Assembly: GCA_963281255.1 (NCBI GenBank) | Contig: OY725501.1 | Location: 4,007,674 to 4,071,673, forward strand | Reading direction: 5' to 3' | Source: Aphrocallistes beatrix | Lineage: Eukaryota > Porifera > Hexactinellida > Sceptrulophora > Aphrocallistidae | Length of the DNA stretch: 64,000 bases | Shown here: positions 1 through 64,000 of the stretch, piece by piece | How positions within the stretch are numbered: position 1 is the stretch's first letter | How the letters are laid out: each line of letters begins with the position of its first letter | The notes under the pieces: generated by a model | What the model saw: only the letters and a program-made list of their open reading frames with translations | Database searches by the model: none | What the model was told of the DNA's origin: nothing | Translations under genes and position numbers: made by a program

Positions 1-101
1 ACAACATTAAGCAAACAAAAGCAGAAATAAAAATACTGAAAAACAAGCTTATACAGCACAACCTATAAATAGAAACATCTATAAATAGGAAAAATACTGT
101 T

Positions 102-659
102 TTAGATCAGTGTAAGATCTATTTCGCCGCCTCCAGAAGGCAAGGGTACCCTAGGGCAAGCTTTGTTGCTTTGGAATTCAAGCTGGTACTCAATTATCGG
201 GTTTTCACCAGTGTAAACTAAAGAGTCAGGAGTACCTCCAGATACACATTTCATCGTTACGTCACACTTCCTATCTCCTATACCAACTGCGGTTGAACCG
301 CCAGTATACCGTATTTTAAGATACGAATTTTCGCCGTCTAATTTCGCATCGATAACCTCGAATTTGCTAGTTTGTCCGAGTGAATAGTGTGTATCGTCTC
401 CTTTACTGAATTGGCATGCAGTGGCTGTGGTATCGCAATCATCTCCCCATGCTTCAGTAACCCCGCACGGATAAAAACGATATGTATCAGTGGTTGTATC
501 TACCTCGATATACGTCTTATTGTCGCTAGATTTATAGCCATGTAAGTCTATTCTAGCCCCATTTTCAAAGGTACAAGAACATACAGTCTCTTGTGTACAG
601 GGAGAAGCGCTCCCAGATAAATGTATAGCCAGGAACAACAGAAACACACTCAACAGCAT
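102..659 (-). CDS. Secreted MRH-domain protein, membrane-less paralogue of the M6P-receptor-like family
   Basis: Single-exon gene of 185 residues. A signal peptide ([19 protein letters not shown]) is followed by one MRH-type ectodomain with six main cysteines: an N-terminal Cys cluster, YRFYPC, DDC, TACQ, a Cys after GDRKCDVTM, and a final KAC. Gln of ACQ, Arg of GDRK, Glu of TGEN and Tyr of IEYQ sit where mannose-6-phosphate receptors carry their four sugar ligands. Unlike the paralogue at 4417-5214 it has no membrane span or tail: after the hinge PSGGG the frame runs into EIDLTLI and a stop. Aligned to that paralogue, the end corresponds to its last codons in another frame, so span and tail were lost by internal deletion. 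It is probably secreted. A TATA box (TATAAAA on the minus strand, near 688-695) lies about 30 bases upstream of the ATG. It lies just beyond the ST13 3' end. Ligand is inferred from homology only. Confidence 0.72.
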   Translation of the reverse strand: MLLSVFLLFLAIHLSGSASPCTQETVCSCTFENGARIDLHGYKSSDNKTYIEVDTTTDTYRFYPCGVTEAWGDDCDTTATACQFSKGDDTHYSLGQTSKFEVIDAKLDGENSYLKIRYTGGSTAVGIGDRKCDVTMKCVSGGTPDSLVYTGENPIIEYQLEFQSNKACPRVPLPSGGGEIDLTLI

Positions 660-1249
660 TGGACTAATGGATCAGTGTGTGTAGGAGTTTTATAGTCTCT
701 CGTGCTGTGCTGAGGAGATATTATGTTTCAGTCTCATGATATCTTATTAGGCTGTATGTCATATAGTGCAAGCAGGTGGTGGATGGAGGAGTAGCATAGG
801 ATTGACGAAACAGCTTTTGATTGGATAAATGGCGTTTAAAAATAGATATCGTGCGAAGTGTAAACTTGTGATCTTACAAGAGGTGTGGAAATGGGGATCT
901 TATTTGCTTGGGGTATACGCATCCCTCTCATAAAGTTTGTGAGACACGCACACCCGTGTAGTACACGTGTCGTTTCAAGGTAGCTACTTATCACTCCATG
1001 TTTCATGATAACTAGTGAGTGACAAGTGGCACATGGAGATAATAATTAACCTCAAGAATTCGATAATTCAGTAGACAGCCCCTCAACAGAGTAACTGACT
1101 GCGTAGATTCAGAACACAATACCTGTCATAGTTTGAATGAATTCCCAAGATTAAGCAAACAAAAACACAAATAAAAATACTGAAAAACAAGCTTATACAG
1201 CACAACCTATAAATAGAAATAGTATCTATAAATAGAAGAAAATACTGTT
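660..1249. repeat. Duplicated flank between two receptor paralogues
   Basis: No gene is seen here. The stretch holds the promoter of the 102-659 gene (minus-strand TATA near 690) and the 3' flank of the 1250-1816 gene. The sequence just left of each minus-strand stop (1-101, about 1152-1249 and 4322-4416) is nearly the same, including AAGCAAACAAAA and paired CTATAAATAG boxes. The promoter side of the three genes also matches. This marks recent segmental duplication of units of about 1.1 kb. Confidence 0.6.
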
Positions 1250-1816
1250 TTAGATCAGTGTAAGATCTATTTCGCCTCCTTCAGAAGGCTGGGACGGTGG
1301 AATAGGGCAAGCTTTGGTGCTTTGGAATTCAAACCGGAATTCAAGTGGCGGGAATTCACCTGAAAAAACTAGAAGATCACGATTACCTTTAGGTAGGCAT
1401 TCCATGGTAATATCACACTTCCTATCTCCTGAACCAGTATCAGGTGAACCGCCTGTATACTGTATTAGTAGATGCGAATTATCGCCGTCTAATTTAGCAT
1501 CGAGAACTTGGTATTTGTCAGTTTGTCCGAGTGAATAGTATGCTTTATCTCCTGGGATGTACTGGCATGCAGTGGCTGTGGTATCGCATCCACCATCCCC
1601 CCATGCTTCAGTAACTCCGCATGGATAAAGACGATATGCAGCAACCTCCCCTAAAGCTACTTCAAGATAAGTCTTATTGCCGCTAGATCTATAGCCATGT
1701 AAGTCTATTCTAGTTCCATTTTCAAAGGTACAAGAACATACAGTCTCTTGTGTACAGGGAGAAGCGCTCCGAGTTAGATGTATAGCTAGGAACAACAGAA
1801 ACACACTCAACAGCAT
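1250..1816 (-). CDS. Secreted MRH-domain protein, second membrane-less paralogue
   Basis: Single exon, 188 residues, sister of the 102-659 gene. The signal peptide is [19 protein letters not shown], followed by one MRH-type domain (YRLYPC, TACQ, GDRKCDITMEC, final KAC). The same deletion removes membrane span and tail, ending in GGEIDLTLI. Gln, Arg and Glu of the sugar-binding set are present, but the tyrosine ten residues before the last Cys is Phe (EFRFEF). That could weaken sugar binding, because this Tyr contacts mannose in characterised MRH domains. Hinge and ectodomain have diverged more than the signal peptide. A TATA box (minus TATAAAA, near 1845-1852) lies about 30 bases upstream. 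It is likely a secreted lectin-like or decoy product; function is inferred. Confidence 0.7.
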   Translation of the reverse strand: MLLSVFLLFLAIHLTRSASPCTQETVCSCTFENGTRIDLHGYRSSGNKTYLEVALGEVAAYRLYPCGVTEAWGDGGCDTTATACQYIPGDKAYYSLGQTDKYQVLDAKLDGDNSHLLIQYTGGSPDTGSGDRKCDITMECLPKGNRDLLVFSGEFPPLEFRFEFQSTKACPIPPSQPSEGGEIDLTLI

Positions 1817-2417
1817 TGGACTAATGGAGCAGTGTGTGTAGGAGTTTTATAGTCTCTCGTGCTGTGCTGAGGAGATATTATCTCTGTCCTAGGATTGAGG
1901 AAACAGCTTTTGATTGGATAAATGGCGTTTAAAAATAGATATCGGATGCATCATGAGTTGGAATCAAATGCTTCATTATATTTAGTGTTACGAAGTGTAA
2001 ACTTGTGATCTTACAAGTTGTGAAAAAGGGGATTTCATTTGCCTGGGGGCAGGGGGTATATGTACACACCCCCTCTCATAGTCCAACTTACCTGCTTTTA
2101 TTTACTTTTAATCAGAACACTATGGACACAATAGTCCACTCTTTGGAATTCGTATCAATTTGTGTTTACAAATGCACCTAGTGATTTTTTATAATCGTAT
2201 ATATAATCATAATGAATATATTAAGGACATTCGTAGCTATGGTTAGAACATTAACAGAAAAACAATTCCTTGAAGTAAACAAAAATAATAATAATAATAT
2301 AATTGATTTGCTAACACAAAACTTTAAAACTAACCGAAATGTTCGACTAATCGAGGAACTACTAAACACCTAACAACAATATTCAAAAATCTAAGTTACT
2401 CTAGGATGTGAAAAAGT
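1817..2417. other. Intergenic, ST13 3' flank
   Basis: The part nearest 1817 carries the promoter shared by the paralogue group. The rest, to the ST13 stop codon, is AT-rich (TAATAATAATA near 2287). A small minus-strand reading frame at 2178-2369 has low complexity and no recognisable protein features, so nothing coding is called. Confidence 0.5.
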
Positions 2418-5400
2418 CTAAGAGTCAGGACCCATGTCTCCCATGCCCCCCATACCACCCATGCCTCCCATACCACCCATGCCTCCCATGCCCCCCATAC
2501 CTCCCATGCCCCCCATACCACCCATGCCCCCCATACCACCCATACCTCCCAGTTTCTCTTGCATTTTCTGCATTGCTTTCATGACTTTAGGATTATTCGC
2601 GTATTTCGAAAGGTTGGAAGGGTTCTGTGCTGAATCCGTGAATGCGGCCATGACTTCCGGGTCCTTCATTAGCTCCACAAGCTCTGGGTCGTTAAAAATT
2701 TGTCCTAGGTCGGGACCACCTGGCATTGCGCCTCCTCCCATGCCTCCTCCCATACCACCTCCCATGCCACCTGAGGGCATTTGACTGGCCATTTCTTCGT
2801 CTGCCTTCTTTTGCTAAAAATAGCATTAAAATAAATTCATAGTAATGGAGGTAATAATTCCTAGATCAGTGGCTCCAAACTGGGATCCATGGCCCCTTAG
2901 TGGTCCACAGAATATTTCAGGGGGCCACAGGATTCGAAATTTTGCATTACGGTTAATAGGAGGGGTCAACAGAATACAGTAAAATAGGGGTATACAGCCA
3001 AAAAAGCTTGAAAACCGCTTCGATATATATCTTACTTACAAGTTCTCCATCCTCCCAAATCGTAACCACCATGAACTCAAGGGTAATTTAGTTGAAAATT
3101 AAGTGGTACATGTTTGAAACAATTTCGTTTAGGTTTACGAAAGGATTTTAAGACAATTCTTCCCACTCACAGCCTCATACTCTCTTTTCGCTCTCTTCAC
3201 TCTCTTCCTTCTCTGCTTTATTTCCTTTTCTCTGCCCTTTCTCTCTTGCTTCAGTCTGTGTTCTCGGATCCTGTCAGTTTTCTGCTTTATCTCTTTAAGC
3301 CAATCATTTGCCTAGGAAATCAACAATAACATCCTGTTCCGTATATAAATAGGGATTCATTCAAAGAAATTAATTCTGATACACTGAAATTAATCACAAT
3401 GACCCAAACTTGAAATCAGATTGGTTGACAAAAAAATGTTTAAAACGCAACTAAGCAAACGCCCTACGAGTCACTTAATGGAGTTGCTTTTCTGATTCGG
3501 TGGTAAATGCGAGTAAAATCAGTACAGTACACCCTCGCTTTTCTGAACCTCGCAAATCCGAACACGTCTCGTACAATCTGAACAGTCAAAATATAATCTT
3601 ATTCGCCTCTATGCTTTGAATAAACGTTTGTAATATTATATCTTTCAATAAGTTTGAGAATCCTAGTTAAAAAGCTGTTCGGATTAGCGGGGGTGTACTG
3701 TATTCTGCTCGCTACACAGATTCAACTCACGTCGTCGTCGTAATCCAGCTTGAGCGCAGTCTGCAGGTCCTTGGCTGCTTCTTCCCAGTGCGCCAGCATG
3801 ATGTGGGCCTTCCCGCGCCACTTGTACCCCTGTGCAGAGTCAGGGTTAAGCTTGATGGCCTGCGGAAGGATAATAATAAACACACATGCCTAGCACCACC
3901 AGATGCCACTGAATATAAAACAATCAGCAGCTAAAGCTGTATATATTAACTCCCCCCCAATCAGGTTATGCTACGATCCTATTCAAAGCGACCAATCAAC
4001 TTTTGGCCTACAAGGTGTTACAAATGGACACATGAAGAACTGGTGGGGGAAAAGTGAAAATTTTAAACTACAGTTGTCATCAGATAGAGTTATAATGAGA
4101 AGTCAAGAACGGTACTGTTACGTATTAAGGTGGACTAGAAATCAAGGATAAGGAAGAAACTAAAATTTCTACTGGACTAATACCCAATTCTAAGAAAGGT
4201 AGGGAACAGGAAAGTTCCTCCTTTCCTCCTCCTCGTACTATTAATAGAATAAATTAAGCTTGTAAAGCTGTTCCATTTACACATCATTTAATATATAAAC
4301 AAACTCCACTAAATACTACAAGATTAAGCAAACAAAAGCAGAAATAAAATACTGAAAAACAAGCTTATACAGCACAACCTATAAATAGAAATAGTATCTA
4401 CAAATAGAAGAAAGGGCTATTTTAGGCCGGTATAAGATTTAGTTCCGCCAATAAGGTCTCTCGCTTGAGGGAAACAAGAAAAAGTAAAGAGAAATCCATC
4501 TTTCAGCAAAAACGGAAAATCTTTCCAAAATTCGAAATTTGGAATTATTTCGAGACCCCTCGCTCCTTTCCAAACCACCATCAACAGAATCCCGACCACG
4601 AGATACGTCACGACGGCTAAAAATAGCACTACGATCAGTACTATAAATAGAACAGCGCCATTTGCGCCTCCTCCTCCTCCTCCTCCAGATGGCTGGGGAT
4701 TTGCATTAGGGCAAGCTTTGTTGCTTTGGAATTCAAGCTGGTACTCAATTATCGGGTTTTCACCAGTGTAAACTAAAGCATCAGGAGTACCTTCCGGTAC
4801 ACATTTCATCGTTACGTCACACTTCCTATCTCCTATACCAACTGCGGTTGAACCGCCTGTATACTGTATTTTAAGATACGAATTTTCGCCGTCTAATTTC
4901 GCTTCGAGAACCTCGAATTTGCTAGTTTGTCCGAGTGAATAGTGTGTATTGTCTCCTTTACTGAATTGGCATGCAGTGGCTGTGGTATCGCAATCATCCC
5001 CCCATGCTTCAGTAACTCCGCACGGATAAAAACGATAAGTATCAGTGGTTGTATCTACCTCGACATATTTCTTATTGTCGCTAGTTTCAAAACCACTCAG
5101 GTCAATTTTAGTCCCATTTTCAAAGGTACAAGAACATGCAGTATCTGATTTACAGGGAGAAGCGCTCCCAGATAAATGTATAGCTAGGAACAACAGAAAC
5201 ACACTCAACAGCATTGGACTAATGGATCAGTGTGTGTAGGAGTTTTATAGTCTCTCGTGCTGTGCTGAGGAGATATTATGTTTCAGTCTCATGATATATT
5301 ATTAGGCTGTATGTCATATAGTGCAAGCAGGTGGATGGAGGAGTAGCATAGGATTGACGAAACAGCTTTTGATTGGATAAGTGGCGTTTAAAAATAGATA

Positions 5401-8400
5401 TCGGATACATCATGAATTGAAATCAAATGAGTGTTTTTGTCAGTGGCATATTACTAAGTGTAAACTTGTGACTCTAAAAGAGAAGTGTGAAATTAATGGG
5501 GTTCAAACTGTATGCTTAAGTGATATGGACTAATCTATTAATAAAGTCTGCAAAAATCCTTTTGACTTTGATAATGATTACTGAAAAATCTATCTACAAA
5601 ATTTCAGAAATATATATTCCTATCGGTAGTGCATTCGAATGAATGCTTAGAACATAAATGTAGCATACACATTCTAAAAATAGAATATCTGGCGGGGATT
5701 GGATGAGGTTTGAATGAAAGATGTCAAAAATATTTTGATGATACTGGGAGTTTCAAAACTTTGTTTTTAAAAAAGTTTTTAAAGGAGCTCATTCTTTAGA
5801 CAGAAGCTAGCTAGCTGCTAATGAGACACTGTATTAGGCAGAAACCTATTTTTGAAGAGCAGCAAAGATTCAAAGATCAGTGACAAACTCCCCCATAAAT
5901 CAGTCCCACCAATATTCCTCTAAGTGTAATACAATCTAAATCGCATCATGTTTCTCACAATCGAAATTCAATAGTCTATAAATACTAAGCACAATGATAG
6001 TCTCACAAAAGTGTAATTACAATGATTTTTGCCATTATCAGTCTTATCTTGAATAGCTGCATACTTTGCTGTGAGTGCTTTAGATGCTGTTCCGCCTACC
6101 AAAGAATGAAGTGAGCTCCCAACACAAGAGCGGTTGTGATAATAGTAACAATGTGTTATGTTTAGTATATGCTGATATATATATTTATAAAAATCTGATT
6201 GTATTTGTTGTTTTTCTATCTTTGCCAATTGTGTAATGATTTGCTTTAATAAATATAAATATCTGAGTAGATAAAACTTTTCAAATAACAAACTTAAGAT
6301 TAAAAATCTATTCTAGAGGTCTAAATAAACTGCCCCCTGGGTATATTCGAACCCCCCTCCCGTTTGTTAAATTTCATATACGTATTGACTTTGAAATTTT
6401 TATCCAACACAACTTTTACTGATGTTTTGTATCAACTATTCCACCTAAATTATCTCGAACGTTGAATTCTAATCCTAGCTACGTTGTACTATGAAAAACA
6501 ATAATTATGTCCAACCCCCGTTTGATTATCATAATATAGAAAACTATATAACTCTATTAATAGAACAATTTTCCAGCACTTGAATAGCTATTAGCCTCCA
6601 CCTAGCCTTGGTGTCAGATAACCACATAGGAATTCAATCCATACTCCACTATAAATGTATGCATCTATGAAAAGATAGAATAATATAAATGAACTTGTTA
6701 ACAAAAGCCATTTTGTTCCTAAAAATAACGCTAATTCTAGCGCCGAATCCTAACTGCACAGTGGAGAGTTCATGCACCTGCGACCTGAAATCAGCTGGGT
6801 TGCTAAATTTAGCCGAAAGCTTCGATGGAGAAGATTTCGCCGAGATAGAAGGCAGTGACGGCTACACCTACCGGTACTACCCGTGCGGGATGAGACTCAA
6901 CTGGGGGATTCCGTGCAGTTACGAGAATTCGCCCATCGCTTGTCAGTACACTCAAACCGAATACTACGTTCTCGGTAAATCCACTAACTATAACATAACA
7001 ACAGCTGTGGCTGATGGGTACAAGACATACTTTGTTTTCCAGTTCTTCGATGGGACTTTTGATGCTTTGCTTGGGCCGCGCAAAGCAAATGTTAGGATTG
7101 AATGTGACACGACTGGTTCCAGCAATTTCCAATTCATTTCAGAAAGTCCGCACCTGACATATAACTTCCTTTTCAAGACAGAAAAAGCGTGTCTAATCCC
7201 TCCAAACAACGAGAGCGGATTGGCTATTTTTATAACCGTTATAGTGCTGATTCCAGTTCTAATAATAGCATATTTACTCATTGGAACTTCGGTGCTGTAC
7301 TTCAAGGGTGCCAGAGGACTAAAACTCATTCCAAATTTAGAATTCTGGAAAGATTCCCCTTTTTTGTTTATCGACGGGTTCCTATGCCTATTTTCCTGCA
7401 TACCAGCAGTCAGAGAGAGACTGAGGATAGTTGCACACCAAAATTATGAGAAAATATAAACAATAATTTAGTAGTGCATTCTTTTTATGTTTATTTGTTT
7501 GTTATTGAAACTATATTTGTTTACGAGTAGGAGCAGGATTTTATCACAAATAGAATGTAAGGGCGACAATAATACCCAAAATAGGAATCTATAGGATCAG
7601 GAGTATTTCGCCCTCAAAAGATATCAAGGAATGACAATAATTTAGGAAATTATTCGAACTAAAAGGTCTTTCTTACACAGTCAGGATTATTAGAAATCGT
7701 TACATTCGCTTATTTTTATTGGTGTTTCTTTAATAGCTAAATATTTTGACTAATATTATCTTCATGTTTAGTTATAATCATTGAAAATACAGTCGACTCT
7801 GCTTATTATGGTCACATCGGTCAGAGGACATTTTGCCCCGATTAAGCGGAGAACCTTAAAATATTTTGTATTACTAGCTTCTAAGTATGAGAGCTATTCC
7901 GGTCCTGCCTAAAGTGTCCTGATTGAGTGGTGAACCCGATTAACCAGTGGCCTATATTAGCGGAGTCGAATGTACATCAGGGTTGCCGTGGGAATGGAAT
8001 TTCAATTCCAATTCCCATCCCATTCCCACAGGATTTCTGTGGAAAATCCCACAGAAACCCACAGGAAATCCCACAGAAACTCACACAGAATCCGACAGGT
8101 AATCCTACAGATTCCCACATGTGGGAATTCCCATAGCCTTAAAATCATTCCCATCCCCACGGCAACCCTGATGTACTTTCATCTTGTTAATAGAAGCTAC
8201 GTCGCACGGACAACAGGCTCAGGAGTTAGGGAAGTATGCAACCCATAAAGTAAGCATGAGTACTATTATTAGTAACATCTACCGCGAGAGAGGTAATATG
8301 AGGGAGAGACAGTATTATTCTAAAATAGGCGGAAATTAGGAATCGATTGGTCATTGGGAATGTGACATAGTCACATGGCTTGCTACACTACAATAAACCA

Positions 8401-11400
8401 GAACTGTTCTAAATTTAGACTATGAGCTATAGTAGCAGTGTATCCAATGGAACTCAATACAGAGATATCTCATTACGTATAAATACAGAGGTGTAGGCTG
8501 TAATGGAGAGAAATGGGACTAAAGCATACACTAATAGTGGCAGTGGCACTGTGCCACTATCTGGTATCAATAGAAGCGGCAACAGTCGAGAAAGTGGGGG
8601 ACTGTGCCTGGGAGATTCAGGGCGTAACTTTAGATTTAAGCAAAGTCGACAATTCCATAACAATAACTGGTAACGATGGTTACCCATATCGATACTACCC
8701 GTGCAAAATAACTGAAACGTGGAAAGTGGATTGTACTCCAGCAACAAACGCTGCTATTTGCCAATTCGATCAGAATTTTAACCAAGCGGTAATCGTCGGG
8801 AAACTGAATTCTGCTACTACCACAGCTGTCGTAAATGAAAAAGCTGACACCGCTACCTTCACAGTGACATACGGAGGAGGAGACAGCCAAAGAAAAGGAA
8901 GTGTGACAGTAACATGCTTTCAGGAAAAAGATACACTGACCTTTGATTACGAGGATTACAGTTCAGGCACATACTACTTCAAGTTCGATGTCCAAAAAGC
9001 TTGTACGAGAGCATCATCGGGAGCAGCAAGTGCAGAACCAGCTGACGGAGCTGCGCTATTTATAACTCTGATAGTTGTCGTCATTGTGGCAGTGGCGGTG
9101 TACTTAGTGGCGGGGGTTTTACTGATGGCGTTCTGGAAGAAAGAGACGGGACTAAAACTTATTCCGAACTTAGAATTCTGGAAGGATTTTCCGTTTCTAC
9201 TCAAAGATGGATTCCTATTCACTTTCTCCTGTTTCCTGCCCCTCAGAGAAAAAATAGGACCAGATAAGGGGACCTACGAAAGTCTTAAATAAGTATTGGA
9301 CAAATATATTGGTTGTCTCACAGGATGGTTGTGTGTATATATAAATTATTCATTTATGTTGAATACTACTAACGATTATATTATTGTACTAAATAAGATG
9401 TTAACATGTCAGCGTAGTTAGTTATATACGACCGTAGCCACCGGTCCGGTTTGTCCGGTTTCAACCGGACCACTTCACACCTGGTGCTACGGCCTTGTTA
9501 TGTCAACCCTCTAATAAGACAGCGATTTTTCTTCATGAAACCAAAACCAAAAAATAAAAATAAAGTTCGCACTAACAACCGGACCAAAAGTCACATGGTC
9601 CGTTGCACTACATTAAATTAGAACTGTTCTAAATTTAGATTATGAGCTATTGTAGGTATGTGTCTATTCCACAAGATGCAACTCAATACAGAGATATCTC
9701 ATTACGTATAAATAGAGAGGTGTAGGCTGTAATGGAGAAAATGGGACTAAAGCATACACTCATAGTGGCAGTGACACTGTGCCACTATCTGGTGTCAATA
9801 GAAGCGGCAACAGCCAAGAAAGTGGGGGACTGTGCCTGGGAGAGTGACGGCATAACTTTAGATTTTAAAGATTTCACAGGGAAGTATCTAACAGTAACTG
9901 ATAACCTAGGTTTCGAGTATCGATATTACCCATGCAAGACTGAAACATGGAAGCTTGATTGTACCCAAGCATCCAACGCTGCGATCTGTCAAGACAATCC
10001 TCCTACGACAATGGTAATCGTCGGGAAACTGAATTCTGCTGATGTCACAGCTGTCGTAAATGAAAAAGCCAAGACCGCTACCTTCACAGTGACATACGGA
10101 GGAGGCACGCCTGTATTTGGAGGACTACCTAGAAACGAAATTGTGACAGTAACATGCTTTCAGTCAAAAGATGCATTAACTTTTGATCACGAAACTGCGA
10201 GTACAGGTCAATACTACTTCAAGTTCGATGTCCAAAAAGCTTGTACGAGAGCAACACCGGGAGCAGCAAGTGGAGGAGAAGCAGCTAATGGCGCTGCGCT
10301 ATTTATAACTCTGATAGTTGTCGTCATTGTGGCAGTGTCGGTGTACTTAGTGACGGGGATTTTGCTGATGGCGTTCTGGAAGAAAGAGAGAGGACTCAAA
10401 CTCATTCCGAACTTTGAATTCTGGAAGGATTTCCCGTTTCTACTCAAAGACGGATTCCTATTCACTTTCTCCTGTTTCCAGCCCCTCAGAGAAAAAATAG
10501 GACCAGATAAGGGGACCTACGAAAGTCTTAAATAAGTATTGGACAAATATCTTGGTTGTCTCATAGGATGGCTGTGTGTATATATAAATTTCTTTTATGT
10601 TGAATACTATTAACGATTATAATATTGTACTAAATAAGATGTTAGTTATACAACTAATAAATTTAATCTTCGTCATTGGGATAACAACTGCTTCCTCAGA
10701 TACAGAAGTATCAGTTGGCTTATTGCTAACCAGTTCAGTGTGACCATCCATTCACTAAGAACTAAATTCAGGTGGGACTCTGGAGTAGGGGCATGTGTTA
10801 AAGTTATGCCACAGCTACATTCTGATCGCTAGGTGGCGGGGGCCCACGTAAAATGGCTCAATATGGCGCCTATTTATTGGTATAATAAGGATTCCCTCCA
10901 GTATGGACACATTTTTGGGACTCAGAGTTCACCTCAAGATATTCTCTTCAATATTTAAATTGACTTTACAGATCGATTGAAGATTACAAACGCAAAGTGA
11001 CTAGTTTATCTCGCCACAAGACTTAGAAAAATGACTGTTATAACAGCCTACAGACAATTATAAGAGATTACCTCTATACCAGCCAGATTATGTTATTATC
11101 AGCATACAATCCCAAATTGATCGTGTCTTAATTTGGAACACGATACTATAAATAGTTCAGTACTCCAGCATAGGGATATCTCATTAATCTGATATAGAGA
11201 CAGATATAGGCTGAAATGGCAAAGATAAATTCCTATGTAGTTCTATTGTATCTAGGGATACTTTGCCATCAAGATGTTTTAATATTGAGCGAAAGGGTAA
11301 TTGAGTTGGGGGATTGTATGTGGGAAGCAGAGGAGAGCAAAACCAAATTGGATCTCAGCGTTCTTCCCAAATTCTTTCCAAGCGTCATTGACCCAATCAA

Positions 11401-14400
11401 CCAAGCTGAATTCAGATACTACCCCTGCAAGATGGATCAGCAGTTCTACCAATACCCGTGTACTGAGGGATCAGATGCCGCCATTTGCCAGAGAAATCTG
11501 GATGGGAGTGTGTACATAATTGGGAAGTTGAGTAGCACAACTGTTACAGCTGAGACGAAAGGGGGACAGACAACATTTGCGGTTAAGTATGGTGGTGGCG
11601 ATCAAGGACGAAGTGGCGAAGTGTCAATTTTATGCCACGAGTCAGGGACTTTCAAATTTGGGACGGAAGATTTCTCGAACTTAATTTATTATTTTGTTCT
11701 AGAGACTAATAGTGCGTGTTCGGGTGGAGCAACATCGGGAGCAGCAAGTGGAGGAGAAGCAGCTGATGGCGCTGCGCTATTTATAACTCTGATAGTTGTC
11801 GTCATTGTGGCAGTGTCGGTGTACTTAGTGGCGGGGGTTTTGCTGATGGCGTTCTGGAAGAAAGAGAGAGGACTCAAACTCATTCCGAACTTTGAATTCT
11901 GGAAGGATTTCCCGTTTCTACTCAAAGATGGATTCCTATTCACTTTCTCCTGTTTCCAGCCCCTCAGAGAAAAAATAGGACCAGATAAGGGGACCTACGA
12001 AAGTCTTAAATAAGAACTATTTATTGAGAACTATGCTACCGTTAGATGACTCAGGAATTTAATATATATTATGTGTAATGGTGAGTAGTTCAAAGATCAA
12101 CAACCAATATATAGTAACTCTGTTACCGTACTAAAAATAGTATAGGCGCCAAGTGTGGGTATCTGGGGGGCCGTGGTGCCGGCAGTGGGACAATGGAGGA
12201 AGCTGTGGTATGGCAGGACTTCACACAAACTTATAGGTTACAACTAAACCCCAAAATTATGTTAATTGAGTCTAGATATACAGTGCCGGTCAAAAAGAAT
12301 TGCTCAAAATCAATGTATATAGTATAGTAGACGTCAAATAGTTTCGACTCACTAGATAGTTTCTTTCTTGCGAATTCATATACAGCTTTGTTTATTTTGA
12401 TAAGTAGCACTCTGATACAGATATTCCATTCATTATACCTGGATAATTTTCCTTTTTCACTTTTCTACCTTTTATTACAATTTCTCAGTATTTATCGAAT
12501 TTTCAATGCCTTCGAAACCCCGAATTTCCTTTGAAAATCTGGCAAACCTGATATTGTTATCGGTAAACGACCATAATCAGAGGGAAGTAGCTAAAATGGT
12601 TAGGTATAGCCAAAAAAGCGTAGGTGAGATCCTAAGGAGACATGGACTGACTTGCTCGGTAAGAGACCTCACTATTCCGGGTAGGCCTCGTGTCACAATC
12701 AAAAGGTAGGACAGCTCATTAGTCAGAAAAAGCAAAAAGGATTGATTTAAGATTGCTACTCAGATAAGAACCGAAGTATTATCAGAATAATCGCTAAAAA
12801 TTTCCAATTCAACAGTTCAGAGAAGGTTACGAGGGGCGAACTATCATTGTGAAAATCAATCGAACTTTGGGTAAACCCATTTTGAGCAATTCTTTTTGAC
12901 CGGCAGTGTATATCCCAATTACATTTTTATTCCACTATAGTCCGAGATTTTATTTTCCCTAGGTAACAACAATAGCTGTGTATCGATATTTGAGCGTGTA
13001 AGATTTTAAAATTTTCTGGGGGGTAAGCCCCCCTTACCGTCGCTCGCTCTTGGCCCCCCTCAGGTCTTATATTATCTTCCAAAACTTGGCGCTATGAATA
13101 GTACCATTATAATATAACATTCAAATTCCATTATGTAATGTCGTACTTTGACTTAACCTCCATTAATAGAAGTTCTCGCTATAGACTTCGAGATCTACTT
13201 TTTCTTGCCATACATTCCAACTTGACCAATGATAAAAGCAGGATACGAATTGAATTTTGCGGGAAATGGCGGGACGCAATAGAAAAGTACATACATGCCA
13301 ACCTCTACAAAGAAAGCGGGACATAAGTAGTATTTGAGCGGGACATTGAGCTATTTAGCGGGACATAGTATATTTGCATAGGTCATCTACATTGAAAAGC
13401 GGGACAATTCCACTTTTCAGAACTTTTTCGCGGGACATTACTTTCAACAAATGTCCGAAAGAACGGGGCAGTTGGCAAGTATTAAAGTATTATCCATGGA
13501 ATCCATAAAGTCGGGACATAATGGAGGGATGTCATATAAAAACAGAACACTAGTGAAATTAGCTTAATAGCCGACAAAATCATTCATCCAAGTGGATGAA
13601 TCCCAAAACAACTGTCGTACTAACATTCCAGAGGATGACACCATCGTTACAGGCTCAGATTTATACATAGCAATTGCTTGCCTCACTCAGCAATCATGAT
13701 TTCATTGCTCCAAATCCTGACTACATAACTCAAGCTACTGAAGCCAGTGGGATGAGCACATAACATTAGCATGTGTGGAGATAAATTGGCTACAAATTTG
13801 ATGATAAATTGGCTACAAATTTGATTATTAAGTGGACCAATAGGTATATTTTATAAAGTAGATTATTGTTACTATAAATAGGACAGAAAAGCAAAATAAC
13901 TTCGATTTTTATTTCGTTATATTTATCAATTTATAAAAATTTTAATATTCCGGATTGAGAGTTGAGCGAGTAGAGAGATCTTCACTCCAGCTATTCTTGT
14001 GAGGTTCCGCTTCTTGAATAAACGGAGGATAAATTTAGTATACAAACTCCATAGGATGGCCCAAATTAGAAGCAAGAACGTAAAGACGGTAGCAATCAGG
14101 ATGTAGAGAATCGAGAATGTTAACCCGATTATAGCGTAGAGGGGAATTAGGATTATGTGAAAGAGGAATTTTAGCGAATTTGTGAGTATAAAAGTGGCAC
14201 AAAATATTTCACCTGCTCCAAAAGTGGCAGACAGATAGGCTAGGAATGAGACACAAGTAGCAATAGACACTGTAGCGACACATAACACCCACACTGTGAG
14301 GTAGGACAATAACAACAGCAGTACATTCTGAATTGGATCAGGGAATGAGGAAATACTAAAATTATCCATTTGCGTCCAGGTTTAGATTGTATGAAGTGTT

Positions 14401-17400
14401 GTTTGGGATTTGGATTTCGTTATTATGGTCTGATACGTACATCTTGTAAGATGGAATCTTAATATATAAAAGAATAGTTTTGATAAGAATAGTTTCGATT
14501 CAGGTGTGAAGACATATTAGAAATTTGAAAAACAAAAACTTATTTTAGGTATCAATTATTTCAAACAGCTCTCTTAACATGAGTCAATTAATATATCTGG
14601 AACTGGAACTATCCCTGGTCCTAGTGATGCTATTAGGCACAGGAATGGCCTCCATTGAGATGTGTCAGAAGGAGAGCAGCTGTTCTTGTGTGACAGATTC
14701 TAACCTGGTGACTGACCTATCAGATTTGAGAGCAGTCTACTTCTCAGTTTATGTGCGGGACAATTCAACGGTTTCAGAATACAGGTTAGATGGAGTTAAG
14801 GCATTAGTGATATTACGTTACCATCTTTGTTACTTGACACATTATTTCTATCGGAACAAAATTCGAAATACTAATTAATTAATAATTATTAACAATGACC
14901 TGGGGTCCATTCTATTTATAGCTTGGACCCCACATTTCTATGGCTTCCCCGCCCAAAATGACTGAGCAAGCAAAAATCATTGTCAATGAGGGGTAACTTA
15001 GCTATCAGAAAGCGTAATAATTTTTAGTGCTGGAAAAAGACTCAAATTAGTGACAGCAAAGAAAAATAGATTAAGTAATGATGCAAATTTCTAAAAATGA
15101 TCGGAATTGTGATCTTCCATCTGATCATTCAAATAAAAATAGTTGATCCTTATTCGATCGTAGGATTAAGGATCTGAGTAATCGCATTCTATAATTATCC
15201 TGGTGTTCTTATTATAGATACTATCCATGCGGCATACGTTCAGACTGGGATGCTGAAGTATGCACTAGAGAAAGTGGCGCTAGTGTCTGTCTAATGAAGA
15301 CAACTAATGGCAGAACAGAATTCACTGTGATTGGTCAAAAAGACAATTCAAAATTCGAAGTTGAATACAGAGAACCATACACAACTTTGCTGACATACAA
15401 ATACACACGGATCTACCTCATATGCTCACAAGGTGTTGAAATGCAAGGAGACACATTTAGTTTAGGATCAGATACTTATGGAATATATCACCAGTTTATT
15501 CTTGTCACGAACCATGCCTGTCCGACTTTAAGAGCTGAAAATAGAACCAACCACCCGGTGATATTCATTCTATTGTGCATATTTGGAGGAGTGGCCATAG
15601 TTACCTACTTGGTCTGTGGAATGTTTTATCAGATCTATGTTAAAGAAGCGAAAAAGTGGGAGATCTTTCCAAATTTAGGTTTCTGGAAAGAAACGCCGTT
15701 TTTGATCAAAGATGGATTCTTACTAGTTTTCTCCTGTTACAGACCATTCAGAGAATCGATTGGAAAATAATTTCACACCTTTATACACATATGGTTAACC
15801 ATAATCCAATGTTGTGTCTGGTAATCCTCATTAACTCACTGTTATTAGATTTTTTTATAATTCGTAGATCGAATCATTTCTGCTTATATGATGTAGAGCA
15901 GTGTTAACAGCAATGACTCCTTATTAATTAATAACCCGGAAAAACTTTATTATTATATGCTTACTCATTTCCGGTTTAAGCCATTTTTGGGCGGGAAAGC
16001 CATACAAATTTGTGGTCGTTACTATAAATAGAAATGACCCCAAGTTGTCCCCGGGTTAAGACTCCCATACACGATGTAACCATGTTGCAAGCAACAAGTT
16101 TAATGCAATAATTTTTCGTCGCTCAACAAGGTTGCACGAAAATAGAACAGTTCTATTCCCATGCTAATGTTGCAACTTTGTGCATTGTGTATGGGGGCCT
16201 ATACTGGTCTACAAGATCCAGAATTAATGGGAGACGACTAGATTATGGAATAATGCCATTGGAGGGCCAAAGGTTGAATATTGCTAGTCTAAAGTAATAA
16301 ATATTTGTATGGTTCCTGGTTACTCGCTAGCAATGCGTTGAATGCAAGCAACTGATTAATGGTATTATAGGTAATAAAAAATTAAGCTTCTCAGCTCTGA
16401 TAATTTCGCCCGATTTAGAAAGATTATTTTCATAATAACTTTAGTATTATTACTAGCAATAACAACAAAATTAAATATTAATGAGAACTTTAAGAGTAAA
16501 TGGTAGAGGAAAATCAGAACTCATTCTGTATCATTGTGTATCCTCCAGACTCAACACCAATAGCCCTTCTACAACGGGGGAAACAAGAAAATGTAAACAG
16601 AAACCCATCCAACACTAACTTTAGATACATAATCAGTGTAGGTAAGGGGCCCCAGCCTTTAGCATTGCGTTTCCATCTCCAAAACATTCCAATGGAGAAG
16701 AGTAAGGCAAAGTATAAGAGAGATAAAATGATAATCGTGACGAATAGATAACATGCACCAGGTTTTCCCAAGTTAAATCTAAAGTTCTGTGAGGGAGTAT
16801 AGCAAGCGGCTTGGCTTTTAAGTCTCAGCTGTATGTTGTCATGTTGTACTTGTAGGATTGTGAACTTATCTTCTCCACTCTCCTTGGCACATTCTAAATA
16901 TAATTCAGTCTTCATCTCACCGCTATGGAACTTGACCATGATGGAGTTATAGTCTATTGAATTTGGAACTAAGAACTCAGCTGATGCTTCGGTTCCCCAA
17001 CTTTGAATGTTGCGTCCATTCGTTGAGTGATTAGAGCAGACAGCGTTGTTGTCAGCTTTAGCGCAGCCTTTTCCCCAATTCTTTCCTTGCTCACACGGGA
17101 AAAATATGCAAAATATTCCTTTATCTATAACTGTGAAATTCTTCCCGGATAGACTGGATATATCCACTATTCCTCTCGAATGCTGGCACTTACAAGGAGA
17201 CAACTTGTTACAAGCATCCTTACTCCCATTGACAAGCAGGACGAAACTCAGTAAGCAAATAATTCTGCAGAAAATCATGAATAAGAATTACGATTTTGAG
17301 ATATGTTGCGCTCAACAAGTGTCAGATTAATCATAACAATATCTGAATACATATTCTATGTATGGTTGATTATAATTAGGATGCATAGGGAAGCTCTAAA

Positions 17401-20400
17401 TATATTATCACAAGATATTCTATAAATACATACTTCTATTGTGGTTATGTTAGTCCATAGTGTTAGACACATAAAAGTAAAGGTACAGTCTGCTCCATAA
17501 TATTGAATTCATAGTGCAGTAACATTAATCGAATAATTATATAACATACTCGTATCTGCTGATTTACTATGGTACCATGCAGAGTTCCTTTCAATCGATT
17601 CACAAACTCAAAATGAAGAATTATAAATATTCTATTGAGCTAAGGCATACATGGCAACTTGAGCCAAGATAAAAGCGGGATGCAATGGAAAAGTATTATA
17701 CGTACATATAATCAAAAAAAGCGGGACATAGTAGGGAAATTTCAAGTAAAAGCGGGACACTCGTGAAAATTAGCTCAATAGAAGAGCGAAAAAAGCGGGA
17801 CAGTTGGCAATTCGAGAATGCTCACATGTCGTATTTAACTATTTTTAGTATCTAATTTGAGTATCGTATTGCTTCGAATAAGCGCCCGGGCACTTATTTA
17901 TTTCGTGCACCCTTTAGACCCGGCGCTTATTCAAGCCCCGGCGCTGATTTTTTTTCATTCGCTATTTTGACCCCGCTCTTTTTTTTGTTTACTACATTGA
18001 ATGGCACTTTTGTTTTTGCCACAACTGAGAACTAAAATGCCCCGGCGTCCGGCGCTTATTCAAGCCCCGGCGCTGATTTTTTTTCATTCGCTATTTTGAC
18101 CCCGCTCTTTTTTTTGTTTACTACATTGAATGGCACTTTTGTTTTTGCCACAACTGAGAACTAAAATGCCCCGGCGTCCGGCGCTTATTCGAGCCCCGGC
18201 GCATATTCAAGCCCCGGCGCATATTCGAGCCCCGGCGCTTATTCAAGCCCCGGCGCTTATTCAGGGAAATACGGTATATCAAATTAGTACATCTTTCATA
18301 AGCAATTCTACACAGCAGCTTTAGTAATGATTTTCAACATTACAACATGAGTTGATGTTAAACCGAGATTGCACCATTTTAAGAATGGCGGACGATATAA
18401 CATTACTTGTTATTACATATATCTTAATCTTGTGATTGCTAAGATTATTCACATTGTGCAATATACTGCTACATGACATGGTTGAACTGATAGAGTTAAT
18501 TGGTTATTATTGTGTGGCGAATTCACTCGAGACTGATTTAGTACGTAATCTGTTTGGATCATTGAACTCAACCATATATGCCAACAGACATCTCTGCAGT
18601 CGAAACGATTAATCAACAGTTCCCACACCAATCTCTAGTTTTATAACTGAAAATTTGAAGAAAAATTTCAGATCCAGAATCTTGTTGAGAGAGGAAAAAC
18701 AAAAACTGCAGAATAAATACGTTAAATAGCACCTAAGAGGGAGTTAATCCCGCGATCTGATTAGTGTTTGAATACTTTGTTAAATGTCTTAGTTTCAGAC
18801 TATAATTATAACTTCTAAAAATAACTACAAGTACTTATGTAATAAATGTTTATCTAAAATTGAGAACAAATGAATGAAAGCGTTTAACAAATTTTAAAGT
18901 TAAATACATATTATTGTTCTTTAATTGCATGCAATAATGATAAGCAAGGTTGCAACCGAATAGCTAGACCAAATACTATTTGGCAAATAGTTGATATTCG
19001 GTTGGGAACCGAATATCAATCAGTATTCGTATTCGGTTAGAGTAGCCGAAAATTATCAGTATTCGTATTCGGTTCAGGAACTATTCATGAATACTGATAT
19101 TCGGTTCAATAGGTTTCAACCTTGATAATAAGGAATCAATTTGATAAATTTGCTATAATGGAATACAAGATCTAACAATGGTACCCAAGTTTATCTCCTG
19201 TGACTCCCAGGCAATCCCCTGAGGGCCTGCAATGACCTAAAGCAACAAATCTACAGGTCCTGCCGAACCTTCCAGGAGTCTAATGACCTGCCGGTGGGTC
19301 AGTGGCTACGCCCCAGCTGTGAGTTAAACCACAATCCCTATACTTTTCTTTTTAGGTTTTAAAACGTAAATATTGCAAAATCAATTTTTGATCAATTTTT
19401 GAAAAATATCCTTTTCTGTCTTAAAAGATTTGCTGGAAAGCATGTGCTTTTCAAATCAATCAAAGTGTCTATGAATGTGTCCGTTAATGTGCCATGTGGC
19501 AGTTTGTCTTCACGTAAAGACACCACAAACTTGAACTGAGAAAGTGGTACTAATTAAGGTTATTGTGTCGGTCAAATTAGCCAATGACTGACCTGGAACA
19601 TTATTCAGTATTACTTGAGTACTTTCTGTCTTCAGTCATGTTACGCTTACGTTATTCATCACAAATCAGGGAACTATTATTGCTGTGGGATATTACGTTG
19701 TAAATACATCCTAATTATAGACATTCCAACTTGTGAGTGTGGTATCTAATGGGCTAGCGAATTGTCTATAAAAGAGAGAATGTGCAACACTCTTCAACAA
19801 ACAAACTTCAAATCAACCAATCAAAATGAATTTCTACAAAATAATCTTCCTACTGAGCTGCATCCTACTCGCCAGTGGAACCAAAGAAGTGTGCCACAAG
19901 TTGTCCGACTGCAAATGCCAGCATTCGAAGGGAATCGTCGATCTGTCCAGTCTGTCCGGAAAGACATTCACAACTTCACATCAGGGAGTCACTTACACCT
20001 TTTTCCCGTGTCAGCAAGAAAAGGATTTGGGAGGAGACTGCAGCAAAGCTGGGAACAACGCCGTCTGCTCTCAGACTGGGACTACGGAGAACGGAGGCAG
20101 TGCTGAAACTTGGGGAACTGAAACTACCGCCGAGTTCTTAGTTCCAGATTCCACCAACTATGACATCATCATGGTCAAGTTCAGTGCTGACGGGAAGAAG
20201 TCAGACGTCCTCTTGGACTGTCCTAAGGAAGGAGAAGAAGGGAATGAGTTGGACTTCTTACAAGTACAAGGTGACAATCTCCAACTGAGACTGAAGAGCC
20301 CAGCTGCCTGCTACAAGCCTAGCTCCCCATCTCCCTCACCACACACGAAGACGACACATTCACCTCCAATAACAGACGAAGAAACAGTTCTCTCGACAAA

Positions 20401-23400
20401 ATCCAAAGAAGTGTGCCACAAGTTGTCCGACTGCAAATGCCAGCATTCGAAGGGAATCGTCGATCTGTCCAGTCTGTCCGGAAAGATGTTCACAGCTTCA
20501 CATCAGGGAGTCACTTACACCTTTTTCCCGTGTCAGCAAGAAAAGGATTTGGGAGGAGACTGCAGCAAAGCTGGGAACAACGCCGTCTGCTCTCAGACTG
20601 GGACTACGGAGAACGGAGGCAGTGCTGAAACTTGGGGAACTGAAACTACCTCCGAGTTCTTAGTTCCAGATTCCGGCAACTATGACATCGTCATGGTCAA
20701 GTTCAGTGCTGACGGGAAGAAGTCAGACGTCCTCTTGGACTGTCCTAAGGAAGGAGAAGAAGCGAATGAGTTGGACTTCCTACAAGTACAAGGTGACAAT
20801 CTCCAACTGAGACTGAAGAGCCCAGCTGCCTGCTACAAGCCCAGCTCTTCATCTCCCTCACCACACACGAAGACGACACATTCGACACCAACAACAAAGT
20901 CGAAAAGCAAGAAGACAACACCCTCAACTCGCATCCCTCCTCAGGCACCGGCAAACTTCGAGTTCGACTTGAGCAAGCTGGGTCACTGGTACCTGCTGGC
21001 CGGCTGTCTCAGCTTCATTTCTCTCTGCGTCCTCTCGTACGTCGCAGTGGGAGTGGCCTATCAGCGAAGGAACGGATCCAGCGGACTCGCTCTCGTGCCC
21101 AACCTCAGATTCTGGAAGAATTTTTGCGGACTGTTTGTGGATGGGTTTTTGTTTACTTTTTCTTGTTTTCCTACCTGCAGGAATTCCATCGGAGTCGGCA
21201 CAGGAGGCTATGTGCAGATTCAGAACATCTGATTTGTTTTTATTTACATTTTTGTTTCCTATTACCTCCTAGAGAACTCCATTCTTCACACTACTTTCAT
21301 TAGTCTATTGTGTGCATGTAACCCTCTCTCAATAATATCTCATCAGTAGTTTGTAATATGTGTTAGACTCTTTTGTTCAAAATTCCATTATTGAGTGTTA
21401 AGAATGGTTATTAAAGTTAACTTCTGTCTACTCTTAAAATTCTAGTCTATTCTTAAAATTTGAGCAAGAAAATATTTAAAATTCGGACTAATAACTGGCC
21501 CATTTAGTGATCTGTAACAGTCATTACATTTCTACGTTATTTATTAATCTGAAAATAGCAGGTTATTCACAAAGTGATGAATAGTAATTGTTAACAACTG
21601 AAAACACTTCGGATTCTTCGGTAAAAATGTATTAATTATATCTCAACACTCCAGGACATGCTTTTAATTAACACTTTTATGCAAAAAATATAAATTTTCG
21701 GATACAAAATTCAAATTGGAGTATTGATAAATATAATGTCTGATCTCTAACAAGAAATCTGATTTTAGATCTCTCAATTATTATCAAAAAAATTTAATCG
21801 TAAACTTCTAGCTGCTGAAAAATGTAATTTGTTAATCGAACTAAGATAGACGGTTACTTTATTTATAATAATTTTGGTTGAGCGTTGAGATTCTAATTAC
21901 AGTCAGGGTCGCTTAATATGAACATTCGTTTATTATGAACTAACTTCCTGGTCCCAATTTCATTTCTTAGATAGGATTTGTATTGAATTAAGTTTGCTTA
22001 ATATGAAGTATCTCTATTATGAACAGATTTTTTGGTCCTCTGGTGGTTCACAATAAGCGACCCTGACTGTAATACACTTTGACCAAAGACTAAGTGCTCT
22101 ACTGTTGTTACTATTCATCACTTTTTAAATAACAACGGTTATTTTCAGATTAACAAATAATGTAGAAATGCAACGATTGTTTTAGATCACAATAGGAGTC
22201 AGTTATTAGTCCGAATTCTAAACATTTTCTTACTCAAATTTTAATAATATACAAGTCAACATTAATTTAATAACCATTCTCAATACTGAATAAAGATATT
22301 TGTACAGTCTATAACACAGAAAGATATCTAAATGTACACTAGAGAGCATTAAAACTACTGATGAGTCATTGAGAGAGGGTTACATGCATACAAAAAACAA
22401 AAAATTAAAAGTAGTGTGAAGAACGGAGTTCTCTAGGAGGAAATAGGAAAACAAAAATGTAAATAAAACAAATCAGATGTTCTGAATCTGCACATAGCCT
22501 CCTGTGCCAACTCCAATGGAATTCCTGCAGGTAGGAAAACAAGAAAAAGTAAACAAAAACCCATCCACAAACAGTCCGCAAAAATTCTTCCAGAATCTGA
22601 GGTTGGGCACGAGAGCGAGTCCGCTGGATCCGTTCCTTCGCTGATAGGCCACTCCCACTGCGACGTACGAGAGGACGCAGAGAGAAATGAAGCTGAGACA
22701 GCCGGCCAGCAGGTACCAGTGACCCAGCTTGCTCAAGTCGAACTCGAAGTTTGCCGGCGCCTGAGGAGGGATGCGAGTTGAGGGTGTTGTCTTCTTGCTC
22801 TTCGACTTTGTTGTTGGTGTCGAAAGTGTTGTCTTCGTGTGTGGTGAGGGAGATGGGGAGCTAGGCTTGTAGCAGGCAGCTGGGCTTTTCAGTCTCAGTT
22901 GGAGATTGTCACCTTGCACTTGTAGGAAGTCCAACTCATTCTCTTCTTCTCCTTCCTTAGGACAGTCTAAGAGGACGTCTGACTTCCTCCCGTCAGCACT
23001 GAACTTGACCATGATGATGTCATAGTTGGTGGAATCTGGAACTAAGAACTCGGCGGTAGTTTCAGTTCCCCAAGTTTCTGCACTGCCTCCGTTCTCCGTA
23101 GTCCCAGTCTGAGAGCAGACGGCGTTGTTCCCAGCTTTGCTGCAGTCTCCTCCCAAATCCTTTTCTTGCTGACACGGGAAAAAGGTGTAAGTGATTCCCT
23201 GATGTGAAGCTGTGAACATCTTTCCAGAAAGACTGGACAGATCGACGATTCCCTTCGAATGCTGGCATTTGCAGTCGGACAACTTGTGACACACTTCTTT
23301 GGATTTTGTCGAGAGAGCTGTTTCTTCGTCTGTTATTGGAGGTGAATGTGTCGTCTTCGTGTGTGGTGTGGGAGATGGGGAGCTAGGCTTGTAGCAGGCA

Positions 23401-26400
23401 GCTGGGCTTTTCAGTCTCAGTTGGAGATTGTCACCTTGCACTTGTAGGAAGTCCAACTCATTCCCTTCTTCCCCTTCCTTAGGACAGTCCAAGAGGACGT
23501 CTGACTTCTTCCCGTCAGCACTGAACTTGACCATGATGATGCCATAGTTGGTGGAATCTGGAACTAAGAACTCGGCGGTAGTTTCAGTTCCCCAAGTTTC
23601 TGCACTGCCTCCGTTCTCCGTAGTCCCAGTCTGAGAGCAGACGGCGTTGTTCCCAGCTTTGCTGCAGTCTCCTCCCAAATCCTTTTCTTGCTGACACGGG
23701 AAAAAGGTGTAAGTGACTCCCTGATGTGAAGTTGTGAACATCTTTCCGGACAGACTGGACAGATCAACGATTCCCTTCGAATGCTGGCATTTGCAATCAG
23801 ACAACTTGTGACACACTTCTTTGGATTTTGTCGAGAGAGCTGTTTCCTTGTCTGTTATTAGAGGTGAATGTGTCGTCTTCGTGTGTGGCGAGGGAGATGG
23901 GGAGCTAGGCTTGTAGCAGGCAGCTGGGCTCTTCAGTCTCAGTTGGAGATTGTCACCTTGCACCTGTAGGAAGTCCAACTCATTCCCTTCTTCCCCTTCC
24001 TTAGGACAGTCCAAGAGGACGTCTGACTTCCTCCCGTCAGCACTGAACTTGACCATGATGATGTCATAGTTGGTGGAATCTGGAACTAAGAACTCGGCGG
24101 TAGTTTCAGTACCCCAAGTTTCAGCACTGCCTCCGTTCTCCGTAATCTCAGTCTGAGAGCAGACGGCGTTGTTCCCAGCTTTGCTGCAGTCTCCTCCCAA
24201 ATCCTTTTCTTGCTGACACGGGAAAAAGGTGTAAGTGACTCCCTGATGTGAAGTTGTGAACATCTTTCCGGACAGACTGGACAGATCTACGATTCCCTTC
24301 GAATGCTGGCATTTGCAGTCGGACAACTTGTGACACACTTCTTTGGATTTTGTCGAGAGAGCTGTTTCTTCGTCTGTTATTGGAGGTGAATGTGTCGTCT
24401 TCGTGTGTGGTGTGGGAGATGGGGAGCTAGGCTTGTAGCAGGCAGCTGGGCTTTTCAGTCTCAGTTGGAGATTGTCACCTTGCACTTGTAGGAAGTCCAA
24501 CTCATTCCCTTCTTCCCCTTCCTTAGGACAGTCCAAGAGGACGTCTGACTTCTTCCCGTCAGCACTGAACTTGACCATGATGATGCCATAGTTGGTGGAA
24601 TCTGGAACTAAGAACTCGGCTGTAGTTTCAGTTCCCCAAGTTTCAGCACTGCCTCCGTTCTCCGTAGTCCCAGTCTGAGAGCAGACGGCGTTGTTCCCAG
24701 CTTTGCTGCAGTCTCCTCCCAAATCCTTTTCTTGCTGACACGGGAAAAAGGTGTAAGTGACTCCCTGATGTGAAGTTGTGAACATCTTTCCGGACAGACT
24801 GGACAGATCGACGATTCCCTTCGAATGCTGGCATTTGCAGTCGGACAACTTGTGACACACTTCTTTGGTTCCACTGGCGAGTAGGATGCAGCTCAGTAGG
24901 AAGATTATTTTGTAGAAGTTCATCTTGATTGGTTGATTTGAAGTTTGTTTGTTGAAGAGTGTTGCACATTCTCTCTTTTATAGACAATTCGCTAGCCCAT
25001 TAGATACCACACTCACAAGTTGGAATGTCTATAATTAGGATGTATTTACAACGTAATATCCCACAGCAATAATAGTTCCCTGATTTGTGATGAATAACGT
25101 AAGCGTAACATTACTGAAGACAGAAAGTACTCAAGTAATACTGAATAATGTTCCAGGTCAGTCATTGGCTAATTTGACCGACACAATAACCTTAATTAGT
25201 TCCACTTTCTCAGTCCAGTTCGTTGCGTCTTCACGTGAAGATAAACTGCCACATGGCACATGAAAGGACACATTCATAGACACTTTGATTAACCACATAT
25301 ATTTCAATGACACGAAATTGTGTACATATAGTATTTATCGCATATTCGTGAGTTTTATACTATAATAAGAATATAATGTTGCTAAAATTTTCCCTCTGTC
25401 GATGATGGTATAGTGGCACTAAGGTTCCATACCTCGCATTTTCAAGGTACAGTCGAAACAGGTTTTTTCTAACTCCGGTTTATCCTTACTTATCCGTTTT
25501 TTCTTACTAATTCAGAATCTTAATTATGTAAAAAATTCCAAATCTATATAAATTTTCATCGGTTTCTCTTACTGTTTGAACCTGTAAAGAAATAGTAAGA
25601 AAAAAACGGTTTCGACTATATACGCACCATGTTCTTCTACAACAAAGTATTTAATCAATAGTGATTAATTATAAATCATTAATTAGAAGAATATTAAAAT
25701 ATTATTGAATTTGTGTTGAGTGGTGCTAGTTGCGAAATGGAATTGTCTTGCAAGGATTTATTTGCATAAACCAATTCGAGGTAATCGGGATGGATTGATT
25801 GGCTTTCTCTCTTCCAGAGTGAAGAATCTGTTCAATGCATCTTAATGAGAGATTACAATTAATTGAATAAATATTTAATCAGAATTTTGATTAATTAATA
25901 CTAGTAATTGATTGGTTAAAAGCATGAAAAAAGGATTTTGAGGGAAAATCAAAATTCCTTCCGAAAATTAGTTAAATTTCTGTATTTATGATTCATATCT
26001 AGAAAGGAGAATTCTTTGTGGCATAAACCATCCGTACGCGCGCTTTAGTTGTAAGAACCGCCTTAGTGCACCGAATAATATAACAAATAACTAACTCATT
26101 CATCCTAAAAATAACTAACTCATTCATCCAAAAACAAAGATCTTCTTATCAATTATTGTCTATTCTAGTCTTGATGGTGACAATGGCATTAATGATCCTA
26201 GAACTTATCAGGTTTTTAAGGGAGAGAAGGGGCAATTCCTCCCCCTGAACGTCTGAACAAGGCAACTGACACAACAGTTAATTTTACTCCTCCTAAATTC
26301 TCATAAATTTCAAATTGCCCCCATTGATTTTTTTCTGAAAAATCACTTTTTATTATTATAATCTTAAGTAAATACTCTGTTGCTCGCAATAACAAGGATA

Positions 26401-29163
26401 AACCTAACTATGAACATGGAGAGTATAGGATTAAATGTATCAAATGTTTGCACTTACGACATATTAACATTGCACCATGTTAACATATGGATTGTTGTAT
26501 ATGTCCGTAGTTCTACCCACTTATTTGTGTTCCTTCTATTTTGGGTGAAGTCTGAGCTATTTTTAAACATAAAAGAGAAATGACAGCATTTACGAGACGA
26601 AAAGTGTTGTCAAGGTGCATACATCACATTGTATACTGTTTGTTAGTGTTTATACAAATAACTTCAGTAATACTCAGTAATGCTCTCTACGTTATGTTGC
26701 ATTAAGAGAGTCGTTGTGTCATGTTGAGTAGAATGCTGATGGAATATATTACCATGCTAATTTAAGAATGCTATTATAAGATACTATACTAAGGTCTCGT
26801 GTTACAATGCATTCTATCAGCAAAAGTTCAATTTCTTCTTTAGAAGTTTTCAACTGGATTATTTATCCCAAGTGGCACAAAGTGGCACATGTTTGGATTT
26901 TTGCGAACGAATATTTGGATAGAAAACTTCTAAAATATTATAATGTACATAATATACATTTGAAGCGAAATATCCATCTACGTTTCTACTACTGTTCTGA
27001 GCGTAAGAATATCCAATTTGTGCTATTAATAGAATAACTAAATATAGCACTATTATAATGAAAATAGTATAGTAAAGCAATCCGAACAACAAATCTTCAC
27101 AATTGGTATGCTGAAATGTCCCCAATAGATTGATTAATCACATAAGTCCTATTATTTCGCATTTTCATTCCTCTGAATTAAAAAATGCACCACGACACGA
27201 AATAAATATTCTAAGCAAATTTAAAGGGAATTTTGGTAATAATTTGAACTTAAACAATTAAATTGTTTATTTTGGGGTAAATCAGACTATAAAACGGTTT
27301 ATACTCTCTCGTTAGCTGTTCAGGTGTGACAAGAGAATGTTATATTTTAAGAATATTCTATTTTAAGGTACCTCAGTAGTGTCCTTGATAGCTGCGTTGG
27401 GGCGGGCGAGTCTGACGAAGAGGCTGGCTCTCTTCGAGTAGAGGAGGGCAGAGGAAGGGTTCAGTTTGATGGCTTCTCCGAACACAGCCACTGCTCCCTC
27501 CAAATCTCCATCCGAGGCCTTCGATAGAGCGTCCGACCTTAGCTCCGTAGCTTTTTCCCTGTCCTCCTCGCTCACCTGAGAAGGAATGGGGTGTGAGACA
27601 TAGCTAGGGTCGCTAGGGTTGCTAGGGACATGACCAATAATTTTCAAAGGCTAATATCTTCTATTAGCCATAATACGATTGGTCCAAAATGGCCTTACCA
27701 ATCCTCCATGGGTTATATATATAGGATTTTCCAGTGTTTTTTGGAAGTGATAAAGTTATGTGGCACCCAAACAGGGTTTATCTTGTAACCCCAGGGGTGG
27801 TGGCAACCAAGAGATTATCTAGGAGCGCGAGAAGCTCCTTTAGGCGTATGATTTTAAGCCCGAAAGTGTTTAGGAGCGAGAAAATGTAGAATATTACCCA
27901 ATTTACCCTATATAAGGTTATTTATTGATTTAGGCGTATAAAATGTATGGGGTTGAGATAGGAGGATATCTCTGGAGGGCTGTATAATAGTCTGGTGGGA
28001 ACCCAGCACCAAAATCGAATCACACTGCAAGCACCTTGGCTCCTCAGACGATACTGACACCTAGTAGATAAACCCTGCTATCTCCATCCCGAGTCTACAC
28101 CCGTGATAAGAGAACAGAGAAGAGCGAAATCAAAATAAACTTTTTAAATTTGAAGTTCTGATTGGTTCGGTTAAGTACATAATAATTGATTTGGTTGCAT
28201 TAAATCCAGTATGAAACCATGGATAGAAAGAATTCGGAATTGTGAATAGTCATTTTGGAACCTCGTTATGTCCATGGTGGTATGACTTTCCATCAAACCA
28301 ATCTAGTATGTAGAGATTGGATAACGTTCACAACTCCGAATTCTTTCTAACTCTTCATTCCAACATTATTGAGTTTGGCTTACCTCTTTGTTGGGATCTC
28401 CCATCTCCTGATTCTCGACCACATCCTCTGCCACTTCTCCCGCGTCTATGTCCAACTCAGACTCCGGAGAAGAAGGATCCGACTCTGTGCTGTCCTCTGC
28501 TGCAGGCTATAAATAGAATGAGTGATGCTATAAATAGAAGCGTAATGCCCTGACTATGGATTAGATATACTCAGTCCTGATTCCTAATGTGATGTGTTCT
28601 TAACTACCAATTATGAATACAATATTCACAGCCATAATTAGATACGTCAATGTACTATAAATAGAGATACGTCCGATGTACTATAAATAGAGATACGTCG
28701 CTGTACTATAAATAGAGATACGTCAATGTACTATAAATAGAGATACGTCGCTGTACTATAAATAGAGATATTTGCTTACCTTGGCTTGCGGAGATTTGGG
28801 AGTATCTTCTGCCTCCATGTCGTCAGGATCCACGATATCCGGTTTGGAAGGAACCGGTTCAGATTCAGGTTCAGGTTCCTGTGTAGGTTCCGGTTTAGGT
28901 TCAGACTCCTGTGTAGGCTCAGGTTCAGACTCTTGTGTAGGCTCAGGTTCAGGTTCCAGTTCAGGTTCCAGTTTAGGTTCCAGTTTAGGTTCCAGTTTAG
29001 GTTCCGGTTTCACCTGTGGCTCTGGTATTTTGGCGCCTAATTTCACGAGGTATTCCTTGAAAAAGGCCATTTCCGGGAGATGAATTATTTCCGGTTTGTT
29101 CGTGACTATGCTTATGAATTGCCGGAGAAGAGCAACCTGCGTTGGATCCATTTTGGTCGCCAT
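2418..29163 (-). CDS. ST13: ST13 / Hsc70-interacting protein (HIP), six exons around a giant intron
   Basis: Co-chaperone that binds the Hsc70 ATPase domain in the cytosol. Exons on the minus strand: 29163-28780, 28506-28384, 27575-27372, 3859-3731, 3311-3171, 2813-2418; all junctions are phase 0, giving about 458 residues. Exon 1 has the N-terminal dimerisation segment ([23 protein letters not shown]) and a Glu/Pro-rich linker. Exons 2-4 give the acidic stretch and TPR repeats ([37 protein letters not shown]). Exon 5 is the basic helix ([18 protein letters not shown]). Exon 6 has GGM repeats, the STI1/DP domain ([32 protein letters not shown]) and a longer C-terminal Gly-Met run than vertebrate HIP shows. 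Acceptors at exons 2 and 6 are CTATTTATAG and CTATTTTTAG. The intron between 27371 and 3860 spans about 23.5 kb and contains nine other genes, while the other introns are a few hundred bases to 0.8 kb. Confidence 0.93.
2867..3020. repeat. hAT-like miniature element in ST13 intron
   Basis: CAGTGGCTCCAAACTGGG at the left and GCTTGAAAACCGCTT at the right form imperfect inverted ends around a short non-coding body with GGCCCCTTAGTGGTCC. This layout is typical of small hAT-superfamily elements. It lies in the last ST13 intron. Confidence 0.5.
3523..3702. repeat. pogo/Tigger-like MITE
   Basis: About 180 bases with inverted ends: TACAGTACACCCTCGCTTTT at the left and AGCGGGGGTGTACTGTA at the right, each closed by TA. 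Internal text of the type CTGAACCTCGCAAATCCGAAC is usual for Tigger-derived MITEs. It lies in an ST13 intron. Confidence 0.65.
4417..5214 (-). CDS. M6P-receptor-like type I membrane protein (full-length parent of the secreted forms)
   Basis: Single exon, 265 residues. Signal peptide, one MRH-type ectodomain with [21 protein letters not shown] and final KAC, a Gly-rich hinge, one membrane span (about 195-218) and a cytosolic tail. The tail [19 protein letters not shown] then [12 protein letters not shown] parallels the cation-dependent mannose-6-phosphate receptor tail, including its Phe-Trp sorting pair and a membrane-near Cys like the palmitoylated one. All four sugar-binding positions (Gln, Arg, Glu, Tyr) are kept. 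It ends in YTGLK, a YXX[LI] adaptor motif, not the acidic dileucine of vertebrates. Likely role: sorting of glycosylated cargo between surface, endosome and Golgi (inferred). TATA near 5243-5249 gives a very short 5' UTR. A CTATTTATAG decamer encodes LFIV in the span. Confidence 0.78.
   Translation of the reverse strand: MLLSVFLLFLAIHLSGSASPCKSDTACSCTFENGTKIDLSGFETSDNKKYVEVDTTTDTYRFYPCGVTEAWGDDCDTTATACQFSKGDNTHYSLGQTSKFEVLEAKLDGENSYLKIQYTGGSTAVGIGDRKCDVTMKCVPEGTPDALVYTGENPIIEYQLEFQSNKACPNANPQPSGGGGGGGANGAVLFIVLIVVLFLAVVTYLVVGILLMVVWKGARGLEIIPNFEFWKDFPFLLKDGFLFTFSCFPQARDLIGGTKSYTGLK
5215..6688. other. Bidirectional spacer between minus and plus receptor genes
   Basis: About 1.5 kb without a convincing gene. 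It holds the promoter of the minus gene (TATA near 5246) and that of the plus gene (CTATAAATG near 6649). A minus-strand frame at 5968-6291 has no signal peptide, domain or cysteine pattern and looks like chance. Confidence 0.5.
6689..7459 (+). CDS. M6P-receptor-like type I membrane protein
   Basis: Single exon, 256 residues, the most diverged single-domain member with a full binding set. Signal peptide [18 protein letters not shown], then [39 protein letters not shown] and a final KAC. Gln (ACQ), Arg (GPRK), Glu (SESP) and Tyr (TYNF) match the MRH sugar-binding positions. The membrane span lies near 178-202 ([19 protein letters not shown]) with a short hinge. Tail [31 protein letters not shown], ending NYEKI, a YXX[LI] motif at the extreme C terminus. 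A TATA box at 6650-6656 lies about 35 bases upstream. It is the first of four plus-strand members in a row. Endosomal lectin or sorting receptor by homology; no ligand can be read from sequence. Confidence 0.77.
   Translation: MNLLTKAILFLKITLILAPNPNCTVESSCTCDLKSAGLLNLAESFDGEDFAEIEGSDGYTYRYYPCGMRLNWGIPCSYENSPIACQYTQTEYYVLGKSTNYNITTAVADGYKTYFVFQFFDGTFDALLGPRKANVRIECDTTGSSNFQFISESPHLTYNFLFKTEKACLIPPNNESGLAIFITVIVLIPVLIIAYLLIGTSVLYFKGARGLKLIPNLEFWKDSPFLFIDGFLCLFSCIPAVRERLRIVAHQNYEKI
7788..7974. repeat. pogo-like palindromic MITE, CGACTCCGCTTAAT family
   Basis: Inverted ends of the type GTCGACTCNGCTTA with TA borders. Internal text TCACATCGGTCAGAGGACAT and GAGAGCTATTCCGGTCCTGC recurs in copies at 33347, 49507 and 56023. 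Non-coding. Confidence 0.7.
7973..8175. repeat. Palindromic MITE with CAGGGTTGCC ends (hAT-like)
   Basis: Near-perfect inverted ends of about 20 bases (ATCAGGGTTGCCGTGGG). The interior is a run of GGGAAT/ATTCCC and CCCACAGAAA blocks. A decayed relative lies near 45765-45875. The hAT assignment rests on terminal sequence only. Confidence 0.55.
8462..8485 (+). promoter_or_regulatory. Shared core promoter of the 8513/9732 genes
   Basis: GAGATATCTC at 8462-8471 followed by ATTACG and TATAAATA at 8478-8485, about 30 bases before the ATG. The same module is at 9691-9715 before the 9732 gene, and a decayed form (GGATATCTC) at about 11174 before the 11216 gene. Confidence 0.6.
8513..9292 (+). CDS. 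M6P-receptor-like type I membrane protein (tandem copy 1)
   Basis: Single exon, 259 residues. Signal peptide [20 protein letters not shown], then one MRH-type domain: [34 protein letters not shown], final KAC. The Gln, Arg, Glu (YEDY) and Tyr (TYYF) sugar positions are present. The hinge is Ala/Ser-rich, the span near 180-204, tail [19 protein letters not shown], then FTFSC and C-terminal YESLK (YXX[LI]). An upstream ATG at 8502 is out of frame by one base relative to its neighbour at 9732, so MGLKHT is the start. Signal peptide, span and tail are nearly identical to the 9732 gene, while the ectodomain differs much more. Inferred endosomal sorting receptor. Confidence 0.78.
   Translation: MGLKHTLIVAVALCHYLVSIEAATVEKVGDCAWEIQGVTLDLSKVDNSITITGNDGYPYRYYPCKITETWKVDCTPATNAAICQFDQNFNQAVIVGKLNSATTTAVVNEKADTATFTVTYGGGDSQRKGSVTVTCFQEKDTLTFDYEDYSSGTYYFKFDVQKACTRASSGAASAEPADGAALFITLIVVVIVAVAVYLVAGVLLMAFWKKETGLKLIPNLEFWKDFPFLLKDGFLFTFSCFLPLREKIGPDKGTYESLK
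9293..9731. other. Spacer with small palindromic repeat and promoter
   Basis: Positions 9428-9496 form a small hairpin element (GACCGTAGCCACCGGTCC paired with GGTGCTACGGCC); a relative is at 52882-52932. GAGATATCTC at 9691-9700 and TATAAATAG at 9707-9715 are the promoter of the next gene. Confidence 0.55.
9732..10535 (+). CDS. M6P-receptor-like type I membrane protein (tandem copy 2)
   Basis: Single exon, 267 residues from 9732; the conserved start MGLKHT is three codons in, at 9741, and either ATG is possible. Ectodomain with [33 protein letters not shown] and final KAC; Gln, Arg, Glu (DHET) and Tyr (QYYF) positions are kept. The hinge, span and tail ([36 protein letters not shown]) match the 11216 gene almost base for base, while the two ectodomains are very different, suggesting gene conversion of the 3' third. 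The signal peptide instead matches the 8513 gene. The promoter is the GAGATATCTC/TATAAATAG module. Inferred sorting receptor. Confidence 0.78.
   Translation: MEKMGLKHTLIVAVTLCHYLVSIEAATAKKVGDCAWESDGITLDFKDFTGKYLTVTDNLGFEYRYYPCKTETWKLDCTQASNAAICQDNPPTTMVIVGKLNSADVTAVVNEKAKTATFTVTYGGGTPVFGGLPRNEIVTVTCFQSKDALTFDHETASTGQYYFKFDVQKACTRATPGAASGGEAANGAALFITLIVVVIVAVSVYLVTGILLMAFWKKERGLKLIPNFEFWKDFPFLLKDGFLFTFSCFQPLREKIGPDKGTYESLK
10536..11215. other. Spacer between tandem receptor copies
   Basis: The first 80 bases repeat the 3' flank of the 8513 gene (TGTGTATATATAAATT, ACGATTATA). The middle has no gene. A CTATAAATAG box lies at about 11147 and a weak GGATATCTC at about 11174, before the next ATG. 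Confidence 0.5.
11216..12013 (+). CDS. M6P-receptor-like type I membrane protein (tandem copy 3, divergent ectodomain)
   Basis: Single exon, 265 residues. Signal peptide [20 protein letters not shown]. The ectodomain ([37 protein letters not shown], final SAC) keeps Gln, Arg, Glu (TEDF) and Tyr (IYYF) but shares little else with its neighbours. The hinge [16 protein letters not shown], span and tail to YESLK are nearly identical in DNA to the 9732 gene. It looks like an old paralogue whose 3' part was overwritten by conversion, or an ectodomain swap. The core promoter is weaker than in the two preceding copies. Inferred sorting receptor with changed cargo preference. Confidence 0.77.
   Translation: MAKINSYVVLLYLGILCHQDVLILSERVIELGDCMWEAEESKTKLDLSVLPKFFPSVIDPINQAEFRYYPCKMDQQFYQYPCTEGSDAAICQRNLDGSVYIIGKLSSTTVTAETKGGQTTFAVKYGGGDQGRSGEVSILCHESGTFKFGTEDFSNLIYYFVLETNSACSGGATSGAASGGEAADGAALFITLIVVVIVAVSVYLVAGVLLMAFWKKERGLKLIPNFEFWKDFPFLLKDGFLFTFSCFQPLREKIGPDKGTYESLK
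12014..13925. repeat. Repeat-rich spacer
   Basis: Besides the Tc1 relic it contains, at about 13200-13490, a degenerate element with many AAAGCGGGACA blocks and ending CAGTTGGCAAGT. Related copies lie at about 17645-17825 and 52296-52445. No gene is supported; the small frame at 13138-13326 overlaps the repeat. Confidence 0.55.
12279..12910 (+). mobile_element. Internally deleted Tc1/mariner-type element
   Basis: Ends TACAGTGCCGGTCAAAAAGA and the inverse, TCTTTTTGACCGGCAGTGTA, are near-perfect inverted repeats with TA borders, and both continue inward with an AATTGCTC block. Inside, 12506-12709 encodes about 67 residues of a Tc1-type helix-turn-helix ([33 protein letters not shown]). The DDE catalytic part is missing and the downstream text is full of stops, so this is a non-autonomous relic of about 630 bases. 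Confidence 0.8.
13926..14369 (-). CDS. Small multi-span membrane protein, unrecognised
   Basis: Single exon, 147 residues. Four hydrophobic stretches are visible: about 13-40, 48-72, 76-100 and 98-118 (the last two nearly continuous), then a basic C terminus ([14 protein letters not shown]). It lacks MRH cysteines and is not a member of the surrounding receptor family. It has no match to a family I recognise. A TATATATT stretch lies upstream near 14463. Its place inside the ST13 intron and its resemblance in size and layout to the membrane proteins at 32598-35341 and 45083-46872 suggest a loose group of small multi-span proteins; relatedness is not shown. Confidence 0.5.
   Translation of the reverse strand: MDNFSISSFPDPIQNVLLLLLSYLTVWVLCVATVSIATCVSFLAYLSATFGAGEIFCATFILTNSLKFLFHIILIPLYAIIGLTFSILYILIATVFTFLLLIWAILWSLYTKFILRLFKKRNLTRIAGVKISLLAQLSIRNIKIFIN
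14579..15770 (+). CDS. M6P-receptor-like protein with an intron, sugar site apparently lost
   Basis: Two exons, 14579-14784 and 15218-15770, give 252 residues. The split falls inside the conserved RYYPC motif ([13 protein letters not shown]), which confirms the junction; donor gttaga, acceptor ttattatag. Signal peptide, CQKESSCSC cluster, [18 protein letters not shown], final HAC, span near 182-206, and tail [17 protein letters not shown]-like text ([17 protein letters not shown]), IKDGFL and FSC. After SVC the usual Gln is Leu, the Arg eight before the fifth Cys is Lys, and the Glu is missing, so sugar binding is doubtful. It is the only member with an intron here and the only membrane-bound one without a C-terminal YXX[LI] (ends ESIGK). 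The intron contains a copy of an interspersed repeat with CTATTTATAG. Confidence 0.74.
14885..14995. repeat. Interspersed repeat with CTATTTATAG core (copy 1)
   Basis: TAATTAATAATTATTAAC, CTATTTATAG, then TATGGCTTCCCCGCCCAAAA. Other copies are at about 15921-16062, 45670-45765 and 63743-63840, in both orientations. Each carries the GCGGGGAAGCCATA block and a CTATAAATAG box. Confidence 0.6.
15771..16513. repeat. Spacer between convergent receptor genes
   Basis: 15921-16062 is a copy of the GCCATTTTGGGCGGG / CTATAAATAG interspersed repeat. Next to it, at about 16073-16195, are two CATG.TGCAA blocks in inverted orientation around AGAACAGTTCT. No gene is seen. Confidence 0.5.
16514..17278 (-). 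CDS. M6P-receptor-like protein, sugar-site-less subfamily, one domain
   Basis: Single exon, 254 residues. Signal peptide [19 protein letters not shown], then [44 protein letters not shown] and final AAC. It has the cysteine frame of an MRH domain, but the sugar residues are changed: Ser instead of Gln after AVC, no Arg before LYLEC, Leu/Ile in place of Tyr (IQLRLKS). Span near 175-200, tail ending [20 protein letters not shown] and YTMIQNEF; the FEFWKDF block is degraded, although a YXX[LI] (YTMI) remains. It is clearly the single-domain relative of the repeats in the 19826 and 22473 genes. Ligand unknown; protein binding rather than sugar binding is an inference. Confidence 0.74.
   Translation of the reverse strand: MIFCRIICLLSFVLLVNGSKDACNKLSPCKCQHSRGIVDISSLSGKNFTVIDKGIFCIFFPCEQGKNWGKGCAKADNNAVCSNHSTNGRNIQSWGTEASAEFLVPNSIDYNSIMVKFHSGEMKTELYLECAKESGEDKFTILQVQHDNIQLRLKSQAACYTPSQNFRFNLGKPGACYLFVTIIILSLLYFALLFSIGMFWRWKRNAKGWGPLPTLIMYLKLVLDGFLFTFSCFPRCRRAIGVESGGYTMIQNEF
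17922..18265. repeat. 129-base tandem duplication with CCGGCGC blocks
   Basis: GGCGCTTATTC starts at 17922, 18051 and 18180, an exact spacing of 129 bases. The two full units share GATTTTTTTTCATTCGCTAT and TACTACATTGAATGGCAC. The tail is a short array of CCCCGGCGCNTATTC. The GC-rich blocks stand out from the AT-rich surroundings. Confidence 0.65.
18945..19124. repeat. MITE with CAAGGTTGCAACC ends
   Basis: Inverted ends CAAGGTTGCAACCGAAT and ATTCGGTTCAATAGGTTTCA followed by ACCTTG. The interior is repeats of GATATTCGGTT and AGTATTCGTATTCGGTT. Non-coding. Confidence 0.6.
19826..21232 (+). CDS. Two-domain M6P-receptor-like protein (left arm of palindrome)
   Basis: Single exon, 468 residues. 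Signal peptide [19 protein letters not shown], two tandem MRH-type domains of 174 residues per unit (each starting [17 protein letters not shown] and ending SPAAC), joined by Ser/Thr/Pro-rich linkers, then a stalk, a span near 386-410 and a tail with [20 protein letters not shown] and C-terminal YVQIQNI (YXX[LI]). Each domain keeps six-plus cysteines (FFPC, GDC, AVC, LDC, AAC), but the sugar positions are changed: Ser follows AVC, Lys replaces Arg, Leu replaces Tyr. The repeats are nearly identical in DNA, so they were recently duplicated or homogenised. TATA at 19767-19774. Layout recalls multi-domain cation-independent receptors, but was probably reached independently. Function unknown. Confidence 0.78.
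   Translation: MNFYKIIFLLSCILLASGTKEVCHKLSDCKCQHSKGIVDLSSLSGKTFTTSHQGVTYTFFPCQQEKDLGGDCSKAGNNAVCSQTGTTENGGSAETWGTETTAEFLVPDSTNYDIIMVKFSADGKKSDVLLDCPKEGEEGNELDFLQVQGDNLQLRLKSPAACYKPSSPSPSPHTKTTHSPPITDEETVLSTKSKEVCHKLSDCKCQHSKGIVDLSSLSGKMFTASHQGVTYTFFPCQQEKDLGGDCSKAGNNAVCSQTGTTENGGSAETWGTETTSEFLVPDSGNYDIVMVKFSADGKKSDVLLDCPKEGEEANELDFLQVQGDNLQLRLKSPAACYKPSSSSPSPHTKTTHSTPTTKSKSKKTTPSTRIPPQAPANFEFDLSKLGHWYLLAGCLSFISLCVLSYVAVGVAYQRRNGSSGLALVPNLRFWKNFCGLFVDGFLFTFSCFPTCRNSIGVGTGGYVQIQNI
21233..22472. other. Palindrome centre with 3' flanks and a MITE
   Basis: Mirrored 3' flanks occupy about 21233-21600 and 22110-22472 (for example GATGAATAGTAATTGTTAAC against GTTACTATTCATC). Between them is unpaired sequence and the MITE at 21898-22071. 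No gene is seen. Confidence 0.65.
21898..22071. repeat. pogo-like MITE in the palindrome centre
   Basis: TACAGTCAGGGTCGCTTA at the left and TAAGCGACCCTGACTGTA at the right are perfect inverted ends flanked by TA. Interior TTATTATGAACTAAC and CTATTATGAACAG are themselves inverted-like. The element is in one place only, so it inserted after the arms formed or marks the fold point. Confidence 0.75.
22473..24923 (-). CDS. Four-domain M6P-receptor-like protein (right arm of palindrome)
   Basis: Single exon, 816 residues, inverted copy of the 19826 gene with two more 174-residue MRH-type units. Signal peptide identical; four domains each with [45 protein letters not shown] and SPAAC; linkers rich in Ser, Thr and Pro ([15 protein letters not shown]) that look O-glycosylated; span and tail as in the left copy, ending YVQIQNI. 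Domains 1 and 3 are closest to each other, as are 2 and 4 (Gly versus Asp in [23 protein letters not shown] versus SPHTKTTHS), so the array may have grown by doubling a two-domain block. Sugar-binding residues are missing in all four. TATA at 24975-24982 on the minus strand. Function unknown. Confidence 0.78.
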   Translation of the reverse strand: MNFYKIIFLLSCILLASGTKEVCHKLSDCKCQHSKGIVDLSSLSGKMFTTSHQGVTYTFFPCQQEKDLGGDCSKAGNNAVCSQTGTTENGGSAETWGTETTAEFLVPDSTNYGIIMVKFSADGKKSDVLLDCPKEGEEGNELDFLQVQGDNLQLRLKSPAACYKPSSPSPTPHTKTTHSPPITDEETALSTKSKEVCHKLSDCKCQHSKGIVDLSSLSGKMFTTSHQGVTYTFFPCQQEKDLGGDCSKAGNNAVCSQTEITENGGSAETWGTETTAEFLVPDSTNYDIIMVKFSADGRKSDVLLDCPKEGEEGNELDFLQVQGDNLQLRLKSPAACYKPSSPSPSPHTKTTHSPLITDKETALSTKSKEVCHKLSDCKCQHSKGIVDLSSLSGKMFTTSHQGVTYTFFPCQQEKDLGGDCSKAGNNAVCSQTGTTENGGSAETWGTETTAEFLVPDSTNYGIIMVKFSADGKKSDVLLDCPKEGEEGNELDFLQVQGDNLQLRLKSPAACYKPSSPSPTPHTKTTHSPPITDEETALSTKSKEVCHKLSDCKCQHSKGIVDLSSLSGKMFTASHQGITYTFFPCQQEKDLGGDCSKAGNNAVCSQTGTTENGGSAETWGTETTAEFLVPDSTNYDIIMVKFSADGRKSDVLLDCPKEGEEENELDFLQVQGDNLQLRLKSPAACYKPSSPSPSPHTKTTLSTPTTKSKSKKTTPSTRIPPQAPANFEFDLSKLGHWYLLAGCLSFISLCVLSYVAVGVAYQRRNGSSGLALVPNLRFWKNFCGLFVDGFLFTFSCFPTCRNSIGVGTGGYVQIQNI
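24924..27371. other. Remainder of the giant ST13 intron
   Basis: 24924-25290 is the mirrored promoter flank. A MITE occupies about 25448-25620 (TACAGTCGAAACAGGTTTTT against AAAAACGGTTTCGACTATA). The rest to the ST13 donor at 27371 is AT-rich. The reading frames near 26380, 26807 and 26859 show no domain, signal or conserved start context, so no gene is called. Confidence 0.5.
25448..25620. repeat. MITE with TACAGTCGAAAC ends
   Basis: Inverted ends about 25 bases long built on TACAGTCGAAAC and poly-T/poly-A stretches, with an interior GTTTATCCTTACTTATCCG. A pogo-like TA border is intact at the left; the right end has one change (CGACTATA). Confidence 0.55.
27711..28080. repeat. Nested interspersed repeats in ST13 intron 2
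   Basis: The outer element belongs to the family with TTATCTAGG-type ends and GTTTATCTTGTAA, AACCCAGCACCAAAATCGAA, ACTGCAAGCACCTTGGCTCC. It is split by a second element (about 27812-27985: GATTATCTAGGAGCGCGAGA, CTCCTTTAGGCGTATGATTT) that occurs alone near 52118-52215. Confidence 0.65.
28226..28347. repeat. Hairpin next to an ST13 splice donor
   Basis: GAAAGAATTCGGAATTGTGA (28226 on) pairs with TCACAACTCCGAATTCTTTC (to 28347) with one mismatch across about 80 bases of loop. The right foot is about 35 bases from the exon 2 donor of ST13 at 28383. Confidence 0.6.
28641..28770. repeat. Tandem array of CTATAAATAG boxes in ST13 intron 1
   Basis: Five copies of a 25-26 base unit, TGTACTATAAATAGAGATAC plus GTC and two or three variable bases. 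Read on the ST13 strand each unit presents CTATTTATAG, the same text as the true acceptor of ST13 exon 2 at 28507. The array ends about ten bases from the exon 1 donor. Confidence 0.85.
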
Positions 29164-29493
29164 TCCTTGAATTCTATTGGCTACTGTGAGAGTTGGGTTT
29201 AGCTCAAGGTTCGTAAATAATTTTTGTTAATATTTACGTTTTATTTATTCAAATTGAAACTAAAGAGTTCATTGGTTAATTTAAGGAATTGATGAGTTTT
29301 ATTATAGCGCTTGATTTCTTAAAAGGTTATTATTCTAAAATAAGCACAAATTCTAAAAATAGAACAGAAGGCATGGTAGCACTATTGTATCATTTATGCT
29401 AACTACTCAAAGTGTTAACTTTCCTAAACAAATAGAACAAACAACAACAAACAGAGTTGGAATGATATCAACAACTGTGCACAGGTCTAGTGT

Positions 29494-31908
29494 CTAGTAG
29501 GAGGAGCCTTCGGGCGGCTGAGGCATTTTGCTGTTGGATTTATCACTCATCGCTCTAAAAATAGAATTAGATTTATCACTCATCGCTCTAAAAATAGAAA
29601 TGGATTGATAAGAATGTGACTCTTTCGAATCTAGGCTGCTTTGTGCTATAAATATCTGGCCTAGGGTCCAATAGCTATTTATAGTAGTACAAGTGTTCGG
29701 GATGTCTGGAGTTCTGTCAAGAGTTACACATACAGTTAACAGAAACGAACAAGAGACATTTTGATTGGATAAACTCAAGGAAGGGGAATCTGGGAGAATT
29801 TAATGTGGATTTCTCTACAGCTCCGGGTCCCAAATTATATGACCCCCCGAGAACTCAGAAGAGAGGAAATGATTTCTGTGAAGAATTAAATATTTGGTTG
29901 AGTAGCTAATAATAAACCAACCGTTTCAGCTCCATCAGTATCAGCTTAATGGTGTATTCTCTCTTCCAGTGGAAAATAATGGGAAATGACCTCGGGTCAA
30001 GCTAAGTATAGAATACAAATAAATAATAGAGTTCTCACAAATAAATATTATAGTTTAAAAGTTGAATACGAACATTAATAGTAAGTACTTTTATAGAATT
30101 CTTCCATATGAAACTGGATTTAGGAAGATTTAAAGAATAAATTTCGTTTTTCTGGGAATATTCGTGTTTAAAGCTAGCAATTTTCTCACTTTGAAATTTC
30201 TCATTTTTAAGAGGGAAACACACTGAGTAAAATTTAATTCTAACTCTACATATGGACTATGGATTCAAGTAAAACTATTGGAGAAATAAACTAACTTTCG
30301 TTTCGCTACAATAAATTCAAATAAAAGTGTTACTAAGTTCGAGTTACGTAACACAGTAACTATAAATGTGTACTATAAATAGATCAACAATCCTATCTAT
30401 AAATAGCTTACCGATCCGTCGTGTGAGTTGACTCCGTTCAGGTTAATTTTAGTGATGAATCTGACGTTAGGCGATTTCTCAGGGTAGTCGGGACCACACA
30501 CGATCTTAATGGTGTAGAATCTGTTCTCGAACACAGACTAAGAGAGTGAATCATAACCAGCATAATTCATCCATGGTTACTATGGGGTTTTACCATAGTA
30601 AAATGTGTCGCGTGCCACTGAATTGTTGGGTGACACAATTTGGTAATGATGGTTATCAAGGTATAATTAGATAGATTGAACCACAAGGCCATTTGAGAAG
30701 CGAAACTAAATCTCAAGATTCTACGGATAATCTCAGAATTCTACACTTCAAAACCATCCATGGTTATGTAGTATAAGAATCTCACGTATCTACGCAACAG
30801 TTCTAGGAGACTATACGTATGCATAAAAAGGTTTAGCTAGGAATATAGGCGCCAGTCTGGTATCGTCTGAGGAGCCAATGGGGTTGCAGTGTGATTCGAT
30901 TTTGGTGCTGGGTTACCACCACCCCTGGAATTCCAAATAAACCCTGTTTGGGTACGCTGTAACTCTTATCACCTCCAAAAAAGTCACGGATTGGAAAATC
31001 CTAGATAAGTCCATGGTGCATAGTTAGTGTTACGTAATACGTGTCGGTCTAAAGAGAGTTTTACAGGTTAGCTGAGTATGTCTCACTCATAGGCGTAACT
31101 ATTTTGATTTTCTCATGGTTAGCTGGGAGATTTGTAAACATATATCAAACTAATGTGGCAAGCCACCCCAAGTCAACATAGCATTTAGGTCTGGGGTGGC
31201 ACACTACCCGTAACACCCCTGGAGTTACGCCTATGAACCATAGGTTTATCTAGGATTTCCCAGTCCTTAACGTTTTTGAAGGTGATAAAAGTTACATGGC
31301 ACTCAAACAGTGGTTTATCTTGTAATTCCAGGGGTGATGGAAACCCAGCACCAAAATCGAATCACACTGCAAGCACCTTGGCTCCTCGGACGACACCAGA
31401 CTGGCACCTATAAGTGCCGGCCGAACACCTAGATAAACCCCTGCTATGAACGTACAGTAGATTTGGGACATAATTATAATGAATCCATGGTGCGTAGTGG
31501 TGCTACGTAACACTTGTCGTTCTAAAAGAGAGTTTACAGTTAGCTGAGTATGCTCACTCTCTGAGGTCCGATGACGTTGCATGTCCAGTTGCTCAGGAGC
31601 ATATCGTCCGCGTTCTCCAGTCCCCAGGAGACCGTCCCGTCCCCTCCGCCCTTCTGTCCCTCCTCTAGCTCCTCCAGCAGCCGGAAGTTCCGTGGTACTA
31701 TAAATAGATGGGATATAAATAGAACAGAGTTTGAAGTGTAAAGATTCGTAACTTTTTAGGTCAAATTGTAGTCACTTCCTAAATCTTAAAATATTGGGTT
31801 AAGAATATTTTTAGTTTTAGGAATATTTCTGTTGAATGAATAAATGTGTTCAGATTACATATCTATTATTAGTAACAAACCTATTACATTGGAAGGAGCG
31901 GAAGCCAT
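29494..31908 (-). CDS. UBE2V: UBE2V-type ubiquitin-conjugating enzyme variant (Uev1/Mms2)
   Basis: Catalytically inactive E2 variant that pairs with UBC13 to build Lys63-linked ubiquitin chains. Exons on the minus strand: 31908-31881, 31697-31558, 30537-30412, 30001-29922, 29554-29494 (or from 29587), giving 144 residues, the family's usual length. Matches include [64 protein letters not shown] and PQPPEGSSY. The segment where active E2s have Cys (after SHDGSLDPRS) has none, as expected for UEVs. Exon 1 ends phase 1 with donor gtttgt; exon 2 starts after CTATTTATAG. Exon 5 has two acceptors CTATTTTTAG 33 bases apart, both in frame. It lies 330 bases upstream of the ST13 start on the same strand. 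Introns carry interspersed repeats. Confidence 0.93.
30845..31013. repeat. Interspersed repeat, GGATTTATCTAGG family (copy in UBE2V intron)
   Basis: Contains GAGGAGCCAATGGGGTTGCA, GTGTGATTCGATTTTGGTGC, ACCACCCCTGG and ends AATCCTAGATAAGTCC. It is the inverse orientation of the copy at 31242-31442 in the same intron, so the two could pair in the pre-mRNA. Confidence 0.65.
31242..31442. repeat. Interspersed repeat, GGATTTATCTAGG family (opposite copy)
   Basis: Starts AGGTTTATCTAGGATTTCCC and ends GAACACCTAGATAAACC, giving clear inverted ends. Interior matches 30845-31013 and 37828-38030 in reverse. Non-coding. Confidence 0.7.
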
Positions 31909-32597
31909 TGTTCAGTAGCAAAAGCCACGTGTGCTAGTGTGAACAAACACAAACAAAATAAAATAAACATCAACAAACAGATTGGTTTAATAGAATTTAC
32001 ATTGAATCAACTCAACCAATCAGAGAGTTGAGTGGGAATCGTAAAATATCAGTAATTAAAATCGTCTAGGATTTGATACTATTTTTAACACAGTTTCTGG
32101 GATGGTAAATACCAATAATATCTACAAGGCGCCAGATCTTGTAGTAGAAAAGTTGGACATCTAATTTCACGGAACTTGACGGAACGGTTCCGGAATTTTT
32201 AACGCCTAATTTACCGAACATTCTGTAAAATAGGCATTTAAAATATCCGGAACCGTTCTGTCAAGTTCCGTGAATTAGGCGCTCAGATTTCCCGGAATGG
32301 TTCCGTTCCGTTCTATTCTGTAAATTAGGTATGAACGAAATGTTACATTCCTTCTTAAAGGACAATATTTTAAGATCATCGTTCAACCAGTTATAATTAA
32401 GTTTTACAGAATTTCCTGTAATTCTTTGAAATTATATTTAGAAATCATTGGAGATGAAAGGTCCAATTCCACCGTTGATGATACGAATGAATTTGTACAC
32501 AACTCATACATAAATAATTTCAGAAATAAAATAATTCAAACCAGAAATTAAATCGAATCGACATTAAGTGATGTGAGTGGCTATAAGGAATGTTAAG
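31909..32597. repeat. UBE2V upstream region with foldback element
   Basis: 32163-32275 is a hairpin: TTCACGGAACTTGACGGAAC continuing GGTTCCGG pairs with CCGGAACCGTTCTGTCAAGT continuing TCCGTGAA. Partial further copies run to about 32335. The rest is AT-rich and holds the UBE2V 5' region; no gene is seen. Confidence 0.6.
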
Positions 32598-33155
32598 TTA
32601 AAAGAGAAATTTATCTCGAAGCAGTCTTAAAACAAGCAGCATATTGAAGACCTTTAAGACGGCTCCAGTGATGAAATACGGAATGGAAAAGGCCCCCAGT
32701 AGCATCAAGAAGACAACGAAAGGTGTGAAGAATGTTGATAAACTTGCGAGTAAAATAATTCGCGCGAATTCCAGGGCTATTTCAATAAAATCGAAAAGGA
32801 ATGACATCACAAAAAGTAGAATCGAAAATTGTAGAACGCGGCGGATTTTAACGTTAGCGTAAATGGCGCCTATAATTGAAAGAACCATTCCAACGAACAA
32901 TAAGACTAACGTAGCAACGTAACTGTCAGCTAGGAATGTGGAGTAACTGGATGCTGTCGTTTGATTGGTTGTAGAGAAGAAAGGTAGAGGTGCGAAAAAT
33001 CTGGCGCTCAAAATGCCGTGTGCTATCGTTAGAGGAAAGATTAACAGCTGATGCACTATCAGGGCCACTGAGAAATATCTAATTTTATCCTTCTTTACTG
33101 TTTGGGTCTTGTTTCTAGCTTTGGATACAGAATCAGAAGGATGCACCTTAGTCAT
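32598..33155 (-). CDS. Small four-span membrane protein, unrecognised
   Basis: The likely start is the ATG at 33155 (MTKVHPSDSV), giving 185 residues; the longer frame begins in a TTTG microsatellite. A short polar N terminus with many Lys is followed by four hydrophobic spans (near 31-55, 77-101, 107-135 and 142-175) separated by one extracellular-type loop with NQTT and few charged residues. It ends VLRLLRDKFLF. Just upstream TTATTTATACTTAG could be a 3' splice acceptor, so a non-coding first exon is possible. Same strand as the two following membrane-protein genes at 33774 and 34811. No cysteine motif of tetraspanins. Function unknown. Confidence 0.55.
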   Translation of the reverse strand: MTKVHPSDSVSKARNKTQTVKKDKIRYFSVALIVHQLLIFPLTIAHGILSARFFAPLPFFSTTNQTTASSYSTFLADSYVATLVLLFVGMVLSIIGAIYANVKIRRVLQFSILLFVMSFLFDFIEIALEFARIILLASLSTFFTPFVVFLMLLGAFSIPYFITGAVLKVFNMLLVLRLLRDKFLF

Positions 33156-33346
33156 ACTAAGTATAAATAAGGAAAGTAAACAAACAAATAAACAAACAAA
33201 CAAACTTGATTTCGTGTGACATGGCGAGGCACGATAGAAATATTATAAATGTAATCTTGAGAAACATGAAAAACGGGACAAATTCGTTCAATAGAAAAGT
33301 AAAAAATGGGGACTTCCCACTAAAATGGGACGTTGGCATGTATATA

Positions 33347-33500
33347 TACAATTGACTCCGCTTAATGGGGTCACATCGGTCAGAGGACATTTTGCCCCGA
33401 TTAAGGGGAGAACCTTATTAACCGAAAATATGCTGTATTAGCTTCTATGTGTGAGAGCTATTCCGGTCCTACCAAAAGTGCCCGATTAAGCGGAGTCAAG
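33347..33500. repeat. pogo-like palindromic MITE, CGACTCCGCTTAAT family
   Basis: ATTGACTCCGCTTAATGGGG at the left and CCCGATTAAGCGGAGTCAAG at the right, with GTCAGAGGACATTTTGCCCC and GAGAGCTATTCCGGTCCTAC inside. A copy of the same family as 7788, 49507 and 56023. Confidence 0.7.
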
Positions 33501-33773
33501 ATATACGAGAAGGCCGGATTAACAGAGAAAGAGAAGTAGCCTCAAGTTCTCCCGATTTTGGTGTTACGAATGACAAACACTAATATTAGGCCTTCAATGT
33601 CATTAGCTCGTCTGAAGTTTTGAGATTTCGCGGGTAGAAAATAGGAATTTGACGATTTTCAATGTTCCTACTTCAGAATCCATATTTACATCTAAAGTGC
33701 ATTATATCTATATTCAGAATAAAATCTACAATTATTATTAATAATAACAATAATATTCACGAAATTAGAGATG

Positions 33774-34349
33774 TTAGTACTGAGGTGTATAAGAGATGAC
33801 GTCGCCTATTGGCCAAGTGACATCAGAAACAACGATGTCATGAGGCTGCTGCTTAGAAATGAGATTCCATACGATTGGCGCCAAAATCAGACTTGAAAGC
33901 AGAAAAGGCGCCATGAATAGGTGATTAGCTACTAGGAGATAGAGTGCGACATTGGAATTCGATTGAGTTGCTATTGCGGTGAATAGGAATCCAAGTATGA
34001 TCAGTTCGAATACCAATGTTATCGGTCCGATCACCCAGAAGGTTGAAGATACTATTATTAGAATGCTCTTGTGCTTGTAATCTTTTTTTAGGAAATATAA
34101 ACTGTCAGCTATAAGTGATATGAAAGCTATCGGAGTAAGCACCATAGCTACCAGTATGCTGCCTAGGAATTCGAAGGATAGCGATCTCAGAATTTGATTT
34201 AAGACAGATATTAATAGCAGAGAGACTAGCAGCAATAGTAATATTGATTTAATGATGAGAGAAGTTGTAGCAAGGACTTGAACGAAACTGAACCGGTTGA
34301 TGTAGCTTGGAGGATCCAAGTGTTCTATGGTGTCAATTCCTTGTGACAT
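33774..34349 (-). CDS. Small four-span membrane protein, unrecognised
   Basis: Single exon, 191 residues. Polar N terminus (MSQGIDTIEHLDPPSYINRF), four hydrophobic spans near 24-47, 58-86, 95-125 and 136-162, and a cytosolic-type C terminus ending SYTPQY. It has the same size and layout as the neighbours at 32598 and 34811, which suggests descent from one four-span family, but sequence identity is too low to judge by eye. Not tetraspanin: no CCG and no large second loop. No family recognised. Confidence 0.55.
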   Translation of the reverse strand: MSQGIDTIEHLDPPSYINRFSFVQVLATTSLIIKSILLLLLVSLLLISVLNQILRSLSFEFLGSILVAMVLTPIAFISLIADSLYFLKKDYKHKSILIIVSSTFWVIGPITLVFELIILGFLFTAIATQSNSNVALYLLVANHLFMAPFLLSSLILAPIVWNLISKQQPHDIVVSDVTWPIGDVISYTPQY

Positions 34350-34810
34350 AGCTACACTTCTAAATATAGAATGTGGAAATCGTAAAAATATAAACTCAGA
34401 AATATATCAGGTGCCAAATTCTAGAGAAAATAGCTAAAGTTACTCTATAAAAGATGCTTTCATGAGTGAAATGAGAATTGAGTGGCTGTCAATTGGGCCT
34501 AATTGAGTTAGTAACAAAGAAATCATTGGATAAAACGAAACCACCATCACTTATATACGGATATGTCTGCGACTGTTCTACAATTGAATTCGAATGAATT
34601 AAATTACCCGTAGAAACGTAGATACATTTGTAGATAAATAAAAAATACAAAAATAAGTAGTAAGTGAATTTTGGGAAAAACATTATAAATGGACACGTGT
34701 CCTAAAATCAGTAAAGTAACACATACAGTAAAATCCTTTGATTGGCTAGAAATGTAAGTTGAGTAGAGAAGTAGAGAGGAGAGGTGGAATGGAGTGGGAC
34801 GTAGGTCCAA
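34350..34810. other. Spacer between membrane-protein genes
   Basis: AT-rich. Overlapping minus-strand frames at 34489-34810 have no sensible start context or domain. Nothing else is visible. Confidence 0.4.
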
Positions 34811-35341
34811 CTAATACCAACCAGCTCCCTTCATCCTGAGGAGCTGAGCTAGGTACACGTGGTAGCAGAACTGAATGAATGCGATTATGATGGAGAGGAG
34901 GAACCCTACGTACATGCTGAACACGTCCGTGATATCTGGCAGCTTGCTCATGTGCCAGAAAATAATCACGAGGATGTCTATGATGATGACAATGCCTAAG
35001 AGGCAGGTGGGGAATAGCAACAGAAACGCTGCAATGGCATGCGTCCATTTACTGTGTTTTAGGATAAGGACCGAGGCGGAAATGGAAATAATCGCCGCGA
35101 GCAGGTATCCACCGAAAAACCCGAGTGGAGCGGCTAAAATGAAATTTTGCTGGTTCATGCTATTTATAGTTCCTGGAGCAGAGAGTAGGCCTACTCTGGA
35201 AAGGAAAACTACAGAGAATGTCAGATGTAGGAAGGCCATGATTAGTCCTGGAACGAATGAGAAGGCGTTGATAACAGCGGAGATCTTCAGGAAGAGACTG
35301 CTGTCCTTCATTTCCTTCATTTCCTTCTTTTCAGAGTGCAT
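34811..35341 (-). CDS. Small four-span membrane protein, unrecognised
   Basis: Single exon, 176 residues. Charged N terminus (MHSEKKEMKEMKDSS), then four spans near 15-42, 66-92, 96-125 and 135-162 and a short C terminus ending MKGAGWY. The first loop is small with NSMNQQN. A CTATTTATAG decamer at about 35160 lies in the coding strand. Third of three same-strand membrane-protein genes; the plus-strand pair at 45083 and 46387 has the same layout. MARVEL-like or claudin-like topology is possible, but no signature residues support either. Function unknown. Confidence 0.6.
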   Translation of the reverse strand: MHSEKKEMKEMKDSSLFLKISAVINAFSFVPGLIMAFLHLTFSVVFLSRVGLLSAPGTINSMNQQNFILAAPLGFFGGYLLAAIISISASVLILKHSKWTHAIAAFLLLFPTCLLGIVIIIDILVIIFWHMSKLPDITDVFSMYVGFLLSIIIAFIQFCYHVYLAQLLRMKGAGWY

Positions 35342-36335
35342 CGTTGTATAGGCTGATAGCTAATGAATGATATAAAGAGTAATATGCCCATTTTGAAATT
35401 ACCGTGACAAAAAATATAATGAAGAAATTCGAACCCCCTGTGGACTCCCTAACAGCTCCTGTGGACTACTAAGGAGTCAATGGACCCTGGGAACCCTTGT
35501 AATTGTAAGTGATGAAAGCAATTTGAGTTTTACTTTTTAATATACAATAGATGCAAATATAAACAGTAATCAGAGGAAATATACATTACACAATGTGTAC
35601 AATGACTATCCAACCCTTAAAATCATTGGTGATTCATTAAAACCAATCGATTATCTAGCTCTTATAAAGTTAGCGAATAACTTTCTGATCAATTAAAAGG
35701 TTCATATATCACAGGCGCGCTTCACTTGTCTTGCACTGCGCGGCTGGCGAAAATTGTCTCCGGCGCCAGGGGCTAATATAATTATATCAATATGTGCCAA
35801 TCATTTCAGTCTCAAAAAATTATTGAGTATAAATTGAAATTCTGTCATTTATGCTCATTCAAATTACCATCTTTTTGGAGTTAAATACGTATATCACTCC
35901 AAAAGCTAAAAAGTGTCCCTCAGCACAAAAAATCCCACTATACATCCAGATAATATTTATTAACTTTACAGTCTGGCAAATACAAAAACATTTACAGAAC
36001 AATCGAGTATTAATTAATTACAGTGGTGCACTAGGGACTTAAAATTGGTTGCTAATAGAGCAATGTATTGGTAAGAACTCCACTGCATGATTTATTGATA
36101 AAATGCAACTATCACATGTTAACTCTCGACAATAGAACTGGATTGAATTGATATTTATTCAAATTGCATTTATTACTGCTCTATCTATCTATAATCGAGT
36201 AACCTCTGTTCAGTGGTAAATAGTATGCACATTAATACAAGTAATTACCATTGCTATGCTCCAATATACAATATACCTCTATGAGACTCCTGTTCATTCA
36301 CAATACTATCCTATTAGCAATTTAAGTTGAGTAGA
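35342..36335. other. Divergent intergenic region
   Basis: Separates the minus membrane-protein genes from the plus NHL gene and must hold both promoters. AT-rich; contains two GC-rich words (CAGGCGCGCTTCACTTGTCT near 35715 and GGCGCCAGG near 35763). No gene is supported. Confidence 0.4.
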
Positions 36336-37556
36336 ATGGCCGTAGCATTTCCCGCCCCACAGCCCGTGGACCCAGTGGAGGTCCACATCAACCACTTCTT
36401 CGACTGCGTGGTCGCGTGTGCAGAGCACAGAAGAGCGACACTCCTGAATGCCGCGCACGAGAAGAGACAGGAAATGGCAGCTAGAGTGACAGAGCGCGAA
36501 CGCAGCGAGCAGCAGCTTCTGTCTGCGAGAGCTGACATAGAGCGACTCCTCAGAGAGAACTTCCTCCGAGAGACACAGGAGCGCCTCCTAGCAGAGATAG
36601 AGCAGAAACTGGAAGTGTTACGTGCTCCTGTCCCCGACACGTATCTGGTGTTTCGAGGCGAGTGTGAACAGCTGGAGCAGCTGATTGGAGGTGTGGGAGA
36701 GATGTACGAGGAAGAGGTACCAGTTGTCCCCAATTACCACTATATGAGACCCACAGTAGCTGCAGCGAAGAAAGGTAGAGACCCAAGTGAACTATGTTGT
36801 CCTCATGGTGTCGCTATAGATCCTGCTACTAACCACATATATGTCGCAGAAGGAGACACAGGACCTAATTTCGCGAGAGTGTCCATATTTTCTGAGCTAG
36901 GCGAGTACATACAAAGCTACACTCACGAACACATGTTGTCATTATGGGGTATCGCCATACATAGAAACGACCTGTATGTAACAGACTATAAGGTGCACGC
37001 TGTGTTCCACTTGAAGATTGAGGTTGACTTACGTCTGGTGGCTAGGCTAGGGAGCAGAGGGTCTGGTGTCGGACAGTTTAATAACCCCCGCCAACTCTGC
37101 ATCCATCTTAACGGAGATGTGTACATAGCTGATAGAGACAACAATAGAATCCAAATCCTAGATAGCTCCCTGCACCCGCTTAGAGAGGTAACACACCCAA
37201 CCATGTACAGACCTTGTGACGTGAAGTTAACGACAGAAGAGTTGTACGTACTTAATTCAAATTCTCCTTGTGTGCTTGTATTAACTCTCACCGGACAGAT
37301 GTTACGTTCTCTAGTCACGCTTGGTGATGGAATGCAAGTAACTACACCCTTATTCTTCTGTCTCGATGCTTGCATGAATTTGGTTATCAGTGACTGTGAT
37401 GCGAATAATATCAAAGTATTCTCAAAAGAAGGAAATCATATCCACACCATAACAATAGCTTTTCGTCCTTTCGGGTTAGCTCTGATTTCGAATATAAAAT
37501 TAGCTACTTTGTCTCATAGCGATATTGACATGCTCCAAATATTTAGTTCTCCTTGA
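36336..37556 (+). CDS. Coiled-coil NHL-repeat protein (TRIM-like, without RING)
   Basis: Single exon, 406 residues from the ATG at 36336. Residues 15-115 are helical and charged (EKRQEMAARVTERERSEQQ, LLAEIEQKLEVL) and look like the coiled coil of TRIM/NHL proteins. From about 145 the rest forms an NHL-repeat beta-propeller: PHGVAIDPATNHIYVAE, LWGIAIHRNDLYVTDY, GQFNNPRQLCIHLNGDVYIA followed by DRDNNRIQI, YRPCDVKLTTEELYVLN, and a last ISDCDANNIKVFSKEGNHIH. There is no RING or B-box at the N terminus, so it is not expected to be an E3 ligase. NHL propellers bind RNA or protein; which applies here cannot be told. Intronless, with neighbours unrelated in function. Confidence 0.8.
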   Translation: MAVAFPAPQPVDPVEVHINHFFDCVVACAEHRRATLLNAAHEKRQEMAARVTERERSEQQLLSARADIERLLRENFLRETQERLLAEIEQKLEVLRAPVPDTYLVFRGECEQLEQLIGGVGEMYEEEVPVVPNYHYMRPTVAAAKKGRDPSELCCPHGVAIDPATNHIYVAEGDTGPNFARVSIFSELGEYIQSYTHEHMLSLWGIAIHRNDLYVTDYKVHAVFHLKIEVDLRLVARLGSRGSGVGQFNNPRQLCIHLNGDVYIADRDNNRIQILDSSLHPLREVTHPTMYRPCDVKLTTEELYVLNSNSPCVLVLTLTGQMLRSLVTLGDGMQVTTPLFFCLDACMNLVISDCDANNIKVFSKEGNHIHTITIAFRPFGLALISNIKLATLSHSDIDMLQIFSSP

Positions 37557-39114
37557 TACTTGTTTGTTTATAATTAGTTACTGATTAAACTTAGCATATT
37601 CTATCTATCATGTGTTTATAATTATGCATAATTGTCATTACTTAATTTCTAATTAGTTAACTTATACTATAATGAATTACTCTATACTTGTTATAATCAT
37701 ATGGAACTGACATTGAATAACTCTCATTCCTGAGCTACGCAGGAATAACTAACCACGAATATTAAATTTGCTGCCGCAGCTTGCAGTGTTGAGGTGGTCG
37801 CTGATATTTTGTGAGCTTGGTGGTGCCAGGGATTTATCTAGGTGCTAAACCCACACTTATAGGTGTCAGACTGGTATCGCCCGAGGAGCCAATGGGGTTG
37901 CAGTGTGATTCTATTTTAGTGCTGGGTTGCTACCACCCCTGGGATTCCAAATAAATCCTGTTTGGGTGTCATTAACTTTGGTCAAATCCTAAACAGTGTC
38001 AAACTGGAAAATCCTAGATAAATCCATGGTAGTGGACAAATTGCTTTAAACGGAAATGATACAATGCATTCTAGGGGAAACGAAGGGTATTAATCTAATC
38101 GGGTTGTGGGCAGTGGTTTCAAATTGTGCAACTCTGACTATAATTATGCGATCAGTGTCCGAAGTTATAAATTCTGACTCCATTAAACTAAAATATCATT
38201 GATTGAGCCACTGTATAATCTGGCCAACAACAATTTAATTCCTACTCTTAATGATACTCAAATACAACTTGATAGACAATTCTTTTAAGGTAAAGATCTC
38301 AACTAATGGAGTGAAATAGGTGTCATTCTGACTGAAATTATATAAAATTTAGCGTTTGGGTTTTAGTTGGTTTTATATTCAATTCTTAATCAATTCCTAT
38401 CATCGAATTCATTCTCGTTTTGAAAAGTATTCACATCGGTATTTGTGTATTTTTAGTACAGCTCCTAGTATAAGAGATGCCTAATGTCATTATCGATGTG
38501 TAGCGTCAGTACGTCCGTCTGCTACCTTGGAAATTATATTGACGAAATTGCACCAAATTTGCACTATATATTCCTTGTATGGTACATATTCGAACCTGAG
38601 TGTAACTTTTGCATAATTTTCACACCTTTTCACAAATGATGTCGAAATGAATTGGTCAATCATAATCCAGGGATTTAATATTACAGTTAGCTACGATGTT
38701 ATTGACCAATAGGATAAGACGTAACTCAATGAATGTAAAAATAATAATGTCGCCCTAAACGTGAAATATGATTGGTTTAGATGGATACAGAGGAATTCTA
38801 GATATTCAAGTATATTTCACAAATTAATTAATCGAAAAATCCTAGATTATTAAAAGTAGATAGTATTTCATAAACATAGCTTTCACATTTAGAAATCTCT
38901 GAAATGAATACTTCCACTGTATTAGAATATTCACATTTCGTGTCCTACGAGTTAATTAATGAAGCTGCATTATTATTCTGTAGACAGACATTTTCAAAAC
39001 CGTTCATATCTACAAATGACTAAAGGCGATCAAATACAATAATTAACTTCTAGTATATACACTATATATACTATATATACTATATATGCTATGTAATATT
39101 TACATATATATTCT
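37557..39114. repeat. Repeat-bearing spacer
   Basis: 37828-38030 is a full copy of the GGATTTATCTAGG element: GGGATTTATCTAGGTGCTAA at the left, AATCCTAGATAAATCC at the right. About 38500-38720 is a second repeat (TGACGAAATTGCACCAAATT, TATATTCCTTGTATGGT, CACACCTTTTCACAAATGAT) shared with 56216-56415. No gene is seen. Confidence 0.6.
37828..38030. repeat. GGATTTATCTAGG element, best-preserved copy
   Basis: About 200 bases with inverted ends GGATTTATCTAGG / CCTAGATAAATCC. It contains GAGGAGCCAATGGGGTTGCA and ACCACCCCTGGGATTCCAAA. No open frame, so it is a MITE-type element of unknown superfamily. Confidence 0.7.
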
Positions 39115-40426
39115 GAATGAGTAACTCGAGACTTTTTAGCCTTGATTCGAAAACAGCATTATAATAGAATGCATTATTATAATTGTTCAAAATACTCTCC
39201 TCCAGCTTTAATACACTTGTCCATTCTGCAAAACCAACTATCAAAAGCTTCGGCGAACTCATTTTCTCGGATGTCCTCCAAAGCCTCTGATAATGCTGAC
39301 CGCACTTCATCATTGCTGCTGAAAACCCTCCCCTTCAACTTCTTCTTAATACGAGGAAAGAGCCAGAAGTCACATGGAGCTAAATCTGGGCTGTAGGGTG
39401 GGTGAGATAATTCCTCGAAGCCAATTTCTTCAATAAATTTCCTTGTTTTCAGGGCCTTATGTGAACTTGCATTATCATGATGCAGCAGTAAACCCCTTGT
39501 CCCATCTTCTGGTCGCATTTTATGAACATTTTGAATGAGTTCTGGGAGGCAACTAGTGGTGTACCATTCTGAAGAGACTGTTTTGCCACTCTCTAGTGCA
39601 ACTACTGCACGAATACCTTTAGGATCAAAGAATATTGCATACATTTGCTTCTTAGAATACTGACTTTTCCTAACTTTTTGAGGGGGAGGTTCACCTATTG
39701 GAGTCCACTGACGGCTCTGCTCTTTGGATTCTGGGTCATAATGATAAATCCATGTTTCATCACCCGTAATCACTTTGGAAACCAGAGGAGAAGTGCCTTT
39801 TTTGAATTTTGACTTCATTTTCTTGCACCAATCAATTCGGGCCACTTTCTGCTCAGGTTTGAGCAAATGAGGAATCCACCTTGCACAGACTTTTGTTAAG
39901 TGTAGAATTTCGTGTAGGATGAATTGGATCACATCATTACTGATACCCAACTCGTACTGAATCTGTCTATAGGTTATGTGCTTATCATTAAGTACCAACT
40001 TCTCAATTGCGCTGATGTTCTCTGGGGTCGAAGCAGTCAACGGCGACCCTGGTCTAGGTTTGTCAGTAAGGTCAAAATTTCCTCTTCTAAACTCTCTGTA
40101 CCAGTTTTTTACAGTAGCAAGAGATGTAACATCGTTACCGAAAGCTTGTATTAACTGTTGGTAACAATCATCAATTGTTTTATCCATTTTAAATTGAAAA
40201 AGAATAATTGCCCGAATTTGCTCTTTTGTGAGGATAATATTTTCAGTAATATTTGCCTGAGCCATCATACAAAATGTAGCAAAACTTCAGAAAAATATAT
40301 AGTAGAGAGCTAGGATTTACAGAGTCAGTTAGTAAAGTATCGAGTTATAAGAAAAATGTATGGTTCGTTAATAATGACTTAATATATGTTCAAGGCTAAA
40401 AACTTATCGGGCACCCCTCGTATAAT
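39115..40426 (-). mobile_element. Mariner-family transposon
   Basis: Right end on the plus strand: TCAAGGCTAAAAACTTATCG followed by GGCACCCCTCGTATAA. The left end shows the inverse inner part TTTTTAGCCTTGA near 39134, but its outer part (GAGTAACTCGAGAC) is diverged. It encloses one intact transposase frame. Element about 1.3 kb, usual for mariner. Confidence 0.75.
39177..40268 (-). CDS. Mariner transposase, intact
   Basis: Cut-and-paste DNA transposase, 363 residues, the usual length of about 345-365. N-terminal helix-turn-helix pair (KMDKTIDDCYQQLIQAFGND, TVKNWYREFRRGNFDLTDKP followed by RPGSP), then the catalytic domain: first Asp in VITGDETWIYHYDPE, second in LLLHHDNASSHKA, third in YSPDLAPCDFWLF. 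Exactly 34 residues separate the second and third Asp, the D,D34D signature of mariner. WVPHLL-like linker motif is present as RWIPHLLKPEQK. A second ATG follows at once (MMAQ), and either may be used. No stop or frameshift was seen, so it could be active or recently inserted, although one terminal repeat looks damaged. Confidence 0.93.
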   Translation of the reverse strand: MMAQANITENIILTKEQIRAIILFQFKMDKTIDDCYQQLIQAFGNDVTSLATVKNWYREFRRGNFDLTDKPRPGSPLTASTPENISAIEKLVLNDKHITYRQIQYELGISNDVIQFILHEILHLTKVCARWIPHLLKPEQKVARIDWCKKMKSKFKKGTSPLVSKVITGDETWIYHYDPESKEQSRQWTPIGEPPPQKVRKSQYSKKQMYAIFFDPKGIRAVVALESGKTVSSEWYTTSCLPELIQNVHKMRPEDGTRGLLLHHDNASSHKALKTRKFIEEIGFEELSHPPYSPDLAPCDFWLFPRIKKKLKGRVFSSNDEVRSALSEALEDIRENEFAEAFDSWFCRMDKCIKAGGEYFEQL

Positions 40427-41403
40427 CCCGCCAGTATTGAATAACAGAATATGCACATGCTAGAGTATATAATAGTTAGTGCTGTGAACTGTTCAACACA
40501 AATTCACATCTACCATTTTCACAATATCTCAACTCATCTTTACACATATATTAACAATCAGTATTTCCTGAATACCAACACTTCAAGTAAGTTCTTTCTA
40601 CCCAAATAATGTATAATATTTTCATAGCGACGAAATCTCGAAAGAGAAATTTGTGAAGATTTGATAAACAAGTACTATTAGAGGTGTTAAAGTGTAGATA
40701 TACTATATTGTTTGAATAAATATTTCCCTTTGGATAAGAATTAGAGCAAAATTTCCAATGGAAAGAATGTTCACTCATGACAGATGAACAACTTAATGAT
40801 GACGTCAGAGGTATGATTTAGTGACTACGTCATCAAAAATATCGGAGTGTAAAATTTTTGAAATTTCGTGAAAATAAAGTTCGTTAATAACAATAAATGG
40901 AAAATCTGAATATTTTGTTGATAAAATTATGACGTTATCATCCTGTTAATTCTCTCTTTCAGCATATCTCGAGTATAACCAGGGATAGAGAAAACCTTCC
41001 AAAGATGAAATGTTCACTGATCACTTAGCTATTAATTGATGATGACGTCATCGTTGAAATTCTTGATGACATCATCAAAAATGAAAAAATCATTTTTTGT
41101 TGTTGGTGGTGTAGAATTATATTGAAAGAAACCGCATTAATTTTGAGTCGTGATTTTGTCTAATCGATTTCATAGCCAAATTGACAAAAAAGTCAAGAGT
41201 TTGTTTATGTAATGAGTTACTACTAATTATAGAACAAAGTTTACATAAGCCAAGCGAAAAAAATAATAAAGATCCTGGAATCAAGAAACAAACGACTTCG
41301 GCTGTTCTTGATTGTGGATTTGTATTGTTTGTAGTGACCTATCATTTTCACTGTAATATACTTGTAATTTCATATCATTTCATCTTTGTTTAGAGTCGTT
41401 GAA
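40427..41403. other. NLR upstream region
   Basis: AT-rich with two GATGACGTCATC-type stretches near 40798, 40823, 41040 and 41060, which look like CRE/ATF sites. TTTGTTTAG just before the NLR start would fit a 3' splice acceptor, so a short 5' non-coding exon may exist. The frame at 41181-41393 shows no domain. Confidence 0.45.
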
Positions 41404-44400
41404 ATGGCGCAGGAACAATCTAACGAAATGCTGATAGAACTGCATGAAATAGAATCTCGTGGTGATGATAATAATCCCGTGAAATCTCTAGTCCGACTCC
41501 TGAAGAACGAACTGGGAGGAAATGAATGGACTGATATTGGCCTCAGAATTCAGGCCCTCCAAGGCTCCATTAGTTTCCACGATAAGATGATGGTCCTCGT
41601 TCAAGAAGGAATCATCTCCAAAGACATAACTCAGTTAATACAGCTCATGTCAGATATCAAACGAAATGACCTAGTTCAATCCGTTATGAAGCTTCATGCT
41701 AGGCTCATGGATATCCCTGGTCCATCATTCTTGTCACGATTTGTGAAGGAGGTACTCTCACTTGAAGAGGAAATCTCTAAGTGGAAAGAATCTTTAAAGT
41801 ATTTCATTGAACTCCAAAATCGAAAAGTGAAACAATTATTTGATGATGAAGAACTCGTAGTATTAGAGTCGGTCTATGTTCCATTGACCATCATTTGGGG
41901 AAAACCTGAACCAGTAAACCCCAAGGATGAAACGACTTATAATGAAATAGCGTTAATGCGTAAGATAGCCAAAGAAGATGTAGGAAGCTCCCATTTTAAC
42001 TTCGAAGAAAACCTGAAGAAATGTAATCCGTCCAAGCCACAGATTTGGTGCGTTCTAGGCAATCCAGGAAGTGGCAAGAGCTACCTTTGCCATAAAACAG
42101 CTCTTCGCTTTGGGAAGGGAGAACTAACTCAGTTTGCCTACTGCCTCACGATACCATGTCGTAACGAAGACTGGCATCAAATGGAACGAGATAATGCCAG
42201 TAAGGCTATAACTGGAGATTTCATTCAGAAGTGGCTGTGTCTGTCAATGCCAGTCGGGTCCAGTTGGACCTCAGACCTGTCAAAACACATCCTCGACACA
42301 GACGGTGAAGGACTCCTCCTGATTATTGACAGTCTTGATGAGTTCACGAAAGAGGTCCCCTTCCAACGGACTCTACTCTCTCTCCTCCTCAGTAGGAGCT
42401 GTCTCCATCGCAGCACCATCCTTCTAACCAGCAGACCAGGTGCATACACCGTCATCTCCACCTCACACACACTACTAATATATCGTTTTTTTCAGGTTCT
42501 CGGGTTTTCCCCTGAAAACAGAGATCTCTACTTCTCCAAGCAATTGACTGACGTAACGAAACAGGACGAACTGAAGCGACTGATAGAACTCCACGATGAG
42601 ATTAACCAGCTGTCCCTGATCCCCGTAAACGCCTCTCTGTTCGCCGCCCTGGTCCGTGGATCCGACAACGTGAGCGCTCACACCCTCACTCGACTCTACT
42701 CAGAGCTGGTCTGCTACCTGATTAGGCGCCAGCTGTTCCGCATGGGTCTGAAGGAGTTGGCCAAGAGGAAGACTCTGTTCCAGCTGCACTCCACTGTGCT
42801 GGACTGTTTGTTCCGCATAGGGGAGCTGGCGTACATGGGTGTGTCCACTCGTGAACTCATCTCCTCTGAAGACATCCTCCTCCGGGTAGAGAAGGAGGAG
42901 AAGTCGTGTCAGTGTTTGGGACTGGCAGAGGAGCACTTGAAGAAGGATGAGCTGGGAGGAATCACTCGTGTTTGGTCGTATGCCCATTTGACGTTGCAGG
43001 AATTCGTGGGTGCCGTCTGGCTGAGAATGTGCTCATGGGGAGACCAATGCTTGAGCACTCGCTACATCGTGCACTCCAAATCCAACTTTTCAATGTTTCG
43101 AATGGTTGTTAGATTCTTGTGTGGAATGTTGTCTAACTCTGCCATCCGTGTCCTGTTCATTCTCTACAAGTACTACCTGCGTCCTTCTCCCATGCCTATG
43201 CAGGAAATGCCAATGTGTTTTCAGTTCAATTTTGACTGGGACTATAATTCTCGACAGGCTGCACCCGAATATCCAACTACGATACCTGGGTTTATGAAAT
43301 GGATTGAATTTACTATAAAATTTGCAACATTATCTGAAATGTTGTTTGAATCTGACTATCATTCAATCTCTCACTTCCGCCACTTCCTACCTAAGGTGGT
43401 TTATTTCTATTTGGGAGAAACCTTTTCTCCCAATGAGTGGCAGAGCTTCTTGAGGTCTCTACCTCTCCTCCATTCTATTGAACTCATTTACTTCAAAGAT
43501 GAATTTGTTACTCCTCTTCAGTTCACTTCTCTCCTATTACACCTGACTTCATGTTCCCTCAACTACTTAGCTATCAGGATAGAGAGAGATTCTGATCTTT
43601 CACTGTACTGTGATGCGATTAGAGAGAGTCAGTTGTCTTCTGACACGAAGATTAGTCTGGACCTTGCTTGCTTGGATTTATTTGAATCAGCTGATCAGGT
43701 CGATACTAATGTTTTCCAACTCTTCTCGAGTTTGAGTCTGTATGAGACCACATTTCCATCTCATATCGCCCAGCAAATAGCCAATCAGCTGACTTCTCTT
43801 CATCTATTTCGCTTTTTCAAAAGTGATGACTTCAGTGATTGGGATATCCTGCTATCAGGTCTCACTAATGCTACACAGTTGACTGCGCTGCACATCGAAT
43901 ATTCTTACTTAAAAGATTATTCGAAGTTGGAAACTATCTTACCTCGACTCACTAATTTACAAGAATTATCGTTATTTAGTCGTGATTCATACCTCCTGCT
44001 ACCTTATATCAGTGATCTCTACCTCAAGTACATACATATAGGCTCGATTTCAGAATTAGATTCCTTCTATTTAGATCATCTCCTCGACCTCTTGTATAAC
44101 AGCTCTGAATCTCTGAGAGGATTGGATTTATGTTTTGATGGACTTTACGAGGAACCAATCCCCATAGTAGATGAACTGCTCAGATCTCTACACTACTGCG
44201 TTAACCTAGTAGAGATTAGACTCAACAGCACGGAGTGTATATAGATAGTTGACGTCACTCTATGGCGTACAGCTGTGAATAGACTCAGTTCCTTACTTCG
44301 TTTAGAATTTCGTTATGTCCCACTATATGATACTGGTTTGTTCTGTCTATGCTTAGGTCTTCTACGTCATCCTACTCTTAGAGATTTATGCTTAGCACAC

Positions 44401-44559
44401 TGTAGCCTGAGTTCTAATTCTTGTGATCCTGTCAGACACCTCATACCCACTCTACCACAGTTGAATAAACTTAGAATGTATGGAAATACTGAAGAACTCT
44501 CTACCCCCGATTCTAATCCCTACAAACTCCTCAAACAAACAGCTGCTCTGATTCTTTAA
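41404..44559 (+). CDS. NACHT-LRR (NLR) receptor interrupted by one in-frame TAG
   Basis: Cytosolic pattern-recognition type NTPase. From ATG 41404: a helical N-terminal region of about 150 residues (LVRLLKNELGGNEWTDIGLR, GIISKDITQLIQLMSDIKRN) that could be a death-fold or a helical adaptor; NACHT domain with P-loop GNPGSGKSYL at about 219-228 and Walker B LLLIIDSLDEF at about 304-314, arginine motif ILLTSRPGAY; the NACHT-associated end motif YAHLTLQEFVGAVW at about 526; then a linker and LRRs from about 640. A TAG at 44242-44244 stops the frame at residue 946, but the same frame continues without shift to a TAA at 44557 with proper LRR text (LSSLLRLEFRYVPL, LRDLCLAHCSLSS). Hence nonsense mutation, readthrough, or removal by a 36-base intron (gtatat...acag) that would also keep the frame. 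Confidence 0.85.
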
Positions 44560-45082
44560 ATTTTTACATATCTTAGTTTGATATTATATGACTTTTGCTT
44601 TGCATTGAATGGTTTATTGTTATTTATAATTGTTTTGTAAATACAATTATTTGTGTGTGAGTGTTTTTCTAATTCAATGCTTACTTATAGAATATATACA
44701 ACGGCTGTTAGTAGGTCCTGTGTGATTAGTAAAATTTTATTTCTTCAATTTTGAAAATTCTCACTTCCTCACAGTATTTATACAAATACTTCTCCTTGTG
44801 TCATATGTATCAGTTTATTTAAATAGAGTTAGGGTCATTATGAACACTGTTACTTCTAATTGATCCAATCCTAAATAACAATTTTACATTTCTGACCCCA
44901 AACACTTTGTTAATCTGTTGTTTCTTTATTCAAAATACACTCTATTATTTCAAAAATTACTCTGACATTTCTTAATTAATTTTCCGTATCTCTTACAGAT
45001 AGATATCTGTGGTATTTGCTCGTAGGTTACAGCTGAACATAATCAATAACAGATCTCATAACATTCTCACTGCACAGGCATA
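44560..45082. other. Spacer after the NLR gene
   Basis: AT-rich 3' flank of the NLR gene and upstream region of the next membrane-protein gene. The tract CTTAATTAATTTTCCGTATC and a possible acceptor TCTTACAG near 45000 could belong to a 5' non-coding exon of the 45083 gene. Nothing else is seen. Confidence 0.4.
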
Positions 45083-45574
45083 ATGGCACGCTACCATATG
45101 CTAACTCTCTCAACTCGTTCTCTCCTCCTCTTCCTCTCTCTCTGCAACATATTCCTGAGTATAGCTTCTTACTTCGTAGCGTTTGCACATGGGACATTTT
45201 CAATGTACTACTCTTCCATGGGTGTTTCCAATTCCCAGACAATTCGAGCTATCATCTTCTTCATAATCGCCGTTCTCTCTAGCACCATTTCTATCATTCT
45301 AAGCGTTCTAGCACTCTCGAAATCTCACGCTGCTCGAAAAGTCGCCTCCGTCCTTATTTTTATTCCGCTACTCCTTCAAGTGGTGCTATTTGTGTCGTCC
45401 TTGGTGGCTGTGACACTTTTCTTCACGAGTTCTTTCTACGCTGGCAGTGACACTCAGCTGTTCTACATACTCCCCTTGATTGGAGGGGGTTTTATGCTGT
45501 TTTTGTTTTTGTTTACAATTGTTTATGCGATTTCACTTTTACTCTCTGTGCGTGATGCTAGCTACGGATACTAG
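45083..45574 (+). CDS. Small four-span membrane protein, unrecognised
   Basis: Single exon, 163 residues. Short N terminus (MARYHMLTLSTRS), four hydrophobic spans near 14-38, 51-78, 86-115 and 124-153, short polar connections, and a C terminus of about ten residues ending RDASYGY. Overall layout matches the plus-strand gene at 46387 and the minus genes at 32598, 33774 and 34811. No cysteine pattern, no N-glycosylation-rich loop and no known family signature. Function unknown; membrane location is the only firm statement. Confidence 0.6.
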   Translation: MARYHMLTLSTRSLLLFLSLCNIFLSIASYFVAFAHGTFSMYYSSMGVSNSQTIRAIIFFIIAVLSSTISIILSVLALSKSHAARKVASVLIFIPLLLQVVLFVSSLVAVTLFFTSSFYAGSDTQLFYILPLIGGGFMLFLFLFTIVYAISLLLSVRDASYGY

Positions 45575-46386
45575 TTCGTGTTTATTTAGAATTCTATTTA
45601 TATCTTTTTACCACTTTATACTTATCACTTTTTATTAAAATATTCTAATACTATTTTATACTCCTATATTATATTTCCGGTTTAAGTCATTTAGGGCGGG
45701 GAAGCCATACAAATTCGGGGTATTTACTATAAATAGAAAAAAACAAGCCATCCGAGGGTGTCACAGGCATAAGGGTTGCTTTGGGAGTGGAAATTCAATG
45801 CCCACAGGATCCCGCATGTGAGAATTCCGATATTAAAATATATTTCTCTTCCCATTCCCAAGGGAGCCTTCGGGACCTCTCACAGTGATTTCAATAACTC
45901 AAATGTCTAAACTCCCGCTCAGAATATTTCATAAATTGAGGCTAAGTTTGGTAGACATTGTATTAGCTGATTAATAAACATAATGCTATACTCTATTATC
46001 CATGGTGCAAGGTGAGAATCTAGCCTAAAACTCCATCTCTACCCTTGATTCAAACTGATTTCTACTCTTCTGGTCTAAGAGCACCAGATATATCCTGCTA
46101 CCAAAAGACAACCATAATCTTTACCAAAATATTCCGTTACTAAAAATATATATGTCCAAATTTAAGATTTGTTCTTAATTCTGACTCAGAATTACCTCAG
46201 AATTTCTGAGGATACATTTGCTGTCCATCAATTGGTCAATTTTCTCACTTATAAGGTTGTCCCACCATAATTATATAATAGTAAATTTATATACCAGAGG
46301 TGTCAATGGCATAGATGTGTCCTAGAAATTCTATTCTTAGAACTGTGAATTGTGTATTACACTTCTAAACTTAGCTACTGTCCAGC
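45575..46386. repeat. Spacer with interspersed repeats
   Basis: About 45670-45765: copy of the TTTAGGGCGGGGAAGCCATA / CTATAAATAG repeat. About 45765-45875: decayed copy of the CAGGGTTGCC MITE (AAGGGTTGCTTTGGGAGTGG, CCCAAGGGAGCCTTC). No gene is seen. Confidence 0.55.
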
Positions 46387-46872
46387 ATGTCTCAGAGGAA
46401 AGAGGAGAGCATGACGAAGAGGGTTCGCCTCACCACTTTCGGAACCATCTCAATCACCCTCCACTCCCTGGGTCTAATTCTAGCCACATACCACGCATAC
46501 CTATCCTTCTTTCTCTTCACCAGGGCTGAAACTGGAACTGGAACTAAGGCGGGGTTTGTGACGATTGAGGCGCTGATTTACGCTATCATTCACGCTGCTT
46601 TTGGCGCCTTAGCCATAACAGCGAGCAGTTTCGGTATCTACCCTAGCAGACGTTCCAGAATGTTCTCTCTCGGCCTATTATTAGCTGCCCAGCTCTTCAT
46701 CCTGCTGGCATTCATTCTGGACATAATAGGCGTAGTCTACTACACAGAGGTATACGGAGTGCTGGGCGCCAGGCTATTTATAGTGCACATCGTTACTATC
46801 GTGTACATTGCGATGCTATTTTTATACGGCGCTATCTATGGAGCTGTGCTAATTTTAGCTACCTATAAATAG
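46387..46872 (+). CDS. Small four-span membrane protein, unrecognised
   Basis: Single exon, 161 residues. Basic N terminus (MSQRKEESMTKRVRLTTFG), four spans near 20-45, 62-84, 94-118 and 130-156, ending ILATYK. The first loop (RAETGTGTKAG) is small. The CTATTTATAG decamer appears inside the gene at about 46769 (encoding LFIV) and again over the stop codon at 46862. Same layout as the 45083 gene. No family recognised. Confidence 0.6.
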   Translation: MSQRKEESMTKRVRLTTFGTISITLHSLGLILATYHAYLSFFLFTRAETGTGTKAGFVTIEALIYAIIHAAFGALAITASSFGIYPSRRSRMFSLGLLLAAQLFILLAFILDIIGVVYYTEVYGVLGARLFIVHIVTIVYIAMLFLYGAIYGAVLILATYK

Positions 46873-48524
46873 GCATTTACATCACTCATTTCCGTATTTT
46901 ATTATTTTTCATTTTATTTTATTTATCACTTATAAAATTTATTATACTTTTTGTTTACAAATGATATCCAGAAATTTTCGTAAGATAAATGAGAGGAATT
47001 CTATTGGCTAGAATGCCTAGATTTGAGAGTACATTACGAACCATTATGGATCATTTGTACTCTCAAATTGTCGAGAAAATACGTTATTTACCATTCGAAG
47101 ATATTTAAAAAAAAAATAAAGTTCAAACTTCTATTTCTACCATGGATTGTGTGTCCATGGTAGAAATAAAGTGCCAACTATCTCTAAATCTCCCCGGGCT
47201 ATAAAAGGGAGGAGTTATGATCAGAGGTACAAGCATCCCTTCTACTCTCATAGCGAGTTTTGATGTTTAATTTCCTCCTAATCTGGATGGTAAATATTAA
47301 ATGAATTCATTTCTTCTTATTTACGACATCGATTCTTTATACTTTCAATTGTTAATGAAACTAATTCTGAAAGTATGAATGCCCCCAAGTTCATCTTAAA
47401 ATAGTCTCGTACGTATGCGACACAATTATATAAATAGAGTATTTAAGTCTATATACAAATGCCTATACATAGTTATATTCTGTATTTCCTTCAATAACAA
47501 ATGAATCCTCTGAAACCAATTCAAGTCTCTTATCTCATTGGCTGATAAGGAACCTAATTACTCTACAATTCATTGACATACCGTATCAATCAGCTGATTG
47601 TTAAACCTTTTTCAGAGAATTCTCTGAAAAACATTGAGCTCATTCGTCCATGCATTTGTACGATAATTTCCTCGCCATTACAATGAAGAGAAGTCCTAGT
47701 TGGAGAGAAGAGTCCTAACTTTACGACTGAGGAATTCTCTGTTTTACGGCTTACTGCTATGTATTATATAATACAGTGTTAATTGAGTCAGTCTATGCAC
47801 TCGTCTCAATGATTATCCTTATACTTTTGTTAATAAGCGCAGGACTACAGTTAATGACGTCATAGTGGCACTACATAGGAAAGGGACAATTTGATTTAGT
47901 GTCGCTTTAGGGTGAAGGGTGGCCTCTTTTGGGGGTATGCCAGTTATCCACTTTATTAGTGATCAGTGGAGATATCGAATATCACCGTATTCAATAACCA
48001 ATAAAGTTAAAATTTATGGATTCTCAAATTTTATCAGTCAGTTTGATGGCTTACTATATGTGTCCTTTGTGTCGTAATGTGTCCTCAGGATGTTAAGCTC
48101 CTATTTTAGAGGGTTTTCAGGTGTGAAATGAATCATTTAGGCTAGATTTTAACTACATTTTATTTCTTCTGGTACTGAAAGGTTCTTATTCACAAATTAG
48201 TTGAATATTGGCCACGTCAGTACTCTATTGTCTCACATGCTACTGAGAGACAATACGTTATAACCTGCTTAATATACACAAATTTAATATTAACTTCTAA
48301 CCCTATATGGTAATATTTTCACGTATTTATACTGTGCAAATTTTAATAAAAGATCTTCTAAATACCGAATCAATTGAGACATTCTCTGTTTTTAGAATAT
48401 TGGCCACCAAATCATTAATTAAACATTCAATACAGCCAATAGGCTTCTGTTGCATATAAAAGAGAGCTACCATCAAAGCGTATATTTATAAGTTATCTCA
48501 ATCTTCTCTTTTTCTCTCAAAAAA
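46873..48524. other. Gene-poor spacer before the tetraspanins
   Basis: About 1.65 kb with no supported gene. A short hairpin lies at about 47134-47172 (CTATTTCTACCATGGA against TCCATGGTAGAAATA). TATAAAAGAG near 48456 is the likely TATA box of the following tetraspanin, about 70 bases before its ATG. Confidence 0.5.
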
Positions 48525-49304
48525 ATGGGTTTTTCGGACGTTCTGAGAATAATCCTCGCTGTCGTCAACATTATAGCCAACCTGCTGGGATTCATCTTCG
48601 GTGGAATCCTGTTTGCGATTGGGATTGTGGGTCTCGTTTTCTTCAACTTCTTCTCCTCACAAGCCCGAGATGCGATTCTCTACCTCAACGCCGGGTTTGG
48701 AATTTTCGTCGCGGTTGGATTCCTCTTCCTTCTGTTCGCAGTCTTCGCCATTGTCGGGAGCTACCTCGCTTGCTGTCCGAAGAACAAGGCCATGAAGTGC
48801 ATCGCCATATTCCTCCTATCAGCTGATCTAGCTGCCCTCACCGTCATCCTAATCCTCGAGATCGTAGGTGTCATCCTAGCATTCGTGCTGCGCGACCAAA
48901 TAACAGAGAACTTCGTCTCAGTCTTAAGCCAAGGCGTCAATCAAAGCTACTCCACAGCACCGAACGAAACTCAACTTGCTATCATCAGCATCCAGAGTGC
49001 ATTCGGATGCTGTGGGATCAACAGTGCCGCTGATTTCTCCGGTTATACTGGTTACCCCACCGGAGAATTCCTCCCCCCTGGCTGTTGCAACTCCACTTTT
49101 GAAAGTGCCTGCACCCTTGCCGTCGAACAGGGGGCCCCGGGATGTGGCGCCTTGATAGGAGACTTATTGGTCAGCTACTATAACGTCGTGGGTGGCATTG
49201 GGATCTTCTTCGTCATCATGCTGCTACTTCTGTGGGTTGTGGAATTGGCGCTCATTTTCACGATTGCCTGTGCCAAAGGAGAGGATGGTCTCAAAGTTGT
49301 CTGA
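48525..49304 (+). CDS. Tetraspanin (copy 1)
   Basis: Single exon, 259 residues, four spans. Spans lie near 11-40, 55-82, 88-116 and 222-252. Between spans 3 and 4 is the large extracellular loop with the tetraspanin signature FGCCGINS at about 158-165, then PPGCCN and GCG, giving the six-cysteine pattern. NQSYST and PNETQL are candidate N-glycosylation sites, and CN.ST is a third. The cytosolic end is short (AKGEDGLKVV). Membrane organiser of protein microdomains. TATAAAAGAG near 48456 gives a plausible promoter. Its neighbour at 50330 is a clear tandem paralogue with the same length and loop structure. Intronless, unlike most vertebrate tetraspanins. Confidence 0.92.
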   Translation: MGFSDVLRIILAVVNIIANLLGFIFGGILFAIGIVGLVFFNFFSSQARDAILYLNAGFGIFVAVGFLFLLFAVFAIVGSYLACCPKNKAMKCIAIFLLSADLAALTVILILEIVGVILAFVLRDQITENFVSVLSQGVNQSYSTAPNETQLAIISIQSAFGCCGINSAADFSGYTGYPTGEFLPPGCCNSTFESACTLAVEQGAPGCGALIGDLLVSYYNVVGGIGIFFVIMLLLLWVVELALIFTIACAKGEDGLKVV

Positions 49305-50329
49305 GTTTCACACCTCAAAAAAGACATTTTGTTATTATTTGTGTTTTACTGAGCTTATTTACCTCCCTGTTAGCTTTTGTATTTGTTTATAGGCTTATAT
49401 TTGTTGGTTATTAGTGCTTATCCACATATTCTGAGTAAACTTGTATTCGATTTATTTTTTACAATTTTGGAGGGAATTACGAATAGGATCCACAAAATTG
49501 TGGAATACGTCGACTCCGCTTAATATGGTCACTGTTTAATCGGGCCACTTTTGGCAGGACCGGAATAGCTCTCACACATAGAAGCTAATACAAAATATTT
49601 TCGGTTGATAGGGTTCTCCGCTTAATCGGGTCAAAATCTCCTCTGGCCGATGTGACCCTATTAAGCGGAGTCGACTATAATCCGATCCAAATTAGAATTG
49701 GTTGTAATGAGTCGTAATTTCAAGGTATTAACTCTACATGCAAATCATTGAAAAGTCTCTTAATGAAATATTAATTTCGTCAGTTAGAATTGGACCTGAG
49801 AGTTACATTCTCCTTCTACTCGTGGATATGTTGTCTCTAATAAGCTGAGTAATTTAGAAATTGTCTTCTTCTTCTAGCCAATCATTTAAGATCTGCCTGA
49901 CCTGTATTCACTCAGAAGTCAAGCACTAGGTCAGCCAATGGTACGATTTAACCGAACCACTTTTCAAAAGTGGCTCAGGTTGGTTCGGTAAAGCCGGACA
50001 ACTTTTAAAACCGTGGCGTCGCGCTGTAGGTTCGAACTTGAAATGTTAGTGAATACAGCCCTAGAATACTAGCCTATTGGTAGAAGTGTGAAGACATCTT
50101 TTGTGAGGTTTGAATTGAATTGCTTCGCTGCAAATCAGTGAACACCTACATACTGCCAGCTACACGCCTGATTCTTCCATGAATCGCACAATCAATGATG
50201 ACCTGTGTATTTCTATTAATACAACACAAACGTATAACATTCCAATGAATCTCTACGAATGGATGGGTAGGCTCTCTTTAGCTATAAAACTACACTTTTT
50301 CTTGATCGAAGTGGTTTCAAAAAGTTAAA
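49305..50329. repeat. Spacer between tetraspanins with a palindromic MITE
   Basis: 49507-49679 is a copy of the GTCGACTCCGCTTAAT family with both ends intact (CGTCGACTCCGCTTAATA, TTAAGCGGAGTCGAC). About 49940-50015 holds CCACTTTTCAAAAGTGG and GGTTCGGTAAAGCCGG, related to the minisatellite at 51376. CTATAAAAC at 50283 is the TATA box of the next gene. Confidence 0.65.
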
Positions 50330-51106
50330 ATGGCAGTCCTAAATGTGGTCAAGATTATTCTGGCGGTCATCAATGTTATCGCCAATATTGTCTCTTCTAT
50401 TTTTGGCATCGTTTTGATCGGAGTTGGAATTACAGGTTTGCTGTTCTTCAACTTTCTAGGCCTAACTTCAGAGTCCGTCATCATCTACAATAGTGAATTC
50501 GGTCTATTTATAGCTATCGGGTTCTTCCTGTGTCTTTCTGCTTTGTTCGAAATCTTTGGAAGTTTATTCGCTTGCTTTACGAACAACAGAATCGTTAAAA
50601 CTATCGCCACATTCCTCCTGACAGTTGGACTGATAATTCTAGTAATCGCGTTCATTCTGGATTTCTCTGGTCTCATCGTAGGCTTTGTGCTCCGTGAGCG
50701 AATCATCTCAGACTTCGTCCCATTGGTCAATGAGGCAGTGAACAGCAGCTACTCCAAATCGCCCAATGAAACGCAGCTGTTCATAGAGAATCTACAGATT
50801 GAGTTTGGGTGTTGCGGGATCAACGGACCTGAAGACTTCTCCGATTATCCCGGATACCAGGACCAAGGATTTCTTCCCACCAGCTGTTGCAACGACTCAA
50901 TCGCCAATGGAATGTGTACTGTCGCGAATAATCTCAATGCCACCGGATGTGGCATAGTCCTGCGTAACGGATTGGTCGGTCTCTACGGTGTAGTGCTTGG
51001 AATCGGGGTATTCGAAGCTGTCATAATCCTACTGCTCGTCATCGTGGAACTTATCCTGCTGGTGTTGGTGGTCAAAAGTGAACCCAGTGGCTTCACGAAA
51101 GTCTAA
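50330..51106 (+). CDS. Tetraspanin (copy 2)
   Basis: Single exon, 258 residues. Four spans as in the gene at 48525, large loop with FGCCGINGPEDF, PTSCCND and TGCG. N-glycosylation candidates NSSYS and NETQ. Start MAVLNVVKIILAVINVIANI parallels MGFSDVLRIILAVVNIIANL of copy 1, and the LQIEFGCCGING block is also shared, so the pair arose by tandem duplication. C terminus SEPSGFTKV. TATA CTATAAAAC at 50283, about 45 bases before the ATG. A CTATTTATAG decamer at about 50505 encodes LFIA in span 2. Microdomain organiser by family. Confidence 0.92.
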   Translation: MAVLNVVKIILAVINVIANIVSSIFGIVLIGVGITGLLFFNFLGLTSESVIIYNSEFGLFIAIGFFLCLSALFEIFGSLFACFTNNRIVKTIATFLLTVGLIILVIAFILDFSGLIVGFVLRERIISDFVPLVNEAVNSSYSKSPNETQLFIENLQIEFGCCGINGPEDFSDYPGYQDQGFLPTSCCNDSIANGMCTVANNLNATGCGIVLRNGLVGLYGVVLGIGVFEAVIILLLVIVELILLVLVVKSEPSGFTKV

Positions 51107-52490
51107 TGACAGACAGATTTGTTTGTGTGTTTTATTTACAACTTGTTATTCATATGCTATCACCTTGTTTATCTTGCTTAATCAATTATTTGAGATCATA
51201 CTATTTCATTCCAATTTTACTCACTTTATCTGATTCAGCCAATCAATTTGGAGTTAGCATTTCAAGTTTGTATGGGAAAATGGTTTAATGAAAGTGTCAT
51301 TAGGGGCACGGACACATTGGAATGACTTAGTGGCATTGTGTCGCTAGGAAAGAGCAGGGCAGGTGCCACTGATAAGGTTGGTCCTGTAAACTGGACAACT
51401 TTTCAAAAGTGGCACCGGTTGGTCCTGTTAACTGGACCTTTCAAAAGTGGGCCCGGTTGGTCCTGTTAACTGGACAACCTTTCAAAAGTGGGCCCGGTTG
51501 GTCCTATTAACTGGACCACTTTTCAAAAGTGGCTCAGTTGGTACGGTAAAACCGGGACACTTCTAAAATCGTGGCACTGGAGAGTGGACACTATTTTCCT
51601 TATAAGGAGCTTTCAATTTAAAGTTGACAGATCTTGTCTGAAACATCTGATTCAGTTCTATTATCGATTCAGTTAATGTTGCTTTGTTCGCTTCTCTTCT
51701 CTTCTCTTTGTCAAGCATTTCTCTAGGATTATGTTCCATTCAACTCTGCCTTCTGAATCGTATAGAACATGCTTGTAGCAATTGGAGAGGTTACTCATGG
51801 GTTAGATGTGGTGTCCTGGTTTTAGAGCCACTATGACACAGCTGATTTCAATTTATGCGCATTCCATTCCTACCTTACCGTCACTACGACTTTATCTTGT
51901 GACTTGACTTGTTAAATGGCACGTTTATGGTGAATTTCAAATTATTAGAAATCGACACATCCAACAATCTCACCCGAGTACTCTTCCTTAATGAACGAAT
52001 ATCTACATATGATGATTTAAATTCTATTGAATATTATATATATGATAATTTAAATATGTATATGGGAGTTATACAACTAAGATAGCCATATTCTATATAT
52101 TTGGTGGACACACTCAAGGGATTATCTAGGAGCGCAAGACGCTCCTTTAGGCGTATGATTTTATGCCTCAAAATTAGGAGCGTATCTCTTGAGAGCTGTA
52201 TAATACCTTGGTCACACTCGTTACTGCATTTTGATTGGCTGAGACGAACATGGAATTGGAAACATTCTCATTGATAGTGTGATGGGTTTAATAGCATTCT
52301 TGCCAACTGTCCCGTTTTGGCGGGACGTCCCGCTTTTTTCGCTCTTCTATTGAGCTAATTTTCAGTGTCGCCGCTTTTTTTCATTCTATGTATAGTACTT
52401 TTCCATTGCGTCCCGCCATGTCCCGCTTTTATCATAGCTCAGGTTGAGGTATGCACCTGTTTAACTAGCCATTCGTTCGACCTAGCTAGC
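51107..52490. repeat. Repeat-rich spacer before TMEM259
   Basis: 51376-51580 is a minisatellite of about 50-base units (GGTTGGTCCTGTTAACTGGA, CTTTTCAAAAGTGG). 52118-52215 is a copy of the GATTATCTAGGAGCGCAAGA element. 52296-52445 is the inverse orientation of the AAAGCGGGACA repeat and ends 45 bases before the TMEM259 ATG. No gene is supported. Confidence 0.6.
51376..51580. repeat. Minisatellite, about 50-base unit
   Basis: Four or so diverging copies of GGTTGGTCCTGTTAACTGGA followed by CAACTTTTCAAAAGTGGCAC. The TTAACTGGAC and AAAAGTGG blocks are kept. A lone relative lies at 49945-50010. Confidence 0.7.
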
Positions 52491-55400
52491 ATGGCACAGA
52501 ACCAGAGGCCTGCGCGGGAAGGGAACGACCCCTTCCAGGACTTCCTCGGACTCCGTTCCCAGCCCGCTCTGAGGATCGCCTTCAGCGTTATGGCGTGCTA
52601 CCGCCTGTATGTGTCGGAGTGGGTGCGACAGCTGATCGAGGTGTTCTTCTCCCTGCAGTGTGTCCTCCTGACAGCTCTGTGGGTCCTGATCCACCTGCTC
52701 TACCTCTCCTTTCCCTCCGTCTGTCTCAACCAATCACAGCACCTGCCTCTGCTCTCCAACCTCTCTAGGCTGGATGTGCTGAGAGTCACACTATGGATCA
52801 ACTACACTATACCAGCCATGCACCACCCCGGTTAGACACCTGTTTGTTTGTTTGTTTGTTTGTTTGTTTATTTGTTTCAAGACCGTAGGCATCAGGTTAA
52901 AACCGGGCCAAACGGACCGGTGACTACGGTCCTGTGTTTATTTATTTGTTTGTTTGTTTGAATCCCAACACGTTAGGAGGTGTTAGGAGGTCATATATAT
53001 AGATATTGAAAATGTTTTTCTAATTCGAAGGAAATTTGATGAAGTTAGAATTCAGAGATGTTAGTGTATTTCAATATGAATCAAAATGCTATCAGATTTG
53101 GCTAAAATGTTTATTTACATTATCTAAGTTGTTTATATTATGTTTGTTTATTTGTTTGTTTCACAGTCCAGAATCAACAAGTATGTCCTGCTGACACCTA
53201 CAAGACACTACTCCTCTCTTACTCGGACAAGTTACAGTGTCCCTTCCAGACAAACGACACTTCAGCCACTTTCTCAAGGTGAATATCCCTTCACAGTTCC
53301 TCCTCAGTTCTATTTGATCCTGTGACAATGTGTATATTTTTAGTATAGCCTATCTGTACGACTTGCTGACAGATGATTCGGTTGAACAGCTGAGTGGTTT
53401 GGATGAGTCAGCTGATTTTGAGTTAGAGACCTACTATGTGACTCCTCTAAACTTCACACATCTGTTGATTTCCTCCAGGTCAGTCGTAAACAAATAAACA
53501 AACAAACAAACAAACAAACAAACAAACAAACAAACAAACAAACAAACAAACAAACGACGAACGTTTTGAAGTTATTCTCTATTTAGTATCCATTCTCTCT
53601 TTTTCGTACCAAAAATAGAATTTGATATAACCTGGTGATAGGTTGGAGTCAATGGAATTCTCGGCTTCAGAAGGAGTGCTAAAATTATCCCCGGCGGACA
53701 GAAATAAACTTAACATCAACACTTCATTGGTGGATATCGACTACCTTACAGATAACTGCTTCCAACTCTCACTGGGACTAATTCCCATTCCTGCTATGGT
53801 CGGATATAACGAGGTGAGACAAACTGGAACTGAAACCATAGAACATTCCTTAGGAGCTGTCAATTATACATAGTTTATTTCCAGACGTAATTCTATAAAT
53901 AGCGTTCTAAATATAGATCATGATGCAGTCATTCCGCTACCTGAGCCGTAGCTTCTTCAACTGTACCGGATTCGTGCATGACCTGCGGACCCGTGAGATG
54001 TACCGGTTCTTCTACTCGTACTTTGATAGGCTGCTGACTGTGTTCGCGCTCATTCCCATTCTAATAATAGCCCTCATGAGCTCCAACCTCCTGTGGTTCT
54101 GTCACGTCATCGTACACCACATGGTCATATTCATGAGGTGAGTTCAGGCTATGGCGTTTAACACTGTGGACTATGGATACTGGAGTTCTCTTTAATTTAA
54201 TTTATTAAATACAGTAGAACTCGGATAAGACGTACCTTCTGGAAGGAATTATTAGTACGTACTAACCGAGTTTGTACTCATAGATATCTATATTATAGAG
54301 TAGAACTTGGTTAGTACTTGGATAATACGCTCTTCGGTTTAGTACGTACTCACTTCTCTGAACCAAAATCAATCTATAATATAGATATCTATGTAGTACA
54401 GACTCGGATAGTACGTACTTACGGATAGTACGTACTAATAGTTCCTTCCAGAAGGTACGTCTTATCCGAGTTCTACTGTAGATGGATTTTGGTTCAGAGA
54501 AGTGAGTACGTACTAAACCGAAGTACGTATTATCCGAGTACTAACTGAGTTCTACTGTAACTAGCTTTGTTCTATTTTTAGTACAGCTAGTATAGGAGAT
54601 TCCATGGCTGAATGGCACATAACGTCCTTACGTTCCTCTGTGGGTTCTGGAATTCCTTATAAGGTGTGGATTGTGCCTCAGGTGTGAGGGGTCCACACTT
54701 CCCTCTGGAAGCATTCCATTGGCCAGAACAGAAAGTCATAACTTAGATTGACCAATGAAAATCACTTTAAAATTAGATTTTACAGCTGTGGCATTACTTA
54801 GTCTATAAATAAATATATTTCACTCCAGTATCCATAGTCCATGCCGTTCTATTTATAGTAACTGGAGTTAGTCCATGGTTGCGTTTTGAAATCCATTCAT
54901 TACTCTAGATTCACAGCTGACCACATGACACCTATATTTATGTCGCTCGCCACTCTGACACTCCTCTACGCCCTCTTCGGTATTTTCGCCGTGATGACTG
55001 GCCTCCTCAACGATGACGGTCCTCTCTGTCTCATCGTCATGCTGGCTATATTTAGCGCTGACCAATACTACCTCGTGTTCTGTAACCACCCCGTGTCCAA
55101 GAGGCAGTGGCCCAAGTTCTTCTATTTGTTTCTGTTTGTGTTTGTTGCTTACTACTTGAGATTCAACGGTCAGCTGTTTCTGTACGCATTCCTCACCTGT
55201 TACACTCTGCTCACCCTCTCAATGGTTCGTTCACACCTCTGTTCTATTTATAGAAGTTTAATTATATCCTTTAACCGAGCTATATAGATTTTTTCTAAAT
55301 TTCAACACTTTTTTCAAAAAATTACTTATATCGTTTATAATAATATTTTCACACCTTTCTTGGTTTCCCGTCTAATTATAGAACATCCTGTGTGTCTATT

Positions 55401-55840
55401 TATAGTTTGTCTGTTTAGATCTACTTCATGCACTTTTGGGAGTTACCATTAGTGGCCAAAGCTATGCGCCAAGGCGGTCTAAATATAGGCAACACCTCAC
55501 AGCAGAGATTCAGAGCTGCATTCTACAAATACCAGCTGTTGCTAGGGCAGTATCACAGACCTGTACAGCAGCTGATCCAAGTGGAGATACAAGTGAGAAT
55601 CTGATTGGTCGTTTCTGACCTGAAACTTCTATTTATAGACATTTGTTGCAAGTACGAGTTTGACAATCCATGGTGCATGGATTTTAATATTTCATTTTAA
55701 GAGACACAATATCTGTGCCACTTTGGTGGTTTTCTCTATGATCTGATTTGATTGGTTCGATTTAGGTTGGTCCTGCCATCCCGCCACCTCCACCACCTCC
55801 CGTGCCACATGCCGCCACACCAGAGACAACAGCGCAGTGA
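52491..55840 (+). CDS. TMEM259: Membralin (TMEM259)
   Basis: ER multi-span protein linked to ER-associated degradation in animals. Exons 52491-52830, 53167-53278, 53344-53478, 53642-53813, 53917-54137, 54909-55224, 55419-55592, 55766-55840 give about 514 residues (human about 620). Features in order: cytosolic N terminus, first span near 48-75, a lumenal domain with SMEFSASEGVLKL and DNCFQLSLG, spans from about 280 onward (LLTVFALIPILIIALMSSNL, MSLATLTLLYALFGIFAVMT), the hallmark ADQYYLVFCNHPVSKRQWPK then FFYLF...YYLRFNG, then IYFMHFWELPLVAKAMRQ, and a proline-rich C terminus PPPPPPPVP. All junctions fit GT-AG and restore the frame. Intron 1 holds TTTG repeats and a hairpin shared with 9428. 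The long intron 5 holds an inverted-repeat element. The start is MAQNQRPAREG; sequence upstream of it is repeat. Confidence 0.93.
52840..52960. repeat. TTTG microsatellite and hairpin in TMEM259 intron 1
   Basis: Two TTTG runs flank 52882-52932, GACCGTAGGCATCAGG paired with ACCGGTGACTACGGTCC, a relative of the hairpin at 9428-9496. Similar CAAA/TTTG runs occur at 53487-53555, 61005-61075, 62010-62060 and 63565-63625, all in introns. Confidence 0.7.
54210..54560. repeat. pogo-like MITE, complex, in TMEM259 intron 5
   Basis: TACAGTAGAACTCGGATAAG at the left pairs with CTTATCCGAGTTCTACTGTA at 54461-54480. A second right end (ACTGAGTTCTACTGTA) lies at about 54545-54559, so it is a nested or duplicated copy. 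Interior has repeated AGTACGTACT and CGGATAGTACG. Confidence 0.7.
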
Positions 55841-57674
55841 CCAATCAGATTGAAGAAGAGACCTGAAAGAATGTTACACACGATAAGTGTGCATTCCATT
55901 CTCTCTTCCTCGTTGATAAGAGAGAATAATTTGTTAGAATTTTGTCACCTTTTGGATGACATTTGATTACTCAGTTTGTATGTCAATTTCATCTAATTAC
56001 ATTCCATAGCTCTTAACTGTAACTACGGTCAACTCCGCTTAATCGGGACAAGTCTCCAGGAACGGAATGGCTCCCATACATAGAAGCTAACACTGAATTT
56101 CATTGGTTAATTGGGAACTCCGCTTAATCGGGACAAAATATCAAAAGTGTCCCGATTAAGCGGAGTCATCTGTTATAAGCTCAGATTTGAAATACAAGAT
56201 TATTAGGAAATTATAACGTCTCTACGTCCGCATGCTCGTTCCTAGAAATTCTATTGGACCAAATTGCACTAAGTTTGGACCATATATTCCTTATATGGTG
56301 TCGATTTGAACCTGGATGCAAAATGTTCACACCTTTTACATAAGGTGTCGAACTGTATTAGCCAATCAGAATCCAGAGGGCTTTGATATTACTAACCAAT
56401 AGGATTGACTCTCTAAACTTGAATGTGAATAGCTGAAATGGAAGAGGTATTCCACTATGCACATATATAGTTGTACACGTAGATAACTATAAATATCTCC
56501 GAAGTATTGAGTCACAGCTACAAGTGCCATCTCTGTACAATAGACACTGATTGCATCGAAATATATTCCATCAGTCAGTTTCAGAAATAAACTCCAGTTG
56601 CTTGCATTGGTGTTATGCAAGAATTAGTAAATTGTTGTTGTAACGATGGAGATGAGTATATCTTATTCTAAATATAGATTAGTTCCATATTGCCAATAAG
56701 ATATTGCGTGTTTCTGCAATACTTCCTAATCTCTGTATAAATAAGCTGTTTATTATATTTGAATAGGTTCTAGTTGTGAATATTTATATGTTTGTTTATT
56801 TTGTATTTGGTTTGTTTATCTTTTAATGACTACTTTCACATCTTTTCTCAAATTTGTATATTAAACTTGAAACGAGTTCTTGATTGGCTAATAGTAAGTA
56901 TATTGCAATTAAAAGTTTTAATATATCTATTTCACACCTCTGATTTGCCACATCTTGGGTAATAATGATGATTTCATATGAAAGCTGTAGACACGAGGAG
57001 GTATGAGAGTTGAGGTCTGTTACTGCATTCACCATTACAAATGATTAGGAATTAGGATTATTTAATTCAATTGATTCTTTGAAAGAAAGAGTTTGATTTG
57101 CCAAATACTTTTACCCACACACTTCTAGAAGTATATATTTATCTGAGATAGCGATATAGAGTAGTAGCTTGATGCAGGATAGTATTACTAAATCGGATAT
57201 ATTAGTCTATCATTGATTGAAGCCATTTTTTCCTAAAATGGGTTATGAACATTCCATATTACATAGCAACTAAATTCTTGAATTCTATAAATATCTTAGT
57301 TCATTTGGATTCTTGTACTTGAGTTAAATTTAAATATGAATTGGAACTTAAAATGGAACCTTAGATGCAGTTATTAATTAAATGAATTCCTCATGGCATT
57401 ACTGTTGCTTGGATATCCTGTGTTACTCGCCACTGCCATTGATTGGTCTAACAGTTCTAATTTAAGAAATCAAAGTGATTGTTGAGGTGTGAAATTATTC
57501 TAAATTTAAATATGTGATTTAGTTCATGCTAAAAGCGAGAGAGACGATTGGTCTAGTTTAGGGACCATTTTAACTAATCTTTGTTCTATAAATAACTCAA
57601 AGAATTGCATCCATTGCCCATATACTATAAATAGAACATTCCATGTTGCTTAGTGATGTCTCCGTTTGCCAGGA
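55841..57674. repeat. Spacer between TMEM259 and the PH-domain gene
   Basis: 56023-56168 is a copy of the CAACTCCGCTTAATCGGGAC family with both ends. 56216-56415 shares sequence with 38500-38720 (GACCAAATTGCACTAAGTTT, TATATTCCTTATATGGTGTC). CTATAAATAG at 57625 lies 50 bases before the PH-gene ATG. The small minus frames at 56366 and 56823 lack support. Confidence 0.6.
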
Positions 57675-60600
57675 ATGTCCGGCCGCCGGCTAGCAGTCCC
57701 TGACAACCTGGGAGATCCCATTTACAAGGGGTACGTCAACAAACAGGGAGGATCCCACAAGAACTGGAAAACCCGCTACACCATTCTGTACCCTCACCTC
57801 ATGGTCTACTACGAGAACTCTGCAAAGTTCGAATTCGATATCAGGAGGTGTACCCTTGAGGTGATTCTATTTTAGTATTTGGGTCTTATTGGAAGTGGTT
57901 TATGTGTGTCTTTTGGTGATTCGTTGAGGAAACCACTTTGTGTCGCTCAGTGGGAGTCTGGCTAGATTTTCTACTGAGGGACAATTGGGAATAATCTCCT
58001 GAATTCTGATGTTTCTAAAAATAGCTCTAGCGACATTAGATTCTCGCTTCAACTATTTTTCTGAGTTTTATTACTTCAATCAAAATGTGTTTGTTTATTT
58101 GTTTATAACAATTTTTAAGCTTTTCATATCACAAAACTATTAATTTCCAAAGAAATATTTTTTAGGATGTTGCCTGTATTATTTCCGGGTAATTTATAGT
58201 TTTATTCCACAAGAAAATACGAAATGATTGGTCTGTTCATACTTAAATAATAATAATTTCATCCAATCATTTCTTCGCATTATCCGGATATAATTACCTC
58301 AGCTATTCAATCACTGCATAATCTGACCAATCAGATTTGTTAAATCCGAACGAAATGAATACTCGTCTAATCCTATTAAACGGAGCTTAACATTCCAATC
58401 TTAATCTCAGGAACTAAGCAGTAACTCAAGTATAAATATGTTGAAATATGCTTTGATACAATTTAATTAATTAATCGATCATTACAGTTTTATCATTATT
58501 TCTTGGTGAGTTAACTGTAGTTGTGAAAGCCTTTTACGCTAGACAAATTGTGCCACTTATCTAGACAGAAAATAATTTCAACTCATCAGTAGCGTTTGTA
58601 TTCCTTATAATTTATGTTTTACATCCTCCTCAATTTCATTGGTCAGATAGTTTGAGAATTGTTCAACATAATTACGTGTTAAAATTACTTGAAAACGCCC
58701 TATGATTTCCAATGTTAAGTCGTGATATCATTCTGCATGTTATCGATACGCATATCTGTGAGATAGGCTCTGTACACCACTTGCAGTTTGAGGACACAAT
58801 ACAAGAAGGACACTTTATATAAGATCAAATAGTGGCCACCTAGACTCCATCCCGTGTCGATAGAATAAACCTGCATTCTTTTGTCCAGTTCCTAATTGAC
58901 CAATCCCTTTACTGCATTCGCATTAGTTTCCAGAAGTTTTTTCTTTGAGGTTCAAATGACCTGTTTTGATTGTTTAGAAATTGAATGTTACAGACTTATA
59001 AGCCAATTAATATCCATTAAAATCACATCCTTTCTCCTCTTTTTCTCACCTTTTTCTATCGAAAATTGTTCTATTTATACTCATGGGTGGTATCCCACGA
59101 AAATACTGATTCCAATCGTGTTCATTGACAATACAAACTTCACTTAGTCATATCCACCTGCTGTATTTGATTGTCTACTTCGATCAATCAAATGTCCTTC
59201 TTATGATAACTTATAATATATTTTGATCAGACAATTACGTATGCAATCTTTTGATTGGTGGAGTTCTGTGTCCTCTAAATGAACTATAAATTTAAAGGTC
59301 TATGGTTATTTATAGAACTTGTACATTCCTAACGCCCTTAGTGTCACAATTGTAGGTCTTCTTTCAAGTGGCACAATTCATAAGTGTTAAAAATGTGTCT
59401 CTTTAGAACCGGAAGAACCACATCGCGTTACAGGGTGGTCAAATAGCTATTTGTAGAAGTTCAGACGAGAAACTCAAGTTCGCTTTCACCATTACAGCAA
59501 GGTCCAGTGACAACAAAAGAAGGTGAGTAACCAATCAGATTACAGCATTCTGGCATTCTCTCTATGAGCAGATCACTGCTTTCGGCGCACTTTTTCAAAA
59601 TTCCGTTTTATATCGTCTGAAACACTGTTAAGCTGTCTTGATAGATTCTCTTAATTCCGATTGGTCGATGCGATGATATTCCAGCGATTTGACATAATTA
59701 TATATAGACTGAGAATTCCAATGGTACACAATGGGAGTTAGGCTTATTTACATTCATCTGACCAATAAACTATTCTATTATAATAACTCCAAATATGTAC
59801 TCATGAGTTCTATTTTTAGTAACTACGTTATAGCCAACAGTAACGAATCAGATCGAGCGCTCTGGATGGAGAAAGTAGTGGAAGCTATAAATGGAGATCC
59901 CAAACCCATCCATCCCAAGTCCAAGCTCCTCACGAAGCAGTCCACTCTCCGCCTTCTCGACCAGTCAGTTTGCTCTATTTATAGCTATGCATTACGTTTG
60001 TTATTGTTGATTGCTGAGTTGACTAATTCATGAATTATCAATGAATTACTCAAGATTTGAAACTAAAATAATGAAAAAATATTTGATATTTCGCTTAGGG
60101 ACTGAGCAATGTTAGAGGTGTATAACATGAGCAACCTTTTAACCACTTTTGGGCATAGAATCTGCACTAACGTTTGAGATTTTGAATAATTCATAGTTCT
60201 TCATCATTTTTCAATGAATTAGTCAACTTAGGTTGATTGTGTGTTTGTTTGTTTACAGAGACACAGCTGATAGTGTGAGGTCCGCAATGGCAAACAAAGG
60301 CGGGGAATCTGACATTGATGACACAGATTCAGAAACAGAGGTAGCTATTTATAGAATTGATTGATTTGATTGGCTATTTGGAATTCCGTTCAACTCTCCT
60401 GTGTAGCAAGATCCAATCAAAAGATCTGCAAAGAGCCATCACCTCGGATCTGTTTCCAAATCCAAATCCACCAACCTTCCTGAGCCCAAGCTGACAGCTC
60501 AAGCCACAATTGGTGGCGACCATTTGGCGCCCAGTAAAGGCCCCAAGCTCCTGAGCAAGGAGATGATGACGGTGGATGTGGGAATGGCAAGTATGGACGA

Positions 60601-61817
60601 TGGCGCCAAAGCGAGAGATGACCTTGGCTTGAATTCAGGCGCCAAGTCGAGTTTATCAGGTGAGAATGAATAACAGATGCTTGCTAGTTCTTATCCAATC
60701 AGATTGCAGTGTCAATTTATATTTAGAGTTTGAGATTTTGAATGGTTTGAGACAAAGTTCCTATTTATAGTTGAGTGAGAATGATCCTAGCACAGAGTTG
60801 TATGAGTTCCGTTTCAGCTGTAATTCTCGTTTCATTGTTTCGGAATAATTATGTTGGATTTTGTTGTTGTTTGCAGACACAGATCAGTTGAGTGATCCCT
60901 CTTCTGCCTCGAGATCCTCCACAGAAGAAATTCTCATAACCTGGCCACAGCCTGATGCAGCTCCTATTCCAAAACGTGAGAACAACAAACAAACAGACAA
61001 ACAAACAAGCAACAAACAAACAAACAAACAAACAAACAAACAAACAAACAAACAAACACACACACACACACACAAACAAACGGACGAACAAACAAACATA
61101 CATAAAAAAATGTGAACAAATGACACAAACATGGGCTTTAGAGTTAAATATCTCACTCTCCCATTTGATTGGCTACTTCGAGAGATAATGACATGTGTCT
61201 CCGTGTGTAGAGATGGTGCTGGGCAAGGAAGGGTTCCTGAACAAGCAAGGAGGTAAGCACAAGACGTGGAAGCACAGATACGTAGTGGCAGTGCCAGGGA
61301 GACTAGCCTACTACAAGTCCAAGCCTAACTCCCCAGGGGTCAGTTGTAAACACTCGTAAATAGAGTTGTTATCAAAGTAGCGAGAAAGTATATCAACAAT
61401 TAACGAGCTTGCAACCCACTTGCTAATAGCGAACTTAATTCATTGAAATATGTTTGTGGGCATAAGTGTTAAAATATGAATATATCCGTTTGTCTATATT
61501 TAGGATAAGCCCATGGGTGTGGTCAAATTGAAGAATGTCGTGCTATCTAGTAAGCCAGGTGAGTTGTGCTATTTATAGAAGTTGACACCTTGCGATTATA
61601 TGTGCGTATATTCATCTTTCTATTTTTAGCAATGCCGAAGTACAGCAATCTCTTTGAGCTGAACAGTAACAGCCAATGGAATAAAAGAGGGTTAGTGTGG
61701 CTTGTGTCACAATTCTCACACCTAAATATGAAGTTTATCGTTTGTTACTATTTTAGCACCTACGTATTCTCTGCATCCACGCCTGCAGAGAGAGCTGAGT
61801 GGCTGGACTGTTTAGAG
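57675..61817 (+). CDS. Two-PH-domain protein, 5' part (ten exons)
   Basis: Phosphoinositide- or protein-binding adaptor by domain content. Exons 57675-57860, 59407-59522, 59820-59963, 60259-60340, 60407-60659, 60877-60975, 61211-61338, 61504-61558, 61630-61690, 61757-61817; all junctions keep the frame and give 395 residues. First PH domain at about 16-133: YKGYVNKQGGSHKNWKTRYT start, ALWMEKVVEAING end. Then a Ser/Asp-rich linker (ESDIDDTDSETE, KRSAKSHHLGSVSKSKS). Second PH at about 285-395: KEGFLNKQGGKHKTWKHRYV start, ERAEWLDCLE end. Acceptors CTATTTTTAG occur at exons 3 and 9. After the last exon (phase 0) the continuation is not clear: the obvious next coding block at 63349 starts in another phase, so a small exon between them or a separate gene is needed. 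Which PH family is not recognised. Confidence 0.83.
60985..61105. repeat. CAAA/CACA microsatellite in PH-gene intron 6
   Basis: AACAAACAAACAAACAAACA followed by ACACACACACAC. Read in frame it yields long Cys/Leu/Phe/Val or Lys/Gln/Thr frames that are artefacts of the repeat. Confidence 0.85.
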
Positions 61818-62070
61818 GTGAGTTCTATTTTTAGATCTTACACCTTAAAATATAACTTTAATGAGATAACTCATCGTGGAGTGTTCGATGAAATAATTAA
61901 TTTTGTCTGTTATCCATGGTTTCATAACATAGTTTATAGTGGGTAACCTATTATTTTATTATATCTGTAATTACACCAGAATTTCAATGATACATATTCA
62001 TGTTTACCATTGTTTGTTTGTTTATTTGTTTGTTTGTTTGTTTGTTTGTTTGTTTGTGTCATGTTGTTGT

Positions 62071-62875
62071 TTACATTTTCATCGCGAAGCTGAATTCGTT
62101 TCCGAAGCACTGAGTGGCTACATCTCTGTACTTCCTGTTCAACACCTTGACGGACTCCAAATACCTGAGAACAGGTGTGATTCTGTTGAGTTCAGATCTC
62201 AGCTGTTCCTCCTCTTCCTCTAACTTCTGGATTTCATTCTGGATATGCAGATGCTCGCTCGACACTTCTAAATACTTGCATTTGATTGGTGCGTTGTGTC
62301 GGAATGACTCGTCGAGTTCGCCTCCCGTAGACTCCACCTTCTTGCTCAGCTCTTCTCCTCTCTCCTCCTTTCTCTTCAGCTTCTCTTCCTGCCAAGTGGA
62401 TTCTGTCACTCTGCCACCAATTGTGGCTTAGTGGCAGAGGTGACACATCCATTTGGCAGTGGCAAAACCGTACTTTCGATATAGGAAACTTACTTGGTTT
62501 ATTCGAAATATCCTTGGTAATTCTAGCCAATGAAATCCAGTTTGTGCCATTATTATTTTCAACGCCACTTGCGTTCTTATTAGTTGGCTTATCGAGTCAA
62601 GAATCCATTGTTCGGATAATTGGCTAGTTAGAGGTGTGAAAGTGTCCTACCTTCTCCCTTAGCAGAGCCCGTATGTGCACCTTTTCATCGTTCCTCATCT
62701 CCAGATTGTGTCGTACCTCCAGGTCGCCACTTCCCAGCTGACTCTGCAGTTGTCTCTCTAGCCTGGCTATCTCCTGGTCCATCCTCGTGACACACGAGAT
62801 GAACTTATGCACCTGTAAGCTGTTGGTGTCGCCTGGAGTGGCACCTGTGAGATATGTGTCCTTCCTCCGCGACAT
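62071..62875 (-). CDS. Small coiled-coil protein, antisense within or beside the PH gene
   Basis: Two exons on the minus strand, 62875-62651 and 62388-62071, phase 0, give about 180 residues. Exon 1: MSRRKDTYLTGATPGDTNSL, QVHKFISCVTRMDQEIARLE and a heptad-like REK end. Exon 2 after acceptor ACTTGGCAG: highly charged helix (EEKLKRKEERGEELSKKVES, HLHIQNEIQKLEEEEEQLRS) and a C-terminal YRDVATQCFGNEFSFAMKM. No cysteine or signal peptide; predicted intracellular alpha-helical subunit. The first donor is gtagga; alternatives for exon 2 start upstream are blocked by a TGA in that phase. The protein family is not recognised. Confidence 0.7.
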
Positions 62876-63348
62876 TAGTCACACGTTGAGAATTAGTTGC
62901 TAAAATAGAACAAGGTGACAAAATTTGAAGAATTAAATTTTGGAATTTAGAGTTTAGGACTAACGAAATAAAGCTATTACGTGTAAAACCCCGCCATGCG
63001 AAAGCTGTGAATTGATTGGTCAGTGTCTGACTAACAGCTGTGTTTCTCTGTCACTAAATTACTCTACGTATATCTTGTAAACATTTAAATTCCTTAAGTG
63101 TCCTTGTTCTAGATTCTAGAACTATAGAACCATCTCAACAAATAACAAAGTAAACAAACAAACAAACAAGCAAGCGAACGAACGAAAAAGTAAAATATTT
63201 CCCATTTGTTGTATTCTATTTCGCACCACAAGTGTACCTTATTACAACTCTATTTCTGACACCAGCGAGGATTCCTTGAAATTATCCATCAGCTCAGAGC
63301 TTGATACTATTTATAGACTCAAAGCTTGATACTATTTATAGATTCTAG
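62876..63348. other. Head-to-head spacer with duplicated CTATTTATAG boxes
   Basis: Upstream of the antisense gene. Near 63296-63340 a 25-base unit AAGCTTGATACTATTTATAG plus A is repeated, placing two CTATTTATAG boxes just before an acceptor TAG at 63346-63348. The stretch ACACCAGCGAGGATTCCTTG looks codon-like, but no donor follows it, so it is not called. Confidence 0.5.
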
Positions 63349-63699
63349 GCGGGGATTGCAAGGCGCAAATTGAAGAATTGCGGACTTTAGAATCCAACAA
63401 ACAGGACCCAATTGGCGCTGAAAAACGGGCGCGCTCTTTCATCCACGAAGTGTCTCAGTCCATAGATGAAGACGAGGTGTGTCTCAAACCTCCTAGCATA
63501 GAAGTGGTGCCAGAAGAGGACACTATTCCTGGAATTGAGCCATCGAGTAAGTTCCTCATTTATCACTTTGTTTGTTTGTTTGTTTGTTTGTTTGTTTGTT
63601 TGTTTGTTTGTTTGTTTGTTTATTTGTGTTTATTATTGCTATTTTTAGCTACAAAGACAAAGAGGCATCGGGAAGGAGAATTCGATCTGGACATTTCAT
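63349..63699 (+). CDS. Candidate 3' exons of the PH-domain gene (gene unfinished at window edge)
   Basis: Two exon-like blocks, 63349-63546 and 63649-63699, in one frame: KAQIEELRTLESNKQDPIGA, EKRARSFIHEVSQSIDEDEV, PSIEVVPEEDTIPGIEPS, then TKTKRHREGEFDLDI. Acceptors GATTCTAG and CTATTTTTAG, donors gtaag and gtatcc. The acidic, Ser-rich composition fits an adaptor tail. Phase 1 at the start does not fit directly to the PH exon at 61817; a 22-base exon at 61980-62001 would bridge it but is speculative. No stop is reached before 63699, so the gene would run out of the window. Confidence 0.45.
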
Positions 63700-64000
63700 G
63701 TATCCTCTTTTGCACTTCTAAAATTAGATACTTTACTCTTAATTAATAACCCCGGAAGACTTGGGGGGGTTTTCTATTTATAGTAAATACCCCGAATTTT
63801 TATGGCTTCCCCGCCCAAAATGGCTTAAACCAGAAATGACGCGACACATTCCAGTGGCAACCTAGGACATAATCCTAAATTCTGATACGTCAGTTGAAAA
63901 TTGAGATTTTCCCCTTAGTAACGATAATAGGTGTTTGGTATGCTAATGCATAATTCTATCAAGATATTTCAAGCCTTGTTTGTTTGTTTTTGTTTACACG
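63700..64000. repeat. Terminal repeat copy at window edge
   Basis: 63743-63840 is a full copy of the interspersed repeat with CTATTTATAG and TATGGCTTCCCCGCCCAAAA followed by TGGCTTAAACCAGAAATGA. The last bases start another TTTG run. No gene is seen. Confidence 0.55.

Follow-up and report, generated by a model that had tools for sequence, protein, structure and literature searches.

Eleven putative relatives of the mannose-6-phosphate receptor clustered in the glass sponge Aphrocallistes beatrix suggest an expanded glycan-receptor family

Reading of the open frames in the window (the whole 64,000-nt stretch of DNA that was analysed) located eleven MRH genes, g1 to g11, at positions 102-24923, in agreement with an earlier note on this DNA that had claimed at least eleven loci in 25 kb. 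They comprised two genes without membrane anchor, seven anchored one-domain genes, one two-domain gene, and one four-domain gene, and the variety of forms reported in that note (secreted, one, two, and four domains) was thus recovered. The genes and their inner components were as follows, "quartet" standing for the mannose-contact residues Gln, Arg, Glu, and, as we take it, Tyr as the fourth member (Q, R, E, and Y):

102..659, minus strand, g1: signal peptide and a single MRH domain without membrane span, all four quartet residues (Q, R, E, Y) present (ORF, alignment)
1250..1816, minus strand, g2: secreted, its deletion junction identical to that of g1; Q, R, and E of the quartet present, Tyr replaced by Phe (ORF, alignment)
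4417..5214, minus strand, g3: signal peptide, then MRH, a Gly-rich stem, TM, and an FW tail with YTGL at the C-terminus, quartet complete (ORF, Pfam, alignment, AlphaFold2)
4446..4678, minus strand: TM and tail stretch that g3 has and both g1 and g2 lack (blastn gap, sequences)
6689..7459, plus strand, g4: receptor with one MRH domain and the full quartet, ending in YEKI (ORF, Pfam, alignment)
8513..9292, plus strand, g5: receptor with one MRH domain and the full quartet, ending in YESL (ORF, Pfam, alignment)
9732..10535, plus strand, g6: receptor with one MRH domain, the full quartet, and YESL, a tandem copy of g5 (ORF, Pfam, alignment)
10249..10536, plus strand: TM and tail cassette of g6, its identity to the g7 cassette being 98.3% (DNA comparison)
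11216..12013, plus strand, g7: g6-type TM/tail joined to an MRH ectodomain of high divergence, full quartet, YESL (ORF, Pfam, alignment)
11727..12014, plus strand: TM and tail cassette of g7, common to g6 (98.3%) and g5 (94.1%) (DNA comparison)
14579..15770, plus strand, g8: two exons, single-MRH receptor, quartet lost, YRPF in tail (exon reading, alignment)
16514..17278, minus strand, g9: receptor with one MRH domain that has lost the quartet, FW motif degenerate, ending in YTMI (ORF, alignment, AlphaFold2)
19826..21232, plus strand, g10: two MRH domains in tandem with Ser/Thr/Pro linkers, then TM and an FW tail with YVQI; quartet lost (ORF, alignment)
22473..24923, minus strand, g11: four MRH domains in tandem (repeat unit 174 aa), TM/tail protein sequence equal to that of g10, quartet lost (ORF, alignment)
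19458..20896, plus strand: the g10 side of an inverted duplication, with 96.7% identity to its g11 counterpart at 23853-25290 (DNA comparison)

The sequence frame ascribed to the family in the earlier note was recovered in part: signal-like N-termini, YYPC/FFPC, and the C-terminal AC cysteine were seen on direct reading of the cluster genes, while g5 to g7 partly lacked the N-terminal cysteines and thus had an incomplete six-Cys frame, and the CQ motif was absent from g8 to g11 in the alignment. Likewise, a membrane span and a CD-MPR-like tail were found in g3 to g11 and neither in g1 nor in g2; the tail motif PN..FWKD..L..DGF..SC was carried by the anchored genes, with its FW part degenerate in g9. 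A C-terminal YxxPhi was present in eight of the nine anchored genes, this motif being short, arising in 7-15% of shuffled tails per gene, and occurring in related genes that do not count independently; g8 had no terminal YxxPhi, and its sole match YRPF lay earlier in the tail. The motifs recognised by eye in the tails were of sorting type only, with no signalling motif among them, and reading of the cluster tails turned up no acidic di-leucine end. A single intron (433 bp, 14785-15217, GT-AG) was found in g8.

The Pfam scan was applied to ten open frames of the cluster with the curated cut-offs of ATG27 (PF09451), Man-6-P_recep (PF02157), and CIMR (PF00878). Five of the ten, g3 to g7, scored above both the ATG27 and the Man-6-P_recep cut-offs, g3 also above that of CIMR; the ATG27 score was the higher in g3 (90.3 bits vs 48.1), g5, g6, and g7 and slightly so in g4. 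g1 matched ATG27 under the cut-off and Man-6-P_recep not at all, g2 and g9 matched none of the three families, and g10 and g11 matched Man-6-P_recep under the cut-off via the tail only and ATG27 not at all. Further sub-cut-off matches of g10 and g11 were to unrelated families, e.g., DUF7568. In whole-genome profile searches, the second exon of g8 exceeded the Man-6-P_recep and ATG27 cut-offs; in the control for the ATG27 search, 1 of 14 control genomes gave a match and 0 of 14 a match over the cut-off. The profile check proposed earlier thus placed g3 to g7 and g8 exon 2 over the ATG27 and Man-6-P_recep cut-offs, but not g1, g2, or g9 to g11.

The fold was modelled with AlphaFold2 for g3 and g9, one per type, and the other nine genes were aligned. 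The best PDB matches of both models (Foldseek) were MRH domains of MPRs, not an unrelated fold, with E-values of 2.6e-8 (CI-/CD-MPR) for g3, at a low identity of about 20% to solved MRH domains, and 3.8e-6 for g9. A profile of nine cluster rows matched CI-MPR at E 4.1e-23; against PDB sequences, a lone g3 query reached CI-MPR at a weak E of 0.0099, and a lone g9 query retrieved nothing. The two models support the MRH fold for one gene per type; the eleven genes together are probable relatives of the mannose-6-phosphate receptor. Trees of the family, likewise proposed earlier, were built, and their deeper branches were weak.

Gln, Arg, and Glu of the quartet were invariant in the alignment of g1 to g7, making up 3 of the 15 invariant columns across these ectodomains; ectodomain identity to g3 was 26-31% for g4 to g7. 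Tyr was kept in six of these seven genes. Read by eye, the whole quartet was present in 6 of the 11 genes, three of its four residues in g2, and the quartet was lost in g8 to g11; since these four have no sugar site, the eleven genes are unlikely to share a single function. In CD-MPR structures, the phosphate-side loop carries an extra disulfide; its two cysteines, near the R and Y sites, were both present in the CD-MPR gene found elsewhere in this genome (C17) and at those columns in none of the eleven cluster genes (by eye). For the roles of the quartet residues, a published legend gives Gln, Arg, Glu, and, as written, Arg (PMC7481795).

The sequence comparison was also applied to neighbouring genes: (i) the g6/g7 anchor-and-tail cassettes were 98.3% identical, with a tail dS of 0.015, whereas the ectodomains were 46% identical in DNA, with saturated dS, and the cassette homology stopped one base past the stop codon; (ii) g5 and g6 were 84% identical over 1066 columns; (iii) g1 and g2 had a common TM/tail deletion of ~233 bp relative to g3, with the same junction, and g1, g2, and g3 diverged by 7-25%; and (iv) g10 and g11 formed an inverted pair (96.7% identity over 1,439 alignment columns) whose domains were nearly identical to one another. 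A near-identical donor from another part of the genome was ruled out for the ectodomain of g7 (best other match 40%), as was the reading of g1 and g2 as unfinished two-exon genes, because no TM/tail motif lay downstream and the same DNA continues in g3 with TM. On the best reading of these sequences, the locus would evolve modularly, with ectodomains diverging and anchor/tail cassettes being copied between neighbours or deleted.

Separate CD-MPR (C17), CI-MPR (C11), GNPTAB-type, and NAGPA-type frames were located in the same genome; since these genes sit elsewhere, the cluster comes on top of the M6P receptors, and the role beyond lysosomal enzyme sorting suggested in the earlier note is consistent with this arrangement. 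The C17 CD-MPR scored 22.3 for ATG27 and 107.9 for Man-6-P_recep, and a relative on C1 scored 47.1 and 54.2, the reverse of the leaning of g3 to g7; ATG27 was the higher-scoring family in the intron-bearing relative on C2 and in those on C12 and C4. The C2 relative and the C17 CD-MPR had a common phase-0 intron just before the tail DG (by eye); an intron common to g8 and the C2 relative was ruled out by their different positions. Family fragments lay at C2:7508125 and C3:1911338. The expansion, claimed to be lineage-specific, was seen as multiple copies within this one genome.

Compared to known systems, the cluster resembled M6PR (CD-MPR, PF02157) in its single MRH domain, one span, and short tail GxxG..xP..FW..L..DG, but some of its genes were secreted or multi-domain, and the loops before Arg were shorter and variable relative to the C17 CD-MPR. 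ATG27 (PF09451) was the higher-scoring family for g3 to g7, as for the C2, C12, and C4 relatives; it differed in that the family was expanded in this genome, and a quartet of lectin type was seen in g1 to g7. g10 and g11 shared tandem MRH domains with CI-MPR/IGF2R (PF00878), but had two and four of them, nearly identical to one another; only some MRH domains are reported to bind sugars (PMC4444583).

Taken together, the cluster suggests an expanded glycan-receptor family, its role still unproven. We lean, with modest confidence, towards a modularly evolving tandem family of mannose-glycan receptors cycling through endosomes (g1 to g7) together with non-lectin derivatives (g8 to g11). This account is favoured by the fold matches, the CI-MPR profile match, invariant Q/R/E, YxxPhi in eight of nine tails, the g6/g7 dS contrast, the g1/g2 deletion, the low point dN/dS of g10/g11, and the M6P families elsewhere; counted against it are the ectodomain dN/dS compatible with 1, the ~20% identity, the weak lone-query matches, the loss of the sugar site in g8 to g11, the chance rate of YxxPhi and its presence in related genes, and the non-terminal position of YRPF in g8. 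Sugar binding, trafficking route, and cargo are what we infer within it: a CD-MPR/ATG27-type ancestor may have given rise to a tandem MRH receptor expansion in a glass sponge, in which g1 to g7 would by their build bind mannose-type glycans. The secreted g1 and g2 would act as soluble lectins, while g3 to g7, by means of their conserved FW tail and terminal YxxPhi, may traffic between Golgi, cell surface, and endosome and carry to lysosomes the glycoproteins or microbial glycans that they bind; g8 to g11, with fold and tail kept and sugar site lost, would probably have protein or other ligands.

That a sorting receptor resembling ATG27/CD-MPR was simply duplicated for dosage or tissue specificity, with several copies decaying neutrally and mosaicism as routine gene conversion between tandem duplicates, is unlikely. 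The ectodomain dN/dS of 0.50-0.76, with intervals reaching above 1 and thus not distinguishable from 1, fits weak constraint. Also in favour of this reading are the fragments on C2 and C3 and the genome of another glass sponge, A. vastus, for which 12,409 single-exon transcripts and non-syntenic genes in tandem clusters are reported (PMC10282587); but Q, R, and E were invariant across seven strongly diverged ectodomains, the g10/g11 tail amino acids were unchanged at dS 0.05, and frames stayed open in only 0.6-9% of neutral simulations for g1, g2, and g5 (14-30% for g10/g11, where the test is weak). A polymorphic glycan or self/non-self locus for microbe binding or allorecognition, with swapped ectodomains and decoys made by anchor deletion, is unlikely: cassette mosaicism, soluble forms, and ectodomain divergence far above tail divergence speak for it, with a precedent in the tandem, mostly single-exon expansion of AIG1-domain genes in A. 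vastus, linked to immunity by the authors of that study (PMC10282587), whereas the ectodomain dN/dS did not show positive selection, that of g10/g11 was low (point values 0.00-0.48 over 15 domain pairs, given as points with no intervals), and the tails had sorting-type motifs only.

A defence or self-recognition role is possible, but a recombining glycan-recognition complex, in which diversifying ectodomains on a shared cassette, soluble on cassette loss, would form a microbe/non-self repertoire, is improbable; we know of no MRH-based recognition repertoire of this recombining, cassette-sharing kind. An assembly artefact in which two haplotypes stand side by side and yield some of the near-identical copies (g10/g11 or g1/g3) is highly improbable: the near-identity of the inverted g10/g11 pair over 1,439 columns would fit, but the two differ in domain number (2 vs 4) and are inverted inside one contig, and g1, g2, and g3 are too divergent among themselves.

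Among the titles and abstract openings listed, no comparable MPR/MRH/ATG27 expansion in sponges or other animals was recognised, and "mannose" was absent from the main text of the glass sponge genome papers examined. The present data place M6P-pathway families (two receptors, GNPTAB-type and NAGPA-type frames) in a glass sponge and, alongside them, a family built by multiplication and modular rearrangement of the MRH scaffold, some members having the sugar site and others not. Such a cluster offers a natural series on the gain and loss of ligands by lectin receptors and bears on whether MRH proteins work outside lysosomal sorting. As a separate observation, the mitochondrial code pointed to a glass sponge and led to rejection of a demosponge or cnidarian host: COX1 contained no TGG and had AGA at Ser/Gly sites and ATA at Ile sites.

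The cluster comprised eleven MRH genes at window positions 102–24923, numbered g1 to g11 in order; this open-frame reading bore out the earlier note, which had proposed at least eleven MRH loci in 25 kb and a variety of forms. Two genes had no membrane span (g1 and g2), seven had one domain plus a span (g3 to g9), and g10 and g11 contained two and four domains, respectively (repeat unit of g11: 174 aa). Ten of the eleven were single open frames, the exception being g8, in which splicing of a 433-bp GT–AG intron (14785–15217) joined EYR to YYPC. A TATA-like word was found within 150 bp before ATG in 10 of 11 genes and within 70 bp in nine of these ten (chance about 11% per 80 bp), and none lay within 150 bp before ATG in g9. 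A narrowly defined motif, searched across the entire window and 20 kb upstream, gave no further cluster copy. An overlapping repeat pair (159 bp, 98% identical, offset 129 bp) was located at 17920–18207. The surroundings, including two other DNA stretches with their own coordinates (L009 and L010), contained the following:

L009:4754–7876 (+), OTU protease domain in a 1041-aa open frame, immediately upstream of the cluster
L010:8150–8689 (+), multi-span-like protein flanking the cluster
Window 34811–35359 (-), multi-span-like protein flanking the cluster, in opposite orientation to and (by eye) nearly identical with that in L010
Window 39180–40286 (-), mariner-type transposase, open frame of 369 aa (HTH_48, Transposase_1, DDE_3)
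Window 41404–44241 (+), NLR-like NACHT protein of 946 aa, single frame
Window 48528–51103 (+), tandem pair of single-frame tetraspanin genes

The claimed MRH fold held for both genes modelled with AlphaFold2, g3 and g9, each of which matched MPR domains first and showed no unrelated fold: (i) the g3 model (ectodomain pLDDT 72–95 in blocks of ten; whole-protein mean 74.6) had CI-MPR and CD-MPR domains as top structural matches (2kva, E 2.6e-8, TM by target 0.70), with 56 matches at E ≤0.001; and (ii) the g9 model (mean pLDDT 70.6, no residues at ≥90) had its top match at E 3.8e-6, with 21 matches at E ≤0.001. By sequence, a nine-row cluster profile (A1) matched CI-MPR at E 4.1e-23, g3 alone gave a weak match (E 0.0099), and a search of PDB sequences with g9 alone found nothing; profile-profile comparison linked g9–g11 to the g1–g7 ectodomains at 95.7% probability. 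In the Pfam scan, which covered the 10 open frames of the cluster, g3–g7 passed the cut-offs of both ATG27 (PF09451) and Man-6-P_recep (PF02157), with the ATG27 score higher in each, and g3 passed that of CIMR (PF00878) as well; g1 matched ATG27 below cut-off, g2 and g9 matched none of these three families, and g10 and g11 displayed a weak Man-6-P_recep match confined to the tail plus sub-cut-off matches to unrelated families.

The mannose-contacting quartet Gln, Arg, Glu, and Tyr was, by eye in the alignment, complete in g1 and g3–g7, had Tyr replaced by Phe in g2, and was lost in g8–g11, with Arg retained in two g11 domains. The g1–g7 ectodomains shared 15 invariant columns, including quartet Gln, Arg, and Glu, at identities of just 26–31% between g4–g7 and g3. 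Tyr is the fourth essential residue; the loop before Arg contacts phosphate in CD-MPR structures. The legend in PMC7481795 prints the four residues as Gln, Arg, Glu, and Arg, and the glucosidase II MRH domain is described in PMC4444583 as having an open site without such extensions, termed more prototypical. The cysteine pair near Arg and Tyr of the CD-MPR on contig C17 was present in none of the eleven cluster genes in the alignments, and the loop before Arg varied in length among them; a mannose-type rather than phosphomannose ligand is thus expected.

A CD-MPR-like (FW-type) cytoplasmic tail was present in the anchored genes, degenerate in g9. Eight of these nine ended in a C-terminal YxxPhi motif (YTGL, YEKI, YESL three times, YTMI, and YVQI twice), and the sole one in g8, YRPF, lay further inside the tail; relatives on C1, C12, and C2 had YNDM, YAQI, and YNRI, respectively. 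Such a word arose in 7–15% of shuffled tails. For yeast Atg27p, PMC8008256 describes vacuolar membrane localisation as needing a C-terminal tyrosine motif, YSAV, together with AP-3.

In the most likely mechanism, g3–g7 would capture glycoproteins that carry mannose, along either the secretory or the endocytic route, and deliver them to endosomes via the tail, g1 and g2 would act as soluble lectins, and g8–g11 would bind a different ligand. The analysis establishes the fold for g3 and g9, the residues, the motifs, and the history of the DNA; ligand, route, and benefit are all conjectural here.

The DNA comparison disclosed modular histories. g5 and g6 arose by whole-unit duplication (84% over 1,066 columns), while g6 and g7 had only 288 bp in common, a segment of 98.3% identity that extends from the stem to the first base after the stop codon: dS was 0.015 and dN 0.023 over 95 tail codons, whereas in the 147-codon ectodomain dS was saturated and DNA identity was 46%. 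This common segment reflects cassette (span plus tail) transfer or gene conversion. g1 was 90–98% identical to g3 in 5′ flank, signal peptide, ectodomain, and 3′ flank, and 76–93% identical to g2 in the first three (3′ flank 63%), yet g1 and g2 shared an identical short junction lacking about 233 bp of span plus tail, the span being present in g3; this pattern would most simply be explained by one deletion followed by conversion. g10 and g11 formed an inverted duplication. Ectodomain dN/dS was 0.64 (g1/g2), 0.50 (g1/g3), 0.67 (g2/g3), and 0.76 (g5/g6), every interval extending above 1, and that of the g5/g6 tail was 0.41 (0.16–1.14); these pairs established neither positive selection nor neutrality within g1–g7. 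g10 and g11 look constrained, since their domains gave dN/dS of 0.00–0.48 (15 pairs) and their last 111 codons dN 0 at dS 0.053, all point values without intervals.

The nuclear genome (100.5 Mb, 28 contigs) carries genes of several M6P-pathway families: on C17, a CD-MPR split into multiple exons (hand-spliced, it scored 107.9 bits against PF02157; match at C17:518631–518756), a CI-MPR at C11:185642–191932 (13 matching stretches, one with an internal stop), and one Stealth_CR2 (GNPTAB-type) frame at C16:3548160–3548480 and one NAGPA-type frame at C7:1780325–1780906, which we take from their Pfam families to be the M6P-tagging enzymes. Further relatives were at least these:

C1, single-frame MRH relative
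C12, single-frame MRH relative
C14, single-frame MRH relative; tail short, without FW motif; reaches no Pfam family
C4, L058:1400–2792 (+), ATG27-like gene
C2:36.4–38.6 kb, MRH relative with about seven exons
C2:7508125, partial copy (5′ flank and start), g5-like
C3:1911338, partial copy (5′ flank and start), g10-like

The C1 relative scored higher with Man-6-P_recep (54.2) than with ATG27 (47.1), and the C12, C4, and seven-exon C2 genes scored higher with ATG27. The frame preceding the C4 gene read, by eye, like a further MRH stretch. The C2 protein as scored and placed in the tree had two surplus residues at one exon junction, which read from the DNA is FRSAK, close to ERSAR of the C17 CD-MPR; common descent of these two tails is supported by a phase-0 intron directly before tail DG in both (by eye).

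The tree had 15 rows (leaving out C17, C4, four g10/g11 domains, and the short C2:7508125 copy) and gave no resolution of the deep branching order. Groups g5–g7 (98/98), g1–g3 (99/99), and g9–g11 (100/100) were well supported; g1–g4 with C1 and C14 (82/92) and g9–g11 joined by C12 and the seven-exon C2 gene (86/82) were less firm, and from these latter two some outside relatives seem to branch among cluster genes.

Genomes of glass sponges are small and rich in single-exon genes, with 80.32 Mb and 12,409 single-exon transcripts given for A. vastus (PMC10282587) and about 61 Mb for O. minuta (PMC10280926); for hexactinellid mitochondria, PMC2267718 describes AGR as read as Ser, AUA as heavily used for Ile, and UGG as almost missing. 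The 17,996-bp contig C28 carried COX1, whose codon use points to a glass sponge: its frame had 14 TGA, 0 TGG, 42 ATA, and 16 AGA codons. Many of the ATA codons fall at conserved Ile positions, and the AGA codons compared fall at sites of Ser, Gly, Ala, or Asn in other animals.
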